Assembly: GCA_027475525.1 (NCBI GenBank)
Contig: JAMWFC010000049.1
Span: forward strand, 1,489,297 to 1,553,296
Source of the DNA: Macrolepiota albuminosa
Lineage: Eukaryota > Basidiomycota > Agaricomycetes > Agaricales > Agaricaceae
Length of the DNA stretch: 64,000 nucleotides
Direction of reading: 5' to 3'
The position numbers and the translations under genes are program-made. The notes below the pieces were generated by a model. It did no database searches and had not been told where the DNA came from. It worked only from the letters and a program-made list of their open reading frames with translations. Shown here piece by piece: positions 1 to 64,000 of this stretch. How positions within the stretch are numbered: position 1 is the stretch's first letter; every line of letters begins with the position of its first letter.

Positions 1-1541
1 AGTAATTTAATGAATTGAATTTGTTTTGGCAAATACTAAATAATAGCTTGAATAAGTTAAAATTGAATAATAACAGCAAATATAGCAACAAACCAATAAT
101 TGTTTGGAAGAGGAGGAAGCCTAAACTCTAGAATAAAGCCAGAGAAATCAAGCAAAACTTCTAAATCTATTCTACAATAAACAAGACATTTAAAGCCACC
201 GATAACAGACTTAACTTCAAATGCCTCTTCAGTTTTCTGCATTGTATTATAGTATGCAAGTTGGTGACAAAGGGAGGCACCTGCGAGTCACAAGTTTGCA
301 AAAGAAGTTGCTTGATTGACTATAATGAATACAAAACATCATCAGAATAATGAGAAATCACATGTGTATTTTGACTTTTCTGCATCTTTACAATTCAAAA
401 TTTCAATCCTCTTATCTATGAAAAGTTGCGACAGTGATTGCATTTGATGGTTGTCTATTTCAAACATCTGAATGAAACTATAAATATGGCATTGGCAAAC
501 TTGCAGTAAAGCGTGTTGTCCTCTATGATGATTATATAAGAATAAATGTCTTACCATTTAAAAACTGATACACCACAATGAAGTTGCCTCTTGCATTGAT
601 TACACTATTATAGAGTACACATTTGTGATCTCATGATATAACTTCTAATTGATGTTGATAGATTTTCAACAGGTAAAGTGACGTTGTATCAATGATAGGT
701 GCTACCGAAGATGCTATTGATGATCCTGTGATGCTACTTCTAATTCTAATTTGATAGATATTTAACAGGTAAAATAACATTGCAAACATCACCAAAGATA
801 CTTTTGATGATCTTCTGATGCTGCTTCTGACAGAAATAGGTCTCATTGCTTGCTAACATAAAATTTGAAACTTGCTAAAAATTACCTGATCTTAGCAAAC
901 CAATGTTGAAAGCAAAATAAACAACTTCTAATCAACACAAGTGTGAAAATAATTTCTAATTCTAGTTAAATTAACATGCTTAAAAATGATCGGCAACTCA
1001 CTGTTTTTGATATTGCTCTAAATATGGTAAGTGTGAAAATGCTTTTTGAGGATAACAAATATGCTTGAAAACAATCAGGTTGAAAAGAACCTCCCTTTAT
1101 ACCTTTACCTTCAGTTTTTCTCATAGCATCAACCAAATGGCCCGACTTTTAGCCAAGTATATTGCTTTACTTTTATTGTCAATATTAGTGTTTGATTCTA
1201 ACAAGTAACGGTACAGAAAACGACAAATAAGATCTGAATCAGACACTGAAACTACCATGTTAAAGCAGAAAACAAAGAAGAAGTACAAGCGAATGACTTC
1301 CAATGAAGCTAACATGCAAGAAGATATTAATAAGTTGGACTCAAAGTTTGTTTTCAATTGTACCTCTTTTTTTGATATGATAAGGCTTATTGACATGGCA
1401 GTGAAGAGACAGACAAAAGCGGTTTGAGTTATATTCTTGATAAAGAAAAAAATATTGCCAGTGCCAGCAATCAGTACATGTTGAATATTTAAATGTCAAT
1501 GTTCTGCAACTACCACAATTAATTGAATTATAATCTATAGA
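1..1541. other. AT-rich stretch without a recognisable gene
   Basis: Very AT-rich sequence with only short open frames on either strand. None has a recognisable motif or a convincing splice pattern. An imperfect tandem duplication lies at 643-830 and is listed separately. The stretch is probably intergenic or decayed transposon DNA upstream of the spliced gene that starts at 1542. Confidence 0.5.
643..830. repeat. Imperfect tandem duplication, about 94-bp unit
   Basis: Two adjacent diverged copies, about 643-737 and 738-830. Each runs from TTCTAATT through a GATAGAT...AACAGGTAAA block to a GATGAT...TGATGCT block. The divergence is high, so the duplication is old. No coding function is apparent. 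Confidence 0.55.
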
Positions 1542-2680
1542 ATGCTACATGCTAAAGATGTTGTATCTGAACTACCTTACACTGAATTCATAAATGATTC
1601 GACTTCACAAAATATGTAAGTCAAAATATTTGGATCACTTCACTTTATCAGCTGACTTTTTTTATATATTACTCTAGGCAAGATGCCAAGTCCGACGACA
1701 CACAATCTATCGTTCTAGAAGCAATCAATTATACATGCTATGACACCAAAACTTTCCAAGTATCCGAAAAGGCTGTTGTCAATCTCAAATACTCCTTTTC
1801 TAGTGTAGCAAGTCGTCTTATAGAATTGGATGTTCATGTACCTAAATCAAGTAACATTCAAGTAGTCAATCTCGTGACTGCTAACCCTCAAGACTTCCAA
1901 CAAAGATTTGTCTTCCAGCAAAAAAGATCTTCTATAGCCTGGAATAGTCATGTTTAGTCATCTGGTTGATGAAGAAGATGCACATTATATATTAGTTGCT
2001 TTTTTGGATCGCACCTTTCCTCATGCAATGGCCTTTATTGGAGCAGTTTCCAACAAGGAGAATTTGTCAGTAATCACGCAACAGAATGGCATGTCCCTTA
2101 CAACAATGCTCATGAGAAAGAACACAAGTCGTTCAGGTATACAGTATAACTAACAACCATCATTTAATATAGAAAGCTAACAACTTTTTAGAGAAACCAG
2201 GTTCACCCACAAGACTAGCTCCTGCTTCTCCAACAAAGAAGGGTGATCACAGCCACACTAAGTTATCTTGGTCTGATGCAGTAAGACCATACAGAGATTC
2301 AGGTAAGCCATAAAATTTACCAACTTTTTTCTATTATAGCTTATTATAATTGAATAATGATTCTAGTACCAGTTTATGATGGGCGACACCAAAAATTCAA
2401 CCTTAAAAAATATCAGTCATTGCTTCATGCATATGTTGATGTGGCAAACTGGTCCGCTATTATTGCTATATTCACAGTCAGCATCTATAAGAGCTGCTTT
2501 GGAGACACGACTTCATTCAACATTCAAGACATTATTTTGCTTGCTGACCCTGAAAAAGCCAATCGTTGTGCTGCTACAGTATGTTTGCTGCCGATGTGGA
2601 TTAAAGACATGGTTGATCTGCCAATAAATAATGAATACATTGAAATTGAAGAAGTAGAAGACAAAGCAGACTTTGTATAG
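1542..2680 (+). CDS. Spliced orphan gene, hypothetical basidiomycete protein (one apparent frameshift)
   Basis: The function is not recognised. A coherent gene model can be read: ATG at 1542, exon 1542-1615, GT-AG intron 1616-1677, exon from 1678, intron about 2138-2191, exon 2192-2302, intron 2303-2366, last exon 2367-2680 ending in TAG. Frames join correctly across all three introns. Near 1950 the open frame moves by one base (a TAG at 1955-1957, while the overlapping frame stays open), so the copy is either frameshifted or has an unrecognised short intron. The product would be about 290 residues. It includes a VPVYDGR motif followed by a WSAIIAIFTVSIYK segment and an acidic C-terminus. From memory, that motif resembles orphan proteins of mushroom genomes that lack a known domain. 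Nearby transposon relics make a TE-associated origin plausible. Confidence 0.5.
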
Positions 2681-3345
2681 TTGTTGAATGTATTTTACCC
2701 TTTAGTGTAGAGTCCTTTTTTAGTCGGACAATATGATTTTTTACCACAACTAGCTATCCTAATACTTCAAATAAGACATAAAACAAATGTAACATAACAT
2801 ACCTAATATGTTTTTGACTTAGTCTAGGATGAGACAAAGTCTTATTATTGAGTCTCTTAGTGGCAAAAGGTCAAGCCAGTTGTCATGCCTGTCAATTCAA
2901 AGCAAAAGCTTTTGCGTCTCAGTCTCATTGACTAGTTCTTTATACAGGGCAGCAAAGTATGAATTCATCTTCCTAAGTATGAACACTTTATGACGCCTTA
3001 GTGACATCCGACTCAGAGGGGACTCTCTTAGCTAAAGGGGTGGAATAGTATATCACAAGTAGGATTCACATACAAAATAATATAAGTGTGGAGTTGTCAA
3101 AGAATCAGAAATCAGAATAGATTGCGGTACGTATATGTCATGTAGGCAACCAGACTGAGTAGTTGTCGCAAGAGGGGGACGGAGTGGATGGATGGACGGA
3201 TTAGGATAAGCTATACAATTGAGGAACATGTTGTTAGAATCAGATCTGGAGATCAGGAATACCTCAATCATCTCAGTCATCTATATACTGATTAAGTTTG
3301 ACAACCAATTATATAATCCTTTGTTTAGACGAACACTCCATTTTT
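2681..3345. other. Gene-free stretch
   Basis: No convincing ORF, RNA gene or repeat seen. AT-rich sequence between the end of the orphan gene and the palindromic repeat block. Confidence 0.45.
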
Positions 3346-3596
3346 TAAGTAGAAATAAAAATTAAATTCTAACTAAACCCCAACACATGATTATATAAGC
3401 ATTTGTCTGGACGACTGCTTATATAATTCTTTGTCCATTTTTGAAATAGAAACAAAAACTAAATTCCCAACTAAACCCCACACATGATTATATAAGCATT
3501 CATCTGGACAGCTGCTTATATAATCTTCATCCAGACAAATGCTTATATAATCATGTGTGGGGTTTAGTTGGGAATTCAATTTCTATTTCAAAAATA
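3346..3596. repeat. Direct-plus-inverted repeat (palindromic, MITE-like)
   Basis: About 3350-3430 and 3440-3525 are diverged direct copies of one unit. Both contain CTAAACCCC, ACATGATTATATAAGC, CTGGAC and TGCTTATATAAT. A third copy in inverted orientation occupies about 3528-3595. The second and third copies form a near-perfect hairpin: arms 3437-3508 and 3528-3595, roughly 70 bp each, with a short spacer. No coding capacity. This could be a small non-autonomous inverted-repeat element or the fold-back terminus of a larger one. No target duplication was identified. Confidence 0.6.
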
Positions 3597-3621
3597 GTAT
3601 GAGTTTTTTTTTTTGGAGTAG

Positions 3622-3818
3622 TGTTTCAAGTGGCTTAATGGCCTACGTCCTTGGCAAGGCCTCTTGCCCACTGTGCTGCTCATCTGGGGTTCAAATCAGG
3701 TTCTTCTACTAAAGAAGGGAGGTGATTTTGGTCTCTGCAAGAAAATGTCTTTATGCATGTATGTAGAGCTAACAGCTCAGTAATGTAATCCAGAGAGTCT
3801 ACTTTACTTTACCATCAT
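3622..3818 (+). mobile_element. Candidate tRNA-derived SINE
   Basis: A box A-like sequence, TGGCTTAATGG (3631-3641), and a box B-like sequence, GGTTCAAATC (3688-3697), lie about 47 bp apart. This is the spacing of an internal RNA polymerase III promoter. The head resembles a tRNA with arms, but the acceptor stem does not close, so it is not a functional tRNA. The downstream body of about 120 bp has no ORF and ends in a CTTTACTTTACC tail at a junction with a LINE ORF2 fragment. A T-run precedes the element. This architecture (tRNA head, unrelated body, simple tail) is typical of SINEs. No target duplication could be fixed by eye. Confidence 0.5.
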
Positions 3819-4017
3819 GGCTGCATATTCTCCAGCTCTTCAGGTTGAGCTTCATTGTTTGTTTGTCCCAGTATGATTCCACCTTGTATGCATTGTGTTG
3901 ACATTTCCACAGGAAGATCTTCATTGTTCTGGAGAGATCTTTGTCATGTAGGCTGAACCAGAAGATTTGCTTCTTATTCAGGGTTTTCTTATTTACCATC
4001 ATCACTGCCTCCTTCAT
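3815..4017 (-). pseudogene. LINE ORF2 C-terminal fragment
   Basis: Minus-strand reading contains FLWKCQHNAYKVESYWDK followed by an ICSHDG segment. This parallels FLWKATQNAYKIGEYWEK and the CHVCDTTEDMEHIL region of the large LINE ORF2 at about 11,530-11,660 in this window. It is therefore a scrap of a related but distinct LINE, covering the region after the RNase H domain. Upstream minus-strand sequence to about 4270 is too decayed to read. It abuts the SINE candidate tail. Confidence 0.6.
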
Positions 4018-4539
4018 TTCTTCAATTGCTTTTATTATTCTATCTAAGCATTGGTAGAGTGTCGCATTTAAAAACCACTTCCCAGTGTTTGCTTTTATTG
4101 AGACTATAATGTGAGCATGTTTTTTGCTCAGTTAACATACATGTCATCTTCAAGCTGAGAGTTCTGTACATGTAGGGAATGAGTAGACATAAAGGACAAG
4201 GTTGATGCACGGCAAAGAGCTGGCCTGTAAACCACAAGGAATAAGAAATTCTCTCTATGACCACCACTCTCCACAATCTTTACCACACTCCTGTGCAAGT
4301 TTACTCTCCCACCCAAGAAAAGAAAAACAGATCAGAACAGCAATCAAATGATCAAACAAACTCAACAAGTCACCGCCGCTGCTCCTCTATAGATTGCTTT
4401 ACTATCCTCACTTCACTGCTGATACTGGAAACCAAGAGCCCCTCCAAAGTCCTAAACACAGAGGAAGATTAACAAGGCAGGTGAGTTTTTGCTTTCATTG
4501 AGTTGATCTGGCCATACTATCCCTCAGCAGATACCATTG

Positions 4540-4745
4540 AGTAGCCATCTGATTGGTCAAGCAGGGTTCAGCTCAGAGTGAGTGGTAGTTCATGTACAAA
4601 CTGCAGAGCACACGTGATCATGATCTGTGAGTGGTGATTGTAGTTGTCCAATCGGTCAAGCAGGGTTCAGAGTGAGTGGTAGTTTGCATCCAATCTGCAG
4701 AGCACATGTGATCGTGAGTTGTAAGTCTGAGTGATTGCAACCACA
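4540..4745. repeat. Tandem duplication, about 100-bp unit
   Basis: Two diverged copies share GGTCAAGCAGGGTTCAG, GAGTGAGTGGTAGTT and CTGCAGAGCACA-GTGATC. They start near 4553 and 4656. A weak partial third copy follows at about 4780. The surrounding interval 4018-5063 has no gene I can support. Confidence 0.5.
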
Positions 4746-5063
4746 TTCCGCATCATGTTCTTACTTGTAAGTAGCTGTTTAATCAGTCAGGCAAGTTTCA
4801 GCTCAGATAACTCTCATTATTTTCCATCCACCTACCTGGAATTATGGCTAACTCCCTTGCTGACCAGAGTTATCAACCCACAAAACATTTTTGGTATTGT
4901 AAGGGATCAAGCACCTACAAAAAGTCTCACTCATGTGCCAATTAGCTGTATATCTACAATCATGTTATGTAAACTAGCAATATATACAAAGTCTATCTTG
5001 CACACAAGCAGTGAATTCAAAGAGTACATTCCCAGACTTTTTTCTGACGAACTACCATGATGC

Positions 5064-6450
5064 TTATTCATCATCACTGGCCATGTCAATGAATTTGTTT
5101 GTGCTTTTCTTCTTTTCACCAGACTTTTGTGCTCTTTTATTTGGAGGCTCTTGGTCTTTCTCGCCATCTTCCCCACTTGCTTCATCATCATCAGCCTGCT
5201 GGTAAAACATTTTCTTTCTACTCTTTGCATTCCTGGGTCCTCATAGCCTTCCCACATCAGATTTTTTTTTTTTGTTTTTTGACTGGAAGTTCACCACTTG
5301 TTATCTTCTCCTGCCTAGTCTTTATACAAGTATCCTTCTCTTTCCATGACAGTTTAACCCACATGCATTCTCCAGAAACAAGTGCATCACAGAGCATATG
5401 AGCATCTGCAATCACAGTTATCTTGGCAGGGCTTCAGAACTGGAGGCCTTCAGGCCACCCTCTGAGGGCCACACTATAGCGTTCAACTACCTCTGAGTCA
5501 TACTTCTCATAGCACATAGTGACATTGTTAACTCCTACAATTTTCCCTGTTGTTTAACATTTGGCAGTGAGTTTATTTCAAATAATAATGATTATGCATG
5601 CAGGCCTCCACTGATTAAGTTGACACATTCAGAATGAAGTGATGCCATGAAATCAACAGTTTTTGCTGGTATAGACTCAGCAACAGTGATATTATTAGTA
5701 AATGTGGTCTGACTCACTTCTATCTTTGGCACAGGCCCATAGCTCAAACTTTCATAACAGTGCTGCTGGTATTATCTCAAGTACTTCATTTAAAAAAGCC
5801 AGTGAGTCTTGTGATTCAATACAGCCAGGTATAATGCTGTCATATACATGGCCTCTTGTGAAAAACGCAAAGGCCATTGTTCCACAATGCTCATGTAAGT
5901 TGCCCAGCTAGTAAGTTGTGAACTATCTGTATGTTTTATGCAAGTTTCCACTAACCTTATCTCTGATCTTGGACAGCGTAGCCTGATAGTCAAGAGCTGT
6001 GAGCACCCTAAGCTTTTACTTCATGTATGTCTTCCAGCTTTTTACATAACTCATCTTCATCAATATCATCATGCTTGCCTTCATCAATCTCCTTTTGAAC
6101 AATCTCCTGAATTTCTGTCAGAGAGAGACAGTTGCCTTTGCTGTGGCCTATTGTCTGATAAGATATAGCTATTCTATGCTAGTCAATATGACAGGTTCAT
6201 CTTCATTTAGCTCCTTTCCACATTGTGATACAAGTGCATTCCATAAGTTAACATGTTGCTTTTGCTTTATGACGAGTGAATTTGTCAACATTTGATGCAT
6301 TTTTTCTACTTTCAAGTTGTATTTCTTAGCTAACTCCTCTGCAACTTGATCTCGATGTTCTGTAAAAGCATTGATCTTGCTCTGAAGCTGCTTTTTTCTT
6401 TCCTTCTTCATTGCCCTCTGAACCTCTGCTGATGCTTTTTTCGGCAGCAC
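5064..6450 (-). pseudogene. Decayed hypothetical protein gene, charged coiled protein
   Basis: Reads on the minus strand from an ATG at 6450. The first exon is strongly basic and helical, with segments like MKKERKKQLQSK and a KKYNLKVEKMHQML helix. Downstream it breaks into frames but keeps recognisable pieces: an IQEIVQKEIDEGKHDDIDED segment (about 6060-6120), a MAFAFFTRGHVYDSIIP-like stretch (about 5850), and a basic then acidic tail ending ASDDE-stop at 5064. From memory this order resembles a hypothetical protein family repeated in agaric genomes near transposons. I know of no assigned function. Stops and frame changes indicate a pseudogene, although some may be introns. It is divergent from the KDZ relic to its right. 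Confidence 0.45.
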
Positions 6451-6967
6451 TCATCTTGACATAGTTTTTTTTGGGAAGCAATGACTTTTTTTCCAGAGTT
6501 CTGAGAAGCATGTGTGGATGGCTGGTCTAGATGAAAAAGAGGAACGTCTTCCATATTATGTTTGGCAGATGATCAGTAAGATTATTCAATGCAGGTCTTT
6601 TGTTCTTCAATTGCCACATGCATATGAGTCTGAGTTTTGATAATGGATTATGTGAACAGTTTATGCTCAACATTTGCCAATATCTACAGGCCAAAAACTA
6701 CAAGTCAAGGCTACATTACATCAAGTTTCAAAAAGCTTCATGTATTCTCAACGAAGTCCACTTCAAAAGGATGTGTAATTACAGGAGAAGTACTAGGAGC
6801 TAAGCAAATACAAAATTCAATTGCTAGGTTAAATGCAGACTGCCAACTCAAACACAGTAAGTGCAACTCTATTTAAAAAGCTTTTTCAGATGACTTACTA
6901 GAGTTTTAGCATCAGCCACTCTTCCCACTTCAGAAATGAACCAAAACCAAAAGATCCTTTTTGCGAT

Positions 6968-9949
6968 ATGTTTTTCTCACTAGACAATACTCAACAAAAT
7001 AAACTTAATAATGTGTTGGATGGCACAGCCACTTATAATCTTAGCCATGCAGGAGGCGAGTTTGAGCATATTGTTGCTGACTGTCTATATGATGAAGCTA
7101 AGTGCATTATCATTTTCATGTTTTTTTTTTTATTTGTATATTTATTTTATTACAGCCAGTGTTCAAAATGGAAGGATCAACGTACACAGCATGATCACAT
7201 ACAAAATCACATTGATGCATTTCAGCTCCAAATCAATGAAATTGTTAATGCTTACATGAATTGGACATCAGCTATGGGTGACAATGCATTTGACACTAAA
7301 CCTGTGTCTGTACAAAGAGATCTTGCAGAAGCTACACTAAAGCTGCATGTTATGGATGTTTTTTGTATATGCCTCTTCATTATTCTTCTTGCAGAATCTA
7401 ACTAACCTAAAACTAGAGTCTTTTATGTTTATTATTGACTTGCTTGCAGCCGATGCCAATGTACCTGCTGCCTTCATCATGGCCTCCTTCCTACTGCTCC
7501 AATTAGACCCACTTTTGCTTTTTCTATTCATGTTGTGGAATTATATCATGTCACTCATCTTTGCAGTCTCTACCTCACTATACAACCATTTATCAAGAGC
7601 CTTTGTAACCTTTGCCAAATCCCTTTTTGCCAATATCTTGCCCAACAATTTTCCATGGCTTTTGATCTCTATCTTGATATCCATGCTCATGTGTCAAATC
7701 AAGTTGACATTGCTCTTGGTCAAAATATTTCCAAGTGGTGCCTAAAAAATGCTTGCTCTGCTTGCACATATAAATTGGAGAATGAATATGATCTTACCTT
7801 TAAAATGCTATTTACAATGGATGGCAACAACTTCTTAAAACAACTTTGATGTGCAAAAAAACCACCTCTAACTGAAGGATCTGAGCTACGCCTTGGAGAG
7901 TCAAAGGCATGGCTAGATTCTAGAACTGTATTAAGTGATCAATATTTAACTTGGAAGGAGATTGATCACTAGGCAAAAGCAGCCTTTGAAGAGTTGTTGC
8001 CAACCGACACAGCAGATAGCCCATGTGCTGGTTGCTGGACTAATATGATAAGTGAAGTAACAGCAAAAATGTGGAGGATTTTTGATAAGACTGGTGTCTT
8101 TCTTGCTTTGTGCTGGCATGGCTTTACATTAGTAATTGCTGATATGATTGCCAGTGGTAAATTGTGTGTTATAATTATATCATTTCATGTCCAAACTCTG
8201 ACATCTTTTATAGATTGAAATATCCTCTTGCAGTTGTGTCTTCACTACTTGAAATCTTTGGCAGTGATCTTGGTGTTGGATATGATATAGGCTGCAAATT
8301 TTGAACAACGCTAGATCAAAGTGAACTTGGTGCCCAAGCCCATGAACTCAGATTCCACACACTGGTTGGGTCCTTCCATGGCCATGCTCATAATTGAATA
8401 TATCAGCTCTTTAATCTTGCTACGTATGTCAAGGGTATGGGTTTAGAAGATTTGGAGGGCTGTGAACGCTTTTTCTCCAAGTCAAATGCACTTGCCCCCT
8501 CAACTCGTTATGCCAGCACTTTTCATTGACAGCAGAAGATTGTTGAGTATATGGCTCATACTGATTCTTTCAAAACTCAACACAATCTTAGTAAGCATAC
8601 ACTTGTTTATTATTCTACCTGTTTTAACAGCATTTTTCAGGCACATTCTTAGTCAATAACTATCAACAAGCTTTAGAATTACTTGCAGGAGAGAATTCAC
8701 TTCAGAAGACTATGGAAGATCAGGGAATTACAGAGACAAATGTTTTTCATGAGTGGCTTAAGGAAGAACACACTTATCTATCTTTATTATCAAAAGAACC
8801 TATACAAGAAACACTTGAGATGGAGTATTACCAGAATCTGGTCAACCTACATGCTGCACAGTATGTACTGTATATTATTGTTACACTATGGCATTTATAA
8901 CAGTGATTTATATCTAGAGAAAACCTCACAAAGCTCTAAAACACATGGCATGTATTTGACCCCAATGATCCAACTACTTTTACAAAGCAATCAGGTGGAA
9001 AACGCCAAGTTCAACCTGACACTCAAGTACGGCATACACAAGAGGTAGTTGACAATGCACTTAGTGCTGTATATGGACTTGAGCTGCAGTTAGAAGTTTC
9101 AAAATGGTGGACACCAGATTGCAAGCAATGGAAGGCAGCAGCATTGATGACTGTGGCAACAATATCAGCGATGCCTAGACAAACTAGATGGACTTATTGT
9201 ATCTCTTATGTTTGAGCTTACAAAGATGAATATGTTGCAAACTGGTTAGTATTCTTCTTTCTCTTACTGTGATTTTTATCTCAATTTTTATAAGATATAA
9301 ACTTTGTAAGCACATTGGCAAGGCACTCAAGGCCCAATCACAAGCTATCAGGAATGCCCTTGATTGCTACAACACTGCAGCTTCATTAATGTCTCCTCCT
9401 CGACCTTCACTCACATGGGACCAAGTTGTCAAGTATGCTTTCCTAGCTGACTTTGACCTTCTTCAAGACTGCCAGCAGGATGTGCGAGAGTGAGCTTGGG
9501 CAAGGTCAGCTGCTAGATTGGCCATGAATCAGTATTTCAAAATGGAGCATGCATGTGAAGAAATTAAACGACTTAACATTGAGATCAAGCGTATGGTCAC
9601 ACACATGAGAGATGAGAAGAGGTTCTTGTTAGCCAAGGAAGAAGGCATGAAAGATGAAGATCCTGCTCTTGCCTTTCAGATTCAATGCTATCGGGAGGAA
9701 TGCACCCAATTTTATGAAGTTCACCGCCGACACTTTAAAAAACTTGCACAAAATCCCCAGTTCACTGGTTCGATTGCTTCTGGAACACCTCTCAATAAAT
9801 CCCTCCTTTTGCAAGACTCAGAGATGCTCATGGATGTTGATATACCAGCAATGGCAGTGGTTGCATCAGATGAAGACAGTGAAGAAGGAGAGAATGAGAA
9901 AGACACAAAGAAAGAAGTTGTAGACATACTCGAAGCACTTGTCATGTGA
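6968..9949 (+). pseudogene. KDZ (Kyakuja-Dileera-Zisupton) transposase, decayed
   Basis: A DNA transposase relic in pieces on the plus strand, recognisable by family-typical stretches. An N-terminal piece (about 7420-7849) contains YHVTHLCSLYLTIQPFIKSL, a QQFSMAFDLYLDIHA segment, a CSACTYKLE zinc-type motif and a TMDGNN motif. A middle piece (about 7994-8545) has CAGCW, FDKTGVFLALCWHGF, ADMIASG, VGYDIGCKF and FHGHAHN, then a GCERFFSKSNALAPSTRYAS-like region. The C-terminal piece (9269-9949) carries WDQVVKYAFLADFDLL and an acidic tail. KDZ transposases are common in mushroom genomes and are usually accompanied by cysteine-cluster proteins. Frameshifts, in-frame stops and probable introns break the frame, so no active transposase is expected. 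The terminal inverted repeats were not located. Confidence 0.8.
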
Positions 9950-10350
9950 CACTCAAATATCTAAGAATTTTCGTCATTTTTTCAAAGCATTTGAAGAGAA
10001 TAGTTGTGCTCATTGTAGTTGACAACCAGTACAAATATTCCAGCCTGAATCAGCCAGGAGATCATGTGTTTTATATTCTGGAAATTTTACTGAATTTTAC
10101 TGAATTTTTTGGCAATTCTGTGAGATATATTTGAGCTCGTCATGGTGGACAACAAGCAAGGAGTAGTTGGCATTGATGGCAGTGTTGATGGCGCCAGACA
10201 ATGTTGACAGCTGTCAGTCAATGTCCATGACAACGCCACCAGCTTCTCCCGGAAATCTGCTCCGATTTTTCCAGGTCACACATATTTTACAAGGTATTAT
10301 CCGTATCATAGAAATCTGACAAAAATGACTCTAATTTGAAGAGTAGGTGA
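9950..10350. other. Gene-free stretch before the LINE
   Basis: No ORF or repeat recognised. Contains a short TTTTACTGAATTTTACTGAATTTT duplication near 10,085. The segment ends at the target duplication of the LINE. Confidence 0.4.
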
Positions 10351-10372
10351 CCCCCTTCTTACCCTTCTTATT
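10351..10372. repeat. LINE target site duplication, left copy
   Basis: 22-bp sequence starting CCCCCTTCTT and ending CTTCTTATT. It is repeated exactly at 18,169-18,190. It is followed immediately by a T-rich run (TTTTATTTTTA... to about 10,405), which is the A-rich 3' tail of the minus-strand LINE. Long variable duplications are typical of target-primed reverse transcription. Confidence 0.85.
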
Positions 10373-10479
10373 TTTATTTTTATTTTTTATTTTTTATTTT
10401 TTTTAGAGGTTCTATCGGTCCCTAGACGTATCTACATGTGTTAGCTTCTAGGCACCAGAAAAGAGTTTCATTCTAGTTG

Positions 10480-10929
10480 TATTTTGTGTCCACATAAGAG
10501 AAATGCATGTTACACACAACGTGTGGGGCTTGGGTTGTTTCCTCATCTGTTTTGCCCTGGGGGGCGGTCAACTCCCATACCCACTAAAACTCTTAGTGCT
10601 GATTTCCAGACCCTGTGCAGCTTTGCGTGTTTGTGTATGATGTTCAGCCACATTTTGGCTACCAGGCCTTCGTCTAGGGCTCTCTTTCCGTATTTCTCTT
10701 TGTTTTATGCAAGGCAGTCTACTTTCATTCATTTTGCAATGGCATCTCGCCATCTTTGTATCAACTCCTTTATTGTGGGTATTCTCTCAGGGTCTGCTTC
10801 TCTTCTTATGCTCCATTTGCATCTTATCTTCCATATCAGGCATGCGGATTCTTATAAAGCTATCTAGTACATCCTATTTCTGGCCTCTGTTGCCGCACCT
10901 TTCCAATAGTTTTGGCTTAACCAGGTTAC
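10480..10929 (-). pseudogene. LINE ORF2, extreme C-terminal part
   Basis: Continues ORF2 beyond the solo LTR insertion. Minus-strand reading has pieces like MARCHCKMNE and a WLNIIHKHAKLHRVWKSAL segment. This matches the post-RNase H tail typical of basidiomycete LINE ORF2 proteins, which read like RW...INRRL..D in intact copies. It is separated from the rest of ORF2 only by the 499-bp LTR plus one copy of its 5-bp target duplication. In-frame stops are present. Confidence 0.55.
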
Positions 10930-11428
10930 TGTAAGGGCAACTTCTAGAGGCTGTGGCTCAGTCACACAGCTGGCAGAGGGAGATCCAAAGTATATTAGAA
11001 TATATACTGACAATATCAAGGTAGCTACTCACCTGGCAGAGGGAGATCTAAAGAGAACAAGTCTAGGGATTTCCTATGCCAGGTTGGATGCTTCTGGGGC
11101 CTCTGAAGCATGGGAAACAACTGTACAGTACAACAAAACCTTAAAAACTCAAAAATTGCCTATACAAATACTTGTACAAATAAGGGGCAAACTCTGGCAA
11201 ACTCTGGCTTATATAAGTGGTCTGGAAGCGGTGCTGAGTGGGCCCACACTTGTCTGAATGGTGGCTAAAGAACCAGAGCATCTCAAGGGCTGAGAGTAGT
11301 ACTAACAGATAGTGCTGAAAGAATAGAAACAGTAAAATAAAATAATGTCAGAAGAAATAAAAGAATGAATGGAAGGAGAGTGAAGAGATAAGGAGTGAGA
11401 AAAGGAAGAAATAAGGAGTCCCCTAACA
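10930..11428 (-). mobile_element. Solo LTR of Gypsy-2 family, nested in the LINE
   Basis: Begins TGTAAGGGCAAC and ends CCCCTAACA. It is flanked by the 5-bp direct repeat GTTAC (10,925-10,929 and 11,429-11,433). It aligns end to end with the LTR at 46,054-46,552 (both 499 bp). I count roughly twenty substitutions, nearly all transitions, with this copy richer in A/T. No internal sequence remains, so it is the product of LTR-LTR recombination. It was inserted after the LINE. Strand is assigned from the Gypsy-2 element, whose gag lies on the minus strand. Confidence 0.92.
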
Positions 11429-11433
11429 GTTAC

Positions 11434-14400
11434 ACCCCAGTATCAGTCCTATGCTTGGTTCGTTCCATTCAATGCCTCTTATTTCACATAGCTGTTTTGT
11501 GAGTCGCCAGATTGTTTCTTGCCCGGACACCGAGCATGATGTACATAAGTATGTGTTCCATATCTTCAGTGGTGTCGCAGACGTGGCATTTACTTCTGGT
11601 TTTGTAGTTTGGTATCTTTTCCCAGTATTCGCCAATTTTATAGGCATTTTGTGTTGCTTTCCATAGGAAGGCTCTGGCCTCCTTGGTGATCGTTCTGTCC
11701 CTGAGGGCTCTCCAGATGTTCTTGTCCATCAGTGCACTGCCATTACTTTCTTTTATTGCCCATCTTATTCTGTCCAGATTGATTATTGTGCCTCTTCGAG
11801 GGGGGGGGCTTCTCTTCAGTATTCCTTTGTATAGGATTGCTTGCGAGGCTGAGTTGAGCCTCATCCCTGTCGCATGGTATCCTGGTATTGGGGCTATGTC
11901 ATCATATTGTGCTGTCTGGAGCTGTGCTCCCAGCTTTGCTAACTTGTTAGCTTTGTCATTTCCTTCTATATTGCTGTGTCCTTTGACTTTCATTAGAATG
12001 ACTTGTCCTGTTCTTCTCCTCATATACGAGACTGTAGCTTGTAGGATTTCCTTATTCTCTGTTTCCACCCATCCTATGTCCTCAATCTTCCTCAGAGATC
12101 TGATCAGTGCATCAATTGTTATTTTTGAGTTGCTTAGTATTTCTAAGTAGTCATTTGTGTCAGTGTTCTTTACTGCTATTAGTATGGCCAGTGCTTCTCC
12201 AGCATTGTTGGATTGGCTCAGTTGGTTTGGTACCCGCTTTGCAATGTTTCGCTGGTCATTTTCTCCATATCAGACTCCTGCTCCTGCCATTGCATCTTCA
12301 TGGCCATTGTTTATACAGGAGCCATCTGTATAGACTTGTACCCAGTGTGCAGGTCCTATCCTCTTGTCTTTGTTGTGCTCTGTTTCACCATGTTCAGTGT
12401 TTCTGCTGTTTGTTCTCATGGGCTCTTCCTCTGTGAGTATTTGGAAACCCTCACCCAGTGTTGGTCCATTTTGCATGTCCTTCACAAAGAGTGTGGACTT
12501 CCCATTCTTTATCTTCTCTAGGATCAGCTCGTTCACCGGGGGGTTTTTCTTATTGTGTTCTGGGTCCAGGAGGTGCCATTCATTCTTCAGGTTGTTTAGC
12601 AGTTTCCTTATTCCTACACCACATTTGTGTGGGTTACGGCATCTCCCCTTCCTAGCTTCCTTACAATTCATGCATTTACAGTTTTTTCTTGGCTTGTGGT
12701 TGACATTTATCATCATGTTTGTCTGCTTCAGGAGAAGGATTGCATCTCCAATGGTTTTAATCTCATGGTTCGCTCTCAGGCATTTTGCTGTTGCAGTGTT
12801 GTAGCCTAGATTATTTTGATTTTTCAGCCCACTGTGATACTACATCGGCATGTTGAGTTTCATCCTGGGCTTCATACCCTTGGGCAGTAGGGCCACTTTG
12901 TATTTTTGGGCTGTTGTGATCATCTTTCTCAGTGTGTGTGGGAGGCCCTCTTCTCTTTCTCTTGAGTATATGGTTAGCATTTGGAGGAATACATTCTGGT
13001 ATGCTCTGTCGTCTTCTACTCTCCATCTTTTGTTTAGGTTCATTTTCATCAGGGAGTCTGCGACCTTGGCCCATGTCGGCCTTGTCTTGGAGAGATTTAG
13101 GTATCTCTTCACCTTCATGAGCTTTATTGCATCATTTCTAATTCTTAAATCTAGCAATTTCTTCCCTCCTTGTTTGATGGATTTGCTCAGGGTCTCTAAA
13201 CCTACTGTTGGGTGAGAGGCTCCCCCCCAAATGAATTGTCTTATTGTCCTGGTCAACCTTTGCTCTATTGCCATGTTAAAGAGGAGACAGAACATAGGGT
13301 CTCCTTGGTGTACCCCTCTTGTCACTTTGAAGGGGGAGCTTCTCTCGCCATTTATCATGATGGTGGTTTTGGCCTCCTGGTATAGTGCTCATACTGTGTT
13401 AATAAATTTCTTTGGGAAGCCAAACTTTTTCAGTGTCACCCATAGGAAGGCGTGTCTTATCTTGTCGTATGCCTTCTCTTGGTCGAGGCATACTATCATC
13501 CCGTTTGTTTCTTTCTTTTCTCTCCACACGATTACCATGTGCGCTAACTCTGTTTGATCTTCTATGCATCTCCCTCTCATGAAACCTGCTTGGTCTAGGT
13601 GGATTATGTCCGGTGTGGTCTTGGTAAGCTTGTTTACTATGGTTTTAGTGTATATCTTATAGTCTGTGTTCAGGATTGTGATTGGTCTATAGTTGCCAAT
13701 GTTTGTCCGGTCTCCTTTCTTGTATATGGGGCATAGCCATCCTTCCACAAAATTTGTGTCTGGGACCATCCCGTGGTCTTCTATGTCATTGTAGAGTATT
13801 GTCAAATAATTGGCCACATCGAAAGTGGGTTCTCTATCTTCTCTGTTATCTTCCTCATTATCATTTTCTGTGTCCCTTTCACTTTTCATAGTGCTTAAAA
13901 GGCTTTTCCAAACTTCTTGCAGTATTCCATCCAAGCCTGCTGCTTTTCTGTTTGGGAGGTCCTCTATTGCCGCCTTCACTTCTTTCCTTGTTATGCTTGT
14001 GCTCATCAGTTTCACTTGTTCTTCCTTCAGTTTGACTTTAATGTGTCTCAGAACTGACTTGGTATTTCTCCTGTGCTCTCTAGGGTCACTTATTGGGTCT
14101 TTCTCCTGTAGTTCGTCATGATACTTCCTTGTCAGGTTGGACATGGTGTCTGAGCATCTGGTTAGTGGTTTGCCCGGCCTGCTTTCGTCTTTCAGTGCTA
14201 CCACTATGTCGTGTTGGATAGGTGCCTTGTTTGCATTGATCCACAGCTTTCTCAATGTCTCCCCTTCTATGAAGAATTTTGTTTTGGTGTTATCTCTGCT
14301 CCTCTTCATCTTAAGTCTTTTGAGCTCTTTTATCCTCTCGTTGAGTATGGCCACTTCCTCACCCTTTTTTTGGTTGTCCCACTCATCCCTTCTCAGAGCA

Positions 14401-15501
14401 TTTCTTTTGTTGTCTTCCAGGTTGTCTATGTTCTTATTTATTTTCGATGTTATGCACTTCACATAGTGACATATCTCTTAAATTAGTGCCTCCTTCATTT
14501 TAACATGGACTTTTTGAGGGTTGTGTTCTGTTATTAAAGTCTCCTATCATGCACGTGGGTTTCTCCCACTTCTCCTTTCTCCATTTTTCTTTAATTTGTT
14601 CCCAGAATTCTCTGTTCTTATTCGGTTAGTTTGGGGCATATACCGCCAGGCATGTGGTGGTTGTCTCTTGTGTCCATGGTATGTCTACTATCATTGCCCT
14701 TTCTCTTATCAGGGTTTCTGAGCTTGCTTCCTTCCACTTTGTCGTCCTTTTATTTAGAATTACTGCTATTCCCATTTTGTTAGGTGTTGATTTGTCTAGA
14801 GTAGATATAAAGTGTAGTCTTCTCTCATATACCTCGTTCAGATGTTATCTTTCTTTGTCTGTCAGATGAGTTTCCTGGATGGTAAGGACATCTATCTTTT
14901 CTTTCGTGATCATGTCGCTTATCTCCCTCTATTTGTGCTTTGTCAGACTAGAGCCAGCCCCCTTGATGTTTAGTGTCACCATCTTTAAAGCCCCACTCTG
15001 GGGTTTCTTTCATGGTCTAGATGTTGCAGTGTTTTGCATTTTGTCTGTCATGTTGTCCTTTTCTTGTTGTGGGTGCTCTGTGTTGATTTGCGTGTCATCT
15101 GGCAGATGTTGTGTCTCATTTTGGACTTGCGTTTGCCCTACATTTTGGGCGCTCAGCTGTGTGTCATCTATTTTGCTCCTATCTGGCGCTTTGCTACAGT
15201 TGGGTTGGGATGTCCTAAGGTTCTCATCTGTTGCCAATCTCTGTGTGGGTATGGTTCTGTTACCATTTTTGTATCTATTCTGACACATTTCCCTTCTATT
15301 AGGGCCCTCCATTTGTTGGGGTTCAGGCATTTCGGCGCCTTCTGCGGAATCTATATCAACCTCAGCTTCTCTAGCCTGTGCCCGCTGTGGGCTCCCGCCT
15401 CCAAAACCCCAGCCATGGGTTATTGGGGGACTGAGCAGTGGCCTGGTCATGTCCCCCTCTCCTCGCTGGGGAGCTGTTACTGTAGGACCATCTTTGTTCA
15501 C
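11434..15501 (-). pseudogene. LINE ORF2 polyprotein: endonuclease, reverse transcriptase, RNase H (broken)
   Basis: From the N-terminus: a polar leader (15,501-15,010). Then an apurinic-type endonuclease (about 14,985-14,520) with LNIKG, IQETHL and GDFNN motifs and several TAG stops. A long RT frame follows (14,462-13,389) with AAGLDGI, GNYRPITILNTDYKI, DQAGFMRGR and DQEKAYD. A second RT frame (13,358-12,840) begins GVHQGDP and then jumps directly to the tail motif RQFIWGG, so the segment carrying the catalytic (F/Y)ADD is missing. A Cys-rich cluster follows (about 12,690-12,620). RNase H has VYTDGSCINNG (about 12,330) and ends with KVKGHSNIEGNDKANKLAK (about 11,990). The frame then reaches a CHVC...H motif at about 11,580 before the LTR insertion. 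It is not functional. Confidence 0.85.
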
Positions 15502-15718
15502 CTGTGTTAGTTGTATTTATCATTGTCTTATGTTGTATCTTCATGGTTAGTATTGGTTCTGTAAAAAAAAGGGGGGGTTTCAGTGCAATGGGTTGTTGGA
15601 TTGGTCGCTTTGACGTCGGTCTTAGTTTTTTACATTTCCCTGTTGATATGACATAGTCTTAGTTACTTTGTTTGGAGTAGTCCTAGTACAGGCTTAGTTT
15701 TATTATGGGTTCTCTTAG

Positions 15719-17521
15719 TTATACACGGCCTCTACCCTGTTGTGGGTACCCATTTTCTCTGCCTCGATAGAGATGTCCTCTCCTTTGCCAGGGGCTGCCT
15801 CTTCCCCTCAGTCTCAGGTTAGAGTGCACCCAGTTGTATTCGTCCTGTACCTCATCAGCAAAATCTGTGGTGCTGGCAGTGTCACCTGCACTATTGAGTC
15901 GGTACCCCAGCCATCCTGGGAGCCTGGAGAAGGGGCAGTTGTAGGAATCGTGGTCTGCCGATTTGCATCCAGTACAGAGTGGTTGTTCATGCATTCTGGT
16001 GAGTGCATATCCTTTCCCAAAGGTCAGGGTCTTGAAGGTGCACACCCTCATTTTTCTCCTCAGCTGTTTGTAAGTTTTGTCACTGTAACCTGAGTCTCTC
16101 TTCAGATATAGGTTTCAGCATCTGACTATTCCTGTTCAGTATTTGACAGGGAGGAATGCTGCTCTGACATCTAAGGTGTCGTTGGGGAGAGTGTCCATGT
16201 TCAAGTAGTTTTCTAGTATTGCACATATCTCGGGTGATGTTTGGAAGGTCCTCTTTGCCAGGTCCTCTACTAGCTCCTGTGCCCCCTCAGGATTGTTGTA
16301 GGTGAACCCCCTCATTGTGAGTATATATAGGTGTCTGGGGAGGTGTCGGGGCAGGAAGAAAACTGTCGCTTCTGGAGATGCAACCACCTTAAGGTCTAGG
16401 AGCCTTTGTATTTGTTGGCTGTCTAGTCCGACAACCAGGAGGTGGTAGGGGTGCGGAAACTTATTATCTCCATCAGGGGGTAGGTCCTGCTCAGGGAAGA
16501 TCATGGCAACACTCTCATCACGTTATATGTACACGAGGTTCTTTATGACATTCTTTATCATGTTGCCCACTTTCATCTTGCCGTTTTCTGTTGGCTCATA
16601 TTTGGCACAGTAGAGTCGGGCCCAGATCGTTGGTACAGCTATGTCTTCCCACTTGTTTGCTGTGCCCGCTGTGATATTGAAGGCAGGGTCTGCTGCTAGA
16701 TAAACCTTTGGCCATCCACCAGGGGGGTAGCCGTTTGGTGGAAGCCTTTCCTGTTTGTGGTTATGTTCCCTTCCATTGTCTCAAACCATAGTTCAGGGTC
16801 ATCCTCTTCCATGCTTCCTCTGTCCTCCTCTTCATCAGGTTCTGGGTTCAGCGTTGAGACGTTCATCGGGCTGCCTGAACATCCTTCATTTCTAGTTCTG
16901 TTTTGGGCATCCAGGGGTGGGGACGGTCTGGGCTGTATCTATGCAGTTTGCTTGTATTAGAGGAAGGGTCTGTTAATCCAGGAAAAGTCTCTTGCCTCTA
17001 GGCCCCCAGGCCTCTGTTGCCTGCCCCCCTTCGTTGGCTCTTGGGGTTGTGCTTGTCCTCCCCTCTTCTGCTCTATTCAGCTGGGTGCTGTCCCTCCCTT
17101 TTGCATCCATGGTGGGTATAGGCTTAGCAGGGGTTGGGCTGGGGCTAGGTGTGTCCCTATGTGTTCCTTCATCCTCATCTATGACAGAGCCATTTTTGGT
17201 CGCTTGCCTTTTCTGGGATCTCTCCTTGAGGGGGGACTCCATGTGGGTATACTTGTTGCTGTTGCGGAGCTTCCTCCTGGCTGCTTTTGCTTTCTTTTGG
17301 TTCTTTTTGGGCATTACGGTTTGCCAGCCATCGACTCCTCCATTTTGTAGGAGAGCATTTACGTCCTCACTTGCTCTCCCTAAGGTGTTGTCAACTTCGA
17401 TGCCCATCGCCCCTGTTGTGCTCAGGTTGTTCTCGATGTAGACTTGTTCCTGCGTCGGGATCATTGGCATAGAGGATAAGGGGACCTCTGGTGAGGATGC
17501 TTGGGGGGGATCTACCTGCAT
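15719..17521 (-). pseudogene. LINE ORF1 (Gag-like RNA-binding protein, broken)
   Basis: Starts MQVDPPQASS at 17,521. The N-terminal 180 residues are polar and disordered. A middle block (16,504-16,136) has a folded-looking HPYHLLVVGLDSQQIQRLL segment. The C-terminus carries one zinc knuckle, CTGCKSADHDSYNC (about 15,950), followed by an RG-rich tail (RLRGRGSPWQRRGH). This order, and the position upstream of ORF2, identify it as the LINE nucleic-acid chaperone. Stops at about 16,973 and 16,136 and small frame breaks interrupt it. The 5' UTR lies at 17,522-18,168. Confidence 0.7.
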
Positions 17522-18168
17522 CTCCTCTGGGTCTCAGTCTGGCATGAGTGCCTTCATTTTTCTTCCAGGAGATCCAGTCACAGCTTCCACATATGAGCGT
17601 TCAGAAAGTGGGCTCAAGGGTCTCTCCATGTCCATGTGTGTCTGGTGCTTTTGTTTGGGTGAATTTGGGTGCTAAACGTATTTTTCGGATGTTATTTATC
17701 TTTCCAGTTTCGCCGGACTCTCCTGATTTTTGAGGGTTCTGATTTGATTCAGTTTCTTAGGCTTATCTTGGGGGTTTTTTTGCATTTTGTGCTTCATATA
17801 GCTTGTACTGTGTCCTGCTTTCCTGGAGAGCATACTATAGTTTTAAATTCGGGGTTCAGCCTCTCCCTTGTGGGGGAGACGATGTCCCATCTTCCTGTCG
17901 GTACTAAGTTAACTACCGGTCTCCGGCTTTGTAATGCCCGGTTTGTGCTCTTTGCATTTTTACATGAGTGGCCCTCTCATTTTCGAGGGATCCAGCTCTG
18001 GGGGGAGAGTTCTATACTCATGAAACCAACTTGAGAGCCCCTCTATTGTGGCTACCCTCTATGGGTCCTCTAGTTTGCCAGTTGGTGTTCTGGTCCGCTA
18101 GAGGCGGCAGGGGTGCTCGCAAGCACGTGCCTTCCCGTAACCATGATGGTGGTTCGGGTTCAAGTTGC

Positions 18169-18190
18169 CCCCCTTCTTACCCTTCTTATT
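18169..18190. repeat. LINE target site duplication, right copy
   Basis: Exact second copy of the 22-bp sequence at 10,351-10,372. The host sequence continues AGAGGGGATAAG directly after it. Removing the LINE and one copy gives a continuous pre-insertion site. Confidence 0.85.
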
Positions 18191-18424
18191 AGAGGGGATA
18201 AGTGGGACACCCAGGTGACGAAAACCAAATCACCTCAAAAGGTTTTGTCCGGTCAGGTGCACCAAAGAATCGACTAACCTATAGAGGTTGTGAATGATCG
18301 TTTGAGAAAAGAATGTTTATGGCCCGGTTTAGCTTTGACATGGTTCAGTCATTGGAATGTAGAAAGGTGAACCAGATGATACGGAGCCAAGGTATAAGAG
18401 GGTATATATGATATATAATAATAC

Positions 18425-18513
18425 GCATTAATGGGGTAGTGGTAACCTGGGTCGTTGCCATCATATTGAGTGAGACTTTCGACCCGCCGGGGGTTCGATT
18501 CCCCCTTAATGCA
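18425..18513 (+). tRNA. tRNA-Gly (GCC anticodon), with an 18-nt intron
   Basis: A full cloverleaf can be drawn. The 7-bp acceptor stem is perfect (GCATTAA with TTAATGC, discriminator A513). The D arm is GGGT-AGTGGTA-ACCT. The anticodon stem is GGTCG/CGACC with loop TTGCCAT, giving anticodon GCC (glycine). The T arm is GGGGG-TTCGATT-CCCCC. The anticodon loop is interrupted after position 37 by about 18 nt (TCATATTGAGTGAGACTT), the canonical eukaryotic tRNA intron site. Mature length is about 71 nt, normal for tRNA-Gly. Box A (TGGGGTAGTGG) and box B (GGTTCGATTCC) are intact. A T6 terminator follows at about 18,531. This is host DNA between the LINE and CTK3. No CCA is encoded, as expected. Confidence 0.9.
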
Positions 18514-18892
18514 CCGAGTCAGTCTGGAATGTTTTTTGTCCAAAGTTGACTTGCACATGACGCCCACTTTTGCCAGTTGGACAATGTATGAATTCTAATT
18601 TCACAGTCCAAATCCTTGACTTTAAACGATACTTTGTCTTTTTTTTGTGAGGTGGAATCATAGTGACTTGCCAACTCCGGGGAAGTCAAGGGTCCTTCTC
18701 AATTGGCCCTGTTGCTATGTCGATAAATACTAAGGGAGCAAAGGGAACAAAGTATTGAGACAGTTCACGGTCTTATACAAGGTGTAGTCCAACCTCATCA
18801 TTTTCCGCATGATTCGCGGGCGACAATATTTTCTCAAATGACAGAGAGTTGGAAGCCTACATAGTCGAAGCGTAAAAAATAAATACCATAGG
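18514..18892. other. Intergenic host sequence
   Basis: No gene recognised between the tRNA and the 3' end of CTK3. It starts with the tRNA terminator T-run and should contain the CTK3 3' UTR. Confidence 0.45.
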
Positions 18893-19859
18893 TTACCGCA
18901 ATGACGAAAGATCCATTGGACCCTCTCCCTCAGCCGGAAAACACAAATCTGCCTCCTCTGTTGCCGCCTCTACATCGTCCTCATTCCAATCGCTTGTCGT
19001 CTCCCACTCATTCTCGAACTCAATGTCGATTGTCAACTCTTGCGCCCCGTCACCGGTGTTCGTGAGCGGCATGAACGAAGCCAGCAGGGGTTGTTGATAC
19101 GAAGAGGGATTATGGGTAATTGGTTGCACCCAACGTCGCTCGCGAAGGCGCTTGTGTCGTTCCCTATCTTCTTCGATGCGTTTGAAGACTTCGTTGCGTG
19201 GAAGTAGTGCATGGTGATGGTGGTGGGAGGAGGACGCAGGCGAGGTTGGGTTTGTTGAATCGAGAGCGGTTTGGCGGGCGTTGAGGCATGTGAGGACGTC
19301 GTCGACCGTCTGAGGATCGATGACTCGTTTACTTCGCCAACTCTGTAATATCTGAAAGGAGTTTCAGAACATGATAGAGAGAGATTTGAGAAAACTCTCA
19401 CTTGTCTCGTGCTGACGAGATTTGGAAGCCCTTGCCGGCCTTTTGGGACGACATTTTCGACGATTTTGCCCAGGTCGCGAGCGACGAAGTTCACGTAGAG
19501 GTTTGATTCTCTGTCTTGACCTTTCGCACGCGTTTTGACGAGGAGACATGTCTCGCACAGGCTATCGAGGAAATAGAGGATGTTTATACGTGAGTTGACT
19601 GTGCCCTAGAAATTCGTCAGGCTAGTATTGTGGTTGCTATCAAGCGACATACCTTCTGACACTCTTCAGCAATACAGTCCATAGATCTTCTCCACATCCG
19701 GGGAAGTATTTCACGGCAAAACCGACTACTCTTTGTATCGACTGTTGGGACCTGCGCTACTCACGTTTTAGTGAAAATTATAGAGTACGAACTGTTTACT
19801 GACGCGTTCAGTCGTCTCAGCAAAGCAAGGAATTGCATTCTTACTTCAAAAGGGTCCAT
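18893..19859 (-). CDS. CTK3: CTD kinase subunit gamma (Ctk3-like), possible 1-nt frameshift
   Basis: The product is the non-catalytic gamma subunit of the CTDK-I complex, which phosphorylates Ser2 of the RNA polymerase II C-terminal repeat. Gene model: exon 1 19,859-19,804, exon 2 19,751-19,653, exon 3 19,605-19,402, exon 4 19,351-18,893, with GT-AG introns of about 50 bp. The N-terminus reads MDPFEVRMQFLALLRRLNAS then QQSIQRVVGFAVKYF. Exon 3 gives RINILYFLDSLCE and VNFVARDLGKIVENVVP, and the exon 3-4 junction gives STRQ-ILQSWRSKRVIDPQTVDDV. These are hallmarks of the CTK3 family (CID-like domain plus C-terminal domain). The tail is His-rich, then acidic. Within exon 2, near 19,679-19,681, the frame must slip by one base to connect GEDLW with DCIAEECQK. 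This is either a 1-nt deletion or a sequence error. The gene is divergent from GCN1. Confidence 0.88.
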
Positions 19860-20149
19860 ATTGAGCTCAAAAGCAAACTGTGAGGTATAAGATCAGCCGC
19901 GAGGTTACTGTTCAGGAAAGAAACGTCTATAAATCTTTTAACAAACAGGGTCTCCAACAGTCAATAAGACGAATTCCCACGATCACTGAACGAAAAATTA
20001 TTGACTCTAGCTTCTGTTCTCTTCACATTACTGCTTCATCCTTGTTCAATCTGTCTAAAAGGGCGACTTTTACGAAGCTCAAGAAGCAGGAGAAGTCCAT
20101 TGGGTCTTTGAGCGGGGCAGAGATTCAATCGTGTATATCCGCAACAGTC
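19860..20149. promoter_or_regulatory. Divergent CTK3-GCN1 intergenic/promoter region
   Basis: 290 bp separate the two divergent start codons and must hold both 5' UTRs and core promoters. I see no strong TATA box. An open frame through this region (from 19,880) stays in frame with the GCN1 start, but I see no conserved coding in it, so I start GCN1 at the ATG at 20,150. Confidence 0.4.
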
Positions 20150-21021
20150 ATGGATGATCCAGATGCACGTACCAGTGGCTTTTCGTGGCAACGAGATCGG
20201 GTGTCAGATGATTGGCAAAGATCACTAGAATATGCTCAAGATACTCTATTAAGAGCAAAGATGAAAGAAAGGGTGCTGTTTTTGCAGGACGAGCTGTTGT
20301 CGCTGGCGAAACATGCAGGTTCGTTGTGCGTCGCTCTGCAAAACCTTCAATGACGAGTAGACTGTTTTAGACCTATCTTTATCACAAATCATGGACGTGT
20401 TCAAGGTTTTAACACTGACTTACCCGCGATATCCTGACAACGCATCGCGAGATGCAGTCGAAGCAGTCGGCATGGAGTTGATAAGGAGGGACGAACTACG
20501 GGGGTTACCAGACGGCACGGCGAGCGAAGTCAAGCTGGGCGTCACAGAGAAGATCCTCGGCTGGCTCTCAAACGAAGTCGCGCGTCTCGTAAAACGCGGT
20601 TCTCCGAGGTCAGAGCCAGATTCTGTCCTGATCCCGATGATCGCGTGTTCAATTTCTATTCCCCTTCATTCTAGCTCGTACGCGTCTTCAGACCTGTTTG
20701 TACTTTTGAGTTGGTCCTGTGGAATATACACTACCTGTGTCAACACAAATCCTGAATTTTCGTCCCTGAACGTTTGGCGCGTGCTTGTGGGATCGATGGC
20801 AACTTTGCTGGACATGATCAACGCCTCAGCAAAGGCAAAACAATCACTGGTGCATGGTGCTTTGGTACGCGTTAGACGTGCCCTGCGTTCGGTAAGAGAA
20901 GTTGGACGCGTGTTTCGCGTTGCATGTCTTGACAATTCGAGCAGGCCGGGGAGAAGATACCGACGTTGATTAGTACTTTGTTAGCCATCACAAAATCGAG
21001 CCAGTCCCCGCTTAAAATGAC
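20150..21021 (+). CDS. GCN1: Gcn1 translational activator, 5' segment (before Copia insertion)
   Basis: N-terminal part of Gcn1, the large HEAT-repeat ribosome-binding protein that activates the eIF2-alpha kinase Gcn2 under amino-acid starvation. Exons: 20,150-20,318, 20,371-20,608, 20,675-20,891, 20,945-21,021, separated by GT-AG introns of 52, 66 and 53 bp that keep frame. Recognisable stretches are FKVLTLTYPRYPDNASRDAV and VWRVLVGSMATLLDMI. The fourth exon reads GEKIPTLISTLLAITKSSQ and is cut after codons K-M-T by the Copia element at a duplicated ATGAC. Its second half resumes at 25,851 with LLLGVSVSVLVRLKNV in the same frame. The reading continues across the deleted insertion, so the gene was intact before transposition. 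Confidence 0.88.
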
Positions 21022-21182
21022 TGTTAATAATAGAGATTAGATTCAACTCAGAAGCGACCACAGATAATGGTAAGCGACTGAGGTGCGTTACGGCGAAAAT
21101 TGTAATATTAGTAAGTGAAAGTATAAATAAGGAAATTGATCGTGATTGAATAACAAGAGGGATGTGGAGGCCTATCTCAACA
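21022..21182 (-). repeat. Copia 3' LTR
   Basis: 161 bp, the downstream LTR in the element's own orientation. Reads as identical to 25,685-25,845. The polypurine tract lies just inside it, at about 21,183-21,195 on the plus-strand map. Confidence 0.93.
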
Positions 21183-21211
21183 CTCCCCCTGGACTCGCAT
21201 CCCGAAGTCGA

Positions 21212-24200
21212 TTAAGTTGAATAGGACATACCCATATCAACTATAAGTTTTTCAAGCCGAGGACGTGGTAACGCTTTCGTAAAAATGTCGGCAACGTTTT
21301 CTTCAGAGGGGATTGGTTCCACGTGTATGTCCCTATATCTGACTGCTTCACGAATCCAATGCACCCTGACGTCGATATGCTTGACTTTGCTGTGGCCACT
21401 GGTATTTTTCGTAAGCGCTACGGCCGTATTATTGTCGCACCGAACTGTTAAAGGTCGATCCACCTGTATATCCACCTCCGCGAGCCATGAGAACATCCAG
21501 ATAGCCTGCTTCCCTGCCTCAAACACACCGATGTACTCTGCCTGACCGGTCGACGTGCTTACGTGATCCTGAGTCTTCGCCTTCCAGCTTACAGGCCCTC
21601 CAGCCATGTTAAAGACGTATCCGGCCGATGACTTACGAGTATCCGGGTCGTCGGCATAAGATGAGTCGGAGAATCCATGTGGTTTGATGTCCCCACCCTT
21701 TCGGTACGTGATGACGAGATTCTTCGTGGTCTTTAAGTACGCAAGGATATGTTGGACTAGACACCAGTGGACTGGACGGGGGTCTTCAGCGTAACGCATC
21801 AATACCATTACCGCGAATGCAATGTCAGGACGCGTTCCATTGGCAACATGGTTCAGCATTCCCAGGGCTTTACGATAGAGTTTATCTTTCATGAAATACG
21901 CATCTTTGGCGGGAACCGGCTTAGGTTGGGAATCGGACAGGTTGACGTTGGCAGGAAGCGGCGTGTATTTTGGTTTAGCGTCCTCCATTCCAAAGGTTGA
22001 TATAGCCTTCTCAATCAATTGTTTTTGATGAATTGTAATGTCTCCGGTGTCGCTGGTGATTATGGATATACCAAGAACCTTATTCGGTTTCCCCAAGTCG
22101 GTTATTTCGTATACTCCACCTAACTCCTTCTTGGTAGTATCCAAGATTTCATCAGATGTGGCGCCCATCAAGACGTCATCGGTATACGTCGAAGATAGTA
22201 AGTATTCCCCGTTATGAGTCCATTTTATCCGAATACAAACGTCGGCACGAGATTGACGATGACCCTGTTTAATGAAGGTTTTGTTGAGTTCATGAAACCA
22301 ATTATTCCCACCGTCCATCGTTCCGTAGATAGTATAGTTCATTTTTAAGACGGTGTCGACGTTATTGATTTTATAGTGGTCTTCAAAGCCTTCAGGTATC
22401 TCGAGATAATTTTCACCCTGGGGTTTTGCGTTGAGATAAGCGCCGACGAAGTCGATTAGGCCAAGTTTTAGTCCGCGAGAAGCAATTATAGCCAATAGGA
22501 TTCTGACGGATTCATACCTGACGACAGCCGCAAAGGATTCTTCATAGTGTTCTCCTAATTTTTGAGTGAATCCTTTCACTACGCTTCGCGCTCGTCGTCT
22601 AATGAGAAATCCATTTCCGTCAACCTTAAGATCGAATACCCATTTTGTCTTTATGGTATTGATTCCAGCAGGGCGTGGAATTGGCGTGACAACTCCTCGT
22701 TCATCCCATCGGGCTATTTCCGCTTCCATCGCAGGTCTCCAGAGGTGACGCCTGATTTCGTCGTCTGCCTCGGCAAAGTTTATTGGGACAAAGCGATTTT
22801 GGGGTTCAGGAGGTAATCCTACAGATAGAGCGGCTGGAGTCTCAGGGACATCGGTGTAATGGCTATGATTTTCGTCATCACTCAGGGTCGTGACGTCGGA
22901 GAGATTTCCATCTAGTCCAGTGCCGACTAAAGTTTTCTCGATTAGTCGTGCTGATCTTCTCGATGCTGCAGGATATACAATGCGAGGTTTTGACTTTTTT
23001 GGAGCGGGAGGTGGCTCGATTAGAGGTGTGGTCTCGTTTGTTGGAGTTTTCGGTGGCTCAGGTAGCATTTGGGCTGGTCTGGGTTCATCAGTGATGATCT
23101 CGTTGACTTGGTCATCCGTTTTCGAAGGAGCTGGATTATTTAGGAAGTTATAGTCGGTTTTTTCATTGGTTATTTTGATTCCATTATACTCCCCCTCAGC
23201 TGTGAGGGAACGGTGACCAGATCCTTCTTCAAAACGAACATCCCGTGATCGGACTACTTCTCCAGTCTCGGGTATCAGTATCCGATAAGTACCTTGACCT
23301 TCGATTCCAATCAATCGGCCCTTGATAGCCTGCTCAGACAGTTTGCCTCCGCTTCGTTCCCTCAGCACATGGACATATGCGATCGAGCCCCATACACGTA
23401 TGTGTCCGACGTCCTGTCGTTGACCAGACCATTTTTCCTCAGGTATTGATCCAGGATGGCGGCTGGATGGTAGACGGTTTTCGACGTAGTCTGCGAAGTC
23501 CCAAGCCTCGGCCCACCATCTCACAGGCAGCCTCGCATCCATCAACATGGCCCTGACAGCACCAGTCGTGACGCCAATCGATCTCTCAGCAGTGCCGTTC
23601 GACGCAGATGAGTATGGGACAGTCGGGTCGAATATGAGGCCTTCCTCACGGAAATAGTTCTTCCATAAAGTACTATGGAATTCCGGTGCATTATCAGTAC
23701 AGATAAAGACCATTATATGGCCAGTGATTCTTTCTGATTCAGCCTTATAGGTTTTAAATGCTTGGAGAACAGTTTCCGTGAGTTGATTTTGGAGGAAAAA
23801 GGTACGTCGATGCGAGGAACCCCGATCGTGGAATTTCATGGCATACACAGCACCACCAACGGATTTTACTTGAGCTGGACCCCACAAGTCTATATTCGTC
23901 GATCGCAGGACTATGGTCTCGGGCATGGGACTCCCATCAAACGGTCGTCGTTTCATATTCGCAACAATACAGTCCTCACATTGGCCTGTAGTAGTCTCCT
24001 GTTTGATGATGAGACCATCAACGAGCTTTGATGCTTCAATGATACGCGAGATTCCGAAATGGGAGAAGCGTCGGTGCCATGTGGTTATGTCTACCGGATT
24101 TTGGAGTGATCGAGCTGTTAATGCTGCTGGGACAGGTACAGTAAACGATCCCGAGATCAGATACATTCCGTTTTTCAATTCGCCGGTGAAGACTTTGACC

Positions 24201-25594
24201 TTATTGTGGAAGAATCGGACCTTTCGATCACCAAAGACTGAGTGCCAACCAGCGAGATCCAATTTACTGATCGAAATTAGGTTTGCCGTTACATCAGGGG
24301 CATGAAGCGCATCCCTGAACATCAACGTATGCTCTTTTCCGCCGTTGATCACCCTGATGACAACATTTCCTATCCCTAGGATTGTGAAGTTCGCACCCTC
24401 TTTCGAGGATTGACCAACCAGTTTGGCGACTGATTTATAATCGACAAACACTTCACGATTCCTAAAGAAGTGCGTCGTACACCCAGAATCTGCAAACGAG
24501 CATGACGGATTAGGGGCTACGTTGCCAGTTGTGAGTGCGACACGTTTTAGCGAAGGTACGTTATCGTGATATATTGCATCAGAGAAGTTAGCAACTGATG
24601 CCGACAGCGCAAAGTGGCTACCGAGTACCACTGCACCATCAGTAGTTGCGGAAGTGAATGTTGCCGACGGAGGAGACACAGTCCGTTTGCCCTTCCACCA
24701 CGTTGGGTATTGACCTTGTTTGCCGCCACCCTCTTGGAAGCAATCGGATTGGACGTGGCCATTTCTTTTACAGTTTGAACACTTTTTGTCAGAATTGTTA
24801 TTTGCCCTTTTCGACAAGCCATTAACCTGGGCTTGTAATGCCTGGATCGTAGCTTCAAGGGCTTTTACGGTATCGGCAGCTGCCGTGGACGTGCCGGATC
24901 TGTTCGCGATGCGTTCGCCATGTGTAGTCAGGGTCTGGATAACTTTAACCAGGTCGATTTCCCCATAGAGCGTGGATACGATTGGGTCCCAAGATTCAGG
25001 GAATGAGTCCAGTAACTTGACGATAAATCGCTCGTCTGTGATGTCAGCGCCTGCATCGTTTGCTGCTTTGCGCATCGTCCTCATTTTCTCGATATGACCC
25101 CCCTCTCCGGCTACTTTATTTCCGTCGACATATTTGCACTCCGCCAATTCCCTTTCCCTCATGTTTCTTAACCTCTGACTTCCAACACCGTATTGCTTAT
25201 TTAGGAACGCCCAGGCCTCATGCGAGGTCCCATCAGGGTTGATGCCTGATCCAGCGATGTCAGACAAATTGATCAAGATTGATGACAAAGCAACGCTTTC
25301 GCGGAGCTCGTATTCAAGCTCGTTCGGGTTACGCGAGTGTACGGGGGTTGGTTGAGCTGATGCAGAGGGGGAAACTTCGGTCAAAATGGGCAGCGGTGAC
25401 GGTGATGATTCGGTAGGAGCTTCATCCTTTTTGGGTCGTAGAGATACTGGTACAACAATTTTGTCTTCCCAGTAGTTTAGTAGCCCTCGAGGTTTTCCGT
25501 GGGCAATCATATTGATTTTCCAGCTCGCATAATTTTCGTGGCCTTTGCATTTTTGATCCTCAGACAAGGAAAACGGCAAAAGCATTGAACTCAT
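21212..25594 (-). CDS. Ty1/Copia Gag-Pol polyprotein, intact (1460 aa)
   Basis: A single open frame carrying all Copia functions in Ty1/Copia order. A Gag region (about aa 1-260) is followed by a zinc knuckle CSNCKRNGHVQSDC (about 270). The retropepsin active site is FADSGCTTHFF (about 370). The integrase has the zinc motif H...CEDCIVANMK, then catalytic D (NIDLWGP), D (FICTDNAPEF) and E (NGTAERSIG). Reverse transcriptase shows KTKWVFDLKVDGNGF, RRARSVVKGFTQ and the catalytic YTDDVLMG (about 1138). RNase H has GFSDSSYADD and STGQAEYIG. Integrase before RT separates Copia from Gypsy. No stops or frameshifts are seen, so the protein could be active. The start Met lies 91 nt inside the 5' LTR boundary. 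Confidence 0.96.
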   Translation of the reverse strand: MSSMLLPFSLSEDQKCKGHENYASWKINMIAHGKPRGLLNYWEDKIVVPVSLRPKKDEAPTESSPSPLPILTEVSPSASAQPTPVHSRNPNELEYELRESVALSSILINLSDIAGSGINPDGTSHEAWAFLNKQYGVGSQRLRNMRERELAECKYVDGNKVAGEGGHIEKMRTMRKAANDAGADITDERFIVKLLDSFPESWDPIVSTLYGEIDLVKVIQTLTTHGERIANRSGTSTAAADTVKALEATIQALQAQVNGLSKRANNNSDKKCSNCKRNGHVQSDCFQEGGGKQGQYPTWWKGKRTVSPPSATFTSATTDGAVVLGSHFALSASVANFSDAIYHDNVPSLKRVALTTGNVAPNPSCSFADSGCTTHFFRNREVFVDYKSVAKLVGQSSKEGANFTILGIGNVVIRVINGGKEHTLMFRDALHAPDVTANLISISKLDLAGWHSVFGDRKVRFFHNKVKVFTGELKNGMYLISGSFTVPVPAALTARSLQNPVDITTWHRRFSHFGISRIIEASKLVDGLIIKQETTTGQCEDCIVANMKRRPFDGSPMPETIVLRSTNIDLWGPAQVKSVGGAVYAMKFHDRGSSHRRTFFLQNQLTETVLQAFKTYKAESERITGHIMVFICTDNAPEFHSTLWKNYFREEGLIFDPTVPYSSASNGTAERSIGVTTGAVRAMLMDARLPVRWWAEAWDFADYVENRLPSSRHPGSIPEEKWSGQRQDVGHIRVWGSIAYVHVLRERSGGKLSEQAIKGRLIGIEGQGTYRILIPETGEVVRSRDVRFEEGSGHRSLTAEGEYNGIKITNEKTDYNFLNNPAPSKTDDQVNEIITDEPRPAQMLPEPPKTPTNETTPLIEPPPAPKKSKPRIVYPAASRRSARLIEKTLVGTGLDGNLSDVTTLSDDENHSHYTDVPETPAALSVGLPPEPQNRFVPINFAEADDEIRRHLWRPAMEAEIARWDERGVVTPIPRPAGINTIKTKWVFDLKVDGNGFLIRRRARSVVKGFTQKLGEHYEESFAAVVRYESVRILLAIIASRGLKLGLIDFVGAYLNAKPQGENYLEIPEGFEDHYKINNVDTVLKMNYTIYGTMDGGNNWFHELNKTFIKQGHRQSRADVCIRIKWTHNGEYLLSSTYTDDVLMGATSDEILDTTKKELGGVYEITDLGKPNKVLGISIITSDTGDITIHQKQLIEKAISTFGMEDAKPKYTPLPANVNLSDSQPKPVPAKDAYFMKDKLYRKALGMLNHVANGTRPDIAFAVMVLMRYAEDPRPVHWCLVQHILAYLKTTKNLVITYRKGGDIKPHGFSDSSYADDPDTRKSSAGYVFNMAGGPVSWKAKTQDHVSTSTGQAEYIGVFEAGKQAIWMFSWLAEVDIQVDRPLTVRCDNNTAVALTKNTSGHSKVKHIDVRVHWIREAVRYRDIHVEPIPSEENVADIFTKALPRPRLEKLIVDMGMSYST

Positions 25595-25672
25595 GCTTGA
25601 TAATGGGAAAATATTCTATTGAGTCGCAGGGGTCTTTGATGATCGCAAATCTTCTATTAATTGGAAGGGACG

Positions 25673-25684
25673 GGGCCCATAACC
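25673..25684 (-). promoter_or_regulatory. Copia primer-binding site (initiator tRNA-Met half-molecule)
   Basis: On the minus strand GGTTATGGGCCC directly abuts the 5' LTR end. The plus strand reads GGGCCCATAACC, the anticodon stem-loop sequence of eukaryotic initiator tRNA-Met including the CAT anticodon. Copia elements of insects and fungi are known to prime from an internally cleaved tRNA-iMet. The conventional CCA-end complement (TGG...) is absent. Confidence 0.88.
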
Positions 25685-25845
25685 TGTTAATAATAGAGAT
25701 TAGATTCAACTCAGAAGCGACCACAGATAATGGTAAGCGACTGAGGTGCGTTACGGCGAAAATTGTAATATTAGTAAGTGAAAGTATAAATAAGGAAATT
25801 GATCGTGATTGAATAACAAGAGGGATGTGGAGGCCTATCTCAACA
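25685..25845 (-). repeat. Copia 5' LTR
   Basis: 161-bp LTR upstream of the polyprotein in the element's orientation. It carries the element promoter. Reads as identical to the 3' LTR at 21,022-21,182. Followed by the second ATGAC target copy at 25,846-25,850. Confidence 0.93.
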
Positions 25846-28800
25846 ATGACGCTATTGCTCGGCGTCTCTGTCAGTGTCCTGGTACGACTGAAAAACGTCG
25901 ATACCGAACCCTCCTTGCGACTTACTCAAGAACTAAAAGTAGGAGTCCTCCTTCCTTTTGACAACCGTCTACTCACTCCAATCAGGACGAAATCATTGCC
26001 TCTTACTCGACCCATGTCTTAATGTCAAAAGTTGCGATTCCGCCCTACATATCCGTACGTACATCTTTTAACTACCTTAAGACAATCCTGACGAAATCAG
26101 AACGCGTATAGCGATTTCATAAGTAACTTCGTGTCAGAGCAAGATTTCCTCCAGTCGATACTTCCTACGATCGAAAAGGCCGTGCTACGATCTCCCGATA
26201 TTTCCTTGCCACGTTCGTTAACCTCTTTATCTAAAACTAACCGCTGACTCGAATGCTAGTTATCTCCAGTTTCATCTCCGCCTACGCCCGCCCTCTCACC
26301 ACGGATGTCTTTTGTCGCATCCTCACGCAGACTCTCAACAGCGCCAAATCCAGCAACCCCTCGACTCGCGCGGGCGCCATTGAACTATTCAAAACACTCC
26401 TCCCTGCCAATGCTCCCTCGGAGTTCACTACGCACGCAGTCACCGAGCTCCTCGCCCTTCCAAAGACCGGAAAGACCACTGGGCCAGACCATCGTATTGC
26501 ACTATATACAATGGTCGCACATCTAGTCCCTTCGTCTACTATCTCTGCCTCCCTCGTCCAGACAACGACCCCGCTTCTTGCGAAAGAGACGCATGAAGGA
26601 GCTACGGCAGTCCTTGCAGGCGCTCTCGCCTCGCACATAAGATTCCTCCTTAAAGATCCCGCGTCGGGTACGGTGACTCCAGAGACGACAGCACTTATCG
26701 CGAAGGAAATGGGTAACGTGAAGCCGGGGGTGCGCCGTGCGTTCTGTGTGCTGGCTGGTACAATCTTCGTCTGCGGGCTCGATTTTGGGGAGGATCAGGC
26801 ACTAGGTTTCGCAAAGGCGATCGTGCCGGCGCTAGAGGGAAACTTGAAGAATGTTTCTGCGAATCCGCTGAATGCCAGTGGGGGGCCTCTTGAGGCTTAT
26901 ATCGCGACAACGGTGCTATTGGGTCCGCTCGCGAAGACCGGGAAGTTCAGTATGTTGCTACTTGCGTTGTTCCTGCATAGACTTATATGGGACTCTTCTT
27001 ACTTTGGATGATCTCATTTCAAGGAATCCGGCGTTGACTTTGATCGCGTCTGGATCGACGAAAATTTCGTTTTTGTTGTGGGACAAGGTGTATCAGAAGT
27101 TGAGCGATCCTATGGACGAGAAGTGGCTCTTGAAAGCATGGGAGGCGGCTTTGTTCTACTTCAAGAACGATTTTACGAAGAACGAGAATCTTCGGTGCGT
27201 TCTTTGGTTAGACATTCACGCCAACAGCCAACTGACTTGAATTCGTAGAACACAGCTTAGTCTCGTACTCATCCATCTCTCCCTGGATGGAACCACACCG
27301 GAGATTCGCCGAGAGGTCAACGCTGTTGTCGAACGGAGCACGGCAGCGCTTCCTGATCTCACGAATTGCATCATTCGTGATGGGCTCGCCTCCTTCCTGG
27401 CGTGCGGACCGCCGACTCTAAAAACTGCTGCGTCGACGTCTACAAACGAGACTTCTACTCTGTGGACTAAGCATTCGCGGCTCTCGAATCTGTTGCTTAG
27501 TGCTGTTTCCTTCCCAGAGGAAACAAAACCCGAAATCAGGGAAAATATCGTCGTTAATGCCATCCTTCTTGGTCACCACCACCTCATCTGTATATTCTAT
27601 TACCTCTATATCCATTTAATTATTGATTTCGACTTCTTAGGTGGTAATTCTCGGCAAACGTGGATCGACCTGTGTCAACGAGCACGTCTGGACCCGCATG
27701 AATTGATCACTAACCATCTAGACGAGCTTCTCGACCTCATTCTGAGGGGATCGGATGCAGATACCAAGGTGAGGGGTTGTTGTTACATTCGATGCTTGAC
27801 TATGACTGAAGAATATGTCCGAAGTTCGGCTTTGCAGACGCAGGCTACAATGCCATCAGCACTTTAGCATTCGTCGCCCCCGAGGAGGCTCTTCCACGCG
27901 TTATCGATCAATTACGTGATGATATAAACCCAGTCGTAGTCAATGCTTTGACTGAATTTGACTTTGTTATCTGGCTAACGCCTGCTGGGACGACCTATAT
28001 AGATGGTTGGCCGTTGTTCTGCTTGAGACGTCTTACCTGCTAACGCGAGGTCCTCGTCTAGTACTTGCCTCAAAAGGTGAAGGGAAAGTTGCTATCAAGG
28101 GCAAGGATGCCGAGCTCGCGAAGTGGGATGAAGAAATTCGGAAGAATATTGCTGCGAAGAAAGCGGCCGCCTCGAAAACGCTGACAAAGCAGCAACAAGC
28201 TCTCGTTAATGCTCAGCTTGAGGAAGAAGCAAAGGTTCGGCAGCATGTTGCCAATGTTCAGACAAAACTTCGCCGCGGTCTTCGCTTCGTGCAGAGTCTT
28301 GCTGGCTTGGGCGTCGACCAATTTCGAGACCATGTTTCCTCGGTTGCTTCGTTGATCTTGGAAGGCGCGTTGGGTCGTGGTTTGGCGTTAGTCGGAAGCT
28401 TTCGAGACTTACCTGGTATGTCGCGGCTGACTGAGATTTACGTCGGTTGTTCTCTTAATGGTCTTGATCAGGACCTGGCAAAATGCACTTCCGAGAGAGA
28501 CTTGACACCTTCCGTAAGTGGGTCGGTGTGGCAACCCTTCGTAGTCTGGAGGTCAATGTCGTACCCGAGGAACTCAAAAGTGAACCCTTAAACCGTAAGC
28601 ATTTTTCTGCCTTCCTCTCTAGGTCAACACTGAGATAGGTAGATAGTCCTGATTATTTGTGTTCTCTTGCGACTTCAAACGCTCTCAGAGCAGGCGCCGT
28701 TTGATGTCGCGACATTCTCATACGCATATCCTTTGCTAGGGCAAGTGTTACTTCAAGGCGGTATCTCAGCGGAAGAAGAAGACGCACTCGAACAAGTTGC

Positions 28801-31800
28801 ACTTGCCCTTGCTATCATAAGATTCCACAGTGGCGAATGTCTGTTTCTCTTTTTGACAATTTTCGTTGATCTAACTCTACTCAATCAAACAGTCGCGAAC
28901 CCCGCGTTTCCTCGGATCCAGACAATTGAAAAGCTTTTGCATGTGATCAGGCAACAGCCTAAACTCAGCAAAGACGCTTCATCCGCACTTGTTGAACTAG
29001 GAGAAGCGATACAGGCGACAGCGTCACCAGAAGAGATATGTGTCACTAGGGAATGGTCATTGCACAGAGCCTTGATCGGGCTGATCCCTGGCCGGCTCGA
29101 CTCGCAATTGCGCAAACCTTCGAGAAACTCTCGCCTATGTTCACGCCAGCTGAGGTCGAACCTTTCTTCCAGTTCTTGATCAAGGATCAAGCTCTAGGTG
29201 ATCGCGTCGCCGATGTTCGTCGTGGAATGTTCAGTGCTGGTACCGCTGTTCTCGATTGCCACGGTGCTGAGCGGCTAGCGGCCCTCATCTCTTTCTTTGA
29301 AAATCACTTAGCGCAACCGAGTCCTGCAACTGAGACCGATGATCAGATAAAGGAAGCGGTTATCATCCTCTTTGGTTGTCTCGCACGTCATCTAGAATCC
29401 AGTGATCCACGTATACCAACAATCGTCGACCGACTCGTTGAAGCCCTCAAAACTCCCGCGGAGCAAGTCCAGATTGCAGTGTCAGACTGTCTCTCACCTC
29501 TGGTTCAATTGATGCGACCAAGACTTGCATCGTTAGTCGATAATCTCATGAATGATCTGTTCGACTCTCCTAAATACGCTACCCGTCGCGGTGCAGCATA
29601 CGGTCTAGCTGGCGTCCTCAAAGGCACTGGGATCGGTGGGATGAAGGAGTTCGCTATCATTCCCCGGTTACGCGCCGCAACCGAAGACAAAAAGCGGTAC
29701 GAACCGCGTCAAGGGGTCATGTTTGCCTTCGAAACACTTTCAAGTACTCTGGGACGACTATTTGAACCATATATAACCTACGTATTGCCTTTACTGCTAT
29801 CTTTGTTCGGCGACAGCACTGCTGATGTCCGAGAAGCTACTCAAGATGCAGCACGAGTGATCATGGGAAATTTATCAGGTTACGGCGTCAAACTTATCCT
29901 ACCATCGCTACTTGAGGGATTAGACGAAAAGCAGTGGCGGACGAAGAAAGGATCGATTGAACTATTGGGGATGATGGCCTATTGTTCCCCCCGTCAACTC
30001 TCTGTTTCTCTGCCTATAGTCATACCCCGGCTGACTGGAGTTCTCACTGATTCACATGCTCAGGTTCGGACGGCCGCCAACAAGAGTCTGAAGCAGTTTG
30101 GTGAGGTTATCAGCAATCCCGAGGTACAGTCGCTGGTACCGGTTCTTCTCAAAGCGTTGGTGGATCCTGCAAAGACACCCAATGCATTGTCTTCCCTCTT
30201 GAAGACGTCATTCATGCACTACATCGACCATTCATCCTTGGCACTGGTAGGTTTCTTTTCTTGCTTATCCTGTACTCTCTTCTAAAACTCTTTCCGTCCA
30301 GGTGGTGCCAATTATTGAACGCAGGTTACGAGAACGTGGCTCTGAAACCAAAAAGAAAGCTGCACAAATCGTGGGTAATTTGGCCTCTCTCACAGACTCG
30401 AAAGACTTCGTGCCCTATCTATCTGAGCTTCTGCCGATGGTTCACGTCGTCCTCGTTGATCCTGTTCCGGAAGCTCGTGCCACGGCAGCCAAAGCATTGG
30501 GTACCTTAGTAGAGCGTCTAGGAGAAGTTCACTTCCCCGATCTTGTGCCCAACCTTCTGCGGACGCTGAAGACCGATACATCTGGTGTAGATCGTCAAGG
30601 TGCAGCCCAAGGTCTCAGTGAAGTTTTGGCTGGCCTCGGAATGGAGCATCTGGAGGGTCTCCTTCCGGATATCATTATGAATGCTCAATCGCCCCGCCCG
30701 ACAGTCCGTGAAGGATTCATGTCTCTACTCGTATTTTTACCTGCAACGTTTGGCATGCGTTTTCAACCTCATCTTCCAAAAATCATCTCCCCTATTCTTA
30801 GTGGACTGTCTGACACAGAGGAATATGTTCGGGAAGCTGCCATGCGTGCTGGACGAATGGTCGTCAACAATTACTCCACTAAAGCTATTGATCTACTTCT
30901 ACCGGAGCTTGAACAAGGCATGTTTGATCCCGGTTGGCATATCTGTGTAGGTTTTCTCTATTCAGGTGAAAGTAATACTGATATCATTTTCTGTAGCAAT
31001 CATCTGCCACTCTCGTCTTGGTGAAGTTCTTGGTCCGGAGCGTCGTGATCGCATCCTTGCTGCGTTGTACATTGTTCGCCAAGATGGTGTCCTTGTGGTT
31101 TGCCAGACGTCTACCCAAATTTGGCAGGCCCTTGTCCATAATACACCTCGAACCGGTACAGATATATGTCTATCTACGAAAACAGTAATAGATCTAACAA
31201 CCCCACAGTTCGTGAACTTCTTCCTGAGCTTCTCAACCAGCTTGTTTTCTTGTGACGAAGCTGACCAACAAGAGGTATGTTTTTTCTTGTTTGTTCTGAT
31301 CGTGTTAACGTATTCCATGGCAGACTGCTGTTCGCACCACGACAGAAATCAGCCGCAAGTTTGGAGAGAAGATATTGGCCACCATAATCTCCCTTTTGCA
31401 ACAGAAATCTACCTCTCCGGATTCCCACACATGAGAAGGTGTTTGCCTGATGTTGAGTGAGATAATGTAAGTTCTTTGATCAAACGTTTTCTTTCTTTCG
31501 TTTATCTGTTGACGACTGGGAGAGTACAACTGAGTCGCAGCGTGAAGGGCATGAAAACGATATTATCTCTGTTGTTCGCTTCTCGCTGGTCGATGATGAG
31601 GCGAATGTCCGGTCTGCTGCTGCGAAGGCATTTGATGTTCTGCAAGAGCACCTTGGTGCAATTGCCATTGATCAAACCATTCCCACTCTTCTCGAAGCCC
31701 TTCGTCAACCTGGTAAGTGCTCAGGAACTGCTCTCCAAGCTTTGCAAGAAGTGATGAATGTACATGACTGTTATTTTAGCCTATATACTTCTGATTGACT

Positions 31801-32724
31801 CTCTTGAACAGGTCCGCGCTTCTACGGTATTCCCAGTTCTAATTCCTACATTGACGGCGCTTCTGATGACCGTTTTCAATGCTCATGCTCTAGCATCCTT
31901 AGTGACAGTTGCGGGAAATGCTTTGAGTCGGCGGTTGACTGCCATTTTGAATGTCCTCGTCAAAACATGGGAAGATCACAACAGCGAAGAGCTACAAGAG
32001 GCCCTGGACAAGACCCTGCATTCCATTCTCGCCTCTATATCTGACCCTGAAGGTCTTAACACCCTCATGTTGACTCTTCTTGGATGGTACGTCTTCTGAA
32101 AGGCTCTCGAGTTGTATATTCTGATTACTACTTGCAGGGCCAAAAACGAATCTCCTAAACGGTGTGTCAGTGCCTCAAAGTTCTTCGCTGTCTTCTGTCA
32201 AGTTTTCGAGCTGGACTCGTCACTATACCGTGTCGACTGGGTTCGACAACTCATATCATCCTTTGAAGACTCTCAAGTTGAAGTTCATACCGCAGCTTTA
32301 GAAGCCTTTGATATCTTTGTGAAATCCGTGCCCAAAGACGAGCTAGAGCCTCTCGTTGTGCCTCTTCGTCACAGTATTGAATCGACTGGCAGAGCCAGAC
32401 AGACTGTGCCAGGCTTCAGTCTCCCCAAGGGTATTGGCCCCACGGTGCCTATCATCATTGCAGGCCTGACTACAGGCAGCAACGAACAACGCGAGCAGGC
32501 TGCTTATGCTATAGGGGATCTTGTTGAGCATACTGAGGAGAGCGCGATCAAACCTTATGTGGTGCCATTTACCAGACCTCTTATTCGTGTGGTGACACAA
32601 GCGACTACTTACCCTCCTGCTGTCAAGATGGCCATCCTCAGTGCGCTAGCGACAATGCTGAAATGTATTCCTACATTTGTAAAGCTGTTCTTCCCACAAC
32701 TTCAACGGACGTTTGTTAAAAGTG
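25846..32724 (+). CDS. GCN1: Gcn1 translational activator, central segment (between the two insertions)
   Basis: Contains most of Gcn1 in many exons with short introns. Examples are introns 25,939-25,985, 26,055-26,100, 26,213-26,259, an unusually short one at about 26,950-26,980 (31 bp), and 27,195-27,248. N-terminal HEAT segments include TLNSAKSSNPSTRAGAIELFK. The best conserved part (about 29,053-31,020) covers the EF3-like HEAT region and the start of the Gcn2 RWD-binding region. Motifs seen are FDSPKYATRRGAAYGLAG, YEPRQGVMFAFE, LLGMMAYCSPRQLS and KKKAAQIVGNLASLTDSKD. In yeast Gcn1 these map to about residues 1330-1640 and beyond. The last exon runs to TFVKSV at 32,724, where the Gypsy-1 LTR supplies an immediate TAG. 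The 5' end of this segment is the second half of the exon split by Copia. Confidence 0.92.
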
Positions 32725-32960
32725 TGTAGCGTAGTCCGCTATGTGGCGTTGTCCATATAGCTTTACTTACCTTACAGTAGATACTATTATATTATATTTA
32801 TTATAATATAATATTAATTTACATTATTATATAAATTAGTTTACCAGCTGCTTACAAAGCAGCTTATTTTTGTGTTGATACTACATAGTCAATAGACCGG
32901 ACTGGTCTGATTCTGTGCAGTGTGAACCTAAGCTCTCACAATCTCTGTAACTTCGTTACA
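32725..32960 (+). repeat. Gypsy-1 5' LTR
   Basis: 236 bp, starting TGTAGCGTAGTCC and ending in the palindrome TGTAACTTCGTTACA. It contains an AT-rich core and a hairpin, GCTGCTTACAAAGCAGC. Reads as identical to 44,279-44,514. The base after it begins a TTTTTTTGAATCCG stretch; no ordinary TGG-type primer-binding site is evident. Confidence 0.94.
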
Positions 32961-33091
32961 TTTTTTTGAATCCGCCAGCTAGGATCTATTGCCTAGCATC
33001 CGACGTCAGTCGTTGAGTTCGTTGACAGAACTCTATCAGCTTCTCGAGCTTCTTGCACAGCCACACCGTGCAAATTTCAAACAGGGGATCG

Positions 33092-34504
33092 ATGAGTAAT
33101 CCCATACCTGCAGCGCCCACTGACGGCGGGCGAAATGCCCACGACCTACGGGGAGACCCAGCAGACACCCAGGACGCGTCAGCGTCCAATGCGGGTCAGG
33201 TAAGACCCAAGGCTCGAGACCGAGGTCAGAGTACCGACCTAGCCGGGAATGAGAGCGAGGCCCGGAGAGCTGAAAGCTCACAGCAGGACGGTCCGCAACG
33301 CCTCCAAGACAAGATGCCCGGGGGATTAACGCCCCCAGTTACGCAGTTGCCAGGAGGACCACGACAGTCTAGCCGATTGGCTTCCAAAGGACCCCCGCAG
33401 GATGGCCGACAGTCAACCGGCGCCTATGGCGCCCCAGGAGACGCCGAGTCATCAGTACGGACTGGGAGAACCCTCCCTGCGAGCCGGAGCAGTGGGACCA
33501 GGCAGTCCACAGCGGGCCCAATGCCTTCTAAAGTAGCGGAAGCCCGCTTAGAAGAGGTACCGGAGGAGGCTGCAAGGCCTGAAGGATACCGCGCGGAAGA
33601 TCGATTTCCGCGCACACCAGCAGTGGAGGAAGCTCCAGAGGTTGTAGAGCTTCCAGAGGAGGTGATGGAGTCGTCAAGTGACGACGACGTCGGAGCAGAG
33701 GAACAGCGGCTGAAAACCGCGTACACCGTGCGCTTGCGGGTGTTCTGGGACTTGCACCCAGAGGTGATGAAATACACCACCCAAGCGTGACTCGAGCGCT
33801 ACGCGTCAGCCCATATAGTAGCACTTAGGCGACAAGGGCACGAAGTGCCCAATGTATTCAGTACAAAATATACTGATTTGATAGTGAGAATGCTCACTAT
33901 GGAACTGCAAATGTATTTGCAGTGGAAGGCCACAAGGCAATTGGGGGTCTCAACCCCCTGGAACCACACTTCTGAGGAATGCTTGGCATGTCGCAATCAA
34001 GATGTTGGAATCAAGCTAGTAGAGGCACTAGCACAGGCACAGGAAGTGCCTGAAGTAAAACTGGTGAGTACTTTCTATACTCCAGCAGGACAAGAGTGGC
34101 ATGAGGAGCCCCCACACATGCGTAACTGAGACCTTAGAACAGATATGTCAGGCCCGGATGGACGTGATAGTACCATGTTCAAGGTGGAGAGTGAGGCATC
34201 TGTGATGCCGCGTGTGCCCATGGCAGAAACATTGAGCGACAGAGTTGTGTATCAACGTATGCGCAATGGCAACCTCAGAACTAAGGGACAGTCCCTTATC
34301 AACAATCAGGGCATTGTATTTGAGGGCACTAAGCCCATTGATGAGATGCGTCGTCAATTTGTCATGCAGGGCCAGGAGAATCAAGCTTCTCCAGTCCCAG
34401 GGCGGCACAACAATCATGATCGAGGAGACCTCGATCGAGATGGCACCACGAGACATGATGCCCCTGGTAACGGCTGGGATGACAGCTCTAGGTCGACTCC
34501 TTGA
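33092..34504 (+). pseudogene. Gypsy-1 Gag N-terminal region, interrupted by TGA stops
   Basis: Starts MSNPIPAAPTDGG at 33,092 in a Pro/Gly/Arg-rich disordered region. The same frame continues to 34,504, broken by TGA at 33,788-33,790, 34,127-34,129 and 34,502-34,504. The second half (33,932-34,530) is one copy of a 599-bp tandem duplication whose sister lies at 34,531-35,129. At the third stop the sister copy has CGA, so this TGA arose by a C to T change in a CpG. The first stop also sits where CGA is a one-step ancestor. The duplication length is not a multiple of three, so the following Gag is in another frame. Confidence 0.65.
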
Positions 34505-35129
34505 GACGAGGGCAATTATGCCCACAGTCGACACGGCAATCGGGGGTCTCGACCCCCTGGAGCCACACATCCGAAGAATGCTCGGCACGATGCAATCAAG
34601 ACGTCGGAATCAAGCTAGTGGAGGCACTAGCACGGGCGCAAGAAGTGCCCGAAGTAAGACCGGTGAGTACTTTCTATACTCCAGCAGGACAAGGGTGGCG
34701 TGAGGAGCCCCCGCACATGCGTAACCATGACCGTAGGACAGATATGTCAGGTCCGGATGGGCACAATAGCACTGTGCTCAAAGTGGAAAGCGAGGCATCC
34801 GTGATGCCGTGCGTGCCCATGGCCGAAACGTTGAGCGACAGAGTCGCGTACCAACGTATGCGCAATGGCGACCTCAGGACTAAGGGACAGTCCTTTATAG
34901 ACGATCAGGGCATCGTATTCGAGGGCACTAAGCCCATTGACGAGATGCGTCATCAATTCGTCACGCAGGGTCAGGAGAATCAAGCTTCTCCAGGTCCAGG
35001 GCGGCGCAACGATCATGATCGAGGAGACTTCCTCGATCGAGATGGCGCCATGAGACGTGATGTCCCTGGTAACAGCCGGGATGACGGCCCTAGGTCGATT
35101 CCTCGAGACGAGGGCAATTATGCCCACAG
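33932..35129 (+). repeat. 599-bp tandem duplication within Gypsy-1 gag
   Basis: Copy 1 is 33,932-34,530 and copy 2 is 34,531-35,129. They align base for base over most of their length. The differences are dominated by CG in copy 2 against TG or CA in copy 1, for example AATCGG against AATTGG, CTCGACC against CTCAACC and GACGTCGG against GATGTTGG. Copy 1 therefore looks selectively deaminated. Confidence 0.85.
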
Positions 35130-37002
35130 TCAAGGAGGCTCGGGACGTCCCCCGCAAGGTGGACGGGGAAAGTCACTTCCCCATGCCGCTGATTTGGCGA
35201 CTAGATCCCCGGGTCAGCGGGAAGCCATCCGAATGCATCGTGAAGCCATGCACGATTGCCTGCATCGAGTAGTTGATGATGCCCTGGGCGTAACCTTACG
35301 GTTACCAGACGGAGTGAAGCTGCGTAAAGCAGACAGTAGGCACATTCGCGCCTATACAGGCGCGTCCAAGTTCAGCGACCTGGAAGATTGGGCGATGGAT
35401 GTATGCACCCATCTTGCCATGTGCTTATACGGAGGTGACCGTATGGAACGAGAACGAATTTTCGTTCTGCCTGAGTTCTTGGCCGGAGAGGCCATGGGTT
35501 GGTTTCGACGGGCAGTACTGCACGTCAATCGTGTCCAATATGACTGGACGTTTAAAGGAGTCCTTACAGGACTGTACGATCGATTCGTACACCCCTCAAC
35601 GCTCCAGGATGCAAGGCGGGACTTCCAGTCCGCCAAGTACACCGAGAAGTTGGGAGTACAAGGGTTCTATGATACCCTTAATGACCATGCCCAGAACATG
35701 GCAGTATACCCAGACGGGTATACAATGCTCGAAACGTTCTTGGATGGCATTCCAGTGGATATGCGCCGCTATTTGATACGTGAGGACGGATTGTCCCCAG
35801 AAGTCAACGATGTGGAAGAATTTGTGGCATATGCCATCCGGTATGAGCAGTCTCTGAAGACTGCTAACCACTACGAACATCGGAGTGGGCACAAAGGGGG
35901 ACCCAGGCGACTACCGCCTGGTGGGACACCATCACGGGGTCAGCATGTGGGGACCTTCCTGGCCAAAAAGACCGATTTGGACCGTGACCGCAACACGCAG
36001 TTTGTTGTACGCAGAACCCCTGCTGCGAACCGAGGGCTGAGCCGCCCACGCCCAGAGCGGGCGCCGGACGGCGAACGTCCTAAACCAAGGCCGGACTTCA
36101 AGCCGGCCAACCCACCGGGGCAGTCGGGGACTTGTTTCGCGTGTGGCCAACCAGGCCACTACGCTACCAACTGCCCTGTGAAGCCAGGACCCCCGAGGAA
36201 GGGGTATACACCCCGCGCCCACCTTCGAGCTGCACATACTGCAGCCGCGAGTGGGAGTGATGGAGACGTATCTGCCGAGTCTGAGGCGGAGCACCCCACA
36301 AACGACCAGGAGCCCCCAGAGGAGGCATCGGGCGCCGAGCCTGAGAGTGTGGTCGTGGAGGGGGAGGAGTACGTCACAGTCGACGTATATGACGACGTCT
36401 ATGACAATGAGTATTACAGTCACGACAGCGACTCTGAGTGCCTAGCGGCGATGATGGATTGGCCGCCCACAAATGATCCCGAACGGAATAACGTAGTTCA
36501 GATGAAGAAGGTGACCCTTCGTCATGCAGAGGGCACTTTGCAGCGCCCAACATTGAAACGAGCAGACAAGGAGTGCCTGGTCTCATATGTGGACGTAGAC
36601 GGCCACAAGGCATGGACCCTATGGGACTCTGGGAGTACCACATCGGGCATAACACCCCAGTTCGCCCATGTGTACGGAATATCCGTGCAGGAGTTGGATA
36701 CACCATTGGCGTTACAGCTGGGCACCGTAGGGAGCCGAGCCATGGTGCAGTATGGGACAAATGTGAATGTCCAAACGCCGGGCTCACGTAGCCAGGAATA
36801 CATGGATGTAGCGAACTTCGATCGCTACGATATGATACTGGGAACACCATTCATGCGGCGTAACAAAGTCATACTAGACTTTGACCAATGTCAGGTACTA
36901 GTGAATGGGAAAGTGATCCCAGCCGAACGAGCAACAGCAGACGACACTGATAATTGTCTGCGATGTCATCACACTATGGAGAAACGCAAGGACTCTCCAT
37001 GA
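34501..37002 (+). CDS. Gypsy-1 Gag-protease
   Basis: Open for 833 codons. The frame opens inside the duplicated segment, so the true N-terminus is uncertain. Capsid-like helical region at about aa 240-480 (KFSDLEDWAMDVCTHLAMCL, GEAMGWFRRAVLHVN). Zinc knuckle CFACGQPGHYATNC at about aa 545-558 (nt 36,134-36,175). An acidic linker is followed by a retropepsin-like domain at about aa 700-810, with catalytic LWDSGSTTSG and the distal MILGTPFM flap/hydrophobic motif. It ends at TGA 37,000-37,002. The frame is the same as that of Pol, so the two are separated by that single stop, which is followed at once by a 7-bp stem-loop. Confidence 0.88.
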   Translation: MRRGQLCPQSTRQSGVSTPWSHTSEECSARCNQDVGIKLVEALARAQEVPEVRPVSTFYTPAGQGWREEPPHMRNHDRRTDMSGPDGHNSTVLKVESEASVMPCVPMAETLSDRVAYQRMRNGDLRTKGQSFIDDQGIVFEGTKPIDEMRHQFVTQGQENQASPGPGRRNDHDRGDFLDRDGAMRRDVPGNSRDDGPRSIPRDEGNYAHSQGGSGRPPQGGRGKSLPHAADLATRSPGQREAIRMHREAMHDCLHRVVDDALGVTLRLPDGVKLRKADSRHIRAYTGASKFSDLEDWAMDVCTHLAMCLYGGDRMERERIFVLPEFLAGEAMGWFRRAVLHVNRVQYDWTFKGVLTGLYDRFVHPSTLQDARRDFQSAKYTEKLGVQGFYDTLNDHAQNMAVYPDGYTMLETFLDGIPVDMRRYLIREDGLSPEVNDVEEFVAYAIRYEQSLKTANHYEHRSGHKGGPRRLPPGGTPSRGQHVGTFLAKKTDLDRDRNTQFVVRRTPAANRGLSRPRPERAPDGERPKPRPDFKPANPPGQSGTCFACGQPGHYATNCPVKPGPPRKGYTPRAHLRAAHTAAASGSDGDVSAESEAEHPTNDQEPPEEASGAEPESVVVEGEEYVTVDVYDDVYDNEYYSHDSDSECLAAMMDWPPTNDPERNNVVQMKKVTLRHAEGTLQRPTLKRADKECLVSYVDVDGHKAWTLWDSGSTTSGITPQFAHVYGISVQELDTPLALQLGTVGSRAMVQYGTNVNVQTPGSRSQEYMDVANFDRYDMILGTPFMRRNKVILDFDQCQVLVNGKVIPAERATADDTDNCLRCHHTMEKRKDSP

Positions 37003-37004
37003 CT

Positions 37005-37027
37005 TGGCCGGTGCAGAGTGCCGGCCA
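37005..37027 (+). promoter_or_regulatory. Stem-loop directly after the Gag-Pro stop codon
   Basis: TGGCCGG (37,005-37,011) pairs perfectly with CCGGCCA (37,021-37,027) around a 9-nt loop, two bases after the TGA at 37,000-37,002. Gag-Pro and Pol are in one frame across it. This arrangement would suit stop-codon readthrough, by analogy with gammaretroviral gag-pol. The alternative is that the TGA is a decayed CGA and the stem is fortuitous. Confidence 0.4.
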
Positions 37028-40000
37028 TGGAGGATGTGGAGGAGGAAGTGCAGGCTATGCCTGGACTGAGAGCAGACCACAATGTGGTAATGATGAGCGA
37101 GGAGGAGTATCAAGCCTCCAAGAGGAGCAACGAGCGAATAATCGCTCCTGAGATTCGAGGCACAAGGCCTCCGGACAAACGCCATCAAAAGGCGAGACGA
37201 CGGGAGGACTCAGTGGATGTATGTCCACCTACGTCCTCACGAGTCAAGTTGGAAGACTTGAAAGACAGCATCCGAGAGGCGGAAGCCTCAGTAGAGGGGG
37301 ACACACGGTCCCTATGGGAGCGACCAGCTCCCCTACCGGAGTACGACTGGGCATACGACCCCCGAATGCTGCAAGAGTGGAACGAGCTGGTGGCAGCCAC
37401 GTGTGCGCAAAATGCGCACCAGAGACAGATGACCGTCAAACCAGCATATCGCCAGCCAGCCCCGGACGAGGTATCCATAGCATACTCGCTTGTACGTGAA
37501 GGAAGAAGCCTCGTGGCTTATAAGACAGCGGCAGCGGGTGCTCCGCTGAGACTACATATACCTGATGACAGTGTCAATCGGGTGCTCGCAATGCGCGAGC
37601 AGTATGCACCGCCGCCTCGGCCACCCTCAGAGACGGTGGAAGTACTTCCCCCGGTGCGTATGAAGGGGAAGCAGAAGGCGACAAGCCTTCGTGAGGAAGA
37701 TATTCCTCGGTTGCGTCAGCAATGGCAAGAAGAATTTGCCGACATGGTCAATGGGACCAAGGAGGAGCTCCCACCGTGGCGGGAGGTGAACCATGAGATT
37801 AATCTCATAGACGAGAACAAGCAGTATAAGTACCACTTGCCGCGCTGTCCGCGCGCCCTCCAGGAGCAACTACGCGATAAGACTAATCGCTATTTGAATG
37901 CCCAATGGTGGTCCCCATGCACCACCGCTCAAGCTGCACCGCTATTGTGCATCCCGAAGAAGGATGGAACCCTTCAAACAGCCCTTGATGCGCGTCAGCG
38001 CAATGACAATACCATAAAGGATGTAACTCCTTTACCAGATCAAGAGGTGATCCGGGAAGACGTGGCTTGGGCGAAGTATCGCTCGAAGATTGACCTTACT
38101 GACGCCTACGAGCAGGTGCGCATTCGCACTGAGGACGTTCCAAAGACCGTATTTGCGTTGATCATGGGTACATTCACGAGCAATATAATGCAGATCGGAG
38201 ACTGCAATGCTCCAGCAACTTTCCAGAGGCTAATGACCTCTATCTTCCGAGACGTAATAGGACGGTTCATGCACGTCTACTTAGATGACATATTCATCTA
38301 CTCGGATACTATGGAGGAGCATGAACAGCACCTCAGAGTCGTATTCGAACGACTGCGCAAATACAAGTTGTACTTGAAGTGGAAAAAATGTGAGCTCTAC
38401 GCTCAGAGTATAGACTGCCTAGGGCATGTCATAGACGAGCGGGGTATCCACCCTGATCAGGACAAGCTCGATCGTATTCGGGAGTGGTGCACGCCCCGAA
38501 ACTACAATGACATCCAACGATTCGTTGGCCTTGTCAACTACATATCGAGCTTCTTGCCCGATGTCACAGCCTATACTGGGCCACTTATGGCCATGACGCA
38601 GAACGGATCACCGTTCAATTGGAGGCCGTTGCACCAGCGGTGCTTCGAGATGGTCAAACGGATCTGTACAAAGACTCCGGTGATTCGACCAATCGACCCT
38701 AGACGGGACGAGCCAATATGGCTCATTTGCGACGCGTCCAAGACAGGCATCGGAGCCATGTACGGCCAGGGAAGCAGCTGGCAGACGTGCTGCCCAGCAG
38801 GGTTCATGTCGAAGAAGTTTACGACGGCCCAGCAAAACTATGCAGTGCACGAGCTGGAGACTCTTGCCATACTCGAGGCCCTCCTCAAGTGGGAGGATAA
38901 GCTGATGGGATACCCCATCCACATCATAACGGACCACAAGGCCCTTGAGTTCTTTAAAACTCAGGTGAACTTGTCGCCGTGCCAGCGACGGTGGATAGAC
39001 TACATGTCGAGATACCAGTTCGACATCACCTATGTTAAAGGTGAACTCAACAAAGTGGCAGACTGCTTGTCGCGCTACTTTGAGAGTGATGTAGTCGGGG
39101 AGGCTCACGAGCCTCATGAGTATGTGCAGGCAGACTGCCGCATAGACCCTGATGGAGAGGATTTACCTCTCCACCGATACCAGGAGCTCAGGGAGCATGT
39201 CCTGGAAGTACGCGCTATGCGTGATGATGAACGGAGGCGAAGCACTCGCCTCAGAGAGCAGCGTGAAGAACGGGACGTAGCCGCCCAGTTGCTCAAGGAG
39301 CATGAAGCCGTGGATCCAGCGTCCACTAGGGAGCATGAGCACCACGATGTACCCGTTACGCTTGCGGAGATGCTCGAAGGCGAATTGCCTTCATCCCAGC
39401 CTCCTAGCCTGGTCAATGACGACTTCCGGCAGGAGGTGGTGCAGGACTATGGCGATGATCCTCTCTTCGCCGAGATAATCGCCAATCCTGATGACCATCC
39501 TCGGTTCAGGCATGAGCCTGGTGGACTCATCACGACAGAGAACCGTCAAGGGGTGGCGGTGGTATGCCTCCCCCGTACGCGTACCCTTGTTACGCGGGTC
39601 TTGGATCAGGCCCATGCCCTGGTGGGGCACTTTGGTGCCGCCCGGACGTTGGGCTACATCCGGAGATGGTATTGGTGGCCACGTATGGCCCAAGAAGTGA
39701 CTAAGTTTTGCGCGTCATGCGCAGCGTGTCAGAGGGCAAAGTTGCCCCCTGGATCCCCTCCCGGGAAGCTACACCAGCTACCTGTGCCAGTGAAACCCTG
39801 GGACTCAATCGGAATGGACTTTGTAGGTCCCTTTCCCGAGTCCAGAGGGTTCGATTACCTCTGGGTAGTCATATGCCGCATGATGAGCATGGTGCACCTC
39901 ATACCGGTGCGAACTACGCTGACGGCTAAGGAGCTGTCGTGGATCTACCTGAGGGAGATCGTTAGGCTGCATGGGCTGCCTAGCACCATTGTAAGCGATC

Positions 40001-40905
40001 GTGACTCGAAGTTCACGTCTCAATGGTGGAAAGAACTCCACAAACTGCTAGGAGCGCGACTCCTCATGTCGACGTCCTTCCATCCTCAAACGGATGGGCA
40101 GACAGAGCGGGCTAACCGCAGTATAGGTCAGATTTTGAGGGCGGTTGTTTGCCCTGACCAACGGGACTGGGTGGACTGGTGTCCACTCACCGAGTTCGCA
40201 ATTAACGCCAGTGTCTCGGATACCACAGGGTATGTGCCCTTTGAACTCAACGGAGGGTACTTGCCCTCCATGCTGCACGAAGTTCGTGCTGATACGGTGG
40301 CTCACCGTGGAGTGGTCGAGTTCGCCAGGCAGGCCCTGGAGAACATCGCGGCAGCGCATGACGCCATCATAGAGGCGCGAGTCTTCCAGGCAAAAAACGC
40401 CAATCACCGTAGGCGAGCGGACCCGCCAATAGCAGTAGGAGCGTTGGTCTACCTATCAACGCGTAATCTGAAGCTCCCAAAGGGACGGGCGAGTAAACTC
40501 TGCCCAAAATGGGTAGGCCCATACCGCGTCCTAGACGCAGAGCCAAGTACCTCCAACTACGTGTTGGAGCTGCCTCTGGCATTACAGGAACGACGCATCG
40601 TTCCTAAGTTTCATGTGTCGCTGTTGCGACCTTACAGCGCGTCTGACGATGCGCTGTTCCCTAACAGGGCAACCCCGGGCCCCTATGATTTTGGGGCTCA
40701 AGACGATGACGAATGGTTCGTCGAGTGCATAATTGGGCACCGGTGGACTGAGCGTAACACGCTCGAGTTTGAAGTACGATGGTCCCTGGGGGACACAACA
40801 TGGGAGCCACACTCCCATTGCTCCAAGCTAGCGGCACTTGACCGTTATTTGGAGTTGAAGGGCGTTAAGCGCCCACATCAATTAAGTAAGCATGCCGGCG
40901 CTTAA
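37018..40905 (+). CDS. Gypsy-1 Pol: reverse transcriptase, RNase H, integrase, chromodomain-like tail
   Basis: 1295 codons, uninterrupted; the first ATG is at 37,027. RT spans roughly aa 300-480, with KIDLTDAYEQVRI and catalytic YLDD (about 421, in HVYLDDIFIYSD). RNase H follows at about 555-680 with WLICDASKTGIGA and an ITDHKALEFF motif. The integrase zinc domain is H...H...CASCAAC (about 875-910). The catalytic core has DFVGPF, VSDRDSKF and GQTERANRSI (the D, D and E residues). The C-terminus has a WFVECIIGHRW...FEVRW...TTWEP chromodomain-like fold, which in chromoviruses can steer integration to chromatin marks. RT-RNase H-integrase order defines Ty3/Gypsy. It is homologous to Gypsy-4 Pol at 62,567-63,943. 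Confidence 0.94.
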   Translation: MPAMEDVEEEVQAMPGLRADHNVVMMSEEEYQASKRSNERIIAPEIRGTRPPDKRHQKARRREDSVDVCPPTSSRVKLEDLKDSIREAEASVEGDTRSLWERPAPLPEYDWAYDPRMLQEWNELVAATCAQNAHQRQMTVKPAYRQPAPDEVSIAYSLVREGRSLVAYKTAAAGAPLRLHIPDDSVNRVLAMREQYAPPPRPPSETVEVLPPVRMKGKQKATSLREEDIPRLRQQWQEEFADMVNGTKEELPPWREVNHEINLIDENKQYKYHLPRCPRALQEQLRDKTNRYLNAQWWSPCTTAQAAPLLCIPKKDGTLQTALDARQRNDNTIKDVTPLPDQEVIREDVAWAKYRSKIDLTDAYEQVRIRTEDVPKTVFALIMGTFTSNIMQIGDCNAPATFQRLMTSIFRDVIGRFMHVYLDDIFIYSDTMEEHEQHLRVVFERLRKYKLYLKWKKCELYAQSIDCLGHVIDERGIHPDQDKLDRIREWCTPRNYNDIQRFVGLVNYISSFLPDVTAYTGPLMAMTQNGSPFNWRPLHQRCFEMVKRICTKTPVIRPIDPRRDEPIWLICDASKTGIGAMYGQGSSWQTCCPAGFMSKKFTTAQQNYAVHELETLAILEALLKWEDKLMGYPIHIITDHKALEFFKTQVNLSPCQRRWIDYMSRYQFDITYVKGELNKVADCLSRYFESDVVGEAHEPHEYVQADCRIDPDGEDLPLHRYQELREHVLEVRAMRDDERRRSTRLREQREERDVAAQLLKEHEAVDPASTREHEHHDVPVTLAEMLEGELPSSQPPSLVNDDFRQEVVQDYGDDPLFAEIIANPDDHPRFRHEPGGLITTENRQGVAVVCLPRTRTLVTRVLDQAHALVGHFGAARTLGYIRRWYWWPRMAQEVTKFCASCAACQRAKLPPGSPPGKLHQLPVPVKPWDSIGMDFVGPFPESRGFDYLWVVICRMMSMVHLIPVRTTLTAKELSWIYLREIVRLHGLPSTIVSDRDSKFTSQWWKELHKLLGARLLMSTSFHPQTDGQTERANRSIGQILRAVVCPDQRDWVDWCPLTEFAINASVSDTTGYVPFELNGGYLPSMLHEVRADTVAHRGVVEFARQALENIAAAHDAIIEARVFQAKNANHRRRADPPIAVGALVYLSTRNLKLPKGRASKLCPKWVGPYRVLDAEPSTSNYVLELPLALQERRIVPKFHVSLLRPYSASDDALFPNRATPGPYDFGAQDDDEWFVECIIGHRWTERNTLEFEVRWSLGDTTWEPHSHCSKLAALDRYLELKGVKRPHQLSKHAGA

Positions 40906-41007
40906 TTTGATCGGCAGTGCCGATCGCAGCTTGGCTGAGTTAGTCAGCAGCTGTGGCTGAAACACGTCTTAAAAGGCAAAATTTCTTTTTCGCTTTTTTC
41001 CCCAACC

Positions 41008-44000
41008 ATGGACAGCATGCCCGTGGACTTGAGTGAGCAGCAGCAGCAGCAGTTTGAGAGTACGCCGTCGGTCTTACCGTCGGCTGAAGGGGGGGGGCAG
41101 ATGGCTCCCCCGCTGACCCAAAATGCACCCCAGTGGGGACAATCGCAACCAGCTGTGGGCTTCCCACAGCAGCAGCAACCACCAGCGGCGGGCTACCTGC
41201 CGCAGCAGCCGGTGATCAGTGGCTATCCGCCACTTCAAACCATGCAGGGCAACTTCATGCCCCAGAACGCACCTGTGGGCGGCTATCAGCCCCAACAACC
41301 AGCACCGGGCGCTTATGCGCCACATCACACCGAGGGCCAATTCCAGCAACAGGCCTACGGGGGGCTAGTCAGCCCCCAAGCAGCGTCGGCATGGAGGCAG
41401 CTTGCCCCTGTACCGGCAACAGGGCAACTGGGGACACATCCTTTTCCCCAGTTTACCGCCCCAGCGCACTACCCTGGGATGGGTGGTGTGCCCGTAATGA
41501 TGCCATACCCCCCGGCTTGGATGGGGGCTTGGGGCGCAATGCCCCAGTACAGCGACTCGCATGAGTTGCAAGCCAAGGGAGGCCGGTCGATTTCTCTGTC
41601 AACCACAGCACCAATTGACAATCTAGAGGGATGCAAAGCATCCCTCGTGCAGGCCACCGCGGCCAGTGAGAGTACAGAAACTCTCAATACAGAACGGAGC
41701 ATCAGTTCATCGGCTGATGCGCTGACGGAGAGCTTGGCCAAGCTCTCCTTGCTACAGCGGCTGGAAATGCCGCACCCATCCGAGCCCAGCTCGGAAGAAG
41801 AGTCGCGTCCTCGACGCGACAAAGGAAAAGCACGGGCTGTCGAGCCCACTCACAGCCAGGACTTAGTCCTGGCTACCCTTCTCCAACGTCTGGGAGATAA
41901 CGGGTACGATGTACCTGCAGAGTCGTCATTCCTCCGCGATGCGGAGGCAGTCGTCCTCATCTGCCGGATGATGGACGACATGGATCATATGCGTGCTCAG
42001 CGCAAAACTGATCTCCTTGCCATTTCGGCTGCTCGTAAGCGGCAGATTACACCCCCGAGTTGGGACACCGACTCCAGCAAAAGGGCGCGTCGGCAAGGAG
42101 TGGAGGACGCGCCCTCCCGCTCGATTAAGTCGAGCGTTGCTGCCCCCGGCCGGGAGGCCGGTCTAGGACGGGACATCCTCCCCTATGAAGATGTTCCTGC
42201 TCCAGCCGCCCCCCGGCTTATCCAGCGCCTCGCCAGCGGTGCGTCTGAGGTCGCGTCTTCGCGACCAGTATCCGTGGTATCCACCACGTACTCTGGGGAG
42301 CAGAGTTCCAGGGGCGTGAGCACACGCCCCATTGAGGCCAAGGCCTCACAACCCCGAAAGGATTGTCGGGGTAAGCAACCGGAAGGGCGCGCCTACGTCA
42401 ACGTGCACTTCCCCGAGGATGCCCCGAAAGGGGCCCCAGGGGCTAACATCCCCTTTTTACCCGCTATACTGGTAGAGGGCCTGCCAGCCCGACTCCCGCG
42501 GTGTGTGTGGGCAATGGACCCACGATCTGAGAAGTCGGAGCCGGAGAGGCTGCCTTCCCCTCCCTCCGACGACGATTGGTATGAGGAGCCTGAAGAGGCT
42601 CGTATGGAATCCCCAGTGCCGCACAAGACGGCGGCACAGCGTATGGCACGCGAACGGTGCAACAGCAATCGACGAGCCAAGATGGAGCGTCGGGCGCAGA
42701 ACAGCGCCAAACGAGGGGCCGCCCTCCTTGAGGACGAAACCGGGCGCATCCCTGATGCGCTCGGTGTGGTGATCTACCGTGATCACACTATTGAGCGCCA
42801 GAACTCATTCTTTGGCGCGGGGTTGGCTCCCCAATTCTATTGGTCGCCAATGACCAATACCATCTTCGTTGGGCAAGAAGCCCGCGCAGCCAGGTCCTTC
42901 GAGGACGATAAACAGGGCAACGCCGCCGCGACGCCCCACAACAGTAAGGTGTACCAAGTTGCACCTCGCGGGTTTCCCCGCAGTCCTCGAGAAGTCCGCA
43001 GACTTCATGCACTGGTTAACAACCAGTTTACGCCGCTTTGTCAGCGTCAGTTGGGCTACCTCTTGCTCAACGAATTCAAGCGGGTGGCGCTCAACTGCCA
43101 CCCTACAGCCCGAGACAGAGCTATGTCTCATTTACTCGACGAGGTCGAGTATAGGACTATCGCGGTACCCTTCACGAGTCCAGAGGAGCGGGAGAACATC
43201 CCGCGAATGATTGTGCCATCGCGGCTCTATCGCCGCAAAGAGGGAGGGAAAATCGCCTTCGTCGGCCTTAACCCCCCTGATCCAAAGCAACCATTTGCTT
43301 TGGACTACCTGGGCTCATATGCCCTCCTCTATGGACGCCCTGGGACGTCCAACATGTGGACCGGTCTGGCCATGGACCGAGCCATGCGCATTCATTGGCG
43401 CAGCCTCTTTGGGTTTGCGCTTGTATGCGCCCTCAGCGCCAGCCGCCCCTCCAAGGCCACGGTACACAAGTACCTGGCCTACGTCTTCGCCAGGCCAGGC
43501 CTCTACAAAGAGGCCGTGGCTGAGTACGAGGCGGCCACGGGGCAAGCCTTCGAGCCTCTCCACGCCGACGACCCTACCTTCGAGGTTCGGGCTGTGGACA
43601 TCCCGGAAGCGTCAGCTTCCGTATTCACCACTTCGGACGTGTTACGCGTCCTTCTTCACAATCAAATTCCGGTCAGCTGGGCTGACCACGCGTACACTTA
43701 TGGGGTCACCTACTTGGCCCATCTATTCTTCAGCGACAGCCGGCTCTACAACGAGGTGGCTGCTATCGACGACAAGAGGCTACAACGGCCTCGACCACTA
43801 CGGTACACCCCAGTCCATCCCGCAGTGGGATGGGTGGCGCGAGGCCACCATTGGCGACCGCCAACGCCTGATGCTCCAGCAGCAGGACAGTCGTTGTGCA
43901 TACGACGACGCACTCGCCAAGGGGATGTACCTCTCTATCGGGCAAGACATTCATGCCCACAAAATCTGGACGCGCCAGTACCCATCCGACACCGGGGATC

Positions 44001-44233
44001 TGCCTGATCCCCAACCACCTGTCCCGGGGTCGACCATTGACCCCAATCTCACACTGTCCCCCCTCCGGGACTATGACGATTCCCTGCCAGTAGCAGGGCC
44101 TTCGGGTACTTCCTACGCGCCCGCACCCGAGGATGAACTCCTCGACTACGACATGGACGACGCGACTGCCGATCCATTCTGGGAGCCTGGGGGCTCTCCC
44201 ATTGCCCCCGTCCCTGACTTACCGACGGCATGA
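41008..44233 (+). CDS. Gypsy-1 ORF3, large protein of unknown function downstream of pol (one frameshift)
   Basis: I do not recognise a family. ATG at 41,008 in a good start context. The first about 130 residues are Gln/Pro/Gly-rich low-complexity repeats (EQQQQQ, QPQQPAPG). Residues 270-580 are polar with a nuclear-localisation-like KRARRQG. The C-terminal half (about 580-910) looks folded and is conserved in Gypsy-4, for example VYQVAPRGFPRSPREVRRLH, MDRAMRIHWRSL, ARPGLYKEAVAEYEAA, and PVSWADHAYTYGVTYLAHLF. The 41,008 frame ends at 44,007, but homology to Gypsy-4 continues in the next frame (to 44,233). This indicates a one-base frameshift near 43,770-43,800. No signal peptide or transmembrane segment suggests an envelope. 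It ends 45 bp before the 3' LTR. Confidence 0.75.
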
Positions 44234-44278
44234 CCGTCGTATTATCTCAAGACCGTAGCTCGGTCTGATTGGGGTGTG

Positions 44279-44514
44279 TGTAGCGTAGTCCGCTATGTGG
44301 CGTTGTCCATATAGCTTTACTTACCTTACAGTAGATACTATTATATTATATTTATTATAATATAATATTAATTTACATTATTATATAAATTAGTTTACCA
44401 GCTGCTTACAAAGCAGCTTATTTTTGTGTTGATACTACATAGTCAATAGACCGGACTGGTCTGATTCTGTGCAGTGTGAACCTAAGCTCTCACAATCTCT
44501 GTAACTTCGTTACA
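44279..44514 (+). repeat. Gypsy-1 3' LTR
   Basis: 236 bp, read as identical to the 5' LTR (32,725-32,960). Preceded by a G-rich tract (ATTGGGGTG) that can serve as polypurine primer. Followed by the second AAGTG target copy at 44,515-44,519. Confidence 0.94.
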
Positions 44515-44690
44515 AAGTGTGAGTGACCCAGCCAGTGTTGCAGTGCGAAATAAGGCAGTGGAGGCTCTGGGTGGTTTGATGAGGCATCAGCCACAAGTGG
44601 ATCCTGTTATTACAGAGCTGATCACTGGCGTGAAGAACAATAATGAGGTGGTGGCAAAGGTGTACAACTCATCCGTTGCTCTATTGAAAA
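44515..44690 (+). CDS. GCN1: Gcn1 translational activator, 3' fragment (after Gypsy-1)
   Basis: Continues the frame broken at 32,724: KSV joins SDPASVAVRNKAVEALGGLM then QPQVDPVITELITGVK. This is the HEAT-type region near the Gcn1 C-terminus, beyond the Gcn2-binding part. Similarity to Gcn1 fades after about SSVALL at 44,685, and the frame stops at 44,717. From there the sequence belongs to the minus-strand Gypsy-2. The natural C-terminus is therefore missing here, lost or displaced by a third transposon-associated event. Confidence 0.85.
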
Positions 44691-44769
44691 CACCCTGCAG
44701 AACTAAAGGACACATCTGATGGTTCTGCTACAGCTTCCACAGGCCAAGGACTCCTCCAAAGGTTCTGCT

Positions 44770-45900
44770 TCAGTCTGTACATCTGGAGAGGGGTTTCCTC
44801 AAACGTCTCGGGCAGCAAGGAGCTGGAGAAGAAGCTCCTCCTGCTCTAAAGCTGAGAGATAGCGCACCTCTAACCCCTGGGGACAATACCAAGTGAAGTG
44901 ACCAGGCTTTCCACAGCAACAGCAGAGGAGAGGAAGAGAGGAACATTGACAAGAGGCATCAACATCTATAGGTACTCCAAAAGGAAGAGGATGTGCTGCA
45001 GGTACCTGAGCTGGGGGTGGAGCGCAAAATGGAAGGGAGGGCTGGATGAGATGACAAGCAGAAAAAGATGCCTGTGAGGTGGAGCGAGGGGCAGTTCCAC
45101 GGTGGAGCTCACGTCGTAACTCCATGAGCTGCCACTGATCACATGCTACCTGATACCAGGTCTCAATACTTGTGTCATCAGGTCATCTCTCAGCCATGCT
45201 GTTGATCCGGTCCATGAGAGAGGGAAGGAGGCCATCTTGGAAGGTGAGACAGAGCTGAAGACCATCCGGATAACAGGCCTGTTCAGCAAGAGCTCTGAAG
45301 GAGTCGATGTACTCATCTAGGGTCCGCTTCCCCTGCCCATATTGATGAGGATCTCGGAGAGTGAGGGCTGCCACCTTAGCAGGGTCCAAGGGGAAGAACT
45401 CTGTCCAAAACTCCTTCTCAAACTGATCCCAACTTCCAAAACTCTCCACTCCTCCAGGGTGTCAAAAGACTCGTAGCGCGTATGTTGAAGCTTGCCCAGA
45501 CTTCATGTAAGAAAGAACCCAAGCGATCTTGAGAGCATCAGAGGGAAAAGCCTCACCACTGAGCTGAATATAGGTGATGCAGGACTGCAGGAAACGCTTG
45601 CCTATTGCTCAGTCACCATTGAATGCATCTGGGAGAGCTGGGCAAGGAATATTGGCATGAACTGGGGGGGAGGCCCCAAAGCAAGGGACTGGGGGTGTGC
45701 CAGCCCTAACTGGAGGTGCCTGGAGAGGGGTAGGAGTGAGAGGGAGGTGCTCTAAGAGGGCCTGAAGGGAATGGGAGATGGTGTCTGTGGCCTGATGTAA
45801 TCCAGCAAGTTCGGTGGTGTGGAGGGTGAGGGAAGCTTGAGTAGTCTGCACCTGAGTCTCCAGAGCAAGCAAGCGACCCCAGGCATCATCCTGAGGGGCA
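44770..45900 (-). pseudogene. Gypsy-2 Gag, broken
   Basis: Pieces in order: a coiled N-terminal segment (45,872-45,609: LETQVQTTQASLTLHTTELA); a retrotransposon Gag capsid segment (45,449-45,183) with SWDQFEKEFWTEFFPLDP, RTLDEYIDSFRALAEQACYP and a LTFQDGLLPSLMDRIN stretch; then a zinc knuckle CCCCGKPGHFTWYCPQG with EVRYLSALEQEELL (about 44,935-44,850). Frame changes between the pieces show that it is not functional. Confidence 0.8.
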
Positions 45901-46053
45901 GAAGCATCCCAGGGGAGTGTCTGAGGGGGCTGGTTGGGTCATAGAAGCAACAGAGGGGCAGGGAGTAATCCAGTGGGGGAACCTAAAGGGGCAAGAGAGG
46001 GCTCAAGCAGGCTGAAGGGGGCTCCCAGACCAAAATGTAGAGACTTGTTCTGC

Positions 46054-46552
46054 TGTAAGGGCGACCTCTAGAGGCTGTGGCTCAGTCACACAGCTGGCAG
46101 AGGGAGATCCAAAGTGTATTAGAATATATACTGACAATATCAAGGTAGCTACTCACCTGGCAGAGGGAGATCCAAAGAGAACAAGTCTAGGGATTCCCTA
46201 TGCCAGGTTGGATGCTTCTGGGGCCTCTGGAGCATGGGAAACAACTGTACAGTACAGCAAAACCTTAGAAACTCGAAAATTGCCTACACAAACACTTGTA
46301 CAAATAAGGGGCAAACTCTGGCAAACTCTGGCTTATATAAGCGGTCTGGAAGCGGTGCTGAGTGGGCCCACACTTGTCTGAATGGTGGCTAAAGAACCAG
46401 AGCATCTCAAGGGCTGAGAGTAGTAATAACAGATAGTGTTGAAAGAATAGAAACAGTAAAATGAAATAATGTCAGAAGAAATAAGAGAATGAATGGAAGG
46501 AGAGTGAAGAGATAAGAAGTGAGAAAAGGAAGAAATGAGGAGTCCCCTGACA
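46054..46552 (-). repeat. Gypsy-2 5' LTR
   Basis: 499 bp. On the plus strand it starts TGTAAGGGCGACC and ends CCCCTGACA. It aligns full length with the solo LTR at 10,930-11,428 (about 4 percent difference by eye, mostly transitions). Its partner 3' LTR is not in the window. Confidence 0.9.
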
Positions 46553-47291
46553 TGTGGCCTTCCATTCTTCATAAGTCGCCAATGGTTGGGGTCCGCCAGA
46601 GTTGTTGCCAGTAGCTGGAATTGGAGCGCTAAATTCCCTGAATCCAGTCCAGATTTCTGCCATGTCGTAAGATACATAGCAAGCTGTGTATTCCTTTATT
46701 TGGGTGTGGTCAGTAATGCTGCAGTCACAGAAGAGGTATTCGAGTTCCTTGAAGTATTGTGTGAGTTCCCAGGGCTTAGTCTCATCCCATTTGGGTGCTG
46801 AGAAGTGGTTGCAAGGCAGCATGCACTGAGCGACAGTGGCCTCCATGGTGCGAGTCAGTAATGGGGATGTCAGTAAAGGAGAAGTTGGTAACTGAGTTGG
46901 AGAGACTGGGGGTGAAGAAGTGGGTGTTCTGAAGAGCTGTGACAAGGGTGTTAAAGGACTAGGTGGTGATCCTTGAGCTAAGTCAGCAAGAGAGGTCTGT
47001 GTATCAGGTGTGCTAGCGTCAAAGTCAAGTTGGCGGGGGAAAAGATCAGGGATGTTGTTGATAGTGAGCTCAGAAGAGTAGTCGGCAAGTTCTTGTGCTA
47101 AGGTGCGACATGGTAAAGCTCCAGGTAACTGAGGCATAGAAGGCAAAAGGTGGAATAGAAGAGTGGCACCTGCTGACTGAACTAGAAGGCGGCACTGGTG
47201 CTGGGAACATGTTTCTGGCAGAATTCTGCCCTAAAGTCCCTTGCAGTGGGCTCCAATTTGATAACATCCAAAAGTCACTAAGTACTGTCAA
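46553..47291 (-). pseudogene. Gag-like fragment of another Gypsy element (interrupted by Gypsy-2)
   Basis: Minus-strand frame from 47,146 contains a Ser/Pro/Thr-rich leader. It then reads APKWDETKPWELTQYFKELE, a YLFCDCSITDHTQIKEYTAC segment and VSYDMAEIWTGF, which resembles a basidiomycete gag N-terminal capsid region. At EEWKATC it runs into the end of the Gypsy-2 LTR (46,552), so Gypsy-2 integrated into this gag. The remainder of this gag is not found on the other side. An AAATTGGAGCCCACTG sequence near 47,250 could be its primer-binding site, with the LTR to the right. Confidence 0.6.
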
Positions 47292-48258
47292 GGGTAAACT
47301 GTACCTAGCAACTGTGAATGCGTTGGGCAGTCACTAGTGTTGAGAGAGTCCAGGCAGGGTCCCAGAAACCTAGTTTGTTAAGGAAAATGAAGTAATTGAA
47401 ATAGAGGTGCTTAGTGATCTAAGCCATATAGCCTGCAAGGTGCTAGGGTGCCAAAGTCGGTAAGGGACTTGGCAATGTAACAAAGTCAATGTGCACCTGT
47501 CTGGCACCGTACAGTCAGCAAGACTGGCGTAGAGTCAGTAAGCATGAAGTTGGTAAGACAAGTAGTCACTTGGCAACTCAGAGAGACTTAGAGTGCGCAA
47601 ACTTGTGATCTGAACTGTGGAGAGTAGGATTTGATAATGGCTAAGACAAAATATGATCAGTATTTATAGGCATTAAGTTGCCATGTTAATTAAACTATAA
47701 GTTGCTAAGTAATAAAATGGGGAAGAAACTATGACAAGGAGAATAGAGCGTGAAAAGGCTAAACCACAGCATCTATCAAGTCAGCAAGTGCTAAGTCAAC
47801 AAGTGAACACTGAAAGCAGTCAAATACGTGGTGACTATCTTGGGGTCTGAAACCATCAAGGGGGGCTGGCATTGCCAGAGTCACTAAGCATTGGTAAGGG
47901 GTAAGCATTGCTAAGTGCTAGGCACTGGATCTGAGGAATTTGATGGGGGTTTTGATGGCCATTGCTAAAGTGCTAAGCGTCACTAAGGCATTAAGCGTTG
48001 CTAAGCCTATTATTTGATGGCAAATCAGGTATCTGCTTGATCAGCAATCTGGATCCATGCCTGAGGTCAGGTGGTGTCGTCCCATGCGCTAAAGTTCAAG
48101 TGACCAATCTTGTGCACTAGAAGTCCCATGATGGTGTCCTGTGCCATCCACGTCACATTTTGTTGCCTTGGTGAATAGCCAAACTGCTACCAACAAAAGT
48201 TGCTAATTATAGTTCTGATGTGCTGATCCTGTTTTGGAGTCAAGGATGTCATCCACCT
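47292..48258 (-). repeat. Probable LTR/5' region of the gag fragment, rich in GCTAAG-type repeats
   Basis: No ORF. The stretch 47,400-48,010 is peppered with degenerate TGCTAAG, CACTAAG and GTCAGCAAG motifs. It lies directly upstream of the gag-like fragment in its orientation, where an LTR is expected. Boundaries were not determined. Confidence 0.35.
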
Positions 48259-48461
48259 TGTAGTGATACTGAAACAAAGTCAAGTTTTGATTAGCCTTAC
48301 AGTCACACCAACAGAACCAGATCGATAGTCAATTCTAGTACTATGAAGTATGACAGTAAAATTGGCTGCCTTATGTAAGGCAGCCAGCATGTATGTAAAG
48401 TAATGATAATTAATTAATATAATTGTATATTAATTAGTTAACTATAATACAATATGTTACA
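48259..48461 (-). repeat. Gypsy-4 3' LTR (right end clear, left end tentative)
   Basis: On the minus strand TGTAACATATTG begins at 48,461, directly after the purine tract AAAGGGGGGCA (48,472-48,462). Its architecture parallels the Gypsy-1 LTR: an AT-rich core, then a hairpin GGCTGCCTTACATAAGGCAGCC, then a CTGGTTCTGTTGGTGTGA block. I place the end at ...CACTACA (48,259) by analogy only. Confidence 0.55.
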
Positions 48462-48650
48462 TGCCCCCCTTTGAGACTGGTAATCAGTCTCGATGTAAGG
48501 AGGGACAATTTGTCCAGGTCACTAAGTAGGTCAATGTGGAGGCACTCTGGTCCTCCACGGCTCGAAAATGTCCAAGTAATCTGTCAAAAAATACAATGCC
48601 GACGTTAACCGACAGTATGAATTGAAAAGGAGATGAGCCGCCTACGATAA
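48462..48650 (-). other. Gypsy-4 3' untranslated region
   Basis: Non-coding sequence between the ORF3 stop (48,651) and the polypurine tract/LTR of Gypsy-4. Confidence 0.5.
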
Positions 48651-48828
48651 TTATGCAGACAGCGGACGCGACAACTTGTGGACCGTATCAATCCTCATCT
48701 CATTGTCGATGTTAACTGAGGATGATGAGGCGACGGGGCCCGATAATGTTGAGGCTGTAGGAGCCTGAACTGACGTTGAAGGGTGAGACGGAGAGGAGGG
48801 ATATGGCCCATGTCGAGAACAGCGTTGC
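48651..48828 (-). pseudogene. Gypsy-4 ORF3, C-terminal end (cut off by Gypsy-3)
   Basis: Minus-strand reading joins the frame ending at 59,715: RRDLWQ continues RCSRHGPYPSSPSHPSTS and ends DTVHKLSRPLSA at a TAA (48,651). It is the short disordered tail of ORF3, comparable to the tail after AHKIWTRQYPSD in Gypsy-1. It shares the GTTGC duplicated during Gypsy-3 insertion. Confidence 0.75.
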
Positions 48829-49607
48829 TGTCACGACCCCTCCCCCCCGGAACCTCCCCGGGACATCCCCGGAGCCCCGCCCAGGAACCCCTTCCGTCAA
48901 TTCCATAGCGCACCCCGCCCCCACAGCTACCGACGCCACCATCACACGCATCAATGACCGCCATCAGCCAGCCCCCCGGGACCCCTGCATCACGGACCCC
49001 GGGATCAACCGCCATCAACGATCAGATCACGCGGTTCGCATCCGACCATCACGCATCACGCCCCACGCATCACGACTCCCTCCGCGCCAATTGATCGCGC
49101 ATTCCCACACGCGCGATCCCAGTATACAGTCCCTGGCCGCTACTCAATGACCCCCGGAACTCATCCCAGACACCCCGGAAGCCCGAGACACGACCCGTAG
49201 TACTTATAGTGTAGTTCTCCGCTGTATTCGCTAGTCTTGATATTGCATAACTGTTACTTTGGATATTGCGTGCCCCTTGTTTGACTGGTACGCCTCGTTT
49301 GGTACGCTTCAACTGGCACGCCTTAGTATTCGCGTGCTATAAGTTTGGTACGCACTTTGCGACTCTTAAGTTACTAACTTGGTCTCGTCTTAGAACCTCC
49401 GGTTCACGACTCGACCCCCTCTAACTCCCAGCCACTCTCATCCAAAACCCCCGGACTCTAGTCCCCTCTCCCGGGATTACCCCTGTCCCCGTCTTGAACC
49501 CCGGAGTCCTAGCCCCGGAGTTCCAGACACCCGAGTATCCGTAGATCAAGTCCGCACCGTAAGGGCGTCGCTTTCCCGGAAAGCCCCCGATTTAGCGGAA
49601 CCTGACA
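48829..49607 (+). repeat. Gypsy-3 5' LTR
   Basis: 779 bp, TGTCACGACCCC to GAACCTGACA. Compared with 58,936-59,714 it shows about 1.4 percent difference by eye, all transitions (for example CCAGG/CCGGG, TTTGCG/TTCGCG, CACCG/CACTG). Confidence 0.93.
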
Positions 49608-49640
49608 TAATATCAAGACTCTCTCCTTACACCGTTCTTG

Positions 49641-52438
49641 ATGGCTACGTATACTCACACTTACTACCCCACCGGGTACCAGACCGACCCTTACGGACGC
49701 CCGGTACCCGACCACTACTCCGCGCAGACCCCCCGCCCCGTCTACCCACCTCTCCCGTACGAACCTCCATACCTCCACCGCCACTGGGCCCCCGACCCGT
49801 CCCTCTATGATCTGGGGCCCTCAGCCAGTTGGGCCCCTCCGCCCAACCTAGCCATGGCACGACCCGTGGAGGTCCCCTCGTACCGGAGCATTCCCGGGGG
49901 CCTGCCGGAGACCCCTCCTGTACCCAGTGGGCCTCGCCCGATTCCCCCCAGCGAGGGCCCCTTTGCACCCACCCCCTACTACGGTTACCAGCGCCCCGTC
50001 CCCCAACCCCGAGAACCCCAAGGACCAGCGAGGGCCCCTTTGCACCCACCCCCTACTACGGTTACCAGCGCCCCGTCCCCCAACCCCGAGAACCCCAAGG
50101 ACCCCCCTACCCCGACTACCCCCCTCGTCATTACCCGGCCGCCGCTCCACCCGCTCGAACCCCTCCCTCGCCAATGGGACGACGACGCCTCGAGGAGTAT
50201 GAACGGCAACGGGACGAGATACTCCGCTCCCTCAGGATCTCACCGGAGGACTTCGCGCAACGGACAAGGACGCTGCTCGTGGAATTCGGGCACGACGACT
50301 TCGAAGGCACTCCGGAGGAATGGGCTCACTGCCTGGTCGAATTCGGGGATCGCCTCACGCGAGGAGAACTCCCGGAGCAAACCATGGTAAAGTATAGGCG
50401 CAATACGATCCTCTGGGAAGAATTACAGCAACTGCTCGACGAAGTCCACGCGTCCCCCTCCCCTCAGCCCCTCAACGACCCCGCGGACCCAGGTCGCTCG
50501 ATTCACATTCGACGGGAACCCCCGGAACCGGCCCCAGCAGTCCCGGCAACCCCCACGGTCCCCACTCCGGAGCAACGGCAACGGGAAGAATGGCAGAATG
50601 CCTCAGCCATACTACGGTCCCTCAACCCCACGGGAGGCCTCTTCGATCAACCCGCTGCCCGCACGGTAGGCTTGTCAACTCGCCGCAGGGCTAACTCCGT
50701 TCCTAGTACCTTCGAGACCTGGGGACAGCCTCAAAGACCCCTGGAACCCCTCCCGTGAACAGACAACACCCGACCCCCAGCCCCGACGAACCCCGGTAGA
50801 GCCCGGGTGGACACCCCTAGTACGGACGACACGCTATGCTACATTGACGAGCTCACGCACGACAACAATGAACAACGCCCCGCGCCCGCCCCGGCACCAG
50901 CACCACCCCCCACGTCCGCCCCGGCCCTCCCGGAACGCAACTTCCACCGCGACCCACCACCCCACTTCGACGTACGGAACCCCCTGCGACCCCCGATGCA
51001 AGCACGACCCTCCCGGGCTGAACGACCCCCGCGCAACCTGGCACCCGACCCAGCACCAGGCCCCCCTCCGATCGACCCAACCCCACCGAAACCTCCCCGA
51101 CCGCCTCCGCCACCTCCAGCCGAACCTCGAGGACGACCCCCAGGGCCTCCCCCCCCGCCGCCCCCTGCGTGGAGACCCGGGCCTCCTCCCGGCAGGAACG
51201 AGCCCCCTTGGGACAACGGGCCTCCCGGGCATGGACCCCCAGGTGAGCCACCCGGAGGAAGTCCTCCCGGCGGGTGGGGCCCTGCTCTTGGTGCTTTTCC
51301 TCCTCAAGGAGGGGGGGGTAATCATTACTACTATTATTACAATGCTGGCCCCCCTCCCCGCAACACTGCCGGATCGGACGACGCTCGCGACGCCCTCGCC
51401 CGCGAAGGACGTCTAGACATTCAGAAACCTGATGCGTTCACGGGCCGGGATCCCCGGAAATGGCGTACCTTCCTCACCCAGTGTCTTAACACGTTTCAGG
51501 CAAAGCCGCTCACGTTTCAGGTTGACAGCTCCCGGGTGGCCTTTGCCGCATCATACCTCCAGGGGATCGCCTTCGATCACTACACGGCCCTCATCCAGTT
51601 CGACCCCAACAATCCGGCACTCGCTCGCTGGCAGGCCTTCGTCGACGAGTTTTCCGGGAAGTTCGGAATCTACGACACCGTGGCCGAGGCCGAGGACAAC
51701 CTCTTCAACCTCCGGATGCGCTCAGAAGAACGCTTTACCACCTTTATCGTACGTTTTGAGAAGGAAGCTTACGAGACAGGCTGGAATTACAGCGCCCTCC
51801 GGTACGCCCTCCGCCGCGCCCTCCCACAACGTATCAAGGACGTCCTCCGACTCGCCCCGAAACAACCCTCCTACGACGGATACAAGGCCCTCGTCATGCA
51901 GATCGACCAACGCTACTGGGAAGACCGCAGCGAGTATTCAAATTCCCGACCCCCCTGGAACCCTAGAGGAGGACCCCCTTGGCCCTCCGGCGAAGCTCCC
52001 AACCCCCAAGGTCGAAACCCCGGTCCCCCCGCGTTCCCTGGCGGCCGACCCCCGGTGAGTCGCGGCCCGCCCAATGCTAACCCCGGCAGCGGCGCCCGCC
52101 CCCAGGCCCAGCTCAACGCCGCCGTGGCTGCCCACGACCCGGGCGACGTGCCAAGCCCCGAGGAACCCCTGGAAGACCCCGAAGACTTCGACTTTGACGA
52201 CGAGCGGGACGAGGAGGCCCTCCGAGCCAACTGGCTTCAAAAGAAGGGACGACCCTGGATCGAAGTCCCGACGGATGTGCAGGAACGACGGAGAAGGGAG
52301 GGTGTCTGTATACTCTGTGGTGAGAAAGATCATTTCATCTCTGAGTGCCCCAAACGACAGGTCATGGGACGTGCCACCTGGACCTTCGAAGGGGAGGACG
52401 CCACCTACGAGTATTCGGAAAACGACCCGGCGATTTAG
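49641..52438 (+). pseudogene. Gypsy-3 Gag (frameshifted by a 77-bp duplication, one TGA stop)
   Basis: Starts MATYTHTYYPTGYQTD at 49,641. The first about 130 residues are Pro/Tyr-rich. A 77-bp direct duplication (unit from about 49,950 and again from 50,027) shifts the frame, which continues as YPDYPPRHYPAAAPPARTPP. A helical segment follows (about 50,180-50,430). TGA at 50,756-50,758 interrupts the same frame that resumes through 52,438. Then a Pro-rich stretch, a Gag capsid (KPDAFTGRDPRKWRTFLTQC, FASYLQ-type region, RFTTFIVRFEKEAY) and a zinc knuckle CILCGEKDHFISEC (about 52,310-52,351). It ends TAG at 52,436. Without the duplication and the stop it would be a normal Gag of about 900 residues. 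Confidence 0.82.
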
Positions 52439-52439
52439 A

Positions 52440-53522
52440 CCCGGAAGATGCCCTAAATCGCGGAATCGACCCCGACATCTTCTCCGCTCCGGTCTCACAT
52501 CTTCGATCTACGACACTCATACCGGACACCCTCACGGCTTCCCTTCCCTACCCTTCCACTCTTCGCACTCCCTCCTCCTCAAAACCCGCCTCACCCCCTC
52601 CGGAACTCCTCTCAACACCCTCGTCGACAGCGGCGCCACCGACAACTTCATCGATGAAGCATGGTCTACCCTCGCCCCAGAACCCGCCCAGCGACTCCCG
52701 GTCCCGGTACGGCTCTGCCTCTTCGACGGCGACGCCTCTACGGCGGGGGACATCACTCATTTCGTGCGTATGCCCGTTACCTTCGCCAACGGACAGACTC
52801 ACAACCTCCGGATGTTGATAACAAAACTCCACCCTTCCGCACCCCTGGTCTTAGGGCTCCCGTGGCTCCGGGACACCAACCCCCGCATCGATTGGCGACA
52901 CCTCACCCTTCACCTGACCCGGGACCCGACGCCCGACGACCAGCAACTCCCCTTCAACATCCCCCACTCCCCAAATCCAACCCCGAAGGACCCCCCGGAT
53001 GAGCCCCCACCACCCCCCGGACTCCAGTCTTGCTCGTCCCGATCCTTCATCATCAATGCCAGGCTGGACGGCACCCCCGGGCCGATATCGGCCCTCATCG
53101 ACAGCGGAGCCACCGGGGTTTTCATCAGCGACGCCCTCGACCTCCCCCACGACTCCCTCGACCAGCCCCTCTGCCTGCAACGCCTCGACGGCACCCCCTC
53201 CTCCTCTGGCCCCATCCAAAGGTCTCACTTGGGACGCGTGACCCTGGACAACAACTATGAGTTCACTTCCGACTTCCTGGTCACGCGACTTCACGAATCG
53301 ACCCCGATGGTGCTGGGACTGCCCTGGCTGCGCGACACGAACCCCGACATCGATTGGAGGACGCTCACCATGACCTTCCCGGGACCTGAAGACCACCCCT
53401 CGGCCGCCGTGCACCTCCGGGCCCTAGGAAACGACCCGGCGCCCAACACCCCCGGGACGACTGCCGCGCCCCCCACGCATGCAACACCCGCGCCCATCCG
53501 AGACCGCAAGGCCCCTGATTGA
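52440..53522 (+). CDS. Gypsy-3 protease region with two tandem retropepsin-like domains
   Basis: Lies in the frame +1 to Gag and overlapping its end, so Gag to Pro needs a frameshift. The first domain has the active site LVDSGATDNFID (about 52,620) and the distal motif LVLGLPWLRDTNPRIDW (about 52,850). The second repeats both: LIDSGATGVFIS (about 53,092) and MVLGLPWLRDTNPDIDW (about 53,305). Both keep the D-S/T-G triad. A proline-rich linker joins them. Retropepsins act as homodimers, so a covalent tandem could form a pepsin-like single-chain enzyme; that is inference. A TGA at 53,520 separates it from RT in the same frame. Confidence 0.82.
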   Translation, partial: PGRCPKSRNRPRHLLRSGLTSSIYDTHTGHPHGFPSLPFHSSHSLLLKTRLTPSGTPLNTLVDSGATDNFIDEAWSTLAPEPAQRLPVPVRLCLFDGDASTAGDITHFVRMPVTFANGQTHNLRMLITKLHPSAPLVLGLPWLRDTNPRIDWRHLTLHLTRDPTPDDQQLPFNIPHSPNPTPKDPPDEPPPPPGLQSCSSRSFIINARLDGTPGPISALIDSGATGVFISDALDLPHDSLDQPLCLQRLDGTPSSSGPIQRSHLGRVTLDNNYEFTSDFLVTRLHESTPMVLGLPWLRDTNPDIDWRTLTMTFPGPEDHPSAAVHLRALGNDPAPNTPGTTAAPPTHATPAPIRDRKAPD

Positions 53523-56500
53523 CCCCCAAACATTCCTCGGAACAAGTACAAGGGGCCGGACTACCCCTGCCGGTCTCAGACACGCGTCACACCCGCTCCG
53601 GCTGATGATTCCGCAACACCGATCGACCCGAGCGCACTCGACATTAGGATCATTGGGGCCGCCCCCTTCGCCTGCCTCATGAGGGATGGGACTCCCACGT
53701 TTCAGCTACACACCTCGCCCTCTCTCCCGGAAGAACACCTACGAGGGGACGCTATTCCCCCGGAACAGAAAACCGAGGAGCAAATCCTCCGAGAAGTAGT
53801 TCCCCCGGAGTATCACGAGTTCGCTGACGTATTCTCCGAAGGAGACGCCAAGGAGATCCCCCCTCACCGCCCCTATGATCACACCATCGACCTCGAGGAA
53901 GGAGCCACCCCCCCTTTCGGCAAGGTCTACAACATGTCGGAGGTCGAACTCCGGGCCCTCAAGGACTACCTCGACGAAATGCTCGGTAAGGGATTCATCC
54001 GACCCTCCGCCTCCGCTGCCGGAGCCCCGGTTCTATTCGCCAAGAAGAAGGACGGCTCGCTCTGACTCTGTGTCGACTACTGGGGACTCAATAAGATCAC
54101 CAAGAAGAACCGCTACCCGCTCCCGCTCATTGGCGATCTGGTCGATCGACTCCGCAGTGCCAAGGTTTATACAAAGATCGACCTCCGCTCCGGTTACAAC
54201 AACGTCCGCATCGCCCCGGGACATGAGTGGAAGACCGCGTTCCGCACATGGTATGGTCTGTTTGAGTACCTTGTAATGCCTTTCGGAATGACTAACTCCC
54301 CCGCCACGTTCCAATACTTCATGAACGATATCTTCCACGACATGAGCGACGTCTTCGTGATCGTCTACCTGGACGACATCCTCATTTATTCCGACTCACC
54401 GGAGGATCACCAGAAGCATGTCCGGCAAGTCCTCGAACGCCTCCAGGAGCACAACCTCCACGCCAAGCCCGAGAAGTGTTCATTCCATACGGAAGAGGTT
54501 GAGTATCTTGGCGTCATAGTATCCCCGAATGGCGTTCGCATGGACCCCCACAAGGTCGAGGCCATCGTCAACTGGCCGCAGCCCCGGAACGTGAAGGAAG
54601 TACAGTCCTTCCTGGGTTTCGCTAACTTCTACCGGAGGTTTATAGACAACTACTCCAGGATCACGAAACCCCTCAACTGGCTCACGCGTAAGGACATCGC
54701 CTGGAACTGGGACAGTAAGTGCCAGAGCATCTTTAACCTGCTTAAGGAGGCTTTCACAGTCGCCCCCGTACTCCGGCACTACGACCCGGCCCTCCCGATC
54801 ATCCTAGAATGCGACGCCTCCGATTACGCCATTGCCGGGATTCTCTCGCAGATGGAATCTGACGGTGGGGAGCCCCGGCCAGTCGCCTTCTACACCCGGT
54901 CCATGATCGACGCCGAGCTCAATTACGACATTTACGACAAGGAGCTCCTCGCCATCGTCGAAGCCTTCAAACAATGGCGAGCCTATCTCGAGGGAGCCCG
55001 GCACCGGATCCAGGTCTATTCGGATCATAATAACCTGCAGTACTTCACCACGACCAAGCAACTCAGTCGACGGCAGGCCCGATGGTCCGAGATCCTCTTG
55101 GAGTACGACTTCACGATCCAATACCGCCCGGGACGACTTGGCGCCAAGCCCGACGCCCTCACCCGCCGTCCGGACGTCTACCCCAAGAAGTCGTTCGAGG
55201 CGGAACGTAATGCGTTCAATCATCGCGTGGTGATCCCTCCCGAACATTTGAATGCCTTACTGATCTTAAACGAGGAAGGGACCCTGAGTCAGATTCGCCG
55301 CGCCCCCCGAGACAAGTACTTCACCGATCACGACCCCCGCAACCCCCCTGATGGAACCGACCGGGACCCCGCCTTCTCCCTGTCCCCCGACAAAAAACTC
55401 CTCCTCCGGGACGGCCGCATCTACGTCCTGGATCACGCCCGACTTCGCTACGACGTCCTCCGTCAACACCACAACCACAAGCTCCGGGGACATCCTGGAA
55501 TACGTAAGACCCTCCAGCTCATCTCCCGGACTTACTTTTGGCCAGGGTTGAAGAAGGACGTGACCCGTTACATTTGATCATGCGAGCCCTGCCTCCGGGC
55601 CAAGGTCCCCCGACACCGACCGTACGGACTCCTGAAACCCCTGCCGGTCGGATGACGCCCCTGGTCCTCAATATCTCTGGACCACATCGTCGAGCTCCCG
55701 GAATCTGAAGGGTTCGATGCCATTCTCGTCGTTGTGTGCAGGCTAACCAAACAGGGCATCTTCCTACCCTGCCACACCACGGATACCGCCCCAGACTTCG
55801 CCCGGCTATTCCTCGAGCACGTCTTCGCCAAGCATGGTCTCCCGGACGACATCGTCTCCGACCGGGGCCCCCTCTTCGTGTCCAAGTTTTGGACTTCCCT
55901 GTGTAAGGCCCTTGAAGTAAAGACTAACCTCTCTACCGCCTACCACCCCGAAACCGACGGTCAAACCGAAAGGGTCAACCAGTCCCTTGAGCAGTACCTC
56001 CGGCTGTACGTCAACTACTTGCAGGACGACTGGCGCGCCGAGCTCCCCCTGGCCGAGTTCACCTACAACAACACGCCACACTCTGCCACCGGGGTATCAC
56101 CCTTCTTTGCCAACAAGGGATACCACCCTCGACTGACGCTCTCGCTCCGGGACATCCCGTCGCACGCCGCCCACGAGGTCGCCCGGGATCTCCAGTCTCT
56201 TCACGAATTCCTCCGGGAAGAAATCGACACCGCGAACCAGGCCTATGCGAAACACGCCGACCGGAAACGGGAAGACACCCCCGACTGGACCCCCGGGACA
56301 AAGGTATGGTTAGATCGACGCCACCTCCGCACCCGCCGGCCCTCCCCAAAACTCGATCACAAGCGCCTCGGCCCGTTCAAGATTCTGAAGAAGGTCTCAT
56401 CCCACGCCTACAAGATCGAGCTCCCCCCGGGACTTAAGGGGCTGCACCCGGTATTCCACGTCCGCCTCCTGGAACGACACCCCCCGGATCCCTTCCCCGA

Positions 56501-56750
56501 ACGACGACCCGAACCCCCTCCCCCGGTCGAGGTCGAGGACGAGTACCACTACGAGGTCGAAGACATCCTCGACTCCCGGAACATTCGTGGACGACCCCAC
56601 TTCCTCGTACAATGGAAGGGATATGGCCCAGAGGACGACACTTGGGAGCCGCGACGAAACCTCGAAGGCGCCCTCAACAAGCTCCGGGACTTCCAGCAAC
56701 GGCACCCGGGAAGCGACTCTCCCGGGCGTAGGACTCACAGACAGCAGTAG
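53523..56750 (+). pseudogene. Gypsy-3 Pol: RT, RNase H, integrase, chromodomain (TGA stops)
   Basis: One continuous frame with the protease, broken only by TGA at 53,520, 54,063, 55,575 and 55,653. RT (about 53,870-54,450) has [19 protein letters not shown], where the family has Arg at both the stop and the Trp. It then has [13 protein letters not shown] and catalytic [10 protein letters not shown]. RNase H has [15 protein letters not shown] and [10 protein letters not shown]. The integrase zinc region is [10 protein letters not shown]...SCEPC, and the core has [22 protein letters not shown] and [15 protein letters not shown] classical chromodomain ends the protein ([28 protein letters not shown]). 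All catalytic residues remain, so decay is recent. Confidence 0.9.
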
Positions 56751-57186
56751 TGGGCGTAACCCCCGCCTCTGGACTCAACAGGGATTCAACTCCCACGTAT
56801 ACTTCTGTTTTCCCTCTCTTGATCTTGCTTTCTTTGAGTACCCTTCCCACAGTAGCCCCCCGGACTCTGGACCAGGTACTCCTTCTTGTTTTCCCGCCAC
56901 TTTACTTACATCATTAGAGCACCACGTCCAAGTATATACATTTTCTAGACTACATATTACTACANNNNNNNNNNNNNNNNNNNNNNNNNNNNNNNNNNNN
57001 NNNNNNNNNNNNNNNNNNNNNNNNNNNNNNNNNNNNNNNNNNNNNNNNNNNNNNNNNNNNNNNNGTTTTCCCGCCACTTTACTTACATCATTAGAGCACC
57101 ACGTCCAAGTATATACATTTTCTAGACTACATATTACTACAGCTCCGGGTCACGAGAACACGCGAACGACAAGAAAAACGGGGCCC
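56751..57186. other. Gypsy-3 3' region with assembly gap
   Basis: Non-coding sequence after Pol. Contains 100 Ns at 56,965-57,064. The 77 bp before the gap (56,888-56,964) are repeated exactly after it (57,065-57,141). No gene seen. Confidence 0.85.
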
Positions 57187-58806
57187 CTAGAGCTGGGGCC
57201 CCGAGCCACCCTCACCCTCTCCCCCCCTCGGCCAACCCCGGAAGCCTTCCCCCATTCCCCCTGGACCCAGCTCCCGCCACACTTCTTCGGCCAACACGTC
57301 CCAGGATGGAAGCGGCTCGCCCTCGTCCAGTACGCGCTCGAACCAGGATCCCGGGGCAGGCACGTTCCTTCGCCGGTGGGCACCCACCAGCCACCCCAGG
57401 AGATCGAGGCCGCGTTCCACCCCAGGGGTCATCAACTCTGGGCGTTGCCCCTCCTGCAACGCAGCCAGTGCTGTGGCGGCCCCGTCCAGGAGCGAGCGGT
57501 GCTCCCGGGCCCAGCCTGGAAACGTCAGCAAAGGGGACAAGTGATGACAGGGGACTCACTCAACGAGGCCATGCGCGCGATCACCACATCGTGGCGCAGC
57601 CCCTCCACCAGCTCCTGCCCCGGGGTGACCCTCTCTGGGATCCCCACTCCCTGCCCCAACCTGGCTCGCAGCGCCTCCAGCTCCGCCTCTGCCTCTCCCC
57701 GGGCGACCCTGGCCTCCTCCAGGTCCCGGCGAATCCCCTCCTCCCGATCCCCCTCCGGAACCCTCCCGGCCGCCACTTCCTCCCTCATCTCCTCCCCGCG
57801 ACTCCCTTCGGCCTGTTCCCGCGCGACCTCGGCGTCGCCTGCCAGGAGCCCCCTGGACAAAGGAGAGAATGTTGCTGGGGACAGGCGCGGGGGTGAAACC
57901 GGAGACGGGGTCTCCGAGGGCAAGCGCGCCCTCTTGGAGGGCCCCGGGGAGGGACTGGGCGACGCCCGCCGCTTCCCCTTGTCCAGGTGCCCCCCCTGCC
58001 CCCGGGCAACGGACCGAGGGGCCCGGCGCGTGATCAACACCACGGGCCGGCCCCGGCCCCCCACCCGGACGACCCCCCGACTCCCCGATCCCCCGCTGGA
58101 CACCTCTACGGGCGCTGCAGGCCCCTCCCCCACCGGCTCCACCGGCTCCCCCGCCGGCTCCGCCACCCAATCACGCTCCTCAACCCCCATCCTCTGGGTA
58201 TTCCCCCCAGCGGCCATCCCTGCTCCCGGGCGACAGAACGCGCCCTCCACAGCGCCGACACGGAACAGCGCTCGTGATTGGAACTCACCGGACCGTTATT
58301 CACGCACCAAGCGTGAGTGGGCAGTCCCCGGGGCCTCTCCAGGGCCTTCTCGAACAGCTCCTGCGTGGCATTCGCCCACGCGACACGTTGGCCCTCCGGG
58401 ACCTCGGCCACGGTCCCTATCGCCATCCGGGAGCGGCGGAAACGAGGGGCAGGCAATCTCGGGCGAGGAGGGGGCTGAGGACGGGGAGGGCGTACGGTCA
58501 TTCGCGCGAAAGTCGGCGCGGGGCGACTCGGAGAGGGCTCCGGGGGGGCGCTGGGGCCAGCCTCGGGAATTGACTCCGGGAGTCGGCTGGGACCCGCCTC
58601 CGGGGCCGGAACGTTGCGTTGTTCTGAAAAGGAAAGGTCAGTGGGGTAAGGGGTCGGCGCGGGAGTACTCACGTTGCTCGACGAGCGCCGCCACGCGCTC
58701 CCGGTCAAGGCAAGCCCGGTAACGCACGTCCCGGGCTTCCCATGCCATGAGGGGCGCGACCTCGTTCGTTTGAGGGGGCGTCGGCGAATGCGTCGGTGTT
58801 CGCGAC
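57187..58806 (-). CDS. Spliced gene antisense to Gypsy-3, unknown function
   Basis: No known domain. Minus-strand ATG at 58,806 (MSRTPTHSPTPPQTNEV). Exon 1 ends at 58,673, and a GT-AG intron (58,672-58,624) joins VEQ to QRNVPAPEAGPSRLPES. Exon 2 has a Pro/Arg-rich segment and SRMAIGTVAEVPEGQRVAW, ATQELFEKALERPRGLPTHA, then a possible intron near 58,288-58,220. A later frame (58,250-57,560) has an acidic/basic stretch and a Glu/Arg coiled coil (RRDLEEARVARGEAEAELEA). Another intron (57,559-57,516) leads to WAREHRSLLDGAATALAAL and WLVGAHRRRNVPAPGSWFE, ending at 57,187. From memory, REHR.LLDGA motifs recur in hypothetical proteins linked to Gypsy elements in mushrooms. Correctly phased introns on the antisense strand argue for a real gene; the middle splice is unresolved. 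Confidence 0.6.
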
Positions 58807-58935
58807 ATAGTTGACTTTGATGGTAAAAAAATTTTTCGTTACGTGGCAGGGCAGGCGCCGGTTCCCACGCCCAGGTCCGGTCCGAGCCTCCGGCTACGTG
58901 CGCCTCGGAGGGTCTCGGCGCTGAGGGGGGGGTGA

Positions 58936-59714
58936 TGTCACGACCCCTCCCCCCCGGAACCTCCCCGGGACATCCCCGGAGCCCCGCCCGGGAACCCCTT
59001 CCGTCAATCCCATAGCGCACCCCACCCCCACAGCTACCGACGCCGCCATCACACGCATCAATGACCGCCATCAGCCAGCCCCCCGGGACCCCTGCATCAC
59101 GGACCCCAGGATCAACCGCCATCAACGATCGGATCACGCGGTTCGCATCCGACCATCACGCATCACGCCCCACGCATCACGACTCCCTCCGCGCCAATTG
59201 ATCGCGCATTCCCACACGCGCGATCCCAGTATACAGTCCCTGGCCGCTACTCAATGACCCCCGGAACTCATCCCAGACACCCCGGAAGCCCGAGACACGA
59301 CCCGTAGTACTTATAGTGTAGTTCTCCGCTGTATTCGCTAGTCTTGATATTGCATAACTGTTACTTTGGATATTGCGTGCCCCTTGTTTGACTGGTACGC
59401 CTCGTTTGGTACGCTTCGACTGGCACGCCTTAGTATTCGCGTGCTATAAGTTTGGTACGCACTTCGCGACTCTTAAGTTACTAACTTGGTCTCGTCTTAG
59501 AACCTCCGGTTCACGACTCGACCCCCTCTAACTCCCAGCCACTCTCATCCAAAACCCCCGGACTCTAGTCCCCTCTCCCGGGATTACCCCTGTCCCCGTC
59601 TTGAACCCCGGAGTCCTAGCCCCGGAGTTCCAGACACCCGAGTATCCGTAGATCAAGTCCGCACTGTAAGGGCGTCGCTTTCCCAGAAAGCCCCCGATTC
59701 AGCGGAACCTGACA
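58936..59714 (+). repeat. Gypsy-3 3' LTR
   Basis: 779 bp, preceded by GAGGGGGGGGTGA. Partner of 48,829-49,607. Followed by the second GTTGC at 59,715-59,719. Confidence 0.93.
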
Positions 59715-62342
59715 GTTGCCATAAATCTCGACGGTTGGGATTCATCTCCGCCAGATAATACAGTCCACTTTCAAGGTACTCATGACCTTGATCGGACTCG
59801 TGGGTGAGTAGTGCATGAAGACGAATCATATCATCGTCTGTGGGCAATCGCCAATCGTCCCACCACGTGATAGCTGGGGGCTCTCCATAGATGTCCAGTC
59901 AACGATGACATTCATTGTCGACCTCACGGAACTGGTCGATGGATGCTGTGGCCGCAAGAAACTGATTTTTGAGGTAGACCACACCGAAGATATAGGCATG
60001 ATCTATCCACTCTAGAGGTACGCGGTTGGCTATCATAGCACAAAGCACGTCAGCATCGGTGATGTTGATGGCATTAGCCGCGTTGAAATATGGGGGTCGG
60101 AACTGGATGTCAGTCCAGCTCATGGGTATGAAGGGGGTGCTAGGGTTGGCGGTGTCATAATCAGCAACCGCCTCATGATACAGCCCAGGACGCGCAATAA
60201 TCAAGGCCAACAGCCTTGCAAAACGTCCCCAAGCTCTTCCTGAAGGGGACAATCCACGCGTCAGGGCGTGGCCCAGGAGAGTACGCCAGTGCATGCGATA
60301 CGCTCAATCCACTGCAATGCCATACACCGAATTCATCATTGCTGGTTGACAGAAGTAGAGTACGTTCTGCGCCAGCTTGTCCAGATCCCATCGCAGGTAC
60401 CCGTCTGGGGTTGGCATGACCACGATGTTCATGTGATGGGAGGAAAGATCTAGAGGGGGCAAAATGTGCTCGTACTCTGGTGAACACACCAGAGTCATCA
60501 TCCTATCCCTCACTGTAGTGTAATAGTTGATACTGATGCGCTGAAACTTGCGTAACAGATAATAGGCCTCAGTGTATAGAGACACTGATGTGAACTTGTT
60601 CTGCGAAAGCTCATAGAGCTTTTGCAACTGCTGGGGATTCATCGGGAATCCCCTCGGTACCACACGGTTCAACTCCTTTGAGGTATGGTAATACCTCTCT
60701 CCCTTCTCTTTCTCGTGTGTCTTCGTGGCCAAGGCTTCATCACTCACAAATACCGTATTGGTGAGCCGGGAGTAGTAAAAATGGTGGTCAAGTGCCCCGC
60801 TGTAGAACCAATTGGACCGCTCCACTGACGTCCCGCTGACAAACACACCGAGGCCATCAGGAATACGGCCTGTGTCCTACTCCTCCCGATCTTTATCGAC
60901 CTTTGCCTGCTGGTCAGCCTCGTGCTTCCTCCAAGCCTCTCTCTTGCGTTTCTTGTCTAAACGCACTCAGCGTTTAGCAGGGGTTTCTTCTTCCGAGGGG
61001 GTCTCATCTGATGACTCCCCATAATCACTCCCATCACTCGGTTCATTCAGACCGAGCGCAGCTAACATTAGGAGTCGCCCTTCAAGGAGTCACCCTTCGA
61101 CTTCAGCGTCTGTTCTCATGTCCTTTATGGGAATCACGGACGCATACGCCCTCAGTGGTGCCTCAAACTGCACCACTGCTCTGAACCTCATTACTACTCT
61201 GTCTGCTCCTCACGGGACATCTGCTCCAAACTCCACTTTTGACAGGACCACCTCATCCTGCCGCTTCGTCCCTGACTGCTGGGAGGGTGCATGTGTTGAC
61301 GAGGACAATCCTCATAAACTTGTGTCATCCTCCACGGGCTCATCATGTAACTCGGACGGAATCGGAGTGAGCTCTCCAGACTCCCGCATCCCAACCTCCG
61401 GTGCTGCATCACGTGCTCTGAGGCATTTTGCCTCAGGTTGCTCCTCTGACAACGATGGATGCTTCTTCATAGCATTCATGAATGTTTTAATTGTGTTGTC
61501 GTTACGCTGCTGCAGCATAACAATCTCATCAAGCAGGCCCGTAATCACCACCTGAGCCACCGGATCCACCAAAAACGTGGACTCCAGTGGCACTCGCTGG
61601 CCGGCAGATATGAGGCGTCTCCAGACTGCCTCTGCCTGAGGGTCCAACACTTCCAACAGCATCCCAATCTCCTTTCCTTTCCCTTTCTCCGCATACGATA
61701 AGCGCCGCGGAGATGGTGCATGACGAGGTGACAGAGATGCTTGTCGGGGCGGTGTTCGAGGTTGGGGTTGACCTTGATTCTGCATCCTTGCTGACAGTTC
61801 ATCCCATCTGCGCCCTACTATATCCCGAGGCCCACCTCCTCATGCCCCGGTACTCCTCAGAGGCGATCGCCTCCAGTCTCTTCTATACGTCTCTCGTGGG
61901 GGCGGCGTCCTCTCTCATTGTTGTCGAGGCTGCACTACCTCGCTCTTTCTTTGCTGTTGATGCCCCGCGTCATCGTCCACGTCCATGGGTGCTACCTATG
62001 GCGCAGTTAGTGCTTTCTCATCCGAAAGGAGTGTACTTGCACTCTGGGTCTGCGTCTGCTGCATTGGCATTGGCATACCCCACATCATCTGTCCTCCCAT
62101 CTGCTGTCCAGGACCAGCTGGTCCTGGGAAGTATGGCATCTGGAAAAACGGCGGATAAAACTGCGGAGGTTGTCCAAATTGGGCTGGGTTCTGCCTAAAC
62201 TAGGACACCACTGGATACAATGCCACAGTCAGCGTCGTTACAGGCTGCTGAACATTTTGCTGGGGGCAATCCCCCCCCTCCAGAACCCTGTGGGTTCTGA
62301 GGCTGCTGCTCACTGGTCGTACGCTGGTAAGGGTATGACATG
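59715..62342 (-). pseudogene. Gypsy-4 ORF3, homolog of Gypsy-1 ORF3 (stops and frame breaks)
   Basis: Reads on the minus strand from MSYPYQRTTSEQQPQ at 62,342. A Gln/Pro-rich N-terminus is followed by a middle block (61,785-61,312) with AEAVWRRLISAGQRVPLEST then LVDPVAQVVITGLLDEIVML. The conserved C-terminal half (60,846-59,899) has RVVPRGFPMNPQQLQKLYEL, AVD-stop-AYRMHWRTLL and ARPGLYHEAVADYDTANP, then VPLEWIDHAYIFGVVYLKNQ. The same order and motifs occur in Gypsy-1 ORF3. In-frame stops at 60,304 and 59,899 are TGA, and the first sits where Gypsy-1 has Arg. The ORF is cut at 59,715 by Gypsy-3 and finishes at 48,651. Confidence 0.78.
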
Positions 62343-62566
62343 GTAATACAAAAATGTCAACGTGTCGGTGGGAAAAAACACACTAAATTCCCCATCATCA
62401 GGTTACATAACCTGATCTGAACGCCAATCCGCATCACGATCCACATTATCTCATCAGATAGATCAATCTCCATGTTATCTATCCAGAACAACTGTGATCC
62501 GATCCCAGACACTCAGTTGATCCAAGCTCCGACTGATCCGGCCTACATCTTATCACTGCCATCAAT
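62343..62566 (-). other. Gypsy-4 pol-ORF3 spacer
   Basis: 224-bp non-coding spacer, matching in position the 102-bp spacer between pol and ORF3 in Gypsy-1. Confidence 0.5.
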
Positions 62567-63943
62567 CTAAGCACATGAGCGCTTAGCAAGCTGATTTGGG
62601 TGCTTCACACCCTGCAGTTCTAAGTACCGATCCAATGCTGCCAACTTGGCACATGTGTGATACGACTCCCATGTCGTATCACCTGCACTCCATCGTACCT
62701 CGAATTCGAGGTGCATTCCTTCCTGCCACCGATGGCCCAGGATGTCCTTGACAAACCATTCCTGTTCGTCACTGGCACCAAAATCATATGGCTCGGGCGT
62801 CACCCGATTTGGAAACATAGCATCATCGTTTGCATTATATCGCCTAAGTAATGATACATGAAACTTAGGCACAATCCGACGTGCTTGCAGAGCTGCAGGC
62901 AGCTCCAGAACATAGTTCGATGTGCTTGGTTCCGCGACCAAGACTTTGTATGGTCCAATGAATTTTGGACACAACTTCCTCGCCCTTCCTTTCGGAAGAT
63001 TCAAGTTTTCCGTCGACAGATATACTAATGTCCCAGACATTAGCTCTGGTTCCTCACTCCGCCTATCATTTGCATGGCATGCCTGTATAACACGCATGGC
63101 AATGATAGCATCGTGTGCATTGGCTAGATTCTCCAATGCTTGCCGTGCAAAGTTCACCCCCTTGTGAACGACTCCATCCGTCCTTAGTTCGTGCAACATG
63201 GAGGGCATGTACCCTCCATTGAGCTCAAATGGCGCATATTTCGTGGTCTCTAACACACTCGCGTTGATTGCGAACTCGGTTAGCGGTATCCTATCTACCC
63301 AGTCACGTTGGTCTGGTCGGACCACCGTACGAAAGGTCTGGGCAATACTTCGATTTGCTCGCTCTGTCTGTCCATCCATCTGCAGATGAAACAATGTGGA
63401 CATGAGCAACTTAGCTCCCAAGAGCTTGTGAAGTTCTTGCCACCAGTGAGATGTAAACTTTGCGTCTCGATTGCTCACGATTGAACTTGGAAGGCCATGT
63501 AGCCTTACAATCTCCTTCAAGTAGATCCAGGATAATGCGGACGCAGTAATGGTTGTGTGCACCAGTATCAAGTGCACCATACTGGTCATTTGGCAAATAA
63601 CCACCCAAAGGTAGTTGTAACCTTTGGACTCGGGGAATGGACCAACAAAGTCCATTCCAATGGAGTCCCATGGCTTTGTCGGGATGTGCAAGGAATGCAA
63701 CTTCCCTGCTGGCTTCTTATTGCTGGTCTTTGACTGCTGGCAGACCTCACAGGTCTGCCAGAACTGCATCTGAGGCCACCAGTACCATTGCCTCAGGTAT
63801 TCCAGTGTTTTGTTGGTCCCAAAGTGACCAACAACCTCATGTGCTTGAGTGACAACCTGCGTGATTAATGTTCGGTCGCGTGGTAAGCACACCACATTGT
63901 GCCCTTGAACATTCATTATCCGGACCAGTCCTTTCTCATCCAC
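62567..63943 (-). CDS. Gypsy-4 Pol, integrase and C-terminal part (continues past window edge)
   Basis: 458 codons open. Integrase zinc region VTQAHEVVGHFGTNKTLEYL and CEVCQQ, then the catalytic core (GMDFVGPF, VSNRDAKFTSHWW, GQTERANRSIAQ). The C-terminus has FVKDILGHRW...FEVRWSAGDTTWE, a chromodomain-like fold, and ends LAKRSCA-stop, closely paralleling Gypsy-1 Pol. Differences suggest decay: a short deletion between WPQM and the CEVC motif, and several changes explainable by CpG transitions. RT and RNase H should lie beyond 64,000 on the right. This element, Gypsy-4, hosts the nested Gypsy-3. Confidence 0.88.
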   Translation of the reverse strand: MDEKGLVRIMNVQGHNVVCLPRDRTLITQVVTQAHEVVGHFGTNKTLEYLRQWYWWPQMQFWQTCEVCQQSKTSNKKPAGKLHSLHIPTKPWDSIGMDFVGPFPESKGYNYLWVVICQMTSMVHLILVHTTITASALSWIYLKEIVRLHGLPSSIVSNRDAKFTSHWWQELHKLLGAKLLMSTLFHLQMDGQTERANRSIAQTFRTVVRPDQRDWVDRIPLTEFAINASVLETTKYAPFELNGGYMPSMLHELRTDGVVHKGVNFARQALENLANAHDAIIAMRVIQACHANDRRSEEPELMSGTLVYLSTENLNLPKGRARKLCPKFIGPYKVLVAEPSTSNYVLELPAALQARRIVPKFHVSLLRRYNANDDAMFPNRVTPEPYDFGASDEQEWFVKDILGHRWQEGMHLEFEVRWSAGDTTWESYHTCAKLAALDRYLELQGVKHPNQLAKRSCA

Positions 63944-64000
63944 GCTGAAGCGTGGGTGGGCATTTGCGTTCTGCCAGATTTCTGTGTAGAAAGCATCGTG

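Follow-up and report, generated by a model that had tools for sequence, protein, structure and literature searches.

Two retrotransposons lie within what resembles a gene for Gcn1, the activator of Gcn2, in the window, i.e., the whole 64,000-nucleotide stretch of DNA analysed here. Did they disable a working gene, or did they enter a copy that was already dead? Comparison with other copies in the 100.1-Mb assembly, which resembles Termitomyces, a genus farmed by termites, points to the latter. The window very probably holds an unprocessed duplicate of a CTK3-GCN1 segment that was dead before the copia and gypsy elements arrived and whose 3' half is decaying at CpG sites, a complete GCN1 elsewhere presumably being the one that functions.

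The two retrotransposon insertions

As claimed in an earlier note on this DNA, the GCN1 coding sequence is found in three collinear pieces, separated by a copia element in antisense orientation and by a gypsy element (Gypsy-1) in sense orientation near the 3' end (Table 1). The claims of identical LTRs and exact 5-bp duplications were confirmed as well. The LTRs of the copia element (21022-21182 and 25685-25845) agree at 161/161 positions and those of Gypsy-1 (32725-32960 and 44279-44514) at 236/236, all with TG...CA ends; many differences within the pairs, which the note had named as counting against its reading, are absent. The target duplications are ATGAC for copia (21017-21021 and 25846-25850) and AAGTG for Gypsy-1 (32720-32724 and 44515-44519). 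Elsewhere in the assembly, empty copia sites read ATGAC in B, D, and E and GTGAC in C, and empty gypsy sites are present in B, C, and D.

Table 1. Coordinates of the features in the window
Feature	Position	Strand	Basis
Block common to the window and copy B (C114:1864267-1890032)	17617..48270	+	blastn against fetched loci, genome DNA search
CTK3 (CTD kinase subunit gamma) copy, approximate outer bounds from open frames	18893..19892	-	Pfam CTK3, CTK3_C
GCN1 duplicate, 5' piece, from the start codon up to the copia target site	20150..21021	+	Alignment with complete copy D
Ty1/copia element	21022..25845	-	LTRs, target duplication, Pfam domains
GCN1 duplicate, middle piece	25846..32724	+	Alignment with copy D
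563-bp deletion point, 5-bp microhomology	29040..29044	+	Common to B; not in C, D
103-bp coding deletion point	31016..31017	+	Common to B; not in C, D
Ty3/gypsy element (Gypsy-1)	32725..44514	+	LTRs, target duplication, Pfam domains
GCN1 duplicate, last 3' remnant	44515..44648	+	Sequence comparison with other GCN1 copies
1.9-kb high-copy, CpG-poor repeat	44650..46552	.	Genome DNA search
Neighbouring Ty3/gypsy element with chromodomain	48826..59714	+	12 differences between LTRs

The copia element has a frame of 1467 codons from stop to stop (21212-25615, minus strand), in which Retrotran_gag_2, SH3_retrovirus, and RVT_2 scored above the Pfam cut-off and gag_pre-integrs below it; Pfam gave no match to an integrase core in this frame. 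Gypsy-1 has three frames (34492-37002, 37003-40905, and 40939-44007) and the domain order protease-RT-RNase H-integrase, with protease, RT, RNase H, and the integrase zinc-binding and SH3 domains above the Pfam cut-off and the integrase core rve below it. Its third frame, of 1022 codons and located after pol, had zero Pfam matches.

GCN1 copies in the assembly and lesions shared with the sister copy

GCN1, described in the earlier note as single-copy, proved to be present several times. The assembly search returned four copies of the EF3-like region including that of the window (all 13 candidates scored) and four of the 3' region (all 6 candidates scored); besides the four copies with the EF3-like region there are two 5' fragments, and the six places form three pairs (window/B, C60/C89, and C90/C115). 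One of three guesses in the note, a second gene copy elsewhere, thus turned out to be right, and the check that it had proposed, a search of the assembly for an intact GCN1, succeeded: copy D, on contig C89, is complete and yields a 2,623-aa model whose local identity to four Termitomyces proteins is 85-89% (88% to one Termitomyces Gcn1), and copy C, on contig C60, is its near-twin. The complete GCN1 on C89, with its near-twin, would carry the function, and the proposed loss of the starvation response is not supported. Identity between complete and dead copies is about 97%. Copy B, the sister of the window copy, lies 357 kb away on the same contig; 193 sites join the window and B against C and D, and 3 conflict. 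A search of the assembly with the RWD family, aimed at partners of Gcn2, gave four places above the cut-off, at 28-40 bits, and Rfam gave zero matches at gathering scores over the whole window.

The window copy has kept its introns, which are homologous to those of the complete gene (938 aligned intron sites), and carries two in-frame stops at homologous codons, two small frameshifts, and a missing 3' end. With both disabling lesions and intron-bearing homology to a complete gene present, it is best regarded as an unprocessed pseudogene, and the dead copies would be without function. The small lesions of the middle piece, i.e., a 5-bp deletion, a 2-bp insertion, and a nonsense codon, map to about 28395-28640 as estimated via positions in copy D. 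Removal of the two elements does restore the frame at the two junctions, as had been stated, but not elsewhere in this copy, owing to the deletions, frameshifts, and stops. Similarity to Gcn1, said to extend to 44690, stops at about 44648, and the high-copy repeat comes next, cutting off the 3' end of GCN1 in the window copy and B alike. This repeat has an observed/expected CpG ratio of 0.21 and, among 40 scored of 3309 candidates, 38 additional matches 1.7 kb or more in length with 92-96% identity. Positions 60001-64000 of the window likewise match a high-copy repeat in the genome search and not a single-copy anchor.

The comparison with B gives the order of events. The two copies have in common the nonsense codon, the 5-bp deletion, the 2-bp insertion, the 563-bp and 103-bp deletions, the 3' cut-off, and a frameshift in the CTK3 copy, which is arranged head-to-head with GCN1 and has lost 1 bp of coding sequence according to the indel list and frames. 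Copy B is without both retrotransposons of the window; it has instead one LTR-sized insert and another gypsy-like element of its own, the shared block thus being broken by insertions private to either copy. Because B has the same lesions without the elements, the lesions predate the insertions, and the elements therefore landed in a dead, unprocessed duplicate.

Private changes and CpG decay

Changes private to single copies differ in kind between dead and complete GCN1. C-to-T changes at CpG make up 82/125 private changes in the window and B versus 12/116 in the complete copies. The C>T/G>A changes that fall at CpG number 38/50 in the window, 44/51 in B, 6/32 in D, and 6/23 in C, i.e., 82/101 in the dead versus 12/55 in the complete copies (p about 6e-13), so that the bias, judged from these alignments, is confined to the dead ones. 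It is regional, the private changes of the window and B lying mainly in the 3' half and not along the whole duplicate. The base 5' of the CpG matters little (CCG 0.091, GCG 0.072, TCG 0.067, and ACG 0.044). We consider methylation of the 3' half along with the neighbouring repeats the most likely cause. A DNA methylase domain has 4 matches on 3 contigs of the assembly, at 25-45 bits.

Private changes in the complete copies are mostly synonymous: the ratio of non-synonymous (including stop) to synonymous changes is 10:39 in D and 9:27 in C, versus 30:19 in the window and 26:25 in B (dead 56:44 versus complete 19:66, p about 3e-6). A neutral expectation of about 70% non-synonymous changes was computed with a transition weight of 5. 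Taken together, the window and B stay below it, with 56/100 (p about 0.003, or 0.013 if 68% is expected). Considered singly, the window fits (30/49, p 0.21 at 70%), whereas B falls short (26/51, p 0.005). The shortfall could reflect constraint that still applied before the copies died, or gene conversion by the complete copies. Non-CpG private changes number 43 in the window and B versus 104 in the complete copies overall, and 41 versus 55 outside a near-identical tract; on the latter comparison (p 0.18) the idea of a window/B split more recent than that of C and D was dropped.

Alternative readings, order of events, and known systems

Clean insertions with target duplications within coding sequence are what one would expect if two retrotransposons had broken a working GCN1, the central claim of the earlier note. 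The same disabling lesions in the element-free B, which are hence older, and the complete copy on C89 speak against this claim, which we regard as highly improbable. Only marginally more credible is an origin of the entire configuration in misassembly. Exact tandem repeats with units of 20-599 bp were found three times in 18 stretches including the window (207,804 bases), every unit being 77 bp, and one of three N gaps, the 100-N gap at 56965-57064 within the neighbouring gypsy element, is flanked by identical 77-mers, the other two being without them; this is consistent with k=77 contig overlaps that were left unmerged. Misassembly would, however, not be expected to give exact target duplications beside TG...CA ends together with matching empty sites elsewhere. 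Two exact 77-bp repeats break the frame of copy C as assembled, one of them lying wholly within an exon predicted by the model of D. That this copy is truly broken was rejected, all three tandem repeats having a unit of 77 bp, and the repeats are read as assembly artefacts; a 1-bp insertion relative to D, in a run missing from four or five of five relatives, is read as intronic. Because the assembly has such join artefacts, the description of the elements as very young carries a caveat: the zero differences in 397 LTR sites of both elements (95% upper bound 0.75%) are compatible with it, but the identity could partly be an assembly product. Graph collapse of LTRs would not be general, given that gypsy-family LTRs elsewhere score unequally within apparent pairs, e.g., 427 versus 412 bits on C107, where pairing was inferred from spacing, although it may have acted on the elements here; the Gypsy-1 LTR family is high-copy (40 scored of 1057 candidates).

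Two variants are compatible with a duplicate that died before the insertions. The window and B may be alleles of a single dead locus, one from each nucleus, set in series on one scaffold, with copia and gypsy heterozygous in one nucleus, a possibility to which we give somewhat less than an even chance. It accords with the pairwise arrangement of the six GCN1 places, with large intra-contig repeats at constant offsets (506,815 on C92 and 183,981 on C107), with repeats bounding the shared block on both sides, and with an assembly larger than the 70.03 Mb given for Termitomyces cryptogamus v2.0 in the accessible text of PMC10021994. In the flanks compared beyond the block (on the left, 27.6 kb for the window and 25.3 kb for B; on the right, 33.7 kb and 15.0 kb), only repeats are collinear, which argues only weakly against alleles, the flanks being repeats. 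The other variant, that the CpG bias stems from a RIP-like process sensing duplicates and not from slow deamination of methyl-CpG, we consider rather unlikely. The bias is seen in the window and B separately and in dead duplicates only, and CpG hypermutation that is commoner nearer repeats is described for another agaricomycete in the available part of PMC4014442; yet the complete copies, about 97% identical, are also duplicates without a CpG excess, and the regional nature of the bias likewise speaks against such a process. More speculative, and in our estimate improbable, is the proposal that the CTK3-GCN1 segment has reached at least two additional loci and that its dead copies record, one CpG at a time, silencing that spreads about 5 kb from adjacent repeats into the gene while the complete gene stays free, or, in its boldest form, that small RNAs or methylation feed back on live GCN1.

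In the preferred reading, in which the duplicate died first, a CTK3-GCN1 segment of roughly 10.4 kb was duplicated unprocessed. The duplicate lost its 3' end and reading frame and became joined to repeats before it came to exist as window and B, be they paralogs or alleles. After this split, the window copy gained the copia and gypsy elements and B its own two inserts, the 3' half of both decaying by C-to-T changes at CpG. The sequence itself shows that the window copy is a duplicate, which lesions it has in common with B, in what order the events took place, and how the CpG bias and the non-synonymous share differ between dead and complete copies, whereas the role of methylation and the presence or absence of function are inferred. 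The striking but erroneous claim that a fungus has lost its Gcn2 activator is thereby removed, and a series of duplication, death, splitting in two, CpG decay, and retrotransposition takes its place. The occurrence of dead alongside complete copies within a single assembly would constitute a small natural test, in Termitomyces, of whether repeat-associated methylation spreads into adjoining gene sequence.

A narrow literature search combining GCN1, pseudogene, transposon, and basidiomycete returned only PMC4692070, which, judging from its available portion, is about ABC proteins. The copia and gypsy elements share with known LTR retrotransposons the LTR pairs, the 5-bp target duplications, reverse transcriptase, and other pol domains; no essential difference was seen, the gypsy element here having the extra frame after pol. 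As in other unprocessed pseudogenes of fungal repeat islands, there are introns, a carried neighbour gene, frameshifts, a nonsense codon, truncation, and a non-synonymous share above that of complete copies, but in the present case sister copies within a single assembly reveal the order in which lesions and insertions arose. Finally, C-to-T change at CpG that is commoner near repeats is shared with the CpG-directed repeat decay of Basidiomycota (PMC4352252) and with RIP leakage near repeats (PMC4014442), as far as the accessible parts of these papers go; in contrast to the cases presented there, the affected sequence here is a housekeeping gene's dead duplicate, for which complete copies serve as internal controls.

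Copies of GCN1 in the assembly

An earlier note on this DNA had taken GCN1 for a single-copy gene, a claim that searches of the assembly (129 contigs, 100,137,612 bases) contradict. In this assembly the window occupies C114:1489297-1553296. The DNA search with the 5′ piece matched six places including the window, a family search for Gcn1_N returned the same six loci, and four copies each were found of the EF3-like HEAT region and the 3′ region, the latter with two additional short matches. Weaker matches to the EF3-like HEAT region (27 to 29% identity) lay on two more contigs and inside the same four genes. The 5′ fragments of C115 and C90 (loci L010 and L011) are 99.9% identical across 4.5 kb, and approximately 2.8 kb of the C90 fragment is absent from that of C115.

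GCN1 copies, exact 77-bp tandem repeats, and the gap of the window (plain positions are window positions; L008 is a fetched locus)
Feature	Location	Remark
GCN1 copy, window	window	
GCN1 copy B	C114	357 kb downstream
GCN1 copy C	C60	
GCN1 copy D	C89	
GCN1 5′ fragment E	C90	
GCN1 5′ fragment F	C115	
Exact 77-bp tandem repeat	49948-50103	
Exact 77-bp tandem repeats	L008, 5636 and 6065	
100-N gap	56965-57064	identical 77-mers on both sides

The intact GCN1 that the same note had proposed to look for was found in copy D, whose spliced model comprises 25 exons and 2,623 amino acids and is closed by a stop codon. Its local identity to Gcn1 of Termitomyces sp. T32, T112, Mi166, and T159 is 88, 86, 85, and 89%, respectively, the T159 match spanning 90% of the query; this level of identity to four Termitomyces proteins indicates that the source is Termitomyces or a close relative, i.e., a termite-farmed mushroom. 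Five relatives served as the reference for the D model, and a difference was counted if four or all five of them concurred: the model lacks one residue and contains four additional stretches, of 3, 22, 17, and 18 residues, interpreted as introns missed in modelling.

Copy C aligns with D in four pieces at 95 to 99% and contains no in-frame stop at homologous codons if two exact 77-bp tandem repeats, present in C as assembled, are set aside. These were treated as assembly joins because all three exact tandem repeats with units of 20 to 599 in 207,804 bases have unit 77, and because identical 77-mers flank the N gap of the window, but not two other N gaps. Judged from the assembled sequence, the 77-bp repeats and the 77-mer-flanked gap point to k=77 contig overlaps that were left unmerged.

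Insertions and shared lesions

The two retrotransposon insertions described in the earlier note were borne out. Both copia and gypsy have identical LTR pairs (161 and 236 bp, respectively), target duplications (ATGAC and AAGTG), pol domains, and empty sites in other GCN1 copies, features by which they are recognized as real insertions. Alignment of the LTR pairs of these elements, which the note had called apparently very young, gave 0 differences at 397 sites, corresponding to an upper bound on divergence of 0.75%. Downstream of pol, gypsy contains a 1022-codon open frame (stop to stop, 40939-44007) with no Pfam match. The closest relative of the copia LTR belongs to a second LTR pair approximately 0.5 Mb off on the same contig (C114:1007815-1012892; 99% identity across 139 of 162 bases).

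The headline of the note, that GCN1 is broken by these insertions, is not upheld by the order of events. The GCN1 lesions common to window and B are three deletions (5 bp, 103 bp, and 563 bp, the last with 5-bp microhomology), a 2-bp insertion, and a nonsense codon at codon 1049 of the D model; on the 3′ side both copies are cut short by a 1.9-kb repeat, and the neighbor CTK3 carries a 1-bp deletion in both alike. Since B contains neither copia nor gypsy, both insertions postdate the death of the copy. GCN1 is still present in this assembly, and the twice-hit copy is an already dead spare; the feature is ordinary in kind. At window position 28264-28269, B has an insert of 311 to 316 bp with a short repeated target, probably a solo LTR.

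Window and B share the block 17617-48270, with repeats at its bounds in both copies, and 193 biallelic sites group them against C and D, with 3 in conflict. From the GCN1 start to the B insert, only 2 private non-CpG changes occur at 3,282 sites, both copies summed; this near-identity points to gene conversion in the tract or to its collapse in the assembly. Rather than paralogs, the two may plausibly be alleles set in series on one scaffold: the six GCN1 places form three pairs, and repeats at constant offsets occur elsewhere in the assembly. Kinase-domain matches recur in this way within C92 (506,815 bases) and C107 (183,981 bases), representing either large intra-contig duplications or alleles in series. 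Private non-CpG changes number 43 in window and B and 104 in C and D; outside the near-identical tract the difference is not significant (41 versus 55, p 0.18), so neither pair is called the earlier to split.

Selection and CpG decay

Against a non-synonymous:synonymous opportunity of approximately 3:1, private changes number 10:39 in D, 9:27 in C, 30:19 in the window (one stop included), and 26:25 in B, i.e., 56:44 in the dead versus 19:66 in the complete copies (p approximately 3e-6). Private changes of window and B comprise 113 transitions and 12 transversions; with this excess allowed for, the neutral non-synonymous share is approximately 68 to 70%, which the window fits (30/49) and B falls below (26/51, p 0.005 to 0.015).

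Private C>T/G>A changes at CpG account for 38/50 in the window and 44/51 in B, and for 6/32 in D and 6/23 in C. They concentrate in the 3′ half, with 34 at 558 CpG sites versus 4 at 675 in the window and 42 versus 2 in B; C and D jointly have 6 at each of these site sets. This contrast calls for caution, as the near-identical tract between the GCN1 start and the B insert is poor in non-CpG changes too; the 3′ excess nevertheless persists against the 5′ flank alone (window 3/203, B 0/203; p 0.007 and 2e-6, respectively). Just downstream of the B insert, CpG changes number 16/246 in B versus 4/246 in the window (p 0.01). Old repeats and unassigned DNA near the copy are CpG-poor (0.21 to 0.29); copia (1.07), Gypsy-1 (0.87), and the separate chromodomain gypsy (0.99) are less so or not at all. 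The assembly also contains a DNA methylase domain, with 4 matches spread over 3 contigs.

What merits pursuit here is the CpG pattern, for which the complete GCN1 copies serve as controls. In published work, basidiomycete repeats are described as undergoing CpG-directed mutation (PMC4352252), and CpG changes are reported to rise near repeats in another agaricomycete (PMC4014442).
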